Source: Siphonodentalium dalli
Lineage: Eukaryota; Mollusca; Scaphopoda; Gadilida; Siphonodentaliidae
NCBI GenBank assembly: GCA_032622095.1
Contig: CP136067.1
Span: 80,130,705-80,194,704, forward strand
Direction of reading: 5' to 3'
DNA length: 64,000 nucleotides
The position numbers and the translations under genes are program-made. Within the stretch, counting starts at the first letter, position 1. The number at the start of each line of letters is the position of its first letter. The notes under the pieces are model-generated. The model worked only from the letters and a program-made list of their open reading frames with translations. It was not told the origin of the DNA and did no database searches. This document shows, piece by piece, positions 1 to 64,000 of the stretch.

Positions 1-1000
1 GATTTTGATAATCAATAATCGGTCGTCAATAATCAACTATAATCGATTAATTGTACCTAATAACATCAGTGGAAGTATTCTGTAATATGGCATATTGGCT
101 GGGTGCTGGTTAACTGCACTGTGGCAGTACAAATTGAACAATGTATTCAAACAGCACAATTCTCGACAATGTTATGGTTATAATATCTGTGAGTTCATTA
201 GAAAGAACGTAGCTATTAATTTTAGTGTTATGAATAGCCAAACATACAGACAGTATAAAAGTAGGAATGCATGACGGATGGCTGACAGTTCCTAAAAAAG
301 GAAACTATTAGTTTCATCAAACTTCGAGAGCGTAGATAACAATCACAAAGGTGTGCCCCCACCCGCAAATTGCAGGACTCAGAACAAGTTAAGTATTTGG
401 TAATATCGAGTTTCATTCAGCAATCTGTGCATGATCGATACACGATAGCCTGTACTAGTAACATCTAAGTATACTTATACAAACAAAGTATACTCGCAAA
501 TGACATCGCGGAGAACATCGCTGATTAAAATGCCACAGGTTCCCTGGTTTCCAGAAAATGTCAATCAACTCCCCATTGGTTCAATCAGATTCAAGGGCAA
601 GTGCATTCACGGTGCCAGTCGGCACATTTCAAAGATGTAGTGCCGCCTTTCAAGTATAAATATACAATGACGTCGCCATAAGTTCAAAGCTGCAGTGCCG
701 CCAATTTGTAGAATATACAACGACCCGAAGAGTAACCATGTCATCAAATGAACTGCCAACTGTTTGCAACATAAGTTAGTAGTATTCATCTTGTTGGAAT
801 CTCTTTGATATGCGATCAAAGGTTGTTAACCCATCGGTTGTAGATTAAACTGCATGTGTAAAACAAATACGGTATTCAATAATAACCGGCATTTTCCGAT
901 GTCAAAATAAATAATGCAGATTAATCAACGATGGAAATGGTAGTCGATTATCGGCTTTACCAACGGTTCGTAGATTATACGATTAATCATGGCACCCCTA
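1..1000. mobile_element. Terminal part of a hAT-like DNA transposon relic
   Basis: The sequence ends at 1000 with ATGGCACCCCTA. Its complement, TAGGGGTGCCATGATTAATC, looks like a hAT-type terminus. The subterminal DNA at both ends of this stretch is rich in words such as TAATCG/CGATTA (1-55 and 940-990), as expected for transposase-binding subterminal repeats. The opposite terminus is not seen and probably lies before the window. I see no transposase; the short ORFs here are not convincing. The exon at 1076 begins just 75 bases further on. Confidence 0.4.
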
Positions 1001-1075
1001 TTCATAAGTAACTTAGAAAATAACTCTTGAGAAACTCATTCCCAAGAAAGCAAATTGTTCAGGATTATATTTTAG

Positions 1076-1178
1076 GAATGAGTGATGTATCTGTTGCCAA
1101 ACGAATGGCCATGGCAAACTCTGTGAGGTATCTACAGGATGTCAGAATGAAAACACTAAACATGCTCAAGACTGACAG
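1076..1178 (+). CDS. SLC9C1: SLC9C1 exon a: linker after exchanger domain
   Basis: The acceptor is TATTTTAG before 1076 and the donor AG|GTTAGT follows 1178. Phase is 1 in, 2 out. It encodes a basic amphipathic helix containing AKRMAMANSVRYLQDVR and NMLKTD. This resembles the start of the conserved cytoplasmic segment that follows the last exchanger helix in sNHE proteins. The ATG-led ORF that covers it begins upstream in the intron and is not the true start. The previous exon, which must end with a G, lies outside the window. Confidence 0.85.
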
Positions 1179-1426
1179 GTTAGTTGCATTATATACCTTC
1201 CATGTTACACATCTTTCTTTCTTGTTTCAGCTTGCCTCATAGTGATGAGCGAGTAATAGCCTGTTACGTTTTGTGGGCTGTTAATTTTTTAGTAACTTTC
1301 TGTTAATGACATCTATCTCCTCCAAATTTCCATGGACTCTAATATTTGTGAAGTTTTCTGGCTATAATATACCTTTTATCATGATGGAACAGACTTGTTT
1401 TCTGCCTAATTCTCGTTGAGAAGGTA

Positions 1427-1612
1427 CAGTAATACCCTAAGTAATCGACTCTTTAACTACAGCAGAATTATGGGTAACTTTTCAGGATTTAGTTGGAAAT
1501 ATGGCTTGTTGCCATTTATCGGGGAGAGCTTACCGATGAATGGCAACAAGCCATATTTCCGACTAAATCCTGAAAAGTTACCCATAATTCTGCTGTACTT
1601 AGGGCATTACGG
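1427..1612. mobile_element. Fold-back MITE, family A copy 1 (TA target)
   Basis: Two inverted arms of about 80 bases share GTAACTTTTCAGGATTTAGT and TATGGCTTGTTGCCAT. The ends read CAGTAATACCC...GGGCATTACGG and are flanked by TA on both sides. The right arm lacks about 18 bases found in the other copies (25669-25842, 63396-63608). TA target duplication and CAG termini suggest a Tc1/mariner (pogo/Tigger-like) non-autonomous element. No coding capacity. Confidence 0.75.
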
Positions 1613-2188
1613 TATATTGCCACATCATGCTGTTGCCTATTTCTGAAAAGCCAATATTTCAAACAAAAAAACACACCTTTTCAGAGATGTGTGCCCATGT
1701 AGCTTTAGGCCCTGTGAAGATTCGAAGAGTTGCATGGTTTGGTGTCGAATCTCCAATTTGTAGATTTCTAAAATTGGGTTAATCTTGTTCATTTACAAGT
1801 CAAAGCTATATATCTAATTTATCCATGAGTGAAGATCAATGAATGGGGCAACTCCAACATTGTACAGAGAGGTCTCATGTCGATCGACACATATTTCACA
1901 AAAAATATCAGATATTGACACTAACTGATGACCTCAATATCCTCATATCTCTAATATTAGGTCACATTTAATTGAAACAGCCAAGATATAAAGTTACAGT
2001 GATTAACTGTTCTTTCAGTTTCATCATAAGTTTTCGTAACAGGTCTCTGGTTCTGTGCCAAATTCATGGAAACTTATTTAAAAGGTATCCAACGACTTTT
2101 TCATCCTGTGCTGGTCCGGATTCGATTTGGTTTCTGAATGGTGAATTCCCAATTTGTATGTCCCTAAAGTAGCCATTTATTATTTCAG

Positions 2189-2267
2189 GTTTTTAGCAGA
2201 TGCTGATTGGGAAAAAGTGGAAATTGCTTGTGAAATTGAGGATCCATACAAAACTCTGATAGGCGAG
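2189..2267 (+). CDS. SLC9C1: SLC9C1 exon b: linker (DADWEKVEIA...DPYK)
   Basis: The acceptor TATTTCAG precedes 2189 and the donor GAG|GTATAG follows 2267. Phase is 2 in, 0 out. Joined to exon a it completes an Arg codon and gives FLADADWEKVEIA followed by EIEDPYKTLIG, matching the conserved linker motif of SLC9C proteins. No ORF of 60 codons covers it because the exon is only 79 bases. Confidence 0.85.
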
Positions 2268-3245
2268 GTATAGTTGTAGATCTTGCTTGCTTTGTCTATC
2301 TACATAATAATTCACTATTCGAGAATCCATTGTGTTCAATATATGTTTTTTGTTTATGTTCGTTTATTTCTCAAGAAGACAATATTTAACATTTGAGATA
2401 CCTTGTATCTGAAATGTATTCAGTATGATTCTTCATTCAGTTTTAAATTGGTGCAATTTTTGATTTTGTGACCCAGACATCTTGATTTTAAAAGTACTAA
2501 ATCTTTGTCCTTAATAATTCTTCTACTCATCGGCAGTATCGGTCATTTAAAGGCACGGGCGGCGTTCGTTGCAGAAATATTCATATTTGTTCAAATCGCC
2601 ATCAACAGAAGGAATATTAAAACATATATAGTTTTGTTCATATGCCAAACATAATCAGCGCGTAAATAGTATATTGTCGTCAAGACGTACGATTGTGTAT
2701 GTAAACAAGAGCCTGCTCGTGTTACAGAAGTTTTGCTTCTGTTTACATAACACATCGCTCAATTCTATTGGTCACACACAAATGATACAAACGCTCTTTA
2801 TTGTTTCCATATCAGGAAAACAGTAACAAATAACGCTCTTTATGTTTACCATATCCGGATCTATACAAAAGCCAGGTTCTGTAACGTTTTTTGCTTTTGT
2901 TTACATAACAAAGGAAAAATATTTGACAATTGCATACTGTTTATGCCATATTTCTGGTTGGCATAAGAACAAAGTCTGTCTATATTTTACTATTATTTAT
3001 GTTTATGGTGGCTTTTGGCGGAGGTGAATATTTTATCAGCATACCACCGCCAACGCCACCCGTATCTTCAAATTCTGCTAAAAGGAATATTTCCATGTAT
3101 GTTTATATAGACCTACTAATCCTTCTGTTTCTCTGATTATAGTCAAGCCATTTGTACTGGCCATAATTACTGTTATGTTGTCTCATCATTTAGCAAAGTT
3201 TAGAGTGGTTTCCACATGGGTGGGGGACAGAGCTGTTAAGTGAAT

Positions 3246-4245
3246 TAGGCTCCTGCGAATATTCGATATTCGATTCGAGATTCGATTCGAAAGTCAAATT
3301 CGATTCGAATTCGAGTCGAAATTGTCAACTCGAAATTTTGAATATACTTTGACGGAAAAGTAGGCTATTTAAGGACAAGTACACATGTCGATCTTAGCTG
3401 TTTGTGGCATTTAATTCCAGAAAATTATGTATATATGCACATTATAATTCTTATTGTACATAGCCAACAATTAGCCATGATAGGACTGACTAAATACGTC
3501 TGAATTATATAGCTTTAAAATGGTAGCAAAAGCTAGCAGATAGCCAATGGACCGACGACGCGGAAAATTATAATAGCTATGAGACTGGGCTACCGATAGC
3601 GTTATCCATCGTCTATTCGATTCCGCGTTATGTAATATGGGTGAGAATGTAAACAACACATGTTCCTGGTGTTGAAAAGTGCATTTTTGGCACTGTTCTC
3701 TTTTGAGGTTGACTTTCAGTTTCGGAGTTTTCTTTTACAATGGACAAAATGTCGTCCATCATTCATGTTTATTTTAAACATGATAAAGCTGCAGGCACGT
3801 GTGATGAATGCAACATGCATGGTGTATAAATCTCAAGCATCTGGGACAATGACCCATCTATGGAATCATCTGTTCAAGAAGCATCAACCAATACATGAAG
3901 AGGCTACACTGAGACTGTTGTTGCGTCTTCAAGTTTATAACAACGGGTGTTTCCGAATGCCGATTTGCAATTTTGCATGTACATGCAAACTGTAGAAATT
4001 TCGTGTGATTTTAGTTTGATAATCCGTTTAGTGGTAATATATTAATCGTTGTGATGGCCACATAAGTTCTGATGGAACTTCATGCATGTAGTTCATAGAA
4101 CGTTTCGCAAATAATCTAATCGTTGACAAAATATACCTAATTGAGAATGCAACACACAGATATGATTCAATTCGATATTCGATTCGATTTCGTGAATTCG
4201 ATTCGATATTCGATTCGATCAAAATATCCAATTCGCAGGACCCTA
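3246..4245 (+). mobile_element. hAT-like non-autonomous transposon with decayed BED-finger ORF
   Basis: The termini are inverted: TAGGCTCCTGCGAAT at 3246 and ATTCGCAGGACCCTA ending at 4245. Both are followed inwards by arrays of ATTCGATTCGA words. Between them, 3740-3905 encodes pieces of a BED-type zinc finger: a C-x2-C part with VYFKHDKAAGTCDEC in one frame, and the continuation with SGTMTHLWNHLFKKH in another, so at least one frameshift separates them. BED fingers are the usual N-terminus of hAT transposases. The catalytic DDE/hATC part is missing. I could not find a clean 8-bp target duplication. Confidence 0.6.
3740..3905 (+). pseudogene. Broken BED zinc-finger fragment of hAT transposase
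   Basis: The ATG at 3740 opens a short frame that carries the first Cys pair (TCDEC). The His pair (HLFKKH) is in a different frame of the same strand, with a frameshift near 3815. Ligand spacing and the aromatic VYF before the first Cys fit a BED finger. It lies inside the inverted-terminus element at 3246-4245 and cannot make a functional transposase. Confidence 0.5.
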
Positions 4246-4749
4246 GTTTCACAGATTGTCCTTGAGACTCCCGGATTGCCACGGCAATTCCGCAAATACG
4301 GATAGCCCCCAATATCTCCCGGATTCAGCAAAACCCCGCATTCAAATCCCCTAAAAACGATGTTTTCTTATTTTTCGAATTCGTGAAATTGACGGGATTT
4401 CCCAAATGACAGGGATTTCCTTATTTCCAGTACCGTAAATACCAACTCATCAACATTCACTGTTGATGTTCCCTCTGATTGAAGACTGATATTAATTTAT
4501 TTTCACACTCTGGTGAAGCACCCACACATAAAAGGGTGTTGTTATAGTATACAATACGTATAATCACAAATGTGCAGCTGTATTGTTAGCCCTCATTGAT
4601 GAACAGTTCTTAGTAACGGATTAGTGGTATGTATTGTGAACGGAACATGTCCATTTCGTTTGCGGGTAAAATTGTAACACGTTGTCAATTTGTACTTTCG
4701 TTTTCACCCATTCATGTCCGGTTGTAACCTTTGTAACTCGGGTTCATTT

Positions 4750-5612
4750 TTACTTATTAGCTCAACTTACTTTGTAAGTTTGAGCTATTGCCATGGTTTG
4801 GCATCCGTCGTCCGTGTGTGCGTGTGTCTGTGTGTCCATCAACAATTTCCTTTGGCGCGGGCTACAGGTCGTACCTTTGATCTGATCTTTATGAGATTTG
4901 TCATGAATGTTGACATTGACATGTAGATGGGAACGAGTCATTTTGGGGTCATTCGGCCAAAAAAACATGGCCGCCAGCAGCCATTTTGGATTTTAATCTT
5001 TGCATGACTAAATCCTTTGGCGCGGGCTACAGGTCGTAGCTTTGGTCGGAACTTCATGAAATTTGTCATAGATGTTAACAATGACATGTAGATGGGAACG
5101 AGGCATTTTGGGGAAAACATGGCCGCTGGCAGCCATCTTGGATTTCAAAATTCAATCCAATGGCGCGGGCTACAGGCCGTACTGTTCATCTGATCATCAT
5201 GAAATATGTCAGAGATGTTAGTATTGACATGTAGATGGGAACGAGTGATTTGGGGTCGTTCGGCCAAAATACATGGCCGCCAGCAGCCATCTTGGATTTT
5301 ACTCTTTGCATGACTAAATCCTTTGGTGCGGGCTACAGGTCATAGCTTTGGTCGGAACTTCATGACATTTGTCTTGGATGTTAACAATGACACGTAGATG
5401 GGAACAATTCCTTTTGGGGTCAATTGGCCAAAAAACATGGCCACCAGCAGCCATCTTGGATTTTACTCTTTGCATGACTAAATCCTTTGGCACAGGTTAG
5501 ACATTTCAATCAGCACCTTTCCTATTCCTCCATTTACTGTCAACCATTAAATTATACACCTACCTAAGTTGAGCTACAGTGTCATTGACACTTTCATTTT
5601 AAAAGTTTGTGC
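4750..5612. repeat. Dispersed repeat with about four internal 145-165 base units
   Basis: The phrase GGCGCGGGCTACAGG recurs at about 4856, 5020, 5163 and (as GGTGCGGGCTACAGG) 5325. Each copy is followed by a shared stretch containing CATGTAGATGGGAACGA and CATGGCCGCCAGCAGCCAT. The block begins with AGCTCAACTTACTTTGTAAG and ends with CCTAAGTTGAGCTACAGTG, so its edges are loosely inverted. Related sequence recurs at 11090-11180, 13185-13485 and 40740-40900. This style of repeat is common in mollusc genomes. Short ORFs inside it are not genes. Confidence 0.65.
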
Positions 5613-6068
5613 TTCTTAAAATTTGTTAATAAATTGTGGAATGTGTGCATTTCTTTTGGAGGTTAAACAGTAAGACGAGTCCATTTTGTAGTTTATTCCG
5701 ATTTTGTACTTTCGGTTTCGCGCATATCTGGCTGTATCCGGTGAAATTCTGAGTATTTTCACTTAGTTTATACGAAGCGGCTGCTTCTTTCTCTTCAATA
5801 AATGGTGGTATCTCCCACTCACAGCAGCTCTATTACAACTACCAACAGGACATTCGATCATTACCATTGTATTTAGGTAAAAAATAAACACAAACAGAAA
5901 CTCATAACAACTAAGTAATCTTCATCATAAAAATGATTTTTGGAACATGAACATATTTGGGCATTCCTCCCGCAAAAATCTCCCGGATTGACATTTTCAA
6001 AACTTAATAGGTCTGGTTGGATTGGATTCATAAGGCTGTAATTTATATCTGTTCATTTGTTTCTTCAA

Positions 6069-6320
6069 TTAACCCGTTATTTGCCAAATACTATTGATGA
6101 GTAGTTCCCTTAGGAATTTTCCAGATAATAAATTCAACAAATAGACATATTATCGGAACATTTCCTACCAATGAATAGGAATCTTTCTGCACTGCTATCG
6201 TTTTGTCTAGCTGTCTTTTCTGCTTAAATTTCCTTAAAATCCCTCCAGATGATGAATAGACCATTTTTATGTATAATGTTATAACTAAATTGGGAGAATC
6301 CCTTCTGTAAATAAAGTGTT
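6069..6320. repeat. Dispersed MITE-like repeat, family C
   Basis: It begins TTAACCCGTTA at 6069 and includes GATGAGTAGTTCCCTTAGGAA and GGGAGAATCCCTTCTGTAAA. Related partial copies are seen near 8150-8245, 14215-14310, 17010-17237 and 21120-21190, several ending GAAAGGGTTA. The TTAA edges hint at a piggyBac-like non-autonomous family. Boundaries are approximate. Confidence 0.4.
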
Positions 6321-6321
6321 C

Positions 6322-6443
6322 ACTCTTCCATGACTAGAGCTTCCAGAAATTTTGCGAAAAACCCTGTGGCCAATGCATTCTCTTATATATGCGAGGCACA
6401 GGATCTTTAATGTTGCACCAGTGCATCTCCCGTCATGAAAGGG
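6322..6443. mobile_element. Family B MITE fragment (TTAA-flanked)
   Basis: It shares with the copies at 11593, 17290, 40005 and 49340 the end motif TCATGAAAGGG|TTAA and the internal GCATTCTCTTATATATGCGAG. The left side (TTCCATGACTAGAGCTTCC) is the inverted counterpart of the right. TTAA at 6444-6447 marks the piggyBac-like edge. Confidence 0.55.
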
Positions 6444-6451
6444 TTAATTAG

Positions 6452-7701
6452 CCGTGTTCGCGCTGTCGGTGGCCAAATTGGCCAATGGCCAATCATTTTC
6501 GAATTTGGCTAATAAAAATTTCATTTGGCTAAACTTTTGGCCAAATTGTTTTTACCCCAAATGGAGACGGAAAGCATGAAAGTATTTCGTTCTTCGGAAA
6601 TATCGTACCGTAATGGTCCAATAAATATGCAGATTTATTTTTATACGCGGTCGATGACAGACTATATAAAAATGTGTGCCTTAAAGAGAGTTGTTATCAA
6701 GTGAGCTCAATGAATAGGTGAATATGACGCTGTTGTTTTATGGAGTGTTTTTGTAATGTCCAATAAAATGGCAGATCGGAATAGTATCCATCATTCACAT
6801 TCACTGCACATATTCAAACTTCACGAGACAGCAACAGGTAAGCTCTAACATTTAACCAGCCTAATCATCAAAACGCTTAATCTGTACATTGGTTATGTAA
6901 TTTTTTGTTGATTAGGCAGTCTGTAAGATAAAATACCTAACTGCATTGTTCCTTATTGGATGTACAGACGAGCAGTTCTTAACTCAATGGTTACGTAATG
7001 TCTCATAAAGTGCATCCCGTCTGATAACAACCTGGCTTCACATCATAAAAGGTTTGAATACAATAGATATTCATCAGTTATCACCTTACTATATAATAAG
7101 CAATAGTTAGCGACACCTGGTGTCAGCGACATAGAGTTATTGCAATTGTTTTAGCGGATTTATGTGATTATAATTATATAAAAAGTTAGTTTCATGTTTG
7201 CGAATTTTGTTTCAGGTAACAACTCCCATAGTGCATCTGAACAAATGTTGAAGGAGAGTAAAAACATGAAGGAAGTACAAGTAACAACCATAGCCAAAGC
7301 AGAACAGTCCATCGTCTCCGCTGTGAAAAATTTCTGACTTATTTTCTCCGGGCTTTTTGCATATGGTCGAATGTGAAATCGCGCCGTATTTGGATTAATG
7401 ATTTACATGATTTGATATGTCTGTGCGATATAACGCATACCTATGTTCGTATAATATTGTTTTTAAAGTTGTTTTTGTGTTGTTTTAGTTATGTTTTTAT
7501 TCTGAGTAACAAATAAAGTTTAAAACTAATATTTTAGTCATTAATTGTGAAGCGCAGAGAAAATGAGGATTTAATTTGGCCAAAGTTTTTGTTAATTTGG
7601 CCAAAAAACATTTGGCCAAAGTGTTTTTCATTTGGCTGATAAAATTTTAATTTGGCTAAACTTTTGGCCACAAGATTTTTCGGTCCAGCGTGAACACTGT
7701 T
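6452..7701 (+). mobile_element. hAT-like element carrying a small two-exon ORF
   Basis: The ends are inverted: CGTGTTCGCGCTG at the left and the complement CAGTGTTCACGCTG at the right. The right end fits a hAT CAGTG terminus; the left has one base changed. Flanking octamers TTAATTAG and TTTATTAA match at six of eight positions, a plausible decayed 8-bp target duplication. Both edges carry repeated TTTGGCCAAA/TTTGGCTAA words. The interior contains a possible small spliced gene (6756-7337). Confidence 0.5.
6756..7337 (+). CDS. Possible two-exon 67-residue ORF inside hAT-like element
   Basis: Exon 1 runs 6756-6837 and ends CAACAG|GTAAGC. Exon 2 runs 7216-7337 after TTTTGTTTCAG and ends in TGA. 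The split Gly codon joins in frame, giving 67 residues that begin MSNKMADRNSIHHSH and end SIVSAVKNF. Both splice sites are good, and an AATAAA occurs at 7510. I do not recognise the product. It may be the N-terminal remnant of a transposase or a passenger ORF of the surrounding element. No conserved domain is visible, so coding status is uncertain. Confidence 0.3.
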
Positions 7702-7783
7702 TATTAACTTGCGGTAGCTGGAGATGTCAAGATAAATTTCATTGTTATTGACACATTTGTTTTACAAAGATTTCTCATTTCAG

Positions 7784-7930
7784 GATGAATCTGATGAGGT
7801 GACGGATGTTGATATAAAGGTTTGTACAGTTTGTCCAGAGTGTGATACAGCATTGCCTCCACAATACACGAAGAAAGAGATGAACGAGATGACAAACGCA
7901 GCTGTGCTCAGAATGCTCAAAGCTGAGAAG
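7784..7930 (+). CDS. SLC9C1: SLC9C1 exon c: linker with CxxC motif
   Basis: The acceptor TTTCTCATTTCAG precedes 7784 and the donor AAG|GTGAAG follows 7930. Phase is 0 in, 0 out, 49 codons. It starts with an acidic stretch (DESDEVTDVD), then CTVCPECD, then a charged helix ending RMLKAEK. It continues the cytoplasmic linker between the exchanger and the voltage sensor. The C-x2-C-x2-C arrangement is visible, but I cannot say whether it binds metal. Confidence 0.85.
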
Positions 7931-7970
7931 GTGAAGATAAGAAACTTCACACAGTTATTGTTCACTATTG

Positions 7971-8132
7971 AACCCTTAGAGAGAACGGGGGTATGCTGAA
8001 CTGAATATGATCCCTCAGAGAGAATGGGGGATTGTTGTCTAGAGTGATTAAATATGAACCCTCATAGAGAATGGGGGTTATGCTGGAGTAATTGAATATG
8101 AACCTTTAGAGAGATTGGGGGTATGCTGAAGT
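7971..8132. repeat. Short tandem repeat, about four units near 48 bases
   Basis: Units resemble GAACCCTTAGAGAGAACGGG followed by a GGTATGCTGA-type tail, at about 7971, 8009, 8056 and 8100, with spacing varying from 38 to 48 bases. It lies directly after the donor of exon c, inside the intron. Nothing else is seen in this 539-base intron except a family C fragment near 8150-8245. Confidence 0.5.
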
Positions 8133-8469
8133 AATTATTATCTTTTCATTATTTTCCCTGAACACACCTACAAATGAATAATAGATCATTCCAGTGTTTA
8201 CTTTTATAACTGAATGGGAGAATCCATTTAGTAAAGAAAGGGTTAACTACCATGTGAAGCTGCCGATTACAAGATTTGTCAGACTCATTTTTGTCATAGT
8301 TTTTGCTCTTTATCAATATAGAACTACTCTGTTATGACTACCCATATGTAGCGAAAGTGTTTCTCTTACAATTTTCTACTTCTGTTATCTTTATTTCATC
8401 ATATAATCTAAATAATAGAGCATGCTAATTTATACTTTTAGAACTTTTAAAAATTTACTTTGTCTGCAG

Positions 8470-8567
8470 ATGAGTTATTGGCGACAATTTGAGCAGGGTA
8501 TGCTGTCCCGGGAAGCTGTCAGAAGGTTACAGGAATACACAGAAATAGCAGCTGACACCAGAGGAAA
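8470..8567 (+). CDS. SLC9C1: SLC9C1 exon d: linker helix (SYWRQFEQGMLS)
   Basis: The acceptor TTTGTCTGCAG precedes 8470 and the donor GGAAA|GTATGT follows 8567. Phase is 0 in, 2 out. It encodes SYWRQFEQGMLSREAVR and LQEYTEIAADTRG, matching the family pattern in which a W-x2-x-E-x-G helix is followed by an ADTKG-type turn before the voltage sensor. The open frame runs on past the donor for about 80 codons, but the consensus donor and the phase of exon e place the end here. Confidence 0.88.
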
Positions 8568-9730
8568 GTATGTGCAGTTGATTAGTGCAACTACAAATAT
8601 GGGATGGGGACGTTATATGCATATTCTTAAATATATTGAATTTGAATGCCTCTTCCAAATATATAAAAGATGCAGTTACAACCTGCAGTATTGCTTTTCG
8701 CAATTTACAAACAGAACAGCCATTCTAATGATGACAAGAACTCTTCAGCCTCAACTCATGACGGCTTCAAACAAGTTTGCTTTTATTATTTCATTCTTCA
8801 ACATTTGTATATACTAGTAATACTGAAAATAACTCTAGTGCATGTAACAATCACGTTTTTGACTAATTCAGTTAGGCAATTGAGGTATTGAAGCACATGT
8901 AAATCTACGAATAGCCAGGATGTTCACAATTGGGAGGTGTCGACTGGTATTGAAATTCAATAGGATCTTTGATAGATACGGTACCATACCATACAATTTC
9001 ATAGACCCGTATACCGGGACTGTACAATGATGTCGCCGACCAGGACACTTACCTTGATAACTATTCCATTGGCATTTCAGTCTATTAATCCAACATATGT
9101 GGTGAAGAGTTACTTAAACATTGTCGCTCTAAAGCCAGAAAACCACCCTCAAAATGGTAGCAATCGATACATTAACATAATATGAAGTCGCTCAAGAGGG
9201 CTGACAGCCAAGTAACGTAATTTGCCAGGGGCTCGGCATTGAATTAACATTTTTCTTGTGAACACATATTTTGTTAATACATGTAGCTGGAAACCTAGTA
9301 TTATAGTTAAGATGCATTGATTCATGTTATACTATCTCCCTATAAAGGGAACATTGGGAAATACATTCTGGTCTCTTTTCTTGGCCACTGCTTTGGTGAT
9401 TTATTCAATGGATAACTGTACACGTCAATGTTTTGTTTTACTAACTGTAGTTACCTATGTATTTATTTCATAAAAAGAATTATTACATGCTTGTTCCCAG
9501 AAGTACAGTGTTTATTGCTCTTCCATATTCACAAATACGTATGGAGCGTACGTTCCATACGCATCTTATTGACGTAAAATGACATACATGACGTTCGCCT
9601 CAACCATTAAACCGGAACTATAAAATAAAAGCATCATCACACATGACAAAATACGCCCTCTATGTGCCTAAATAAACCTTCTAAGTCTGTATTTTTAATG
9701 CAGGGATTATAGGACGCGAAGCGTGTAATA

Positions 9731-9886
9731 AACACAGAACGACGTGATGTGTAAATGGGTTTGTCGATACTCGTGCTGTCGCGGAAGGATAGAACTCGAG
9801 GTGCAAGTGTCTCTCGTTCTATCCTTCCGCGACAGCACTTGTGCCGTATCGACAAACCCATTTACACATCTTGTCGTTCTGTGTAT
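9731..9886. repeat. Long imperfect inverted repeat (hairpin/MITE) next to exon e
   Basis: The left arm (9731-9795) contains GTGTAAATGGGTTTGTCGAT and GCTGTCGCGGAAGGATAGAA. The right arm (about 9815-9886) contains the complements. The loop is about 20 bases, and a few mismatches and a short insertion interrupt the stem. It ends 22 bases before the acceptor-to-exon junction of exon e, so it could affect splicing. The superfamily is not identifiable. Confidence 0.7.
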
Positions 9887-9908
9887 ATATGGCATCAATA
9901 TTTTTCAG

Positions 9909-9969
9909 AACCGTCCACATTGAAGAAATCATGGTTGACTGGCGTGTCCCATCATTTTATATCAAAGTG
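9909..9969 (+). CDS. SLC9C1: SLC9C1 exon e: 61-base micro-exon
   Basis: The acceptor ATATTTTTCAG precedes 9909 and the donor GTG|GTAAGT follows 9969. Phase is 2 in, 0 out. It resolves an otherwise impossible junction: exon d ends in phase 2 and exon f begins in phase 0, and a direct join hits a stop. The encoded HIEEIMVDW and RVPSFYIKV fit the family segment just before the voltage sensor, where a DDLxxYWxVxxxY-type motif is expected. It is too short for ORF scanning and its frame differs from the longer ORF overlapping it. Confidence 0.85.
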
Positions 9970-10222
9970 GTAAGTGAGATTAAACATTAACTTGTCTTAC
10001 TCGACTCAACTACACAAACTTTATGTTCACATCTTCCCTGTACTGGTAATAAGATTATTCAAATTGCTGATATTTATGGAAACTGTTTACAGCTGACCTA
10101 ATTACATAGTTTCGTATTGTGCACATGCTATGTGATGTCATGCGATGTGTTAATTCTTTGTTAAAAATAATTTAGCAACATAAACAAAATTTGAGTAAGC
10201 AGATCTAAAAGATTGCAAGTTG

Positions 10223-10437
10223 TTAACCCTTTCAGTGCCAAGTCCGATTTTTGTATCAACCCATATTTCCTTGATCATTTTTCAAATTTATTGATTATAA
10301 TAATGTGATACATTGATGGAAAGAGCTCTAAGAGCTCTTTCCATCAATGTATCACATTATTATAATCAATAAATTTGAAAAATGATCAAGGAAATATGGG
10401 TTGATACAAAAATCGGACTTGGCACTGAAAGGGTTAA
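10223..10437. mobile_element. Perfect 215-bp palindrome, piggyBac-like fold-back MITE
   Basis: Two 107-base arms are exact reverse complements around a single central base (10330). The outermost four bases are TTAA on each side, followed inwards by CCCTTTCAGTGCC and GGCACTGAAAGGG. TTAA targets and CCCTTT termini are hallmarks of piggyBac-superfamily elements, so this is best read as a fold-back piggyBac-like MITE. By eye I found no mismatch between the arms. An inverted-duplication artefact of assembly is possible but less likely given the TTAA edges. Confidence 0.8.
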
Positions 10438-10864
10438 AACTAAATATAGACATGACCAATGGGTGGAATCCCGAGACAAAAATTAACAGCATTGATTATA
10501 CATCAATCTGAATTTAAGTTAATAATCATCATCAATCTGTAATCTTCATAACTTACCATTAAGTAGCCAATCAAAACTCGAAGAATTCATTTATACCGCA
10601 CGCATGTGCTTCACAAACAGAATAGTAGCCAAACCATGTCGGCAACCATGATCTCTTTGAGACAATTATCAAATGCAGCGCACAGTTATCGCCAATTGAA
10701 ACAGTTTCATGACTGCATATATATATCTTTTTTCAGTGATGTATTTTTCTGTGAATGTGTACCAAAACACTATTGTTATATGGAGTCTAGTGATCGTATG
10801 GCTTACCTCCAACAAATCTATTCATCAGAATTGGACATCAGACGAATGTGCCTCCAGATACATC

Positions 10865-11414
10865 AGGGGGGGGGGGTCGGAAACAAATTTCAGGCACGTA
10901 TGGCATTTTTTCCCTTTCGATCATTTTTTGTACGTACCCACCCACCCCCACCGCCAAATTTTTTTCCGTTTTCGGCAGTTTTTTCCGACCATTTTTTGAC
11001 ACCCACCCCCCTTTTAACACTAAAACAGAGATTTGCGGGGGGAAATTCACTGTAAACAGCTGTATATGAATTTCTGTGCATACTATTTATCATGGATGTT
11101 AACATGGACATGTAAATAGGAATGAGTCATTTTGAGGTCATTCGGCCAAAAAAAAGATGGCTGCCAGCGGCCATCTTGGATTTCAATATTTGCAACAAAA
11201 TACAACACGATAACTGCCTGCAGTCAGTTTACCAGTTAGAATTACATTATTTCTCTCATTCAAACTGGTTTTGAAGCCCAACTCATTGCCAAAACACTAA
11301 AAAACAAGCAGGAATATTTTTTTTTAGTTGCGGAAAAAATTGCTTGTTGGTGGTTTTGACCACCCACCCACCGCGGCATATGTGCCGGAATTTTTTTTTT
11401 CACCCCCCCCCCTG
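10865..11414. mobile_element. hAT-like MITE with 8-bp target duplication GATACATC
   Basis: The ends are AGGGGGGGGGGTCGG at the left and the inverted CCCCCCCCCCTG at the right. Matching subterminal sequence (TTTCAGGCACGTATGGC against its diverged complement near 11370-11400) supports the pairing. GATACATC occurs immediately outside both ends (10857-10864 and 11415-11422). An 8-bp duplication plus CAGGG-type ends indicates hAT. Internally it overlaps the family of the 4750-5612 repeat (CATGTAAATAGGAATGAGTC), and a related copy lies at 40630-41090. No transposase. Confidence 0.75.
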
Positions 11415-11592
11415 GATACATCGGAAATTTGATTAGAGGCTTTTTCCTATCACTAATTCATTTGAACGATGATTTAATGACCAGCCTAGGCTTAGTGTTT
11501 TAATATTTCTCAGGCTGTCATCTGTTTACAGTATTTTGAACATCTCTACAGATGACGATTGAGCCATTCCCATGTATACTTTCAGAACTTAA

Positions 11593-11828
11593 CCCTTTCA
11601 TGACAGGAGCTGCGCTGATGCACCATTTAAGATCCTGTGTCAGTGCATTCTCTTATATATGGAAGTTTCCCACAGGGAGCCTTGCATATATAAGAAACTC
11701 CACTGGCTTACAAGGTCAGGGTAAATATTGTTCGCCAATGATTTTTTTCTTATATAGAGACTCGCATATATAAGAGAACGCATTGGCACAGGGTTTTCGC
11801 AAAATTTCAGGAAGCTCTAGTCATGGGT
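11593..11828. mobile_element. Family B MITE copy (TTAA-flanked)
   Basis: It starts after TTAA (11589-11592) with CCCTTTCATGACAGGAGCTG and ends near AGCTCTAGTCATGGG, the diverged inverted counterpart. It contains several CTTATATATG / CATATATAAG words in both orientations. It ends only about 60 bases before exon f. TTAA plus CCCTTT suggests a piggyBac-like origin. Confidence 0.65.
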
Positions 11829-11890
11829 GAGACAAGCCATGTGGTAATCAAATGGATAAATGATTGATTTGACATTATTTAATTTTGCAG

Positions 11891-12151
11891 AAACAAGCTC
11901 TTAGAATTCTGATCAACTCGACTGTGCTGCCAGACCTACCCTCACAGAAGCACCATCTACAGCTCATTCGAACCTTGCTGTCTGGAAGTTGCTTCCCTGC
12001 ATTTCTATACTGTATGGTTGGCATGGATATTATCAACATAACCGTCACTTCCGTCGCGTTGTATCAGCCGGAGATGATGTTCCTGAACATCATGTTTCAG
12101 CTAGTCAACCTAAGCTTTGTGTTATTTTATGCAATTGAACTGTTTCTTAAG
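11891..12151 (+). CDS. SLC9C1: SLC9C1 exon f: voltage sensor S1-S2
   Basis: The acceptor TAATTTTGCAG precedes 11891 and the donor CTTAAG|GTCAGT follows 12151. Phase is 0 in, 0 out, 87 codons. It begins with KQALRILINS, then two hydrophobic helices: S1 around FPAFLYCMVGMDIINITVT and S2 around MFQLVNLSFVLFYAIELFLK. The Glu in AIELFLK sits where voltage-sensor S2 helices carry their conserved acidic counter-charge. This is the start of the voltage-sensing domain that distinguishes SLC9C from other exchangers. Confidence 0.92.
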
Positions 12152-12232
12152 GTCAGTTTTATTGAAAGTTTTTTTCTGATCTGCAACTATTAATAATTAC
12201 TCTTTCTATCTGTAATAGAAGACACGACTTAA

Positions 12233-12549
12233 CACTTCGGTGGGTAGAATGACATTTATGTCACCGTACAGTTGGCAGGTTGAGTGACATTTAAGTCGTT
12301 TACGGTAGTTCTAGGGTAATATCATGTTACTCAGTAAATTACTTCGAAAATTCATCTCCTAAATTGGAACTATTCATAGATATCATGCGGATGGATATTA
12401 TTTTTATTATTTAGATTAATTAGGGCTTTTAATAAAGTTGTTCGTATGATCTATTTAAAACAATTGATATAATATTGCTCAGTTTATTTGCAAAAAATAT
12501 ATTCACCTATGGATATGATGTCATAATGACGTATTCACCCACCAAAAGG
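12233..12549. mobile_element. TTAA-flanked piggyBac-like MITE (about 317 bp)
   Basis: TTAA occurs at 12229-12232 and 12550-12553. The inner ends are CACTTCGGTGGGTAGAATGA and the inverted TATTCACCCACCAAAAGG, with further pairing through GACATTTATGTCA / TGATGTCATAATGAC. No coding capacity. It lies 78 bases after the donor of exon f. Confidence 0.65.
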
Positions 12550-12862
12550 TTAAAAGTCATTAGTTTAAACATATTTATTTGTCTAATTTATATATAACAC
12601 ATGATATGACACATACATTGTTTATACAGACAATGGGATTGGAGGACAAGTGATGACTCACTTATGGGCATTCTTGTTCAGGCCGATTGGTGTAAGCGTA
12701 CCATTCCCGTACATTTATGGGATGGTGTGTTGTTATTATCTGAATCCGTTGTGAGAATATCTATGATTTGGAAGCTTGAGAATGGTTTCCCTGGATCGTG
12801 GTAGTTTCACTTTGAGTCCGGCCGGCGGATCTTGGTCTTGGATACATTGTTCCAGGAAGATA

Positions 12863-12982
12863 CAGTAATGCTCCCTGAGAGCTTTCCGATGAATGGCAAC
12901 AAGCCATATTTCCGACTAAATCCTGAAAAGTTACCCATAATTCTGCTGTGGTTTAAGAAGTCGATTACTTAGAGCATTACTG
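12863..12982. mobile_element. Fold-back MITE, family A copy 2 (one arm mostly deleted)
   Basis: The ends are TA|CAGTAATGCTCCC and GAGCATTACTG|TA. The right arm is complete (CCGACTAAATCCTGAAAAGT, then GTCGATTACTTAGAGC), but most of the left arm is missing, leaving about 120 bases. It belongs to the same family as 1427-1612. Confidence 0.7.
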
Positions 12983-13184
12983 TAGTCTGGAGGATAATCT
13001 TAGTCTTTTTTAAATGATTATTTGGATAATGTGATGTATATTAGCCTCACTGATTGTTCATTATCCATTCTGCTGCACTTGGTGGCAGGTCCTCTGTTTG
13101 GAAGGCTAACTATAGTTTTTCTATTTTGTATTTCATATTTGAATCAATCAGCACACCCTGAAGCCGACATATATTGATGAAATG

Positions 13185-13485
13185 TTTTGAAACTTTACAG
13201 GCATGAACAGGATCACTTATAGATGGGAGCTATCAGATTTGAACAATATTCGAGCAAAAACGTGGCTTTTATTCTTTGCATCACTAAATACTTAGGCATG
13301 CCCCTCAGCCAACATTTTTTACCCAATTGATCCTAAACTTCATATGGCTCTTCATGTTGTCCTCTGGTATTACTTAAACTTTTAAACTTTCAGCATTCCT
13401 TATCGCTGCATATACTACAATGTATGACATTATACTCTCCAAGTTAAGCCACAGTGTGATTGACAATTTCATTTTACTATGTTTT
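13185..13485. repeat. Diverged copy of the 4750-5612 repeat
   Basis: TATTCTTTGCATCACTAAAT and CAAGTTAAGCCACAGTGTG correspond to TACTCTTTGCATGACTAAAT and TAAGTTGAGCTACAGTGTC of the repeat at 4750-5612. It is strongly diverged and has no coding potential. Confidence 0.45.
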
Positions 13486-13741
13486 GAGCCATATAATTTT
13501 ATACAAATCTTTGCATCGCACATACTTGATATTGATTGTCCAATTGGAAGCTAACAAAAACAATTCCTTATATATATTTATATATAGCAACTTAAACTTT
13601 AATCATTGACTATTAATCACAAAGACTCAAAGAACATATTAGTTAAATTTAATAAAAGTAATATTAACAATTTGATGAATTATTTAATGACACAAACTTG
13701 GAATTTTCATATCACAAGATATTGTTGATGTTATGTTACAG

Positions 13742-13936
13742 TATTTGTTGCTGAGAAATCGTCTCCTGAAATGCTACCTTCACCTTTATTGCCTGATTGT
13801 TTTGGTTATTGGTATGGCCGACAGCATTACTACCATCACCCTAGTGACCCTGACAGAGGACACTCCTGAGAAATATCGAAGTGTCGTAATGTTCTTCACC
13901 CTAACCAGAGCTATCCGTGTACTCAGACTAATCCAG
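13742..13936 (+). CDS. SLC9C1: SLC9C1 exon g: voltage sensor S3-S4
   Basis: The acceptor GTTATGTTACAG precedes 13742 and the donor ATCCAG|GTGGGT follows 13936. Phase is 0 in, 0 out, 65 codons. S3 is CYLHLYCLIVLVIGMADSI, with an acidic Asp where S3 helices carry one. After a short loop (TLTEDTPEKYRS), S4 reads FFTLTRAIRVLRLIQ, with Arg at every third position (R-AI-R-VL-R). That spacing is the signature of a voltage-sensing S4 and is the feature expected to drive hyperpolarisation-gated exchange in sNHE. Confidence 0.93.
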
Positions 13937-14481
13937 GTGGGTGTCTAAACAGTAGTATGAGGTCCTGCAGTATTATTTAGGGTGACTGTCTTGTTGTTTG
14001 TGTTAACTACCTATTATTCATTTGGAGGGGTGTGCATTTTAAATTGGGTTTATATTTTGTTCCGATATCACCGAGGGACTCAATATAGTACAACTTCGTG
14101 AAATTGCCCACATATATATGTCTTTACGAGTATGTGTAACTTTTGTATTTTATAGTATTTTATGATTATTGATGTGTGACATACAGAAAAACTGATAATA
14201 GAAGAGCAGAATGATTCATATCCATTGGTAAATACTCTGATAATAAGTTCAACAAACGACTTTTGAACTTATTATCTGAACTACTCGTCAATGTGTATTT
14301 AGTATAGAAAGGGACTCAAGGCAGTTGAACTGGGTTCTTGCGAAATAACATAAAAGTCTGTAAAACAACTATCATCAACAAGTACATGAAAAAAATAGAT
14401 TGACTTTGTTCTTATTTTCATTATTAACAACTCTTCAATAATGAGATTTCGCATATTGAAATCATTGTTATGTAAACATTA

Positions 14482-16917
14482 GGGAGCATGTCAAAACCTC
14501 TTTCTCATATGCGAAAATATTGTCGATAATGTCGAAAAAGTTTTGACGTAAATGTGCAATAACGAAATGTCGGAATTGACGAAAAATAATGCGATAACGT
14601 CGAAAGCGACTGGCCATAAAAGTCGAAACATTGATCGATATTCGCAAACGATGAAAAGTTAAAACATCCATACGATGTTGTCGCACTTCATAAATCCGCG
14701 CATTTATTTTTGCCTTCTGCGTAATCAGATGCCAGCTGAATTTTTATTGGCTGTCGGCCAAAGGCCATACAAACAACTCTATGCGGTTAACACACAAGTA
14801 CAATGACTTGACAGTTCGACTGTTTTGATAGATATGAGTTCGCACAAGGCCTAATTAAACAATAGTCAACCCATTCCAAATGTGTGAAGGGGTGACATTT
14901 AGCAAAAGGCTATACAAACATATAGGTCTACTGACATATAATGACGTATATACCGGTCCCTCACAACTATGCGTGAACTGTGCGACAGTTTTGTTGTTGT
15001 CGTGATGTCTTCTCAATTAGTGAACAATGGTTTAACTCGTTGGACAAAAACAACACATCTGATATATAAAATTCCAAAATGAAGCGACAGTTAGCTTGAT
15101 GTCATAATATCAGTTCGATCATGGCTAGAAACAGTGATGAAATCGAATAGATCTATCGGTAGCGGACATATACGCAGTTGGGAAAATATTAGACCAGCAG
15201 TTTACACAGGTCGACAGTACGAAGAAGTTAGGGTTTTCACAACCCCAGGTATCACACATCTAACAGAAAAAAGATGAAATCACACATAAATTTGAAACCA
15301 GCTGCACCCACCCACAACGGGAGCGACAACCGTCCATCCACATGATCCAGCATTTGAAGCAATAGGCCCGATATAGAACAAGCCCTCATCACATTGTATC
15401 AACGCCAGACATATATAGAGCCATAACCCCTAAGTTCATTGTTTATAATGGTATGTTATCCATATTTTTATTATTCATTCAATAAAGAATCGAGAAAAAA
15501 CAGAACACTCAACTCCTCTGTCAGTCAATGCTACCCACAAACGAAACTAGGATTGGCCTGGGAAATTAGTGCTAAAAATAGCACAACATAAACATGATTG
15601 TGCAATTCGTGGAAATTCTATTATATAATATGTTTTGTATTAACTTAACTTTGTCGCATCTGATCGCTGATATATATTGAATAAAATGTGTAGATTTGAA
15701 ATAAAAGTATAAAAGTCGCCGACGAATTAATCATGATGACGCTGCGCTTCCGATATCTAACAATGATTTCATACTAAAATTGCGAAAATTAAAGCATTGT
15801 TTACGACTGTCCGACGATGCCGTAAACACCCTGATTTGCGTCCACATTAAAATATGTGTCTGGTCTAGAAAGACAGATTGAAACTGTAGAAATTAACTCT
15901 ACGTGGCATACAGAAAGTATACTATAAATCGGGGTTGTGGAATAATTTATTGTCGTCCTCGGCTGTATTCTTTTATTCATAATAGTTCGCACAATTAAAT
16001 GGTGACGGTTTACCCAAAGTGAAGACAAGTTACATAATCACACACAAAAACGATTTTCGAAATCAAAATTTGCATTGTTTACGGTACCACTCTGCAGTAT
16101 TAATGCGACGGTGTAGCAATTATTGCTCGAGATTTAGGGGGACTTCAACCTGTACTGTAATATTTACTGTAAACCAGTGATGCAATATCACTGCTATAAA
16201 CCCACATATTTTCGGGCACCGTGTGACATCAAAACGTAGGAAATGATTGTGTTGGCCTATCCTATTATATAAATTGGGTCTGGGAATAATTTATTTGGGA
16301 CTTTAAATAATCTTCTATTAATAATAGTTTACATGTATTATTAAACGAAGTTTGAATTGTCCGATATTAACCAAATCGGAGATTTCAGTAGATCGGAGAA
16401 ATTTACTAATAGGCCTACATTTATAAACTCCGATCAATGGATTTCTTATGATAAGAACTCCGATCTGAGAAATTTCAGCATGGACACCGACATCTTCCCG
16501 TTCGCGAAGCATCAGTATAAAACTGCGACTATGGAGTATTTATTGAACACAAACTGTCACTCCGATCTGAGAAATTTCAGCATGGACATCGACATCTTCC
16601 CGTTCGCGACACATCAGTATAAAACTGCGACTATGGAGTATTTATTGAACAAAAACTGTCCTGCCAATCATATCGACACAACAGCAATATTGACGGATAT
16701 AATGCTGCGATCTTGACGAAAACAAACCCTGCGAAAATATGTCGAAAACTGCGATAATTGAGAAAACATCGAACCAAGACAGCGAAAATGACGAAAAATT
16801 GACGAAAACGTACAACGTTTATAATACGGCGTGCGATAATGACGAAAAAACGATGTCAATAACGGCACATTTTTCGCATTTTTTTCGCATATGCGAAAGA
16901 GGTTTTGACATGCTCCC
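14482..16917. mobile_element. PIF/Harbinger-like non-autonomous element (2.4 kb)
   Basis: The terminal inverted repeats begin GGGAGCATGTCAAAACCTC and continue to about 36 bases (CTCTTTC-x-CATATGCGAAAA at each end). The triplet TTA flanks both ends (14479-14481 and 16918-16920), the target duplication typical of PIF/Harbinger. About 200 subterminal bases on each side repeat the words TCGAAAA, GACGAAAA and GCGATAA. A 102-base tandem duplication lies at about 16461-16664. I find no transposase or Myb-like gene. Confidence 0.75.
16461..16664. repeat. 102-base tandem duplication inside Harbinger-like element
   Basis: CGATCTGAGAAATTTCAGCA starts at 16461 and again at 16563, and the following bases match except for a few substitutions. 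Because 102 is a multiple of three the duplication keeps a 119-codon frame open (16357-16716), but I see no sign that it is a gene. Confidence 0.75.
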
Positions 16918-17289
16918 TTACTGTTACCGTGGAATTATCGATAAAAGTCCAATTAGCCCAATAATATACCAAAGTGTAATCAAAACTTGACTCAACAAAA
17001 CTGATAACGAGTAGTTAATTCCTTTGCCATACATACTATTTAAAACTTAATAACTAAACATTTCCCACTAATACATGTATAATGAATAAGAATCCTTCAG
17101 CATTAATTTTGTTCGACATGTTTTCAGTCTGTCGTCTGCTTATAATACCTCAACATCCCTCCATATGAATGATAGACCAATCCAATTTATACTTTTATAT
17201 ATGGTTGGGAGAATCCATTCAGCATAGAAAGGGTTATTGAAGCCCAAAATGTTTCTGGTTTTGACTACCAGTAGCTGGTATTTAATTAA

Positions 17290-17509
17290 CTCTTTCATGA
17301 CTGGTGCTTCCTGAATTTTTTTGCGAAAACTTTGTGCCAATGCATTCAGTTATATATGCGGGTCGCCCATAGGTTGCCTCGCATATATCAGAGAAAGCAT
17401 TGGCCTAATGCTATTTATCTTGACCTTGTATGGGCAACTCACATATATAAGAGAATGAACTGGCATAGAGTCGCTAATGCTGCACCAGCGCAGCTCCCAA
17501 CATGAACAA
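17290..17509. mobile_element. Family B MITE copy
   Basis: It follows TTAA (17286-17289) with CTCTTTCATGACTGGTGCTT and contains several TATATATGCGGG / CATATATAAGAG words. It ends near GCGCAGCTCCCAACATGAA. It is diverged at the right edge, where the closing TTAA is not evident. Confidence 0.55.
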
Positions 17510-17548
17510 CATAGTTCAACACAACTCCTGAACTTGGTGACTTGGTGT

Positions 17549-17570
17549 GGGGGGGGGGGGGGGGGGGGGG
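17549..17570. repeat. Poly-G run of about 22 bases
   Basis: An uninterrupted G run follows CTTGGTGT and precedes TGATCATGG. It could form a G-quadruplex and is hard to sequence, so the length is uncertain. Confidence 0.8.
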
Positions 17571-17654
17571 TGATCATGGCTCAGTGGGTATGATGCATGA
17601 CAACTTGTGTCATCATGAGTCATCCGAAAGGTAAAAATCTGGTTCAATTAACCC

Positions 17655-17745
17655 TTATTCCAAAGTATCGTCTTTTGACGTCTTTTGTTGTTGCGTCCAT
17701 ATCGTCTTTTGTTGTTGCGTCCATATCGTCTTTTGACGTCTTTAA
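17655..17745. repeat. Short tandem repeat of TCGTCTTTTG(ACG/TTG) words
   Basis: ATCGTCTTTTGTTGTTGCGT and CATATCGTCTTTTGACGTCT alternate three to four times. From here to about 18440 two diverged units (about 17835-17960 and 18280-18405), both containing GACAAAATGTAAACAAA, form a longer direct repeat. I see no gene in 17571-18962. Confidence 0.5.
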
Positions 17746-18962
17746 TATTTGCATTTTCAACACTCTGATTTGAGATGCGAATAAAGAGGAATATTGACGA
17801 TTTACATTGATTGTGTTTTGTTCTGCTGATGGTTAAGATAATGAAGGGCACATATTAAAACCTTTCTTCCATTGCTAGGCTTTAGATTTGCAAAATGTTA
17901 ACTTAGAATACTGTTTTTGCCGACAAAATGTAAACAAATGAAATAGAAACACATGGTCGCGAAATTTGTTGTCAGAGATGCTTCCTTGTTGATTGCGTTA
18001 TGCGTGGCCTCGAGGGTAATCTATGTCACATATGTCAACTTGAAATTGATATTTATATTGGATTATGTATTATTTGTTAGGTGGTGATTTTATATTTTCA
18101 AATAGAGCAATATAAACTTGTTTCCCAGTCCTAATTAAAACGGCCACAGCGAAGCAAAATCTCAGCGTAACGGTTGCGGAACTGGCCACTGGGATGTTTT
18201 TCCAGTCGAGTTCCATTATGATTGTCACTTCAGCCGTGAAAAAAATATGTTTTTTTTTTAATCAACTAAATGTTCATGAAAATGAAGGCACATATTTACA
18301 TCTTGCATCCTATATATTACAAAATGTTGATATAAAGTATGTACTCAGTCACATATTGACTGACAAAATGTAAACAAACGAAACAGAAACACGTGGTTGC
18401 GTACTTTCGATGAAGACGGAATTTGTCTCAATATTTAATTTAGGTGAGCCTCTCCACAAACCAAATGTAATGAAACATATTCACTAAGTGTCACAATTGT
18501 TGCTTAATTTGTGAATTTGATAACTCAAACATTGCAATTCCAAATTGATCTTTCTGCTTTTATTGCACAAACTTACTTTGCGAAATCAGGTTATGTCGGA
18601 GCATCGGGATATTATTTCCGGTTGTACTGTAACTACGGACGCGCGCCCCATTGTGTTGTGATATCGGCGGGGTTCTGAACGCATAATTAAAAACTTTGTT
18701 TATATATACAATCTACAAAATTAGTACAATAAATTGATGAGATATTATTTTATATATCCATATGTTCAAGATTTCAAATACGCCGCGCAAAAGACCCTCG
18801 ACTGATCGATCGAGAAAGAAATCAATATAAAAAGTAAATATTTCCCTGTTTGACATCAAGTCAGCCCAATGCGAGTATTTCTAAATAAGGGCTTGTTCAC
18901 AGTTCACATGCAACTATCTCAATTTCATCTTGGGAAGCTTCTTTGTGTGTATGCATATATAA

Positions 18963-19912
18963 CAGGGTTCCCGCGGGGCCTTGGATTCAAGGAACGGCCT
19001 TGAATTTGACAAGGTGTGGTTCAAGGCCTTGAAATCCTGGAATATGGTCAATGGGCCTTGAAAAGCCTTGAATATTCGCGATACAACAACACGCCGATTA
19101 TCCGTAATTAATCACCTCTTACATTTCCGGGTTTACGGTAAATGACCGCATTGGAGCGAGATATAAACAGCGCAGTTATATTATAATAGAGCAGTGATGT
19201 ATCGAGCATTCTCATTGGATAGTTGCAGTGACGTTGGCCAATCGCAAAGCGCGACGTATTATCGCATGTGACTGTCGTATCAGTCTGCTAAAATGTTGTC
19301 GTTTGTGTACTGTTTTTCGATGATTGTTTTCGATAATTACCAATAAAAAATGGGGAAATGCACATTCCAAGATTGTTGGTTAACTTCCGAAAGTTACAAA
19401 GACTGGTTATATATAATGATCGTTCTGGGCGACAGGTATTCTGCAAAATGCAAACTTTGCCTGAAAACAATTAGCGTGGCGAACATGGGAAAAGCCGCGT
19501 TGGATTCCCATGTTCTTAACGAGAATCTTTCAAAGCAAATTGAAAGACTTGAGGAGGAACTCAAATCTTCTGCTGAATCTTAAAACCTGGTTCAAGCTTG
19601 TATATGTGTTCCTGTTCCTGTTACAAATGTTGATTTTGATGTTAAAAAAAAATATTCTTAGCTTATCTGCATTGAATTGTGTGAGTATAATAATCTGGGA
19701 AAAGTACCAGGTATTATAGTACCCATACCCAACCTGAGTAATGTTAATAATTACTAACATGGCAATGTGTGATAGAATACTGATTAATTTATTTTAAGGC
19801 CTTGAAAATCCTTGAATTTGGGTATCAAAGGGCCTTGAAAATAGCTGAAAAATGTCGCGAAACGGCCTTGAATAGCCTTAAATTTGATCAGTCCTTGCTA
19901 GCAGGAACCCTG
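18963..19912 (+). mobile_element. hAT-like element with CCTTGAA repeats and truncated transposase
   Basis: The ends are CAGGGTTCCCGC and the inverted GCAGGAACCCTG, a classic hAT terminus. About 130 bases at each edge are packed with GGCCTTGAA / CCTTGAAAA words, which likely serve as subterminal binding sites. The interior encodes the N-terminal BED finger of a hAT transposase (19350-19583); the catalytic region is gone. The flanks are low-complexity TATA-type DNA, so an 8-bp target duplication could not be confirmed. Confidence 0.75.
19350..19583 (+). pseudogene. Truncated hAT transposase, BED zinc-finger N-terminus (77 aa)
   Basis: It starts MGKCTFQDCWL, then KDWL and YSAKCKLCLKTISVANMGKA followed by ALDSH. 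This is the pattern of the N-terminal BED-type finger of a widespread hAT transposase group (W...D.YSA.C.LC.K......G..AL.SH). The last His of the finger is not seen; the frame instead runs into a charged helix (KQIERLEEELKSS) and stops. It is less than a fifth of a usual hAT transposase and lies wholly inside the 18963-19912 element. Confidence 0.65.
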
Positions 19913-20349
19913 TATAATTACCGAGTATAAAGTAATAGGGTACTTATATCAACGCAATATCGATAAAACAAAAAATATTCCAAGCGGCACATTGGAGCAC
20001 CTGCTGGCTAAAATGCTGATGCATTACGGCTAAGTTACCCACTACCGTTTTGAACAATTCGCGCTCGTTTTCTGTAATCTAATTAGCATCAATGGAAAAC
20101 TCCACCCCTAAACTTGAGCCAATGAAATCAGTTCACACATAATGGATGGTTCTAATAATTAATTTCATTGGTTGTCAATGAAAATATTTCATAATATCAA
20201 CAAAAAGAGACCTTTGAACATGTGGTTTTTCACGAAAATTGACAAAGCAACGTGACGTAATTGCTAATATTTTGCGCTTTTATCCGAAATATTTTTACGA
20301 CTTATGTCAAATCATGGTTTATATGATTCATTCACATCTAATATATAGA

Positions 20350-20493
20350 GGATCTCACATGAGTTTCTAGTTTATACGGAATTTATCAACCGAGTTCACT
20401 AAATTCGATTTGAGCCGAGGTTTACCGAGGCTCAAATAGAATTTAGAGGACGAGGTTGATAAAATACGTATAAAATAGGACGAGTGTGAGATA
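20350..20493. repeat. Imperfect inverted repeat (hairpin, about 144 bp)
   Basis: GATCTCACATGAG at the left pairs with CGAGTGTGAGATACC at the right. Inner pairing includes GAATTTATCAACC against GGTTGATAAAATAC and TTTGAGCC against GGCTCAAAT. It is probably a decayed MITE. A related sequence (CAAAATTTAGTGAACGAGGT) appears at 41460-41570. Confidence 0.5.
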
Positions 20494-21598
20494 CCTTTTA
20501 TCACATGATCAAATAAACCCGAAGCAACGCGCAATATTCATCGAAAACAACAATCATAAAATACAGCGATCGCAAGTTATTTGAAGAACGCCGTGACGTC
20601 ATCGCACGCGCTGATATTAAACGTGTCTATTACCGATAATTATGAAACTGCTTTTATGGCCAAATTATGTGATAAAAAGACTTTTGGTTGAATTATTTTA
20701 TTTATAATACGCTTTTTGTTTTAAAATCATGAATTAGTTTTTCTATCAGGACAGGAGTACGTGGGTAAACAAACTTAAAGGACATAGTCATATGCCTACC
20801 GGTACCATATATTGGCATAAACTGTTATTTTTTTACTAGAATGTGTGATAAAATGAAGATAAACAGTTGTTTATGGCCACATATTTAGTTTGTCTGCTGG
20901 TTTATGTCTCAATTATCTTATACCAACAACTATTCATTAAGTGAGAGAATGTCTATTGTTGCATATCTGCTGATACACATGGTACATGCTGTGGCCAGTT
21001 TGGGGGGAAACACCCAATTATGTTATTATGTCAAATACCTGTTGGCTAACGTAATTACCTTCATACCTGGTGAGGTTGGCTATATGACGTGGTGTAACTA
21101 CAGGTGCTATTGGGAAAAGGGTTAACTCTTTACGACATACTCATTGATGAGTATTCCCTTAGGAAATGTTCAGTTTATTGTCTGAACATTTCCCACTAAT
21201 TAACAGATACACTTTTGCACTATTTGTCTGTATTATCTGCTTGTATTTACTGAACACCCCTTTAGGCCACTGTTTTTTTTATTAGTTGGTTAGCGGAATT
21301 TTTTCTGGAAAAGTTGGGTCGGTCGGTCGGAAAAAAAAGAAGGAAAAGACTCAAATTTTCAAATAAATGGAAAATGGTCTGAAAATAACTTTGTATCATA
21401 TATATTATCTCACATCTATTATTGGCATCTCAATATACAGCAAGATACTTGATCTGACTAGAAAAATAAGGTTGATATATGTTTGTAATCACTTTTAATA
21501 CTCTTTAAACATAATATAGCGAAAACAAAAACACAAACTAGATGTTGATTTTAATTGACATTATACAGTATATACATGTTACATACTATATGAATTTA

Positions 21599-21670
21599 AT
21601 ATAATATAGTGCCATAGAGGTGTAATATATATGTGAATTTATATTACATCTATGTGGCACTATATTATAT
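21599..21670. repeat. Short inverted repeat around TATAATATAGTGCCA
   Basis: The left arm ATATAATATAGTGCCA and the right arm TGGCACTATATTATAT are exact complements at the outer 16 bases, with diverged inner pairing and an AT-rich loop. This may be a small MITE with TA edges. I see nothing else in 20494-21979 apart from a family C fragment near 21120. Confidence 0.6.
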
Positions 21671-21979
21671 CAAATGTGTATAATATGTAAAATATACTTT
21701 GCTATAAATATCAAATAAAATCATCAACTCAACAACCGTGAGCATAATACAAACTTACCATTTAAGAACAAACTATTCAAACAGTTCTTATGTTTTTAAA
21801 GTATAGAAGAGAGGTGATAGGATTGAAGTCAACAAGATCATATGGGATTTATACATTGTATATACAATTTTTCACAGACCAAACTAAATTCTTCAATTGA
21901 GCTACATACATTGGAACTAGAAGACATGCATTTAAATTTAAGCAAGCAATTCACTCAAATGAGAGTGTAAGACAGCAAT

Positions 21980-22216
21980 TTACTTGTATCCAAATGAACT
22001 GAGGGCCGACACCAGAACGTCGGATTCCTCGATTTCGGTGATCCCCTCAGTAAATTGTTCGGTTAGACCACCAAAGTAGTCACGACGAATCAATGCATCG
22101 TCCTCGACAAACGAGAACAGTTCTCAAACTGTTATTTCGGGATAAACACATTTCAGCTGTTTTCTTATGGTCTTGTTTTCCGAAATGACAACTGCACACA
22201 GATATACTTTCGCCAT
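21980..22216 (-). pseudogene. Unrecognised 78-codon minus-strand ORF with one internal TGA
   Basis: On the minus strand an ATG (22216-22214) opens MAKVYLCAVVISENKTIRKQ, and the frame runs to TAA at 21982-21980, broken only by TGA at codon 31 (22126-22124). The part after the break (DYFGGLTEQFTEGITEIEES and a tail ending SSFGYK) has the acidic, low-cysteine look of a real protein, and the same frame holds on both sides of the stop. The stop lies in a context where CGA (Arg) could have become TGA by CpG deamination. I do not recognise the family. It could be a decayed retrocopy or a transposon-borne gene. Confidence 0.4.
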
Positions 22217-23217
22217 TTCGAAAAAAACGAAAGTAGCCTAGCGTTGTTACTGGAGTGACTTCGAGATCGGCTGCAGCTTCGGTCACAGCCGATAACGGAA
22301 ATAAGTCTGCGCATGTCCATATCCGAGGAATCTCGAATGACTATATGACCGCGGCTGCAGCCGCAACGAATGTCACTTTCAATATCCACTACAAACAACA
22401 TGAATTCTCCGTAATTTAATCATTGAATTTGAGGGTCTGGTATCATAAACGATATAGGGTTATCTGTTGATCAGACCCAATGCTGTATATTTTATACTTT
22501 AAGAGCATTAATTGTATATAAATAAACATTATTAGTTTATATAGGCCTAGACGTGTATATACGATCGGTTATATGGCCTAGGCATATAAAAAGAAAAAAA
22601 GCATCGACATTCGGAATTAACTATAAACTCCAACTTTCCAAAAATAGTTTCATAAAATTAGATAGATAAGGTGTTTTCCTTAAGTAACCATCGAACCCAA
22701 AGATACAAATCTACACGTATTAACTACAGATTAACTTTTTCAATCATTCAATCATCCTCCGCCTTTTTCATTTATTTAGTGGCCGCCATGTTTGATTTGA
22801 TCGGTAGTACGGGAACTCGCAACCAGGATTTGGTGGAAATGTGATCTCGAAGTTACTCTAGATTACCTAGTAGCGGAAGTGATGCAGAAAACACGGATGC
22901 GAAACGTCGCCAAAATTAATCCATCCCTACAAACAAACAAGCGATCTTTTTGCGATTGACACTTTGGTCGCGACCCAGTGATATGTTTGTCCTAATTGAG
23001 CATTGACACTGAAGTTGCGATGCTCGCATCACCGTCTGAATAGCCCTTTACCAATGAAATTAATTACCTTATGATATGGACTAGGGTTAAAACAATGATA
23101 AATTCCAATAAATCATATATTTGATATATATATAGGAGATATAGCACATCCAAAAACAATTTGCACTGTCTCAAAAATCAAATTTGCATATATTTGATGT
23201 TTCCTCTATTTATAAAG

Positions 23218-23419
23218 CCAGCATTGCCATACCTGTTTGACCTGGTAAAGAGGCTGATCAGTAAGAAGTTGAGTCTTGGGTATGATATCGGACGAGGATT
23301 TGTGGCTGGAGAGGAAGAGGTTAAAAAGCTCATAGATCATATGGTTGATAATAAAGACATCAGTGAAGGATTGAAGGAAACTAGTGATGCTGCCAGATTA
23401 GAAGTCATAAAGGGCCTTG
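23218..23419 (+). CDS. SLC9C1: SLC9C1 exon h: helix after S4
   Basis: The acceptor TCTATTTATAAAG precedes 23218 (a weak pyrimidine tract) and the donor CCTTG|GTATGT follows 23419. Phase is 0 in, 1 out. It joins exon g as ...RLIQ|PALPYLFDLVKRLIS, extending the S4 helix into the cytoplasmic coupling helix. It then encodes LSLGYDIGRGFVAGEEEV and DAARLEVIKGLG. The GYDIGRGFVAGEEEV segment strongly resembles the conserved sNHE motif after the voltage sensor. Confidence 0.92.
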
Positions 23420-25668
23420 GTATGTTTAGTTTGTTTGATTCTAGTAAGGATTTAAAGATCCATTATATTGGACAGGTTAGATCAGAACTTCAAACATCAA
23501 ACATCAAGTAGTCCTTCAAAAATGTAGGTGCACTGTAAGGCCAGATAAACAAAATAGTTTGTTTCTCAGGGATCACCGCGTCACCAAAAACATGTGCATC
23601 GAACATAATTATGACCTTCATTAATAAATATATATATAAATACCACCCATCCACAATTCATTGGATGGAAGATAGACTGGCTATTACATTCACAGGGTAC
23701 AAAGGGAGATAATTTGGCAATCTTTCTGTCGCAAAATGGCTGCGATGGCTGGATTTTTGAGTTGTGAGATGTAAAAAATTTATGATAAGGACCACAATAT
23801 TTCGACAGAAGTAAAATGTCAAATTACTTCATGTCAGGAACCAGATCCTGAATATGCAGAAAAAAATGTACCAAGTGTTTGAACTGCAACTACTTGCCAA
23901 GAGAAACACCAATGTCTTATTTGTATAAAAATATATTTTTTCCAAGCCATGTAAATTCTATTTAAGAGAGGTCAGGGTGACCAATTTTGAATGGTGATTT
24001 CCTTGCAAATATCCTGTGGAAAAGTTATAATAAACTGAAATGATGTAGCTCAAGCAGGTATATCATTGAACAGGCATGATACTTAACTGGTGGTTTGTTC
24101 AGAGATAGTAACTCTTGCTATAATTTTTTTTTTCTGGAGTTAAAGCAATTGATATACTTTTGAAAAATATCATTCAATACATGTATATCTACAAACAATT
24201 CAAACATGCCAACAGTTAAAGCATCAACTATGTATTAAATAGTACAATATTAACTGTTATCAATATTATTTCAGGGAGACTTGCGGCCTACAGGGCGACT
24301 ATTTCGCCCACGTCGCCCCCTAGGCTGGTCCCTGCCTCATTCAATATTCACTTGACACCCTCATTAAATAGGTCAGAGAAAACAAGAAAAAAAGTTTCTA
24401 AACCTGAACTGAGGACTAAAACCTAAAGAGCACTTTAATAACTCTGTTGTGAATTATGATGGAATTCGAAAATACAAAAAGCTTGATCAGATTTATATTA
24501 AATTTGTTCAATAATTGTTTAGTCTTTTCAGAATTTATGAGGAATGTGTATATATGAGCTAGCTAGTATATGTACTATATATCCAGTCACCTCATTTAAA
24601 TAGACATAGTTATGTTAACCTGAAATTAGTATACATAATTTTGAAGGAGGGATACTACATATATCTGCATATACTTGTATGTCGGTCAACCTTGCATGCT
24701 ATGAAAAACATTGCCAGTCACAGCTCAGATATTTAACTTTTTTCCTGTAAAGAAGTGAGAGAAACGCTCTTTATTTGTACCATTTCACAAACATAATAAG
24801 GATTAATGCTCTTTATTGTTTCATACTTATAAACAAATCCTGGGATGATATATTCGATGACTTGAAGAAGTATGTCCACAGTGTCCTTTTATGATGCAAG
24901 CCGTTGGTGAATTCAGTTTCCAAGTCTGCTTTCCACAAAGTTGACCACAATTCTGTATAGTAATAACATTTTGAGTTTCCAGGTCCAGTTCGAGGATCTA
25001 ACTACAGGCAGTTCCATGACAGAGAATGAAATTAGGGAAACAAAATTAATTCAATAGTGATGTTGTTATGAAGAATTAAAAACATTAAAGTTATGTTATC
25101 CTAGCTTCTGAAAATATTTTCTTTTTGTTGCCATATTCAACTGTTTAGTGATGCTTATGTCAATGTTAAGCCACTTGTGCTCTAACTTAAATGTGGTTAG
25201 CAAATATATAGGAGAATAATTAGCAAATAATTATTACTCAAGATAGAACTGTATAATTTAGATATTTAAGAAGATACATGGACGAGGTACCGCGTTGTGG
25301 GTAGATATTTGATCCTGCATATTTGTGTTGAACACAACTTCTGATGTGCAAGCTAACTGATAGCCAGAGATGAACTATTAGCTGAAACAGGCTGCTGAAT
25401 CTTTATCTTGCGATCAGTTTATTATTACGAAGTAAATTAGATCATATATAATAAATCAAATTAGTTAATTTATAGGCATATATGGCATTCAAGTCAATAA
25501 CCATACTAGTGTTGAAACTAAACCCTAATAAATTATGAGATTTAGTAATCAGATATCATGGCACACATATAGCATAATTCAATATCCATTAGAACTTTCC
25601 CATTTTATTTCAAAATCTTACATATTACACTTTCCAAAAATGCAAATGCATGTACATTTGTTTATGTA
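23420..25668. other. Intron, no gene seen
   Basis: AT-rich intronic DNA without a supported gene. It contains only short ORFs, microsatellite-like TATATA patches (23620-23640) and phrases shared with other intronic repeats (CAGGGCGACTATTTCGCCCA near 24292, similar in style to 28440). Confidence 0.6.
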
Positions 25669-25842
25669 CAGTAATGCCCTAAGTAATCGACTCCTTAGAC
25701 ACAGCAGAATTATGGGTAACTTTTCAGGATTTAGTCTGAGAGCTTTCCAATGAATGGCAACAAGCCATATTTCCGACTAAATCCTGAAAAGTTACCCATA
25801 ATTCTGCTGTGTTTAAGGAGTCGATTACTTAGGGCATTACTG
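25669..25842. mobile_element. Fold-back MITE, family A copy 3 (well preserved)
   Basis: The ends are TA|CAGTAATGCCCTAAGTAATC and the exact inverted counterpart ending GGGCATTACTG|TA. The two arms meet near 25740 and match well across about 70 bases, apart from a deletion of the middle part of the left arm. With 63396-63608 this is the best copy for defining the family. Confidence 0.8.
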
Positions 25843-27600
25843 TATAAATGCTATTTACTTTGCTAAAATTGACTTATATATAGGTCCTATGAGGTGCATG
25901 TTAGCCAGTTGCTATAATAAATATATTCATGAATACAAATCCCAAAAAGAAGACACAACTTAATACAATACCTATCAAGATATGGTTTATGTGTGTCATA
26001 TTAGATAATTAATCGTGCATGATCGATAGCATAAATCCATAAACCCCATAATCGTATTTCATTGGAGTTTTCGGATGGTACATGGTGGAAGCATGCAAGC
26101 TTTATTTATTTCAAATCCTTCTGACATGGTTGTGCAAGTTTGGTAAACCAGAAAACCTCCAACAATTTCTTCTCATTTTGTGCACAAGGAGTTAACTGCA
26201 TTCAGACACATGCCTTGTATATACTTTGTTGACATATATATATGTTAACTTTTCATATTTCTATATTATTTTGGGAGAAAATACACAGAAGTCAGCTGGT
26301 AAATGTCACCAGGTAGAAGGTGCATATACTAGTTCATAAATAGTTATTTTCTTTTGCAATTATATGAGGTTAAAAGAAAGTCGCAATGTAGTTTTCCTGA
26401 CAGGCCGCTTGTCTTGGTGTAAATAAGCGGCCGTCTCATTAATACTGCTGAGATATACCTACTAGTCAGGGGAGTTAATCCCGGCCATCGATGATAACTC
26501 TGCTAGTTGCAAATGGTCCATTGGAGAACTCAGTACAGCATGGTATAGAGTGCGAACTGACACTGTGTATGTGTATAGTTCTATGATTATGCAGCTCTTA
26601 GAAACACCCATTTTGATGCAATGTTGCAAAGATGTACCACTCACTCATTGTTGTGACAACATGCAGCTGCACTGTAGCACGAAATCAAATCACAGAATTT
26701 TACAAATTTGACCAAGCAATGACACCATGTATTTTGGGTGGGTTTGAAGCTCTAATTCTATCCAATTGGCTTACCCAATCACAGTGAGTGGTTTCTTCTT
26801 GAAGAGTGACAGTGCATGTACATGATTGTGCTGAATGAAGAGGCGTGGCATTCGTCGATCTATCCTGATCAGTCGTTGATTCAAATTGATGACAATTTCA
26901 TTTTGATGCATTCTCTTGTAATATTTGCCCAGGAAAGTTGGAGGGGTTGTGTAATATTGTGTGCAAAAAGGGGAAGTATTCTGGATTTTCATATTCCATT
27001 CCATAATTTTGTTAGTCGTTTTAAACGTTGTTTAATATGATGATTAAATATTGAAAAAATCAGGATAATGGAAATTGTATTGAACGAGGAATGATCAGGT
27101 GCCGTGGTGTCCTAATCTGGGTGATATAATTCTGATTTTGCATCCGTCGTACATAATACTTTTCTGATAGTATGATGTGTTTATGATCCAGATATTGGGC
27201 TAAATACAATTCCCTTCCATTGACCACATATTGTGAGAAATAATTATTTAATGACAGGACCATTAGCTTAATATCTTCGCTATAGTATTTGTTTAAAAAA
27301 ATACTCGTTAACCACAGTTTTATTTTCCAAATATAACGGTTTTTATTTTCGTTAACATGAGGGGAAAACATCATTTTCGCACAAAATAATTCAAAACTAA
27401 TTGAACTGGAGTACCTCGTTGATATTTGTGTTGTCGGCATTTTGGCTGTCAAAGATAACAGTTAAAAATCGAGCTCTTTGTACATGTTGATAAATGTGAA
27501 CAAATATAGTCATGATGACCATTATTTATAGGAGTGTGTTCATTTTGTTAAGGGTTGTCATGATGACAATTAATTATAGGAGTCTGTTCATTGTCTTTAG
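25843..27600. other. Intron, no gene seen
   Basis: No supported gene. The longest frame is a 130-codon minus-strand ORF at 27060-27452 with no recognisable domain and AT-driven composition. Two short related phrases (CATGATGACCATTATTTATA at 27511 and CATGATGACAATTAATTATA at 27559, both followed by GGAGT) form a local duplication just before exon i. Confidence 0.55.
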
Positions 27601-27749
27601 GTTTGCTACAAAAGGAGAATCCAGATATCGCCTTATCAGTGAAAACACGACAAGCCGTCAGAAGCGTGCTGAACAACCTTCGAGACGGAGTTAATGAACT
27701 TCTCACAGATGGCATTCTCGAAGAGATTGAGTCCAGGAAGCTTGAAGAG
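27601..27749 (+). CDS. SLC9C1: SLC9C1 exon i: coupling helices before CNBD
   Basis: The acceptor CATTGTCTTTAG precedes 27601 and the donor GAAGAG|GTTTTT follows 27749. Phase is 1 in, 0 out. It encodes LLQKENPDIALSVKTRQAVR and NLRDGVNELLTDGILEEIE, a helix-rich segment like the C-linker that joins the voltage sensor to the cyclic-nucleotide-binding domain. The ATG-led frames here start inside the intron and are not real starts. The donor is weak (GTTTTT) although the following intron is 12.6 kb. Confidence 0.88.
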
Positions 27750-28029
27750 GTTTTTTTTATATATACCGGTACCCATCCTTATAAAAAAAATCTTGACATA
27801 TTATAGTTTTTAAATCTGTACATCCGTTCTATTAATTTTTCACTTGCAGGCAGTGACTTTTGTCTGAATAGTAGCTTGGGCAGCTGGTGATGCCTGAAGC
27901 AAGAGAAGATGTCAGGGTTTGCACTGGCTAGTAAATTTAAACATCAAAATTCACACCACTGAGAAAACCGATGCTAGACAAGAGTATTAACACTACCGTA
28001 GTAGGATGAATAAAACAAAATAATTGATC

Positions 28030-28120
28030 AATTTTGAGATGAGAATATTGACAATGGGTATTGTATATGAATATAGATTAACATTGGTATGCCTTATGAG
28101 AATATTGACAATGGGTATTA
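28030..28120 (+). repeat. 57-bp minisatellite, left fragment (about 1.6 units)
   Basis: ATGAGAATATTGACAATGGG and the rest of one 57-base unit, then part of a second, stop abruptly at 28120, where the Harbinger-like element begins. The array resumes at 29852. Confidence 0.9.
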
Positions 28121-29851
28121 GGCCAAAAAAAAAAAGTGTTTTGGTTCTCGGGCAATTATTTTTTCAAATCAATGAGGGAGGGAGGGTTTTATTTTTATTT
28201 TTTATTTTTTTCTGCGCATAGTAAGCATGGACAAAGATACCTTCCTCTGTCTAGTAATAACCAGATATGTAGAGGGAACTGTTATGCATATAAACTCATT
28301 TAGTCTTATAAAAATGACATTGTACTACCAGTGTATGACTGGGATTACCTAACAATATATAATGCCCCTGACATTAACTATTGTTACCCTCCTCCCTATT
28401 TTCAACCCTTCTGATTGGCCCATGTCCTGTCACGTGGCGGGCGACAAATCACACTGTCGCCCGCTGAGCCGGGAGACATTGTTTTTGTCGCCCGCTTGAT
28501 GTTATATTGCAAGCATATCCCCAAGCACACACTGCAGTAACTCATCTATTTCACATCACTGTAATGTACTAAAATCATAGTTCTTATATACCCCACGCAT
28601 TCGCAAAACACACCAGTTGTGGTGTTTGCTAATTTGCATATATTTAGTGAACACTAATATTCGAACTTTTAAGTTGATACTTTTATCGGACAAGCGTTAT
28701 TATGTACTTTTAATATCGAAACATCTCGGTGATTCAATATGTTCATGTCGACATTATGGTGCAAGATTGAAAGAGTGGATCCCTTGAGGTTGGTTGGTTG
28801 TAAATGTCTGCTGGTAGACAACGTAATGCATACGTTCGTCGCGAAAGAATGGCACTGTAAGCTTATCCATGATATCAGACCTCTCCGCGATGTCTGCACT
28901 GTGATCATAGAAGTATTTTTGTGTGATGATCGCCATGTACTTGGGAGCACTGACACATATGAATGTACATTAATGAAATTGACAACTTCCCAATAGCTTT
29001 CGGGGAAGACCTTTATGATATGAACATCGCGAGTAAATTCCGTGCAGAAGACGACATTGAATATGCCACATTTCAGAAGGCCATAACATACCTATATGGC
29101 TTATTGGTTTACATTGCATGGACCGATATTGACGATTTAACCACCAAAATGATCGTAAATAAACGCTGATTATCAAACGCTTGACTATCTTTATGGAACA
29201 GAAATCCTATAGGACGATAAGTAGTTACTGAACATATACATAATCGGGAAATAAATTTAAGCACTCGTGACTCAGTGCAACATCGTGCGTGTGGATGGCA
29301 AGGATTGTTTTCTGTGGTATAGTCGGATAACAAAACAGTTGTTGCCCTTCTTCTCGGGAGACATCGAGATTTGTCACCCGCTCGAGAACGGAATGTCTCC
29401 CTCGGAGCTGCGCTCCTCGGGAGACATTCCGTTCTCGAGCGGGTGACAAATCTCAATGTCTCCCTCGACAGCGGGCGACAACTGTATACTGTTATTGTTG
29501 TCTAAAAACTGATAACTCCCCATTCTAATGTGTTACAATTAGTGTAAGTTGTTCACAATGACTAATTGTAAGAAGAGCATGAGGATCAGCTAATCATTTT
29601 CTTAATTGTAGTCATCTACTTTATGTTGTAAGCCTGCAAGTCACTTTTTAACACATTACATGTTAGAGTTCAATGCACACTAATATTCAACACATATCTG
29701 GTATGGACATGTTGATTTTTTTTTTTTTCAATTTTTTTTTTTCGTAAGTTTTTTTGTCGTAACATCGGGCATTGCAATAAAAAGGCCTAATGCGGCCCTT
29801 TTTATTCAATGCGGCGGTGCCTGAGAACCAAAACCTTTTTTTTTTTTGGCC
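28121..29851. mobile_element. PIF/Harbinger-like element inserted in the minisatellite
   Basis: The inverted ends start GGCCAAAAAAAAAAAG at the left and match GGCC-A12 at the right (as complement), followed by TTTTGGTTCTC-x-GGCA on both. The triplet TTA flanks both ends (28118-28120, 29852-29854); removing the element and one TTA restores an intact 57-base unit (GGGTATTATATATGAATAT). GGCC ends and TTA duplication indicate PIF/Harbinger. The 1,731-base interior has no recognisable transposase. It includes GTCGCCCGC hairpin motifs near 28435-28500 and a strong palindrome at 29355-29463. Confidence 0.85.
29355..29463. repeat. GC-rich 109-bp palindrome inside the Harbinger-like element
   Basis: The left arm (GGGAGACATCGAGATTTGTC, then ACCCGCTCGAGAACGG) and the right arm are reverse complements with one mismatch, around a three-base TGC centre. 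It is much more GC-rich than its surroundings. The same GGGAGACAT and GTCGCCCGC words occur at 28435-28500, suggesting a nested element or an internal fold-back. Confidence 0.75.
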
Positions 29852-32800
29852 TTATATATGAATATAGATTAACATTGGTATGCCTTATGAGAATATTGAC
29901 AATGGGTATTGTATATGAATATAGATTAACATTGGTATGCTTTATGAGAGCATTAACAGTGGGTATTGTAAATGAATATAGATTAACATTGGTATGCATT
30001 GTGAGAATATTGACAATGGGTATTGTATATGAATATAGATTAACATTGGTATGCCTTATGAGAGTATTGACAATGGGTATTATATATGAATATAGATTAA
30101 CATTGGTATGCCTTATGTGATATTGCCAATGGGTATTGTATATGAAATTATGAATATAGATTAATATTGGTATGCCTTGTGAGAATATTGACAATGGGTA
30201 TTATATATGAATATAGATTAACATTGGTATGCCTTATGAGAATATTGACAATGGGTATTATATATGAATATAGATTAACATTGGTATGCCTTATGAGAAT
30301 ATTGACAATGGGTATTGTATATGAAATTATGAATATAGATTAATATTGGTATGCCTTATGAGAATATTGACAATGGGTATTATATATGAATATAGATTAA
30401 CATTGGTATGCCTTATGAGATATTGCCAATGGGTATTGTATATGAAATTATGAATATAGATTAATATTGGTATGCCTTATGAGAATATTGACAATGGGTA
30501 TTATATATGAATATAGATTAACATTGGTATGCCTTATGAGATATTGCCAATGGGTATTGTATATGAAATTATGAATATAGATTAATATTGGTATGCCTTA
30601 TGAGAATATTGACAATGGGTATTATATATGAATATAGATTAACATTGGTATGCCTTATGAGAGTATTGACAATGGGTATTGTATATGAATATAGATTAAC
30701 ATTGGTATGCCTTATGAGAATATTGACAATGGGTATTGTACATGAATATAGATTAACATTGGTATGCCTTATGAGAATATTGACAATGGGTATTATATAT
30801 GAATATAGATTAACATTGGTATGCCTTATGAGAATATTGACAATGGGTATTATATATGAATATAGATTAACATTGGTATGCCTTATGAGAGTATTGACAA
30901 TGGGTATTGTATATGAATATAGATTAACATTGGTATACTTATGAGAATATTGACAATGGGTATTATATATGAATATAGATTAACATTGGTATGCCTTATG
31001 AGAGTATTGACAATGGGTATTGTATATGAATATAGATTAACATTGGTATGCCTTATGAGATATTGTCAATGGGTATTGTATATGAATATAGATTAACATT
31101 GGTATGCCTTATGAGATATTGTCAATGGGTATTGTATATGAAATTATGAATATAGATTAACATTGGTATGCCTTATGAGAGTATTGACAATGGGTATTGT
31201 ATATGAATATAGATTAACATTGGTATGCCTTATGAGAGTATTGACAATGGGTATTATATATGAATATAGATTAACATTGGTATGCCTTATGAGAGTATTG
31301 ACAATGGGTGTTGTATATGAATATAGATTAACATTGGTATGCCTTATGAGAATATTGACAATGGGTATTGTATATGAATATAGATTAACATTGGTATGCC
31401 TTATGAGAGTATTGACAATGGGTATTGTATATGAATATAGATTAACATTGGTATGCTTTATGAGAGCATTAACAGTGGGTATTGTAAATGAAATTATGAA
31501 TATAGATTAATATTGGTATGCTTTATGAGAGCATTAACAGTGGGTATTGTAAATGAATATAGATTAACATTGGTATGCATTGTGAGAATATTGACAATGG
31601 GTATTGTATATGAATATAGATTAACATTGGTATGCCTTATGAGAGTATTGACAATGGGTATTATATATGAATATAGATTAACATTGGTATGCCTTATGAG
31701 ATATCGTCAATGGGTATTGTATATGAAATTATGAATATAGATTAACATTGGTATGCTTTATGAGAGCATTAACAGTGGGTATTGTAAATGAATATAGATT
31801 AACATTGGTATGCATTGTGAGAATATTGACAATGGGTATTGTATATGAATATAGATTAACATTGGTATGCCTTATGAGAGTATTGACAATGGGTATTATA
31901 TATGAATATAGATTAACATTGGTATGCCTTATGAGATATTGTCAATGGGTATTGTATATGAAATTATGAATATAGATTAACATTGGTATGCCTTATGAGA
32001 GTATTGACAATGGGTATTGTATATGAATATAGATTAACATTGGTATGCCTTATGAGAATATTGACAATGGGTATTGTATATGAATATAGATTAACATTGG
32101 TATGCCTTATGAGAATATTGACAATGGGTATTATATATGAATATAGATTAACATTGGTATGCCTTATGAGAGTATTGACAATGGGTATTGTATATGAATA
32201 TAGATTAACATTGGTATGCCTTATGAGAATATTGACAATGGGTATTGTACATGAATATAGATTAACATTGGTATGCCTTATGAGAATATTGACAATGGGT
32301 ATTATATATGAATATAGATTAACATTGGTATGCCTTATGAGAATATTGACAATGGGTATTATATATGAATATAGATTAACATTGGTATGCCTTATGAGAG
32401 TATTGACAATGGGTATTGTATATGAATATAGATTAACATTGGTATACTTATGAGAATATTGACAATGGGTATTATATATGAATATAGATTAACATTGGTA
32501 TGCCTTATGAGAGTATTGACAATGGGTATTGTATATGAATATAGATTAACATTGGTATGCCTTATGAGATATTGTCAATGGGTATTGTATATGAATATAG
32601 ATTAACATTGGTATGCCTTATGAGATATTGTCAATGGGTATTGTATATGAAATTATGAATATAGATTAACATTGGTATGCCTTATGAGAGTATTGACAAT
32701 GGGTAATATATATGAATATAGATTAACATTGGTATGCCTTATGAGAGTATTGACAATGGGTATTGTATATGAATATAGATTAACATTGGTATGCCTTATG

Positions 32801-35800
32801 AGAATATTGACAATGGGTATTGTATATGAATATAGATTAACATTGGTATGCCTTATGAGAGTATTGACAATGGGTATTGTATATGAATATAGATTAACAT
32901 TGGTATGCTTTATGAGAGCATTAACAGTGGGTATTGTAAATGAAATTATGAATATAGATTAATATTGGTATGCTTTATGAGAGCATTAACAGTGGGTATT
33001 GTAAATGAATATAGATTAACATTGGTATGCATTGTGAGAATATTGACAATGGGTATTGTATATGAATATAGATTAACATTGGTATGCCTTATGAGAGTAT
33101 TGACAATGGGTATTATATATGAATATAGATTAACATTGGTATGCCTTATGAGATATTGTCAATGGGTATTGTATATGAAATTATGAATATAGATTAACAT
33201 TGGTATGCTTTATGAGAGCATTAACAGTGGGTATTGTAAATGAATATAGATTAACATTGGTATGCATTGTGAGAATATTGACAATGGGTATTGTATATGA
33301 ATATAGATTAACATTGGTATGCCTTATGAGAGTATTGACAATGGGTATTATATATGAATATAGATTAACATTGGTATGCCTTATGAGATATTGTCAATGG
33401 GTATTGTATATGAAATTATGAATATAGATTAACATTGGTATGCCTTATGAGAGTATTGACAATGGGTATTGTATATGAATATAGATTAACATTGGTATGC
33501 CTTATGAGAATATTGACAATGGGTATTGTATATGAATATAGATTAACATTGGTATGCCTTATGAGAGTATTGACAATGGGTATTATATATGAATATAGAT
33601 TAACATTGGTATGCCTTATGAGATATTGTCAATGGGTATTGTATATGAAATTATGAATATAGATTAACATTGGTATGCTTTATGAGAGTATTGACAATGG
33701 GTATTGTATATGAATATAGATTAACATTGGTATACTTATGAGAATATTGACAATGGGTATTATATATGAATATAGATTAACATTGGTATGCCTTATGAGA
33801 GTATTGACAATGGGTATTGTATATGAATATAGATTAACATTGGTATGCCTTATGAGAATATTGACAATGGGTATTATATATGAATATAGATTAACATTGG
33901 TATGCCTTATGAGAGTATTGAAAATGGGTGTTGTATATGAATATAGATTAACATTGGTATGCCTTATGAGAGTATTGACAATGGGTATTGTATATGAATA
34001 TAGATTAACATTGGTATACTTATGAGAATATTGACAATGGGTGTTGTATATGAATATAGATTAACATTGGTATGCCTTATGAGAGTATTGACAATGGGTA
34101 TTGTATATTAATATAGATTAACATTGGTATACTTATGAGAATATTGACAATGGGTATTGTATATGAATATAGATTAACATTGGTTTGCCTTATGAGAGTA
34201 TTGACAATGGGTATTGTATATGAATATAGATTAACATTGGTTTGCCTTATGAGAATATTGACAATGGGTAATATATATGAATATAGATTAACATTGGTAT
34301 GCCTTATGAGAGTATTGACAATGGGTATTGTATATGAATATAGATTAACATTGGTATACTTATGAGAATATTGACAATGGGTATTATATATGAATATAGA
34401 TTAACATTGGTTTGCCTTATGAGAATATTGACAATGGGTGTTGTATATGAATATAGATTAACATTGGTATGCCTTATGAGAGTATTGACAATGGGTATTA
34501 TATATGAATATAGATTAACATTGGTATGCCTTATGAGAATATTGACAATGGGTATTGTATATGAATATAGATTAACATTGGTTTGCCTTATGAGAGTATT
34601 GACAATGGGTATTGTATATGAATATAGATTAACATTGGTATGCTTTATGAGAGCATTAACAGTGGGTATTGTAAATGAATATAGATTAACATTGGTATGC
34701 ATTGTGAGAATATTGACAATGGGTATTGTATATGAATATAGATTAACATTGGTATGCCTTATGAGATATTGCCAATGGGTATTGTATATGAAATTATGAA
34801 TATAGATTAATATTGGTATGCCTTATGAGAATATTGACAATGGGTATTATATATGAATATAGATTAACATTGGTATGCTTTATGAGAATATTGACAATGG
34901 GTATTGTATATGAATATAGATTAACATTGGTATGCCTTATGAGACTATTGACAATGGGTATTATATATGAATATAGATTAACATTGGTATGCCTTATGAG
35001 AATATTGACAATGGGTGTTGTATATGAATATAGATTAACATTGGCATGCCTTATGAGAATATTGACAATGGGTATTGTATATGAATATAGATTAACATTG
35101 GTATGCCTTATGAGAGTATTGACAATGGGTATTGTATATTAATATAGATTAACATTGGTATACTTATGAGAATATTGACAATGGGTATTATATATGAATA
35201 TAGATTAACATTGGTATGCCTTATGAGAATATTGACAATGGGTATTGTATATGAATATAGATTAACATTGGTTTGCCTTATGAGAGTATTGACAATGGGT
35301 ATTGTATATGAATATAGATTAACATTGGTATGCTTTATGAGAGCATTAACAGTGGGTATTGTAAATGAATATAGATTAACATTGGTATGCATTGTGAGAA
35401 TATTGACAATGGGTATTGTATACCGTATGAATATAGATTAACATTGGTATGCCTTATGAGATATTGCCAATGGGTATTGTATATGAAATTATGAATATAG
35501 ATTAATATTGGTATGCCTTATGAGAATATTGACAATGGGTATTATATATGAATATAGATTAACATTGGTATGCTTTATGAGAATATTGACAATGGGTATT
35601 GTATATGAATATAGATTAACATTGGTATGCCTTATGAGACTATTGACAATGGGTATTATATATGAATATAGATTAACATTGGTATGCCTTATGAGATATT
35701 GCCAATGGGTATTGTATATGAAATTATGAATATAGATTAATATTGGTATGCCTTATGAGAATATTGACAATGGGTATTATATATGAATATAGATTAACAT

Positions 35801-37497
35801 TGGTATGCCTTATGAGAATATTGACAATGGGTATTGTATATGAATATAGATTAACATTGGTATGCCTTATGATAATATTGACAATGGGTATTGTATATGA
35901 ATATAGATTAACATTGGTATGCCTTATGAGAGTATTGACAATGGGTAATATATATGAATATAGATTAACATTGGTATGCCTTATGAGAATATTGACAATG
36001 GGTAATATATATGAATATAGATTAACATTGGTATGCCTTATGAGAATATTGACAATGGGTATTGTATATGAATATAGATTAACATTGGTATGCCTTATGA
36101 TAATATTGACAATGGGTATTGTATATGAATATAGATTAACATTGGTATGCCTTATGAGAGTATTGACAATGGGTAATATATATGAATATAGATTAACATT
36201 GGTATGCCTTATGAGAATATTGACAATGGGTAATATATATGAATATAGATTAACATTGGTATGCCTTATGAGAATATTGACAATGGGTAATATATATGAA
36301 TATAGATTAACATTGGTATGCCTTATGAGAATATTGACAATGGGTATTATATATGAATATAGATTAACATTGGTATGCATTGTGAGAATATTGACAATGG
36401 GTATTGTATATGAATATAGATTAACATTGGTATGCCTTATGAGAATATTGACAATGGGTATTATATATGAATATAGATTAACATTGGTATGCCTTATGAG
36501 ATATTGCCAATGGGTATTGTATATGAAATTATGAATATAGATTAATATTGGTATGCCTTATGAGAATATTGACAATGGGTATTATATATGAATATAGATT
36601 AACATTGGTATGCCTTATGAGAATATTGACAATGGGTAATATATATGAATATAGATTAACATTGGTATGCCTTATGAGAATATTGACAATGGGTAATATA
36701 TATGAATATAGATTAACATTGGTATGCCTTATGAGAATATTGCCAATGGGTATTGTATATGAAATTATGAATATAGATTAATATTGGTATGCCTTATGAG
36801 AATATTGACAATGGGTATTATATATGAATATAGATTAACATTGGTATGCCTTATGAGATATTGCCAATGGGTATTGTATATGAAATTATGAATATAGATT
36901 AATATTGGTATGCCTTATGAGAATATTGACAATGGGTATTATATATGAATATAGATTAACATTGGTATGCCTTATGAGAATATTGACAATGGGTAATATA
37001 TATGAATATAGATTAACATTGGTATGCCTTATGAGAATATTGACAATGAGTATTGTATATGAAATTATGAATATAGATTAATATTGGTATGCCTTATGAG
37101 AATATTGACAATGGGTATTATATATGAATATAGATTAACATTGGTATGCCTTATGAGAATATTGACAATGGGTATTATATATGAATATAGATTAACATTG
37201 GTATGCCTTATGAGAATATTGACGATGGGTTTTGTATATGAATATAGATTAACATTGGTATGCCTTATGAGAATATTGACAATGGGTGTTGTGTATGAAT
37301 ATAGATTAACATTGGTATGCCTTATGAAAATATTGACAATGGGTATTGTAAAAGAATATAGATTAACATTGGTATGCCTTATGAGAATATTGACAATGGG
37401 TACTGTATAGGAATATAGATTAACATTGGTATGCCTTATGAGAATATTGACAATGGGTATTGTATATGAATATAGATTAACATTGATTTGCCTTATA
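29852..37497 (+). repeat. 57-bp minisatellite array, main block (7.6 kb)
   Basis: About 130 tandem units whose consensus begins ATGAGAATATTGACAATGGG and ends AACATTGGTATGCCTT. A longer variant unit of about 64 bases (ATGAGATATTG(C/T)CAATGGG ... TATGAAATTATGAAT) recurs every few units, making a 235-bp higher-order repeat (three of 57 plus one of 64), clear at 31513/31748/31983 and 32965/33200/33435. A further duplication of about 1,509 bp relates 30588-31510 to 32097-32962. The 57-base length keeps one plus and one minus frame open, giving spurious ORFs of up to 263 codons. It ends at 37497. Confidence 0.95.
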
Positions 37498-37540
37498 TTT
37501 GACCTGGTGTTATATTGAAACCATAGATCAGCAATACGAA

Positions 37541-37592
37541 CATGGGCGACCAACTACTAAATAATATGCAACCAACTACTAAATAATATGCC
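37541..37592. repeat. Short direct duplication after the minisatellite
   Basis: ACCAACTACTAAATAATATG occurs twice in tandem with a 22-base period. I see nothing else between 37593 and 38070. Confidence 0.7.
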
Positions 37593-38075
37593 CGGTGAAA
37601 GCTAACATCATACACATCAACCAAGAAAAACACCAGCTGAACTTAACTTGTGCACATATGTGTTTGATAACTGTTTTTATTTTATCTTAAAATACCCCAA
37701 AAAAATACTAATGCAAATACTCCCTGTTGACAATACTCTATCTTTTATGCTATTTGGATCACTATTTAGGCACCTTAGTCTCATAAATAATTTTCGATTC
37801 AATTTACTTGTTTCCCGTTCGCCATTTTAACCCACCTTTTTATTGTCATTTTTAGCATGTTACCCATTTGCCATTTTACACTTTTTTTTTAGCTGTTATT
37901 TTTTAGCATGTTATCACCCCCAACTTACCAGTATCTTTCAAACAATTTTTTCGTTTTTGTGATTTATGTAATTATTTATGTCTTATATTTGCAATTGTAT
38001 TTATGTTTAACATGTCAAGCGTTTTAGAGAACTTCGGTGGATTTTACACTATACAAAACTGTTATTATTTACTAA

Positions 38076-38334
38076 TGTCGGGGTTTAGATACACCCCTGT
38101 ATATATCGGACGGTCAACTTTGGTGACGACTGTGGCTGAGTGAATAACAGACAATGCATGTGATAACGCACGCGCTATTGTATGCGCGTGAGTGAACATT
38201 GAATGTCACTATGTGCGCTTGTGACATTGGTGTCAGTTTGTGATTATGTAGTTCAGAGTAAATGTGTGGTATATGCTGTACTTCGCTTGTCCTACTTCTT
38301 CGATCTTCCCGATACTTATTCCTACTTCCCGACA
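38076..38334 (+). repeat. 5' LTR
   Basis: 259 bases from TGTCGGGG to CCCGACA, paired with 39452-39710. It contains CGCACGCGCTATTG and no obvious TATA box. Differences from the 3' copy are scattered substitutions. Confidence 0.88.
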
Positions 38335-38364
38335 TTTGGTCCCTCAAACCGGATCCAATTCAAC

Positions 38365-39519
38365 ATGACTTCGACAATGGAAATCACAGAGTTTATGGCA
38401 TGGACAAATTTGTTCGATGATACGATAGAGTTAGTTGACCAGGCAGACATTCTTATGGACTTTCGATCACTTGAGTACGCAAAGGAACTCGCAACTGTCC
38501 AAGAGATGATCAGAACGAATGTTAAAACCCTCGGTCGATCGTCATGGGATCTAATCAAACAGATAGATAATGATGATGTTTATCTCAGAGAAGCGGATTT
38601 GATAGAGGATGCTATGCACGGCGTGAGAGACAGACTTCAAATGATTGGACAGTATCTTGATGGACATCTAGATATCAGAGAAACGTGTGTAACAAAACTG
38701 ATCCGGTATTTCCCGACTAGCGAAGCAGTTTCTCAAATGTGTTCTGTCTCAGCTTCGCACTACAACACAATTTCAACTGACCTTCCAGTGGATATTGGTC
38801 TCAAACCAGTTGATACAGAGACATTGCCAATTCCATGTGCTTCGACCATTCCTGAACTTCTAGCCTCTTCGGATATGATGGTTTCACTCTCAGTGGTTGC
38901 TGCACAAACTCCCGCCAGCCCGATATCTTGTCACACATATTCTCAGGCGGACCCTCATGTATCTGAAGCAGGCCGTTCGATATCAGTAGATGACCAACCA
39001 GCTCCACCCATGTATGCCCAGATGACACATTGTATATTGATGGCAGCTTCTACATGTATTCCCCTCGTCAGAGAGAACTCGACCGATCTTGATACTCAGA
39101 ATGCATCTGAACCACACGAGAGCGATACTTGTGAATATGTGATTGATGTGCTACATGGTTCACAGACACTGGACAGTATCCAGTCTCCTGGATATTCGAA
39201 CTCGATGGTTGAATCGCGTGACATATTTGCATATATTGCTTTAGGTCTTCCAGACGTGAGTTCTGTATTTGAGTGTGAACTACAGCATATACCGTGCATT
39301 CCTGGTCTCAGATCCTTGGTAATGATGACAAAGTTATCTTTTGGACCTACATTCAAGAAGTGCACAGCGTGTTTAACTTTGAATGGACATTTCAACGCAA
39401 AACTGACCTCTTCTCTGTTTCCGAATTTGGAAATTCGGTGCCCCTGGAGGATGTCGGGGATTAGATACGCCCCTGTATATATCGGACGGTCAACTGTGGT
39501 GACGACTGTGGCTGAGTGA
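38365..39519 (+). CDS. Intact 384-aa ORF of the short LTR element (gag-like?)
   Basis: The ATG at 38365 is the first in the internal region; the open frame itself extends back into the 5' LTR (38203). The protein starts MTSTMEITEFMAWTNLFDD, continues with a helical charged region (YAKELATVQEMIRTNVKTLG), and becomes Ser/Thr/Pro-rich in the middle. A Cys-containing tail (KKCTACLTLNGHF) precedes a run into the 3' LTR, where it stops. There is no CCHC knuckle of classic spacing and no DTG/DSG protease site. Position suggests a Gag-like structural protein of a non-autonomous element, but I do not recognise it. The absence of stops over 1.15 kb suggests recent selection or youth. Confidence 0.55.
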   Translation: MTSTMEITEFMAWTNLFDDTIELVDQADILMDFRSLEYAKELATVQEMIRTNVKTLGRSSWDLIKQIDNDDVYLREADLIEDAMHGVRDRLQMIGQYLDGHLDIRETCVTKLIRYFPTSEAVSQMCSVSASHYNTISTDLPVDIGLKPVDTETLPIPCASTIPELLASSDMMVSLSVVAAQTPASPISCHTYSQADPHVSEAGRSISVDDQPAPPMYAQMTHCILMAASTCIPLVRENSTDLDTQNASEPHESDTCEYVIDVLHGSQTLDSIQSPGYSNSMVESRDIFAYIALGLPDVSSVFECELQHIPCIPGLRSLVMMTKLSFGPTFKKCTACLTLNGHFNAKLTSSLFPNLEIRCPWRMSGIRYAPVYIGRSTVVTTVAE

Positions 39520-39710
39520 ATAACAGACAATGCCTGTGATAACGCACGCGCTATTGTATGCTCGTGAGTGAACTTTGAATGTGACTATGTGCGCTTGTGA
39601 CATTGGTGTCAGATTGTGATTATGTAGTTCAGAGTAAAGGTGTGTTATATGCTGTACTTCGCTTGTCCGACTTCTTCGATCTTCCAGATATTTATTCGTA
39701 CTTCCCGACA
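39452..39710 (+). repeat. 3' LTR
   Basis: 259 bases beginning TGTCGGGGATTAG and ending TTCCCGACA, followed by the target duplicate ACTAA. The ORF of the internal region ends 68 bases inside it. Confidence 0.88.
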
Positions 39711-40004
39711 ACTAAATAGTTAGTAAACAAATGTACTAGTAAGGGTTTTTAGAGGGATCTGGTAATATTGTGAGAGGTGATTACTGACTTTAGGCTTAAC
39801 CTTTTTTGGCCCACTGACATCATAAATACTCGAAGATGCTAAGGTATTAAAGTGCTCTTCTGAACTGTTTTTCAGGGATATATTTCAAAGTTATTCAGTA
39901 AGTGATTAATCACAGTAATTTTCATGAATATAATGCTGATATGGTTCTTGAGTTCTAAGTGTAACATAAGCATAAGACATCTATCATGCACATAATGATG
40001 TTAA

Positions 40005-40263
40005 CTGTGCATGACAGGAGCTGGGCTGGTGCAGCATTTAGGGTGGTTCTGTGCCAGTGCATTCTCTTATAAATGCGAGTCTCCCATATTGAGCCTTGTA
40101 TATATAAGAGAATCTGCTGGCTTACAAGATCAAGGTAAATATTGTTTGGCCAATGTATTCTCTTATATATGTGAGGTTCCATATGGGAGTCTTGCATATA
40201 TAAGAGAATGCATTGGCACAGGGTTTTTGGCAAAATTTCAGAAAGCTCCAGTCATGGAAGGGT
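40005..40263. mobile_element. Family B MITE copy, 50 bases before exon j
   Basis: It follows TTAA (40001-40004) with CTGTGCATGACAGGAGCTGG and ends near GCTCCAGTCATGGAAGGG. The interior repeats TCTTATATATG / CATATATAAGAG in both orientations, as in the other copies. It lies directly upstream of the pyrimidine tract of exon j. Confidence 0.65.
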
Positions 40264-40312
40264 TAGCATGTCAACTGAAGTTTTATTGAGTATTATTTAA
40301 TTTTTTTTGCAG

Positions 40313-40438
40313 ATGGTAGAAGGTAAGATGAAGCAGCTTCTGAATACTCCATACAGCATACCGATACCACCTCCAGATAAGATGCTCAATAACGTACCAT
40401 GGCTCAGAAATAGTCCACGATTGATTGCTTATGTCAAG
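40313..40438 (+). CDS. SLC9C1: SLC9C1 exon j: segment entering the CNBD
   Basis: The acceptor AATTTTTTTTGCAG precedes 40313 and the donor GTCAAG|GTAACA follows 40438. Phase is 0 in, 0 out, 42 codons. It encodes MVEGKMKQLLNTPYSIPIPP, then DKMLNNVPWLRNSPRLIAYV. The VPWL motif followed by a short helix is typical of sNHE just before the cyclic-nucleotide-binding domain. The leading ATG is an internal Met, not a start. Confidence 0.88.
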
Positions 40439-40629
40439 GTAACAATATTATGTAAAAACAGACATGAATTTTTTTACCTCCAGTTTATATAGTTATGTAG
40501 TTTGGGAGGAGGGATATAAAAATAAAGCTATGCGTAATATTTCCGGCCTAAACTGTGCTTTCTTATAATTTGCCATGAATTTTCATGCAAAATTTTTGTC
40601 CTTTCAACCCTTGTTAGGACTAAACAAAA

Positions 40630-41090
40630 ATCCGTTTTCGGCAGTTTTTTTCTCGACCATTTTTGGACGCCCACCCCCCCCTTTTAACACTAAAACAGAG
40701 ATTTGCGGGGGAAAATTAACTGTAAACAGCTATATATGAATTTCTGTGCATACTATTTGTCATGGATGTTAACATTGACATGTAAATAGGTACGAGTCAT
40801 TTTGGGGTCATTCGGCCAAAAACATGGCTGCCAGTGGCCATCTTGGATTTCAAAATTCAATCCATTACCATGAGCTACAGGCTATACTGTTTGTCTGATC
40901 ATCATGAAATTTTTAATTTATGTTAATATTCACACTCTAAGGTGTTTTAATCCAAACTCATTGCAAAAACAGTCAAAAAGACTTGCAGGAACAAAACATT
41001 TTAGTTGCGGAAAAAATTGTTTGTTGGTCCCATCGACCATCCACCCACCCCGGCATACGTGCCCGGAAAAAATCCCCCCCCTGCATGAAA
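40630..41090. repeat. Second copy of the 10865-11414 repeat
   Basis: TTTAACACTAAAACAGAGAT, CTGTAAACAGCTATATATGA, GTTGCGGAAAAAATTGTTTG and the C-rich right edge match the hAT-like MITE at 10865-11414, with indels. The internal CATGGCTGCCAGTGGCCATC again overlaps the 4750-5612 family. No clean termini, so this is a fragment. Confidence 0.6.
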
Positions 41091-41699
41091 TGGTGAATTC
41101 TGCTATCTCCTTCCAAGGCATAGAGTGTTCGTAAAACATATTAAGTATATTTAATAACATAATTTGATCCTTGAACTGGGCAGGCACCTGACAAAAGCAA
41201 AAATTTGTGTAGATTGAGACTCCAGATAACCACAAGCTTTAAATTTGGGTTAGGAGGAAGAGATTTTTTACATATTCTCCCACATCTTGCATGGTAAAAC
41301 CTTTCCAAATCAGACTTTTTTATAAACCAAAAGCCTCTACAAACCTACTAAGTGAAGAGCTTAGCGTATAGTAAAGAATCGGCAAATTGTGACATATTGA
41401 AAAACTGCGACAAGATTGCCATGAAGTTGCTCTTTAAATTTGTTTTTATGATTACTGGGTATCTATATAAAGAGGATCGATCTCTAATGAGTCGCAATTC
41501 TAAACAAAATTTAGTGAACGAGGTTAATAAATTCCATATAGAATTACGACAAATTTGAGATCCTTTTTATCACGTAATAACATTTTAACGTAATCACATT
41601 TTAAACAATCTTGAAATGGCTGGAGTTAAAACAAATTAATAATGATTTCCTTATCACATATTGACATAATTGTTTAACCACCCTTAGGCCACATTAACT

Positions 41700-41860
41700 T
41701 AATTATATGTTTCTCAGGCACTTTTATTTTCAAAACAAGGGGGGAGGCAGGTATTTATTTTTATTATTTTAGACCAAAATTTACCGGGAGGCAGGTTTTT
41801 ATGTCTTAATATTTATGGGGAAAATTTTGCGGGAGGCAGGTTTTTATACGTGACTTTCTA
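41700..41860. repeat. GGGAGGCAGG(T)TTTTAT triplicated motif
   Basis: GGGAGGCAGGTATTTATTTT, GGGAGGCAGGTTTTTATGTC and GGGAGGCAGGTTTTTATACG recur at about 41742, 41795 and 41831. A similar GGGAGGGAGGGTTTTATTTT is found at 28168. Function unknown. Confidence 0.5.
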
Positions 41861-41977
41861 CAACAAATTTTATATTGGGAGGTGCGCTACGAGATGCCTA
41901 TTCAAGATTCAAGATGCCAAAAATGTGTCTCCCTTGTGTCTCCCTTCATAGGTGGATGAAAAAATTTATATATAATA

Positions 41978-42112
41978 TACTACATGCAGTACATGTATGG
42001 CAAATTGATATTAATAACATTGACTGAACTGAATTATTTAAGTGATATTTAAAATATTCAATTCAGGCAATGTTATTAATATCAATTTGCCCTACATGTA
42101 CTGCATGTAGTA
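41978..42112. repeat. Inverted repeat, 135 bp, with nearly exact arms
   Basis: TACTACATGCAGTACATGTA and GGCAAATTGATATTAATAAC on the left are reverse-complemented on the right, with one or two mismatches and a 20-30 base AT-rich loop. Probably a MITE. TA occurs at both edges. Confidence 0.7.
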
Positions 42113-42589
42113 GAATTTAAAACTAGTTTTTAATATACAGCATGGAGATATATTCAACATCATATTGAACTTCCTGTAGGAACGAGAAGAACTTGTACTA
42201 GTTGTAGTTTACAAACTTTCATATTTGCAGATTGAAAACCCTTGAATTTTGGGGGTAAATTAAAATATGACTGGCTATTTTGATTTAAATTTTAATGTAA
42301 AATAAAAAGTGAATGGAAGGTGCAGGTAATCCATCTGTACCACTGTGCTATTGGTTTTTCGTTTATTTATTTGGAAGAAGCATTCAGCTCCATCGATACA
42401 CGATCGAACTCCCTCTTTCGAGTCTTTCGTTTGAAAACACTGACATTTACGCCAAATTACGGAACTCTCATCACATTCACAATGAACGGAATTATCATTC
42501 ATAAAATAGTGTTGTGTCGGAAGTGTCTATGTTGATTATCGTCCATGGTATCAATACATGTCCATTTTCAATCACGCAAATATTTAGCA

Positions 42590-42850
42590 GCACCAATTTT
42601 TGTACCTAGCTTGCCTGTCCTAAATTTTACTGGAAAATTGCTAATTTGATTCTATTTGTCGTTATATACATATTTATCACCCCATTTATTATTCATTTTT
42701 ATAAAAATAACATAAAAGAAGCCGAAGATGACATGTTTAAAATGTTCGAAGCATGAATTTGGCAATAAGTTATCAGAGTATGTTATACTTGTGATGGTTA
42801 CGTTACACACACGGTGTTCCCCTAGCGTATTGCGATAGTAGCTAACCCAT
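42590..42850. repeat. Half-copy of the 52809-53114 MITE, opposite orientation
   Basis: TAATTTGATTCTATTTGTCG, GGTTACGTTACACAC and TTCCCCTAGCGTATTGCGAT correspond in reverse complement to 52809-53060. Only one inverted terminus (TTCCCCTAGCGTATTGCGAT, near 42819) is evident. Confidence 0.55.
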
Positions 42851-43032
42851 GTTTTTGAGGTGGTGCGTTCGATGTGTGTTCGGAGTAGTTGGAAGTAGAG
42901 TTATCCCTCTTACCTAATGACCGACTTACTGCAGTTACACACATGATATAAACGGAACACGCAGTGCACTTTTATAGCAGGCGGCGGCCACTTTATATAC
43001 TTTTTATTTTCGTTGTCGAATAAAAATCATTT

Positions 43033-43440
43033 TGAAGGTCAAGGTTAGGTCATGGTCACGATTTGACCTGTCCAAAACACTCCCCGGACAAAAGTATCCC
43101 TAGGTATAAAATTTCGTCGAAATCCGTCCGTTTTACCCGATTTGACCTTCAATTGACAATTTTGAAGGACAAGGTCAGGTCGGGGTCACGATTTGACCGT
43201 CGAAAACACTCCCCAGACAAAAGTAACCCTAGTTATCAAATTTCTTCGAAATCCGTCCGTTTTACACGATTTGACCTTGAATTGACCATTTTGAAGGTCA
43301 AGTCCGGGTCATGATTTGACCCATCCAAAACACTCCCCGGACAAAAGTATCCCTAGGTATCAAATTTCGTTGAAATCCGTCAGGCAGTTTTCCCGGCCAT
43401 TGCTAATAAACAGACAGACAGACAAACAGACAGAAGTCCC
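43033..43440. repeat. Three tandem units of about 126 bases ending in (CAGA)n
   Basis: The phrase AAAACACTCCCC(G/A)GACAAAAGTA recurs at 43075, 43203 and 43327, each followed by CGAAATCCGTCCGTTTTAC or a close variant. The block ends with CAGACAGACAGACAAACAGA. It resembles the 3' tail of a dispersed element rather than a gene. I see nothing else in 43441-44050. Confidence 0.7.
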
Positions 43441-44049
43441 AAAATATATATTAGATTAACATAATAATAACATTGATTGATATCATTGCGCTAAGCTCTT
43501 AGGTTACTACACGTGCTGATAATACATGTGTGTCGATCTTGCTTAACAAATATGAGGCTGGGTTTAGGGGCTAATTATGTGATAAATTCTTATTGTTAGT
43601 TTTGGATAAATAGTGTTATTGTTGTGTAGTTTAGTAAAGTTGCATCAATTGATAATGGGGGGTATTTGCTTTTTGATTACTCTTGGTAATGGCAACATCA
43701 TGTTTTGTGGAGGGCAATATTCTTTAAACAAACACCTCTCGATACCAAACAAAAATGTGAGTCCAGAAGGTGTTCGATTTTGAGAGGTTTTAGTACTGTC
43801 TTTGTGTAGTATGAGTAACAAAGGAGAGTAGGTGGTCAACTTTTCTTTCATGATTCCTATCATATCGTAAAACATTTGGTATTTCGATTCAGTATTAAAT
43901 ATGAAATCGATAGCTGACTTATATGCGCACTTGTCATGACATGATAGTTTGTTATTGTTGCTCGAAAAAAAAATTAGGGAGACTATAGAAATGAATGGTG
44001 TCCATCCGTCTGTCTGCGTGTCCATCTGTCCGAAATGTTTGTTGTCTGG

Positions 44050-47000
44050 ATAAAGTACCATCACCTTGTAATGCTGATGTACCATCATGTAATGCTAAAG
44101 TACCATCATGTAATGCTAAAGTACCATCATGTCATAATAAAGTACCATCATGTCATGATAAAGTACCATCATGTAATGCTAAAGTACCATCATGTCATGA
44201 TAAAGTACCATCATGTAATGCTAAAGTACCATCATGTCATAATAAAGTACCATCATGTCATAATAAAGTACCATCATGTCATGATAAAGTACCATCATGT
44301 CATGATAAAGTACCATCATGTCATAATAAAGTATCATCATGTCATGATAAAGTACCATCATGTAATGCTAAAGTACCATCATGTAATGATAAAGTACCAT
44401 CATGTCATAATAAAGTACCATCATGTCATAATAAAGTACCATCATGTCATGATAAAGTACCATCATGTCATGATAAAGTACCATCATGTAATGCTAAAGT
44501 ACCATCATGTCATAATAAAGTACGGTCATGTCATGATAAAGTACCATCATGTAATGATACAGTACCGTCATGTCATAATAAAGTACCATCATGTAATGCT
44601 AAAGTACCATCATGTAATGATAAAGTATCATCATGTCATGATAAAGTACCATCATGTCATGATAAAGTACCATCATGTAATGCTAAAGTACCATCATGTA
44701 ATGATAAAGTATCATCATGTCATGATAAAGTACCATCATGTCATGATAAAGTATCATCATGTCATGATAAAGTACCATCATGTAATGATAAAGTATCATC
44801 ATGTCATGATAAAGTACCATCGTGTATTGATAAAGTACCATCATGTCATGATAAAGTACCATCATGTAATGCTAAAGTACCATCATGTCATAATAAAGTA
44901 CCATCATGTCATGATAAAGTACCATCATGTAATGATACAGTACCATCATGTCATAATAAAGTATCATCATGTCATAATAAAGTACCATCATGTCATGATA
45001 AAGTACCATCATGTAATGCTAAAGTACCATCATGTAATGATAAAGTATCATCATGTCATGATAAAGTACCATCATGTCATGATAAAGTATCATCATGTCA
45101 TGATAAAGTACCATCATGTAATGATAAAGTATCATCATGTCATGATAAAGTACCATCGTGTATTGATAAAGTACCATCATGTCATGATAAAGTACCATCA
45201 TGTAATGCTAAAGTACCATCATGTCATAATAAAGTACCACCATGTCATGATAAAGTACCATCATGTCATGATAAAGTACCATCATGTAATGCTAAAGTAC
45301 CATCATGTCATAATAAAGTACCATCATGTCATGATAAAGTACCATCATGTAATGATACAGTACCATCATGTCATAATAAAGTACCATTATGTCATGATAA
45401 AGTACCATCATGTAATGATAAAGTATCATCATGTCATGATAAAGTACCATCATGTCATGATAAAGTATCATCATGTCATGATAAAGTATCATCATGTCAT
45501 AATAAAGTACCATCATGTCATGAGAAAGTACCATCATGTCATGATAAAGTACCATCATGTCATGATAAAGTACCATCATGTCATGATAAAGTACCATCAT
45601 ATAATGCTAAAGTACCATCATGTCATAATAAAGTACCATCATGTCATGATAAAGTACCATCATGTCATGATAAAGTATCATCATGTCATGATAAAGTACC
45701 ATCATGTAATGATAAAGTACCATCATGTCATAATAAAGTACCATCATGTCATGATAAAGTACCATCATGTCATAATAAAGTACCATCATGTCATGATAAA
45801 GTACCATCATGTAATGATAAAGTATCATCATGACATGATAAAGTATCATCATGACATAATAAAGTACCATCATGTCATAGTAAAGTACCATCATGTCATG
45901 ATAAAGTACCATCATGTAATGCTAAAGTACCATCACGTCATGATAAAGTACCATCATGTAATGATAAAGTATCATCATGTCATGATAAAGTACCATCATG
46001 TCATGATAAAGTATCATCATGTCATGATAAAGTACCATCATGTAATGATAAAGTACCATCATGTCATGATAAAGTACCATCATGTAATGATAAAGTACCA
46101 TCATGTCATGATAAAGTACCATCATGTAATGCTAAAGTACCATCATGTCATGATAAAGTACCATCATGTAATGATAAAGTATCATCATGTCATGATAAAG
46201 TACCATCATGTCATGATAAAGTATCATCATGTCATGATAAAGTACCATCATGTAATGATAAAGTACCATCATGTCATGATAAAGTACCATCATGTAATGA
46301 TAAAGTACCATCATGTCATGATAAAGTACCATCATGTAATGATAAAGTACCATCATGTCATGATAAAGTACCATCATGTAATGATAAAGTACCATCATGT
46401 CATGATAAAGTATCATGTCATGATAAAGTATCGTCATGTCATGATAAAGTATCGTCATGATAAAGTACCATCATGTCATAATAAAGTACCATCATGTCAT
46501 GATAAAGTACCATCATGTAATGATAAAGTACCATCATGTCATGATAAAGTACCATCATGTAATGATAAAGTATCATCATGTCATGATAAAGTACCATCAT
46601 GTAATGATAAAGTACCATCATGTAATGATAAAGTATCATCATGTCATGATAAAGTATCATCATGTCATGATCAAGTATCATCATGTCATAATAAAGTACC
46701 ATCATGTCATGATAAAGTACCATCATGTAATGATAAAGTATCATCATGTCATGATAAAGTATCATCATGTCATAATAAAGTATCATCATGTCATAATAAA
46801 GTACCATCATGTCATGATAAAGTACCATCATGTCATGATAAAGTACCATCATGTAATGCTAAAGTACCATCATGTAATGCTAAAGTACCATCATGTCATG
46901 ATAAAGTACCATCATGTCATGATAAAGTATCATCATGTCATGATAAAGTACCATCATGTAATGATAAAGTATCATCATGTCATGATAAAGTACCATCATG

Positions 47001-47680
47001 TAATGATAAAGTACCATCATGTCATGATAAAGTATCATCATGTCATGATAAAGTACCATCATATAATGATAAAGTACCATCATGTCATGATAAAGTATCA
47101 TCATATAATGATAAAGTACCATCATGTCATGATAAAGTACCATCATGTCATGATAAAGTATCATCATATAATGATAAAGTACCATCATGTCATGATAAAG
47201 TACCATCATGTCATGATAAAGTATCATCATATAATGATAAAGTACCATCATGTCATGATAAAGTACCATCATGTCATAATAAAGTACCATCATGTCATGA
47301 TAAAGTACCATCATGTCATGATAAAGTACCATCATGTAATGCTAAAGTACCATCATGTAATGCTAAAGTACCATCATGTCATGATAAAGTACCATCATGT
47401 CATGATAAAGTATCATCATGTCATGATAAAGTACCATCATGTAATGATAAAGTATCATCATGTCATGATAAAGTACCATCATGTAATGATAAAGTACCAT
47501 CATGTCATGATAAAGTATCATCATGTCATGATAAAGTACCATCATATAATGATAAAGTACCATCATGTCATGATAAAGTATCATCATATAATGATAAAGT
47601 ACCATCATGTCATGATAAAGTACCATCATGTCATGATAAAGTATCATCATATAATGATAAAGTACCATCACATCATGATT
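44050..47680 (+). repeat. 21-bp satellite array (3.6 kb, about 170 units)
   Basis: The consensus unit is ATGATAAAGTACCATCATGTC (given here with one base over the usual quoting length as the unit itself). Variants alter mainly TCATGATAAAG / TAATGCTAAAG / TCATAATAAAG and ACC/ATC. Higher-order periods of 16 units (336 bp; 44683 against 45019) and 23 units (483 bp; 46850 against 47333) are visible. Small deletions near 46410-46455 shift the frame of the array. Two plus-strand frames and one minus-strand frame lack stops, so ORFs of 612, 1220 and 429 codons appear; none is likely a gene. Confidence 0.95.
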
Positions 47681-47759
47681 CTTATGCAGTTTTTTGACAT
47701 TCCATTCAGCTGTTCCGTTATCATTTTGTCTGATAATTTAGCATGACATTTTTATTTAG

Positions 47760-47858
47760 GAAAAAGCAAAGCTTCTGACCTATGACTACAAGGATGTGAT
47801 AATAGAAGAGGATGCTCCCCCTGGTGGTGTTTACATCATTGTCTCCGGAATGGTGAGG
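47760..47858 (+). CDS. SLC9C1: SLC9C1 exon k: CNBD N-terminal beta strands
   Basis: The acceptor TTTTTATTTAG precedes 47760 and the donor GTGAGG|GTATGT follows 47858. Phase is 0 in, 0 out, 33 codons. It encodes KLLTYDYKDVIIEEDAPPGG, then VYIIVSGMVR. The pattern 'E-x2-P-x-G-V-Y-I-I-V-S-G-x-V' is the first half of the cyclic-nucleotide-binding fold, as in HCN channels and PKA regulatory subunits. It starts only 80 bases after the end of the 21-bp satellite. Confidence 0.92.
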
Positions 47859-48244
47859 GTATGTAATGCTGCTTCTATATGATCCATATTGCATTGTCCA
47901 CACATAAGTTTGTAACGCAGAATTGAAATCACCATGTATCCTATACCCCAGGACAACAGGACAAGACATAATATACATTTACAGGCAGGGTGGATGGTGC
48001 TTGACCAAACTTTTGCCACATGAAATTTTATTTTGCAATATTGAATTTAGTTGGGGAAAACTGCGGAAAAATTCTAAATTGAATATAAAGTGTATCCACA
48101 TAAAATAAATGCTTTTGACAAGCTAGTAGTAATATATATCAAATTAAAAGTATCTGTCATCAAAGCATACATATTATTTTGACTGTATCGGTTTTGGAGA
48201 CAAAGATCCACAAATTAATCCGTCGCCATCAACATTTTTTCCAG

Positions 48245-48421
48245 TTGGAAAGTACAAAAAGAATGATGATTGGACGGGTTCCAAACCCGATAGAGAGAAC
48301 GAGTCACCATCGGCCACCTACTATTATAGACTTCCTCACTGCTGGCCAGCTTATAGGTGAGATGGGATTGTTGACAAGGAAGCCGCGTAGTGCCACAGTG
48401 ACATGTGAGACGGCTGTCCAG
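48245..48421 (+). CDS. SLC9C1: SLC9C1 exon l: CNBD phosphate-binding cassette
   Basis: The acceptor ACATTTTTTCCAG precedes 48245 and the donor GTCCAG|GTAGGT follows 48421. Phase is 0 in, 0 out, 59 codons. A basic loop (TKRMMIGRVPNPIERTSHH) leads into TIIDFLTAGQLIGEMGLLTR and then KPRSATVTCE. The Glu of GEM and the Arg of PRSATV are the residues that grip the ribose and cyclic phosphate in this fold, and both are present. The Ser next to the Arg is permissive for either cAMP or cGMP. Sea urchin sNHE is known to bind cyclic nucleotides here; ligand choice cannot be read from sequence. Confidence 0.93.
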
Positions 48422-48719
48422 GTAGGTGTGCTTCATGTTTTTACTACAGTAAAAAAAAAAAATGTAAAACCTCTCCAAACTGGTCCCTCTATAACCTGAA
48501 TCATTGCAGGTCCATATCGAATGAACTGTCTGGTCTCAAATCCATCTCTTTCTCGAACACCTCAGAAATAGGTAAATTATTTAAAGCCTCATTGCATGCA
48601 TTGTATACCACACTTATTACCATCCAAAGTGTTGGTTGGGATTGTGACACATATAGAACAGAACTGGTGTGTCAATATCATGCAGGAATGGAGAAAATAC
48701 CCTTATTATACACCAAAAA

Positions 48720-49170
48720 GGTTGTATTATGTAATCACTCTCTCCGTCCGTCTGTCCGTCCATTATCATTTTTGGTTTCCGATTGATAACTCCAGTTTGG
48801 GTTATTTTATCTCAACCAAAGTTGGAACGTGCATTCCCCAGTTAAAAATACAGGTCAAATTTGAATATGGGTTTATAATTTGACAGATTTCATATCATTT
48901 GGGTTTTCGACTGATAACTCCTGTTTGGATTATTTGATCTGAACCAAAGATGTTATGTCTGTCTCCCAGCAAAAAATACTGGCCAAGTTTGAATATGGAT
49001 TCTGTCCAGTTAGTTTCATATGAGTTATGGCCCTTTTTCAACTTAGGATTTGACTGCATTGTGGCATTGAATTTAGGGGCATATCAGATATTCTTTGTAA
49101 GCTCAAGTTGTTATTTTATTTTGCAGTAGTACAAATCGAAGTGGCTAATATGCGTATTTTGCTACGCCCT
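48720..49170. repeat. Dispersed repeat with two internal units
   Basis: It begins at a (GTCC)n-like stretch (CCGTCCGTCTGTCCGTCC) and contains TTGATAACTCCAGTTTGGGT and CTGATAACTCCTGTTTGGAT about 127 bases apart. It ends near CTACGCCCTAGCGATGCTCT, a common end of mollusc dispersed repeats. Not coding. Confidence 0.55.
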
Positions 49171-49339
49171 AGCGATGCTCTTGTTATTTATGCCAAATGT
49201 CTGAAAAGTTAAGAAAGTTGTGGAAAATATTGAACATATGGTGCAATTGGGGGAAATCATAATGATGCAGGGAATACACATCCCATCTTTGATTATAATT
49301 CAAGCGTTTGTGGAAAAAACAGGATCAATTGAGCTTTAA

Positions 49340-49505
49340 CCGTTCCATGATTGGAGCTTCCTGAAATTTTGCAGAAAATCTATGATTACCTTGACCTTGT
49401 AAGCCAGTGCATTCTCTCCCTATTGGAGATTTGCATATACAAGAGAGTGCACTGGCACATGACCTGTAATGCTGCACCAGCATGTCATGTCATGTCATGA
49501 AAGGG
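49340..49505. mobile_element. Family B MITE copy (TTAA on both sides)
   Basis: TTAA at 49336-49339 and 49506-49509 flank CCGTTCCATGATTGGAGC at the left and TCATGTCATGAAAGGG at the right, inverted counterparts. The interior contains CATATACAAGAGAGTGCACT and ACCTTGACCTTGTAAGCC, shared with the other copies. Confidence 0.65.
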
Positions 49506-49509
49506 TTAA

Positions 49510-51863
49510 ATAATAATTAATACTGTGTATATCATCTCATTTTACAACGTAATTGTTGTTTGCATTATTTTCAAATTGTTGCTTTCAGATAATGCTTTGT
49601 TTATTTATCTGGTGCATTTGTATTACTCGTTGCTTAAATAATGAACCCTACAATTCCCACTAGCAATAAAAAAAAATCAACTTATATTGGTGCTCCAGGC
49701 TTTTGAGTGAACGGACTCTGCTATCAATTGATTGGTCTGGCTCTTCCTTCATTTATACCTGCTCTTCCAATAACCACCTGCCAATTGACCTGATGTTACA
49801 GTTAAAAAAAACTTTAACTAATAAAGTGTAACACAATAATTATTCCGAAATTGGAAAAAAAATAAATATAACTTTTGGTATATTCAGGCAGATTTTGGAA
49901 ATATTAGACGAGAATTCCAGTACTGGTACTTTATAATCTGTAAAAATGGCATGATTATTCTAACATTGTGTTTCATATCGCAGGAATTGAATTAGTATAT
50001 TCCCCATTAAACTGCCCTAAATGATATAAACCTTCCGACTATACTTGACCAGAAATCAACAACGTGTTGATATGGAACAGTATTGATATTTAATAAAGCA
50101 TCAACAACTGAATATAAGCTCTTTATATCAATTTGAAACCCAGCTCTTTTGTTCTACCTCGACCTTCTATTGCTCTGAATGGGCACTTTATACTATATGC
50201 TTCAACATAATTCGCTTCTAACACCAGCCCACAATAACAAACATCTGCATAGTGCTTATAACTCCAACGTAATACAATTCCTTGTCTGAAAAGGCAGCAT
50301 GTTAATTTGCATACCAGTTGTATCTAATAACATGTCATAATAACAGAGTTTATACTGTTCTTCTCCTGTGAAGAACGATATTACTTTGACAATTTGCGAG
50401 TTCAAATTATCCTAATATGCAATCGTGCCTAAAATACTGATATTTGCATTGATAGTATATTACATATATATACTACATTATATTTACAGTGAAAACAAAT
50501 ATCTTATTATATCTTTGCATATATCAACGTTTAGTTTCGAACAAAGCTGTTCTGGACAGCTGTATATATGCCTATACAATAATTGTTATCATGACAAGAG
50601 TCCACGTGCAACCACCGCTCACATGATTCGTGTCAATGTGCGTGGTTTTGTTCTCAGCCAGGGACTATTTTGTATTATATGTCTCATTTATTGAGATTTA
50701 TCAGAATAGTTCATCGGTATGTAAATATAATTCATCGTTGTATATTTCAAACCTGTGTTTTAACTCAGTTAATGGACTCACGACTAGACATTTGGAAACT
50801 TAATCTAGTTTCCCAATGTTCAGTCGCCCGTCCATTAACCCTGACAGAAAACTTGCCATGTAAATCAATACGTCAAATGATGTTATTAAGGGTTGCGCAA
50901 GAAAGCCATATAAGAGTAAAAGTTGCATCATTAAATTTGCGTCTTAATCACTTTTTGTAATCGCAGCTTCATGTTTCATAATGGCGCTAATTTCTACAAA
51001 CCGATCAGAAGGGTAAGTCCGAAGGGTATTCAGTTTGGAGCGATTTTACTGTAATAACGACTCCACCTCGATCATAGGGTCATGTCAAAGTAATGTGCGT
51101 TCATGTGAGATCACAGATATCTTACAATTTGTATCCTTGAAAATTTCGAGCAGATACACTTTTTCCCGAAAAAATTACATCACTTACTGTAGGCTGCTGG
51201 ACATACATCACAGATGATTTGTACAAAGATGTTTTATACCCTCAGACATTTTGTTCTAGGTGTTCTATATAATAGAGGTCTGGAAGTTTCTTACATGAAG
51301 ATTATTTGGACAATTTGTAACATGCATCACATAACTTTATGAATATTTACCCTATCAATCGGACTATTTTCCTTTAACTCCCAAATGTGATGGAAAGGGG
51401 GGGGGGGGTCGTTCTATATTATTTACATATTACCATACTGATAAGGAAAAAACTTCTCTGATTGCTCAAACCACAATCACCAGTCTCTGAATGTGAGTGA
51501 AGCTCTTTATATGATTTATCCATTTGCGTTCATACTTTGCTGTAAGTGTGTTTTAATTATAATCACATGAAAATAGAAGTTAAGTGGGAATCTGGATTTA
51601 GTCAGATGAATTTTTTTAGTTTAATACTATTTTCTTCTTTAATAGAAGTTGCTGATTTTGGTTTCTGGATGATTACTGCATTTACTACAGTTATCCTTTC
51701 AAATTCTGTATATGGATTATGCATATAAAATACAAGTCAAGTTTAGATCTAGGTTTGATCCAATGAACTGACATGATAAAAGCTGCGATTGGTGTTTTTT
51801 TTTCTTCTATTTTAAAAAATTACATGATAAAGGCTAATATTGAGTTTTGTTTGTCATTTTTAG
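49510..51863. other. Intron, no gene seen
   Basis: No supported gene or complete mobile element. A G run of about 12 occurs at about 51397-51408. Short ORFs at 50425-50960 and 51546-51728 show no domain and no splice-consistent link to the host gene. Confidence 0.55.
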
Positions 51864-52004
51864 CTATTGTTTATCAGTCTTGACGACATGATAAAGGCTA
51901 TGATTGAGTTTGACGATGCTGATCCTCCATTGGAGGAAAGATTATGGCATGTGTGTGCAAACAGAATCGCACTGACAATTCTCATGCAAGAACTAGCATT
52001 CCAG
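51864..52004 (+). CDS. SLC9C1: SLC9C1 exon m: CNBD C-terminal helices
   Basis: The acceptor GTCATTTTTAG precedes 51864 and the donor TTCCAG|GTAAAA follows 52004. Phase is 0 in, 0 out, 47 codons. It encodes LLFISLDDMIKAMIEF (the 'V-x-x-I-S-x-D/E-x-x-x-x-A' entry to the lid helix), then PPLEERLWHVCANRIALTIL. This completes the cyclic-nucleotide-binding domain and starts the downstream helices. Confidence 0.92.
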
Positions 52005-52099
52005 GTAAAACACTATATCCCAATCATTTACATAAACTCATTAGGCAACACAAAGTCAAAGTTTTCAATCGCATAAAATCATAAATGTTTATTGTTTGT

Positions 52100-52460
52100 T
52101 TCATAATGTTAATAATAATAACTAGTTTTATATAGCGCTTAACCTGCCAACCTGCTCTAAAACGATCCATACATATTATCCCTGGCGATAGAGCGCTATG
52201 ACGGAAATTTCATTGTGCATCCTCTGAAGAGGATGCCATCCGGGCTGCAACACATTTATTTAGATGCGTGTGCATCAGGATTATTCATTCTGACAACATC
52301 CATCGAGACTCCGCTGAGTACTCAATTAACACATGATTGATGTGAAGTCAACCCAACGGCTGCATACTGATTAGTCTGACCAAGCCACTGTTATGGGAAA
52401 CTCAATAGTCCATTGACGGGCTGCAAACTCATCTCGCTCTGTTGACAGCGAAGTCAAGTC
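52100..52460. repeat. SINE-like or dispersed repeat with TATATAGCGCTTA
   Basis: AGTTTTATATAGCGCTTAAC near 52123 and GCGATAGAGCGCTATGACGG near 52184 form a small inverted motif typical of dispersed invertebrate repeats. The rest (GAGACTCCGCTGAGTACTCA, CATGATTGATGTGAAGTCAA) looks like repeat body. There is no convincing RNA polymerase III box pair. Confidence 0.35.
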
Positions 52461-52808
52461 AGACATGCTCTCCAAACTAAAAAGGAGCAGTTCTAGCATA
52501 ATCCGCTCCCTAAGGCGACAGCAATTTAACTGCTTTGTTTACGAACCCGCCGACAACTTTTTAAGGAAAATCGCAAAAAAAAAAAAAAATTATTTTGGCG
52601 ATGGAAAATTAACAATCACGTTTGATACTTGTGAATTTCTTGATCTATTGCATTTCTAGTAATTCCCGACAGTTATCTTTTAGATATGTGATTTATTATG
52701 GCATTGGATTCTCATTCCGGCGCACGTTCAACGTTTTTTGTGTATCGTGTAGCGCAATTGGGGACATCTGCGGAGTCCGGATTCCTACTTTTTGAATGGT
52801 GCTAAGGG

Positions 52809-53114
52809 CGATTATCGCAATACGATAGGGGAATGTTCACCATGTGCTTAACGTAACTATCACAATTATAACGTACTCTGGTAACAACTTGTCGCCAATT
52901 TCATGCTTAAGAAATTTAAAACATATCATCTTCGGCTTGTTTTATTTTATTTTTATGAAAAAGGAACACATGGTGTGATAAATATCTTTATAACGACAAA
53001 TAGAATCAAATTAGCCATTTTCCCGTGAAACCTAGGACAGGCAAGGTAGGTAAAAAAATTGGTGATATCTGAGTACGAACGTCGGAGTGTTCCCCTATCG
53101 TAATGCGATAATCG
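52809..53114. mobile_element. MITE with 26-base inverted termini
   Basis: CGATTATCGCAATACGATAG at 52809 is inverted at the right end (CTATCGTAATGCGATAATCG, ending 53114), with the pairing extended by GGGGAA / TTCCCC and one mismatch. The 306-base body lacks an ORF. A partial relative lies at 42590-42850. Target duplication unclear. Confidence 0.65.
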
Positions 53115-53264
53115 TCAACCAATAATTAACTACGGAAGTGAATTACTGAAATCGAAACTGAAACCGTGAAAGCATGTCTGCTGATCGAAAGACACCTGAT
53201 ACATGTGATACGTTATTAAAGGATGACATCATGTTTATTTGATTTGTACATCATATCTAAATAA

Positions 53265-53887
53265 TTATACCCCCCGCAACGAAGTTAGGGGGGTATACTG
53301 GAATCAGCTTGTCCGTCCGTCCGTCCGTCCGTCGTCCGTCTGTCGTCCGTTCGTGGACACAAATTTGTCCGGAGTTTTTCTCAGTCGTTTTTCGATCAAT
53401 TTCCGTGAAACTTGGCACAGACATCAACCACCATGGGAACCTGTGCACCTGCGATTATGATGTCTGTCGGACTTTTTTTGGTGAAGTTATCCCCTTTTTC
53501 GACTTAGAAATATTTTTGCAACATGCATAATTTTGTCTGAGCTTTTAATCCTACATTTTTAGGTCAATGTTTTTTAATCTTGGCACAGATATTTAGTACC
53601 ATGGGAACTTGTGCACCTGCGATTATGATGTCTGTCCGACTTTTTTTTGTGGAGTTATTCCCATATTTCGACTTAGAACATTTTCGCTACATGCATAATT
53701 TTGTCCGAGCTTTTATTCCTACATTTTTCGGTCATTAGGTTTAAGATTAGAGTTGGGGTTGTGCACCTGCAATGGGAACTGTTATTTTATTATTTGAACT
53801 AAATGTTTACTGACATGTGAAACATCTTAGTATTTTAAAAACACGGGGGGTATCCTTAGTCCCATTGGGACAGTCACTCCTCTAGTT
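53265..53887. repeat. Mollusc-style dispersed repeat (CCCCCCGCAACGAAGTTAGG)
   Basis: It opens with a small palindrome, ACCCCCCGCAACGAAG...GGGGGGT, followed by a GTCCGTCC microsatellite. It carries two diverged internal units (TTGGCACAGA...CCATGGGAACCTGTGCACCTG at about 53412 and 53580). It ends near GGGGGTATCCTTAGTCCCAT and CTCCTCTAGTTTA. I associate this repeat type with mollusc genomes from general knowledge. Not coding. Confidence 0.6.
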
Positions 53888-54099
53888 TAAACTGGTCAAT
53901 TAATAGGGGAATGGTTTTTTGTGAGTGGGAAATTTATTTAACTTATGGGCTTCTGTAGTTCTGGCTTTTTCCAGATCAAATTTGGCTGTGGGATAGCCCT
54001 GTCGTACACTTGGGGATTTATTTAAAAAAGTAAACACATGACCTATGATTTTTCTTGCATTTTCGTGATCAACTGGTGTCAATCTAGCTGGGTAAACAT

Positions 54100-54635
54100 C
54101 ACTGGAGTGGCCTGTACTGTAGGCTTCAATTCAGTGAATTTGGCCGAAATGTTAACACTGTCGCCGATGGGAAACCATTTCGTTCAGTGATTCCTCTAAT
54201 GATGTTCCGATGCACGTATCTGTATCTGTAGAATATTACAGTGCAGGAACCAATTCTGGATGTAGACGCACTGGCCTAGGTGCTACCACGGCCGAGCAAC
54301 TTTATAACCCTGTGGTGACCCCAGTAACATTCTTTAACGTGCACACACCGAGGCGTGTACACGGGTCAGCCATTAATGTCCGCGCCCGATCGGACAGCAT
54401 ACTGCACCCATGACAACTTACCTGGACAAGTGTTGTAATGGGGGGAAGTCGGCATTTTGCATTCAGATCTTTATTCAGTGATTTTGAATGAGACTTTTCA
54501 GCCTGACATCTTGAACATGGTATCTGACCGAGTTCTGATTTTTGTCAGAATACCCTGATCAGGTTGCGATCCCCGGTCCGCTAGCACAAGAGACCAGTAC
54601 GCTACCTCTCGGCTACTGACTTCCCTTATATACGT
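54100..54635 (-). repeat. tRNA-derived SINE-like element(s), minus strand
   Basis: Read on the minus strand, about 54625-54565 resembles a tRNA: TAGCCGAGAGGTAGCGTACT fits a box A (TRGYNNARNNG) and GGGGATCGCAACC fits a box B. The region also contains TTCTTTAACGTGCACAC (plus strand, 54331), a phrase typical of conserved central domains in invertebrate SINEs. Whether one or two elements are present, and where they end, is unclear. It is not a functional tRNA gene, as the stem pairing is poor. Confidence 0.5.
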
Positions 54636-55341
54636 TGTCTCCGCGTGCCAAGCAAAATACATTGTCATTGAAGTCGAAAAAGTTAATAGGCCTACGGACA
54701 AAATGCATATTAAATAATGTGAACAAAGCTGTGCCTTTGATTCCAAAATAACTTTGTTAGAAATTCCACCAATTCTGTAGGGTATTCTTATTTCATTTTG
54801 TTGTTCAATATAGTTAAAGTTCACCTTCCCTTGATTTCTTCTGGCTATCTGAGTAACTTAATGTTTGACACAATTATCAACAGCAACTTACAGATTACAC
54901 CCTCAATGTGACATTTTGTTTAATATTTAATATGCAGACTATATACACTCAGTATTGGTATTCACAGGGAGTAAGTATCTCTGAATCTGAATTAATTTTG
55001 ATATATTAAATCCGCTTGTATAATATTCACCAATAGGATACACTCAAATTCAGCCACAGAAGTTTGGGGAAATAATGAATATCAGGTTTCGTGTTATTGT
55101 TTACATTTTATGAGAAGTTAATAAATGATATCTAAATGAATTAATGATGTTTAGTTCACCAGTGATCATGCGGGGGAAAGTCGTCGAATAATATGCCCAA
55201 GATATTTTTTTATTTTTTTTTTTAACCCTCCTCCATCTAGGGAATTTTCCACTCATGTTCGTAAACCAAGTCATTAAATTGTGGTGGCCTAATAGGCAAA
55301 CAACCACAATTTGTTTTTGTGTCTGTTTAGAAAATTTAACT

Positions 55342-55551
55342 TGCGCCAGTGGGTTGTATCTAGTCAAGACTGTGTTTGGTTGTATTGTGTGTGACCGTCC
55401 AATTGCGGTCTCTATTATAACAAACCAGGTTTTCTCTCTCTTGGTTTGAGTCGGAAATCTTGACCGCGTGTATTATTGTCTCATTCTAATAAATACTCAT
55501 TTGATTCATCTGTGTTGGTTACCCGACTATGTAACTACCAAAGTAATGGCG
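55342..55551 (+). repeat. 5' LTR of decayed element
   Basis: It matches 57827-58051 closely from CGCCAGTGGG to AATGGCG. The outermost bases differ (the 3' copy starts TGTGGTTACGCC, this one TTGCGCC), so the 5' edge may be eroded. Confidence 0.7.
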
Positions 55552-55760
55552 TGGTGGCAGCGTTGATATAAAACCTTCGTCTCCATTACATTGAACAAGG
55601 AAGTGACAGTCCACAAGTCGGAGTTGGGTGAACTACATTGCATATTTTCGACGCAGCAGCTGACCGACAGGGAAATTCCGCTGATAAGTATTCTTTCATT
55701 TGGGTGTTTCATTTTGGAACTAACACGTGGTCCGACTTTCGCGACGTACCAGTATAGAGC

Positions 55761-56537
55761 ATGGCATCTACACCCATTATAACACCGTGGTGTTTGACAA
55801 AGACAGAGACGGTAGCTTCAGTTAGAGAGTGGCGAAGTACCATCGTACGATCACTGTCAATGGACGACAATTTTGAACCATTCTTAGTTGAAGGTACTAC
55901 ATGGTTGATGAAAACAAAGGCCAATCCACTCAGAGGCTTTATCAGTGATGACGACAACATGCAAATAGACAGCCGCAGAAGTGCGAGTCAGAAAGTTGCT
56001 CTCTTAGAGGTAATGCTAGGACATATCGCAAGATATTGTCCAATAATTGCACGTTATTCTATCCTCAAAAGGTCGACCTCCATGAAAAGTATTTGGAGAA
56101 TGATTCGAGTACACTTTGGATTCTATTCGGTTGAGGAAACTTGTTATGCAGAGCCAGCAGAAGAGAAATTGGTAGTGCAACATAAAGAAATACATGTAAA
56201 TGTGTCCTGCTCGGATATTTTACCAGATAATATCGCTTCGTACCCACTTATCGAACAACATCAGAGGGTATGTGTTTGTACAACTGATCCATCAGGTCCA
56301 TCGTATGTGTATGGGCAGATTGGAAAGGAAGAAACAGGCGATTCCACATACTTGAGCCAGATCTCACGAGAAAAAGTGTCCATATACACTGGAATGACTG
56401 ATCTTAACGAACCCAACAGCGGTGACTTGTTGTTTGTCGAAGACGATCATTTGACTGCGAGATGTGACTACGTCAACTCACCAAGAATTGACTTATATTA
56501 TAACAACAAAATCGTGTGTGTGAGTCTTAAGACTTAA
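55761..56537 (+). pseudogene. Gag-like ORF (258 aa), truncated
   Basis: The ATG at 55761 opens MASTPIITPWCLTKTETVAS. The following part (VREWRSTIVRSLSMDDNFEP, WLMKTKANPLRGF, QKVALLEVMLGHIARYCPII, SIWRMIRVHFGF) resembles the conserved helical Gag region of a Ty3/gypsy-like group common in marine invertebrates (W..TI...L..D..F..FL..G..W and LMLGQIA.YCPVI). The usual long C-terminal part with a CCHC knuckle is missing. The frame ends in TAA just before a protease-like sequence in another frame. Confidence 0.5.
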
Positions 56538-57501
56538 GTCAGGTCAGGACATTAACTTGATTGATCGCTCGCTTGCTGAGGACCTCGGTATATGTATCAC
56601 TGAAGCAGACCACATTACTATCCCGATATATGATGGATTGCTGGTATCAGTTGTTGGTCATGCAAGTCTAACACTATCGCGTGGTGGATCCCTATTCTAC
56701 TTGGATGCGGTAGTCGCGGAAAATCTGAACATCGACATACTGGCAGGAGATTCATTCATGAACATCAATGAATTGACGATTAAACCAGAGAAGTCCATTG
56801 TTCTTGTTGACAATCATGTGTTTTATTCTTATGGCCATCACAACAGCAAGGAGATTCCACATGCATGTGAGTCTCTCGCAAAGATAAATGTTCGAACCCC
56901 AGCAAGCACAGCATTGGACATAAATGTATATTCCCTATACCCAAACGATCAATGTATGAAAGTGGAAGAAGATGGGTACTCTGAGGACTTGGATGATCGA
57001 TGCGTGAATGTTACATCCGACATGTCACATGGATATGGATTAATACAGCCAATAAATGCAATATCGACATACCCGATCGTAGTTGTTCCATCCATGAAAT
57101 ATACCAGCAAACACAGCTCGCACACATGGGATGAACTGAATATGGAGGCAAACGGATCCTTTGAGAGTGGCCAGTCTGTCGTGTCACACGGAGATAGCCC
57201 GAAACAGATACTTGTTACAAAACCTCAAGTGACGGAGAGCGGGAAGGAAGTTGTCAGTATTGGAATATCATGCAGGGTGTTTGTCAACTTTGTTGGTTCC
57301 CGAGTGAGCGATGACTGTATGAGTACACACCTGCGGGGGAAACATCTACACACAAACGTGATTACCGATACTAATGCATGTGCCAATCAGTCATTTAATG
57401 TCGATGATAACTCCAAAGTTAAACCATGGGACAGATATACATGTAATGCAGATTTGATCATAGGCAGGCATGTCAGTCGGTATAAAATGAGGAATCTATA
57501 A
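56524..57501 (+). pseudogene. Protease-like ORF with damaged active site
   Basis: The frame opens after a stop at 56521-56523. Its first residues (LKSGQDINLID) align by eye with the retropepsin pattern of Asp-Ser-Gly-Ala followed by hydrophobic residues, but the catalytic Asp position is Lys and the Ala is replaced. SLAEDLGI and DILAGDSFMNIN then fit a retropepsin fold, while the remaining two thirds are unrecognised. Substitution of the catalytic residue and the frame break from the upstream ORF show it is inactive. The ORF is open to TAA at 57501. Confidence 0.45.
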
Positions 57502-57826
57502 TCGGTTGCCTGTAGTGTTACGCACAACACAGTGTTACCATTGAAGCATGTAGTTTTCTTATGCACAAATTACCAACATTTTGTGCATGACGGATTGTAA
57601 TAGGAACAACTGGAATTTCAGACTGTAAGGATGTTCTTTAATTGTCGCAAGTCGGTCATGACTGATTCAAATTAGCTGGTGATATCAATCACGTGCTGAT
57701 CTATGTTTTACTTTGTCGATGTGTTTGTGTTCTTTTCTTCGTGTATAGCCAGTGTGACTAGCACGTCTATTATTTTTATTGACATTATATGATTCGATAA
57801 ACAAGGAGAGGAGAGGAGAGAAAGAA

Positions 57827-58051
57827 TGTGGTTACGCCAGTGGGTTGTATCTAGTCGAGACTGTGTTTGGTTGTATTGTGTGTGACCATCCAATTGCGGT
57901 CTCTATTATAACAAACCAGGTTTTCTCTCTCTTGGTTTGAGTCGGAAATCTTGACCGCGTGTATTATTGTCTCATTCTAATAAATACTCATTTGATCGAA
58001 TATTGTCATCAGTGTTGGTTACCCGACTATGTAACTACCAAAGTAATGGCG
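57827..58051 (+). repeat. 3' LTR of decayed element
   Basis: It begins TGTGGTTACGCC directly after a purine-rich tract (57801-57826) and ends around AATGGCG. It carries about ten extra bases (CGAATATTGT region) relative to the 5' copy. Confidence 0.7.
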
Positions 58052-58341
58052 TTGTGGATGCAAATATGAACATGGTAGCTGGAGACAATATGAAGAACCA
58101 GTGATTACCATTTTGTTTTGTGTTGTTTTTGTTTACCTTCTCCCAATAATTGCATTCTCATCATCTCATTCATTGTTACTCAGGGTTGGCCAACTTGTAC
58201 AATTGTGAATTGATCATGGTATGCCCAATTGATTGGGTTGGGAGGGACAAAGCCATAATCAATTGACAAATTATCCCCCTCAATAAACAACTCATAATTT
58301 ATCTTACTACTTTATTTATCTGAAGTATAATGATAAATATA

Positions 58342-58473
58342 CAGTAATGCCTTAAATAATCGAGAGAGCTTTCCGATGAATGGCAACAAGCCATATTTCC
58401 GACTAAATCCTGAAAAACTACCCATAAATATATTCTGCATTGGTTAAGGAGTCAATTATTTAGGGCATTACTA
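58342..58473. mobile_element. Fold-back MITE, family A copy 4 (shortened)
   Basis: The ends are TA|CAGTAATGCCTTAAATAATC and GGGCATTACTA|TA. The right arm is complete and the left arm is reduced, as in copy 2. It lies about 265 bases before exon n. Confidence 0.7.
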
Positions 58474-58737
58474 TAGGAATGCCCCTACGAGATTGGTCAA
58501 CTAGCACAAAGCACACCACCTAGGGTGATATTTAGCTCCCGCTGAATTTTCAAAAAGCCAAGCCTGACTTTTTCTGTTAAAGATAACATCGTCGTCATGA
58601 TCTTTGTCACATAATTGTTCAGTATTGAACATATTGAAACCTTCCCTGTTTTGATGTATTTCACTGTGTTTTCATTATGTCTTTACAACAGAATATGCTA
58701 CTAATCTTGTTAATCTGGTATATTTTGCTTTATACAG

Positions 58738-58849
58738 AGCTTGACGAAGGAGAAGATTAAACTGATGTTAGAATCTTCTTATCTGGCGGAAATTGAAGAT
58801 GATGCGTTCACAATAACTTCATCGATGTCCGACGTTGTCCTCGTTCATG
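58738..58849 (+). CDS. SLC9C1: SLC9C1 exon n: C-terminal domain, first part
   Basis: The acceptor TGCTTTATACAG precedes 58738 and the donor CATG|GTTTGT follows 58849. Phase is 0 in, 1 out. It encodes LTKEKIKLMLESSYLAEIED, then FTITSSMSDVVLVH. A helix followed by short strands fits the small beta-rich C-terminal domain of SLC9C1. The tandem AG (CAGAG) could allow acceptor slippage, but the other choice breaks the frame. Confidence 0.85.
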
Positions 58850-59329
58850 GTTTGTAAATAGACTGTCGATGAATATAGGACTCTCTAAAAGTCCTATAAT
58901 AATGGTTTTCTTTAGCAGTTCGGGGTGAACGATTGTGGTTTACAATTTCCATATATATGGTGATTCCTAATTCAAATTGGAATTCCCGAACAAGTGTTAT
59001 AACAAATGTAAACACATAGTATTTCCATGTGTAACCAGAATGGTGACGTATAACATATCTATTTGCATGGATAAACACGATTACCGATTCATAAATAAGT
59101 AGAATACATGTATCCGCATATCAACTATCACAACATACCATATTCTTGTTGATGGCGATACTTTTCATCGATTTCTATTCCGAAATTAATTGGTCGCCAC
59201 TGATCGCACATGGAGCCGTGACCTTGCGTGACCTCTTGTAACAATGTGCGCCCATGTCTGTACTATATTTCTATAAGAAGTCAGCTGATTTTTGCCAGGC
59301 CACCAAATATTCCCAGTGGCGAAAAATAA

Positions 59330-60625
59330 CAGATTTCAAAAATCAATATCTAATAACGCTGATCTTTGATGGGTGGGTTCCTTGACTCAAATCAAATATT
59401 TGTTACCCCCGAACCCAAAGAAATAGTAATTTAGGGTCATTTAATCAGATTATGCATCTTTAAACGGACATGGGTCATTCGAGCCCTAAAATTTATGTGT
59501 ACGTAATTCGAGAAAAGGGGTCTCAAAACATCCATATGTAAACTATTTCAGAGCTAATTCGTCGATATAGCGCTAAAAAACGTGATTTGTTAGTTATATT
59601 TTTGCGTAATTTGATATCGTTTCGCTGTTCCGGTGTAACACGATATCTCCCCCCCCTGGGTATCTTCCCCCGCACCGGTTAAATTTTTCTAATCTGCCGA
59701 TCTTCCGAGTGATGCCGGCAGCGCTCGTGTGTTTTCGGAAATGAGTGCATTCTCGATACCATCATGTTTGTGACGTAATATTTTCCAAGTTTCCCCAGCG
59801 TCTCTATCATTTTCGGTATGCGATAATATGTTTCTGTTGGATCCTATTTGTCCATGCGAGAATAATACCTCTGTTGACAAGGATGTGACGATATAACGGT
59901 TTTCCAGTTTGTTACACAATGTCAACATGAATTTTAGTCATTTACATTGATCCTTGGAACACATTGATTTTTCTCAAATATACTCGCAATTTTGTAGGCA
60001 ATAATTTTCAGTTGAGTGTGTCGATGAACTGCAGTTAGTTCAATTCTGTAGTTCTTTTTAAAGGTACTCAATCCGATCAGGCGGTCCCCACACCATCAAG
60101 ATACAACAGCAACAACGTTTCTTCAAAATACGCTTTAGTTATCAGAATCGAAATATTGCAACAATATTATGCTAATCACTGTCAACTATGGTATCAAATT
60201 TCGCAAAACTTGTTGTTTATCAACATTTTGTTCAACAAAATATGGCCGTATTATCACTAAAGTATCACAAAATTTGACCGTATTACCACTTGACTTTAGA
60301 GTTATCCATCTTCATCCGCAATTTTGTCCGAGACCCTCCGTTTGACCACGTGTTTCTGGGCCACATATTATTACACATCTTGAGAAATAATAAACTTCAA
60401 CAATCGATATCTGATCACTCTGAGCTCGAGTCAAATATTTTTTACCCCAGGAACCAAAGAAATAGTAATTTAGGAGAGTCTGATTGGATTGAGTACCTAC
60501 CCAGGTGGTGAAAAATAAAAGATATCAAAAATCGATATCTGATAACTCTGAGCTTTGATGGGTCCTCGACTCAAGTCTAATATTTTGTTAACCCCCGAAG
60601 CCAGAGAAACACTAATTTAGGAATA
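59330..60625. repeat. Three diverged copies of a roughly 100-base motif
   Basis: ATCAATATCTAATAACGCTG at 59340, ATCGATATCTGATCACTCTG at 60404 and ATCGATATCTGATAACTCTG at 60530 are each followed by a phrase ending in AAAGAAATAGTAATTTAGG or a close variant. They lie in the intron between exons n and o and are not coding. Confidence 0.6.
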
Positions 60626-63395
60626 TAGGTTGCTTGTAGCACTTAAAATTTGTTTATTTTTTTCACCATCAGTTTAATTAAAACCACCTGCCTCTGAGTC
60701 ACAAGTCGAAATGTGGGAAAAGGGCAAACATGTAAGACCTCCATGTCATGGGTAAATGCTGAAAAGACAAAATATTCTTGTCGATAAAAGTTTTGACCTA
60801 GAAAATATTTGGACTAAGTTGGTTTTTATTCCATTTTGAAGAGGAATAATAATCATATTCTCTACCGGTACAACATATTCAAAATCCGATAAATACGCTT
60901 AGAGCATAATGTTCTATTCAAAATGGCATCCATGATGACAATTGGTAATGAAAAATGCTGATTTTCTGTGATACGTGGCTTTAGGTGCACCAACTATCGC
61001 CAAGTTAGCAATAAAATAAAATATACACAAACAATGCTTTGTCGTAAACCATATAATTACGAGAATGTCTGTCCCAACATGGCCATATCACACCTGTTAC
61101 CCCATTTGATCTTGGAATAGTTAGAAAATCGACATGAAAAATAACGCCAAAAAATATGCGTCTTCACCATCGGTTTCAGTAGTAGAATAGAATTAAATTT
61201 ATTTTAATTTATTTTTCCTCAAAATGTGTCTACATTGTTTACACGCCGTTCCCACGACACAACTTTCAAATTATATACAGCAGTGCGGAACACAAGGCTC
61301 ACATCTACTACTTTCATATGATATCTATTTTTCCGTGTGTTTAAAAAAATATATTCAAAACAGTTAATCCAAGTAGATAATTAACACAGTTCCAATGCAT
61401 AAGTGCGTGTGTACACACTCTCCCCGCCTGTCTATCTTGTTTACAGTTGATTTCAACATATAAACATGCAATGGACGATCAATCTACTTAAATTGTGAAA
61501 AACTATATGCATTCATACTTAGCTAGATCATATCATGAACCTCTACACTGGCTATACGCCCGTAGAGATAATTCTACACCAGTTCAAGTAATGTGAAATG
61601 TTTCATATTCAGATATATAGGGAAGTTTATAAACATTTAAAAAAAACTGTGCATGCAGCTAATATATTCTTAGTTAATATCATTCCTCAGTAAATAGTGT
61701 ATTCCACTGTGTACGTAGTTCACGAAGATCCCAGCTCGATGTTGCATGAAATATGTCACTTTGTTGAGTCGAGTTTGATTAGCATCCTTTACAATCATTA
61801 AATTTCTCACAGGTAATCAATTTCAATGTTTATTTCGATGTCGACTCCCAAAAGTCACAGACAAATCACGCAATCTGGAGTGTCACACCCCATATTGTGA
61901 AATATATTATTAAGGAACATGTAATAAATAAATATATATAGTCACTGAGTTGTTTTTTTCAATGCTATAAAGTTCTCCGTCAGAACATTAAAACGTTCCC
62001 ATATTTTTAACTGGTTGAATATGACCTCTACGGTAGCCAGAGTATAAATTCATGACATGATCTAATACTTGGCGACCCATTCCTATATTCTGTAAGAAAG
62101 ATATTCAGCATATACTGCAAATCATGCAATTTACTACGATAATGATGTTGGATTGAAATTTAAATACAAATGCATCTCAACATAATTACTTATTATACAT
62201 GTATAAGTAATATTATGTTCCTTTCTGAACCCCATCCCCCAATCGCACCATCGCCATGTCTCGGATAAATTCAGGCTGACCGTCCTATCATTAAATTCTT
62301 GTCAACACAGACCATTTTTCTCACAGGGACACATACGATCAAATTGAAACCCCTTTATCGCGTACCGTAAATTATAAGACGCTGGGGAAGTTTATTTACG
62401 ATTACACCCGGAAATCCTCGGCTCTTGTCGGTGATTGCATCATCCAAAAATGGCAGCTATGTTGGAAAAAATGTTCGGGACCCGAACATTGCTATTTTAT
62501 TGTAATTTTCATGACTTGAATGCGTCATATATGGGAAATATATTTGTCGTAGAAAGGTAGTTTGGGTATTTATCTACCTATTTTGATACCGGGAAAATTT
62601 CAAAAGCGAATATTATTTTGTGTATTTTGGAGCGCAAACCGCCATGTGGCTTTAACTCTTTCAGTAACTCCCTTAACCTTACACTGCTAAAGGGCCAGGG
62701 CTATATCGGCCCTAATATTGGCCAGGTTTTAAGACTGTTTATTTTGGTAATAATTGCATGACAAAACATGCAATTATATTATGCAAACTTAATAGCTAGA
62801 ATTATGTATTATTTTATTTTCAGCGACTTATATTATTTATTTGGTGTTTATTTGAAAATCACATGAGAATAGAAAATGAATGTTATCAAGAACTTTCATG
62901 TCAGTCATTTTGGTTGACCACATCATTACGACAATTGGCATAGTAACAGTCTTTGTATTAATAAAAATTGTTTCCTATTATTCAAAGATATATAGGCATA
63001 ATTTAATAATTAGTATTTATTAGTAATTTCCTTTTTTTTAAATTGATAAATTGGCCAACTAATACCTACAGACATGTAGCAGTTTTTGTATATGGACATT
63101 TGCTCGAATTATTGCCATTGTTGGCACTATATTCCAACTTAGCAAACATTTAGCATTATAACTTCAATACCAGGGGAGTGATACTAACATATAACAGAGT
63201 TTAAGCAGATTCTTATCACAAACCTTATGGGACTTCTTTGTTGTGCACCCTCTTGTTGATTTTGTCACTTATGTGATTGATCATCGACTAAATTAGGGTC
63301 TCTCACAATGGCAGGTACACAAGCAGTTCAGCCTGTCATATTAAAATGTTTGGTAACTTTCAACCTGTCAAAGACATGCCAGTTTTTCAATGCTA
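60626..63395. other. Intron, no gene seen
   Basis: AT-rich DNA without a supported ORF, RNA gene or complete mobile element. TATA-type microsatellite patches occur (for example near 61930). Confidence 0.6.
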
Positions 63396-63608
63396 TAGTA
63401 ATGCCCTAAATAATCGACTCCTTAACCACAGCAGAATTATGGGTAACTTTTCAGGATTTAGTTGGAAATATGGCTTGTTGCCATTCATCGGAAAGCTCTC
63501 AGTGAGAGCTTTCCGATGAATGGCAACAAGCAATATTTCCAACTAAATCCTAAAAAGTTACCCATAATTCTGATGTGGTTAAGGAGTCGATTATGTAGGG
63601 CTTTGCTG
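63396..63608. mobile_element. Fold-back MITE, family A copy 5 (both arms complete)
   Basis: TA|TAGTAATGCCCTAAATAATC at the left and GGGCTTTGCTG|TA at the right enclose two arms of about 100 bases. They meet at GAAAGCTCTCAGTGAGAGCTTTC. The central hairpin and both arms are intact, making this the fullest copy in the window. It ends 160 bases before exon o. Confidence 0.8.
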
Positions 63609-63768
63609 TATGTGATGATAATGGGAAAGTTTCAAATGTAAACTCCTTGCTTCTCTATGATTTATAAACGAGGTAATCCTTTTGGCAAATTCTTGCTAAT
63701 TGACAGGACTGATGGTGACATTCTACTAACAACCCTTCTACGAGTAACTTTGTCATTATCTTTTGCAG

Positions 63769-63851
63769 GATATGCTGAGGACTTTGTCTCCAGAGAGCAG
63801 TTTATGGGTCCATGTTACATTCCTTGGACTGTTCTGAAGCTCAAAATTGAG
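63769..63851 (+). CDS. SLC9C1: SLC9C1 exon o: C-terminal domain, continued
   Basis: The acceptor ATTATCTTTTGCAG precedes 63769 and the donor ATTGAG|GTATGC follows 63851. Phase is 1 in, 0 out. Joined to exon n it completes a Gly codon and reads GYAEDFVSREQFMGPCYIPW, then TVLKLKIE. The frame is open at the donor, so the gene continues past the window. Confidence 0.88.
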
Positions 63852-64000
63852 GTATGCTACTGAAAGCTATCATTGTTTCAATACAGAGCAGATGGTAGAA
63901 TATACAGGGACCTTTGTAGAAAACAATGTTTACATAAAATAAATATATATAAAAGGGGACAACAGGCAGTATTCAATTTCGTAAAATCGTTGAATTTCTG

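What the first reader, a model, noticed from the sequence alone, without database searches (positions are those of the whole stretch)
1076..63851. Internal half of a sperm Na+/H+ exchanger gene (SLC9C1) stretched over more than 62 kb
Fifteen in-phase exons rebuild the linker, voltage sensor, cyclic-nucleotide-binding domain and part of the C-terminal domain of sNHE. The architecture (exchanger plus channel-type voltage sensor plus CNBD) is unique to SLC9C. It makes this the only clear host gene in the window, and the plus-strand exons would be missed by ORF finding alone.
Basis: partly seen in the sequence, partly recalled or inferred. Interest (0 to 1): 0.75.

Follow-up and report, generated by a model that had tools for sequence, protein, structure and literature searches.

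The report
Middle half of sperm proton-exchanger gene
This stretch holds the middle half of an animal gene for a sperm sodium/proton exchanger, cut into fifteen small pieces over some 63,000 bases; the kind of gene is known, but its built-in voltage sensor lacks several of the charges found in the well-studied sea urchin version.

Summary
Confirmed. Fifteen plus-strand exons (1076-63851), all AG/GT-bordered, join in frame into 677 stop-free codons (2,033 of 62,776 bp). The product aligns to sea urchin SLC9C1 residues 483-1175 (best E 3.8e-148); no HCN or CNG chain is among the 13 distinct chains at E<=0.001. SLC9C1 versus SLC9C2 is undecided, the exchanger domain lies outside the window, and there is no transcript evidence.

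The notable point is uneven conservation. Linker, S4 extension with ICH5-7, and CNBD are 45-55% identical to urchin; exons 5-7 (S1 linker and VSD) are 37/158, the other twelve exons 242/497. Four of seven S4 basic positions are neutral (797 S, 800 M, 803 T, 815 Q) and charge-transfer Asp767 is Cys; R806, R809, R812, Y743 and E746 remain. Pfam Ion_trans gives 15 bits versus 53 for the matching urchin stretch. Seven of eight named cNMP-contact residues are kept.

Best reading: a cAMP-binding SLC9C exchanger with a weakened or retuned voltage sensor; whether it still senses voltage cannot be told from sequence. Species unknown.

The parts
1076..1178 (+). exon 1; urchin residues ~483-515, linker after the exchanger domain
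   Evidence: AG/GT, frame; alignment
2189..2267 (+). exon 2; ~516-542, linker
7784..7930 (+). exon 3; ~543-591, linker
8470..8567 (+). exon 4; ~592-623, linker (ICH region)
   Evidence: donor AA|GTATGT
9909..9969 (+). exon 5; ~624-644, linker before S1 (short, 2/21 identical)
   Evidence: only by frame and joined alignment
11891..12151 (+). exon 6; ~645-750, S1 and S2 of the VSD; Y743 and E746 kept
13742..13936 (+). exon 7; 751-815, S3 and S4; D767 is Cys, S4 keeps R806, R809, R812 and lacks charge at 797, 800, 803, 815
23218..23419 (+). exon 8; 816-882, cytosolic S4 extension and ICH helices, K880 kept
27601..27749 (+). exon 9; 883-932, ICH helices
40313..40438 (+). exon 10; 933-974, ICH7 (K939 kept) and proline-rich link to CNBD
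47760..47858 (+). exon 11; 975-1007, start of CNBD
48245..48421 (+). exon 12; 1008-1064, CNBD phosphate-binding cassette, E1044 and R1053 kept
51864..52004 (+). exon 13; 1065-1110, CNBD C-terminal helices, W1091 and R1097 kept
58738..58849 (+). exon 14; ~1111-1149, second beta-roll domain
63769..63851 (+). exon 15; ~1150-1175, second beta-roll domain (continues outside the window)
   Evidence: frame and joined alignment

Best explanation
An intact-looking internal half of an SLC9C (SLC9C1/sNHE-type) Na+/H+ exchanger gene of an unidentified animal. In sea urchin SLC9C1 the long S4 and intracellular helices hold the exchanger inactive, hyperpolarization moves S4 down and frees it, and cAMP bound to the CNBD makes that easier. 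Shown here: exon structure, family, domain order, conserved coupling helices, mostly conserved cNMP-contact residues, and a VSD lacking the urchin charges at 797, 800, 803, 815 and 767. Inferred: fewer charges cross the field (perhaps R806 and R809 only, about 2 elementary charges, against 3.1 in urchin wild type and 2.0 in urchin R803Q), so the sensor responds more weakly or at other voltages and cAMP weighs relatively more. The confidence given is for identity and architecture; I put about 0.5 on 'weaker or shifted but still voltage-responsive' and about 0.3 on 'essentially voltage-independent'.
For: phmmer 498.1 bits, E 3.8e-148 to SLC9C1 (8xq8); SLC9C1 CNBD chain 9ydf 2.8e-21; four SOS1/'Sodium/hydrogen exchanger 7' chains 2.9e-9 to 4e-9; nothing else at E<=0.001. 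677 open codons, 15/15 AG-GT. Pfam cNMP_binding 55.1 bits, cut-off 27.5. Identity to urchin: ICH1-4 linker 72/141, S4 extension + ICH5-7 70/127, CNBD 75/165, but S1 part 3/21, S3 6/27, membrane S4 9/22; exons 5-7 37/158 vs the rest 242/497, Fisher p 1.3e-8. Ion_trans 15.0 bits (17.1 with S1) vs 53.4 for the urchin stretch, cut-off 25. PDB search with the 96-aa VSD stretch: urchin 80 distinct sequences at E<=10, of the 60 shown 8 SLC9C1 and 52 channel or channel-chimera; window 10, being 8 SLC9C1 at E 0.02 and 2 unrelated. Kept: K880, K939, L1008, L1036, I1042, E1044, M1045, R1053, W1091, R1097. Function of these residues: PMC6052114, PMC10620092, PMC10602139, PMC10620091 (passages).
Against: No RNA; no exchanger domain, 5' or 3' end in the window. 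Only one species could be aligned over the VSD, so 'lost' is relative to sea urchin; K800, R803 and R806 are said to be less conserved across orthologues (PMC10602139, passages). The S1 alignment is weak (3/21). F1032 (cNMP contact) is Ile and Y1035 (CNBD interface) is Phe here. Exons 5, 6, 7 and 15 are not significant alone. Faster VSD divergence may be general in the family; no control for that was available.
Confidence: 0.93

Rival explanations
1. The VSD is an ordinary, fully working voltage sensor: three S4 arginines with Y743 and E746 are enough, and the differences from sea urchin are neutral variation typical of the source phylum.
For: Hv1 has three S4 basic residues and all contribute to gating charge (PMC13095418, passages). 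R806, R809, R812, N736, Y743, E746 and D777 are kept. K800, R803 and R806 vary among orthologues (PMC10602139). Almost all sNHEs analysed by Romero and Nishigaki conserve key VSD residues (PMC6660944, section 15), so a working VSD is the family default.
Against: R803, whose change to Gln costs about one gating charge in urchin, and D767 of the charge-transfer centre are both replaced; K815, called highly conserved, is Gln; Ion_trans falls below cut-off.
Confidence: 0.2
2. The gene is an SLC9C2 (NHE11)-type paralogue rather than SLC9C1.
For: Mammalian NHE11 keeps three of seven S4 positive charges and lacks the R803 equivalent (PMC10049371, passages), as here.
Against: The same paper suggests the duplication occurred during mammalian evolution and that sea urchin has one SLC9C gene; the animal here is unknown. 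No SLC9C2 sequence was available to compare.
Confidence: 0.12
3. A decaying pseudogene, with the VSD ahead in decay.
For: Low identity in exons 5-7.
Against: 677 codons without a stop, frame kept through 14 junctions, all splice borders canonical, and about half identity outside the VSD.
Confidence: 0.03
4. Exon 7 is a minor or alternative exon, and another S3-S4 exon with the full charge set is used.
For: Intron 7 is 9.3 kb, room for another exon.
Against: tblastn of the urchin S3-S4 stretch over the whole window finds nothing below E 0.4 except exon 7 itself.
Confidence: 0.04

Closest known systems
Sea urchin SLC9C1 (PDB sequences 8xq8, 8otq, 8pcz, 8u6z and others; listed as 'Sperm-specific sodium proton exchanger', species from the papers and recall)
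   Same: Same domain order, collinear alignment from 483 to 1175 with short gaps; linker, S4 extension, K939, R1053, W1091, R1097 kept
   Different: VSD exons about a quarter identical; residues 763, 764, 767, 797, 800, 803, 815 replaced
SLC9C1 CNBD, PDB 9ydf ('Solute carrier family 9 member C1'; species not shown in the listing)
   Same: CNBD homologous, E 2.8e-21
   Different: Only this domain could be compared
Mammalian SLC9C2 / NHE11
   Same: Reported to keep three of seven S4 charges and to lack the R803 equivalent (PMC10049371, passages)
   Different: Reported to keep three of four S1-S3 acids; here E746 and D777 are kept, D767 is Cys, and the S1 acid cannot be placed safely (my extension without a gap puts Thr opposite E698; S1 alignment weak)
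Ctenophore (sea walnut) sNHE
   Same: A published degraded VSD in this family (PMC6660944, section 15)
   Different: There only S1 is said to be conserved; here S2 and the inner part of S4 are the better kept parts
SOS1 / 'Sodium/hydrogen exchanger 7' chains (7y3e, 8jd9, 8j2m, 8iwo)
   Same: Match the region from S4 extension to CNBD, E about 3e-9
   Different: Much weaker; plant SOS1 is described as CNBD-bearing without VSD in non-metazoans (PMC6660944, section 15)

Membership tests
SLC9C (sNHE) | N-terminal Na+/H+ exchanger domain | not testable with these tools
   Would lie upstream of the window; search of the window's own genome did not complete
SLC9C (sNHE) | Linker / ICH1-4 between exchanger and VSD | tested here: met
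   72/141 identical to sea urchin
SLC9C (sNHE) | Voltage-sensing domain S1-S4 with spaced S4 charges and charge-transfer centre Y743/E746/D767 | tested here: inconclusive
   Region present in order, gapless from S2 to S4 extension; Y743, E746 kept, D767 not; 3 of 7 S4 basic positions kept; Ion_trans 15-17 bits, below cut-off 25
SLC9C (sNHE) | Long S4 extension and ICH5-7 with basic residue at 939 | tested here: met
   70/127 identical; K939 and K880 kept
SLC9C (sNHE) | CNBD with cNMP-binding residues | tested here: met
   Pfam cNMP_binding 55.1 bits; L1008, L1036, I1042, E1044, M1045, R1053, R1097 kept, F1032 replaced
SLC9C (sNHE) | Second C-terminal beta-roll domain | tested here: met
   25/63 identical up to 1175; its end lies outside the window
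SLC9C (sNHE) | Testis/sperm-restricted expression | not testable with these tools
   No RNA data
SLC9C1 as against SLC9C2 | Place in a tree with both paralogues | not testable with these tools
   No SLC9C2-named chain among the hits; no animal genome collection on hand
HCN/CNG channel | Pore domain between S4 and CNBD; best hits to channels | tested here: not met
   S4 runs on into the SLC9C1-type helix region; no channel among 13 hits at E<=0.001

The most novel reading that the evidence does not exclude
In this animal lineage a member of the only known voltage-gated transporter family has largely given up voltage sensing: S4 has lost its outer charges and the S3 partner aspartate, while the S4-helix lock and the cAMP site are kept, turning a voltage-gated, cAMP-tuned exchanger into one gated mainly by cAMP.
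Probability: 0.27. Interest if true: 0.55.

Novelty: new member of a known kind. Interest (0 to 1): 0.33.

Why it matters
SLC9C1 is described as the only known transporter regulated by voltage-sensing domains (PMC10620092, abstract start in the listing). A natural family member that keeps the lock and the cAMP site but lacks R803 and D767 would be a ready-made test of which parts voltage gating needs and which cAMP gating needs, and of whether hyperpolarization is the general trigger of sperm alkalinization in animals. For annotation: fifteen small exons make up 3% of 63 kb, beside intronic satellites that are open for over a thousand codons.

Tried and rejected
An exon at 59693-59770 was my guess for a piece between 58.7 and 63.8 kb; rejected because exons 14 and 15 join directly in frame and align contiguously.

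Exon 4 was first given a later donor (8611); it was replaced by 8567 (AA|GTATGT), which leaves two bases over and calls for one more exon. One search listed 16 candidates (8600-11880, AG..GT, containing W, length 1 mod 3, 40 to about 130 nt, no stop); of the two rows with start 9909 the one ending at 9969 was chosen by eye and then aligned by HMMER. Searches use other exon labels (their E5 to E13 are exons 6 to 14 here).

A second, better S3-S4 exon was sought by tblastn over the whole window; only 13799-13930 matched below E 0.4. A strongly diverged one would be missed.

One viral-contig scan with a stretch of exons 8-10 found no relative (40 pattern matches, none confirmed). Paper searches on SLC9C in molluscs, ctenophores and lophotrochozoans listed no title about a degraded VSD in a bilaterian SLC9C; one search was too broad to tell, only listings were seen for most papers, and supplements could not be read, so this is no proof that none is in print.

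AlphaFold was not run: the spliced product is not a letter-for-letter translation of the window.
Full report
Observation. The window is 28-40% GC per 4 kb, with no tRNA by ARAGORN and no Rfam match at gathering score. Plus-strand open stretches and their AG/GT sites gave candidate exons, fixed by frame and joined: 1076-1178, 2189-2267, 7784-7930, 8470-8567, 9909-9969, 11891-12151, 13742-13936, 23218-23419, 27601-27749, 40313-40438, 47760-47858, 48245-48421, 51864-52004, 58738-58849, 63769-63851. All 15 have AG/GT borders; the join is 2,033 bp, 677 codons and no stop; the fourteen introns sum to 60,743 bp. Candidates were picked by eye and by alignment, so the frame agreement is partly a result of selection; the alignment is the independent evidence.

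Identity. A query of pieces of four exons already gave SLC9C1. The joined product without exon 5 (656 aa) gave E 3.8e-148. The 13 distinct PDB sequences at E<=0.001 are eight named 'Sperm-specific sodium proton exchanger', one SLC9C1 CNBD (9ydf, 2.8e-21) and four SOS1/'Sodium/hydrogen exchanger 7' or Na+/H+ antiporter chains (2.9e-9 to 4e-9). A query from the end of exon 3 to part of exon 8, with exon 5, aligned through both exon 5 joins without a gap. In tblastn on the raw window 11 of 15 exons are significant alone (E<=0.001); exons 5, 6, 7 and 15 are not. The PDB was my only source of animal relatives.

Numbering. 8xq8 numbering plus 27 equals that of 8u6z and 8otq, and the letters then agree with residues named in PMC10620092 (passages): Y743, E746, D767, K800, R803, R806, R809, R812, K815. 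PMC6052114 counts seven S4 charges and PMC10620092 six from K800 on; that the seventh is K797 is my inference from the sequence.

Region by region. Identity to sea urchin: ICH1-4 linker 72/141; S1 linker 10/49; S1 part 3/21; S2 8/23; S3 6/27; membrane S4 9/22; S4 extension with ICH5-7 70/127; CNBD 75/165; beta C-terminal domain 25/63. Region borders are my own choice. Exons 5-7 together 37/158 aligned residues, the other twelve 242/497 (Fisher p 1.3e-8; exon 7 alone 17/65, p 5.5e-4). 22 of 677 residues are unaligned, 15 of them in exon 6, partly because the urchin S1-S2 loop was not in the printouts. The p values treat residues as independent and are descriptive only; no second species was on hand to show what is usual for this VSD.

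Voltage sensor. Kept: N736, Y743, E746, D777, R806, R809, R812. Changed: W763 to L, N764 to H, D767 to C, K797 to S, K800 to M, R803 to T, K815 to Q; N691 lies opposite Asp in the weakly aligned S1. From S2 to the S4 extension the alignment has no gap, so the S4 register is fixed on both sides, given the exon 7/8 join; no other in-phase acceptor precedes exon 8 in its open stretch, though its acceptor (AAG) is the least typical. Control: the 114-residue urchin stretch scores 53.4 bits against Pfam Ion_trans, the window's 15.0 (17.1 in a 180-residue stretch with S1), cut-off 25. The 96-residue urchin stretch matches 80 distinct PDB sequences at E<=10; of the 60 shown 8 are SLC9C1 and 52 channels or channel chimeras. 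The window's stretch matches 10: 8 SLC9C1 at E 0.020-0.024 and two unrelated proteins. Part of the contrast is that the urchin query finds itself in the library; the channel hits are the fair comparison.

What it should do. In sea urchin the wild type moves 3.1 charges and R803Q 2.0 with V1/2 shifted by -24 mV; R1053Q abolishes the cAMP shift (PMC6052114, passages). PMC10620092 assigns the charge to R803, R806 and R809 and describes E746 and D767 pairing with R812 (passages). With R803 and D767 replaced I infer a weaker or shifted sensor. Of eight cNMP-contact residues named in the passages of PMC10620091 and PMC6052114 (L1008, F1032, L1036, I1042, E1044, M1045, R1053, R1097) seven are kept and F1032 is Ile; of the CNBD interface residues K880 and W1091 are kept and Y1035 is Phe, R1185 is outside. 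So cAMP binding is likely. Against a dead sensor: all three S4 basic residues of Hv1 contribute to its gating charge (PMC13095418, passages).

Compared with what is known. Romero and Nishigaki report that almost all sNHEs they analysed conserve S1-S4 and key residues, with a markedly degraded VSD in a ctenophore, and that Mollusca and some arthropods have sNHE and sAC without CatSper (PMC6660944, section 15 and passages). Mammalian NHE11 keeps three of seven S4 charges, lacks the R803 equivalent and keeps three of four S1-S3 acids (PMC10049371, passages). A preprint calls R809, R812 and K815 highly conserved and K800, R803, R806 less so, particularly in mammals (PMC10602139, passages). Loss of R803 and K800 thus has precedents; loss of K815 and D767 I did not see described, but I read passages only and no alignments or supplements. 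I file the gene as a new member of a known kind, with its VSD as the one notable feature.

Other content. ORF lists are dominated by two minisatellites in introns 9 and 10. Two LTR-like repeat pairs lie in introns 9 and 13. Of 18 other ORFs scanned none passes a Pfam cut-off. Species, exchanger domain and expression remain unknown.

Noticed in passing
window 29855-37496: 57-bp minisatellite, 131.6 copies, in intron 9, with strong strand asymmetry (GC skew 0.52 at 32-36 kb); long open frames on both strands follow from a period divisible by three.
   Followed up: partly
window 44079-47679: 21-bp minisatellite, 171.9 copies, in intron 10, ending 80 bp before exon 11; gives a 1,239-codon open frame that looks spurious.
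   Followed up: partly
window 38075-39710: 260-bp direct repeats (95%) at the ends of a stretch holding a 438-codon ORF without a Pfam match: short LTR-like element in intron 9.
   Followed up: partly
window 55341-58057: Direct repeats (165 nt at 98%; about 220 nt at 94%) around ORFs 55758-56537 and 56524-57501 without a Pfam match; the second resembles an aspartic protease by eye (recalled). LTR-like element in intron 13.
   Followed up: partly
window 1425-1604, 12871-12985, 25667-25844, 58364-58482, 63394-63610: Related repeats at five places, at least three of them self-complementary (MITE-like hairpins); a separate 225-nt near-perfect palindrome at 10218-10441.
   Followed up: no
window 3645-3992 and 19347-19580: Short open stretches that look by eye like transposon zinc-finger fragments (recalled); no Pfam match above cut-off.
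   Followed up: no
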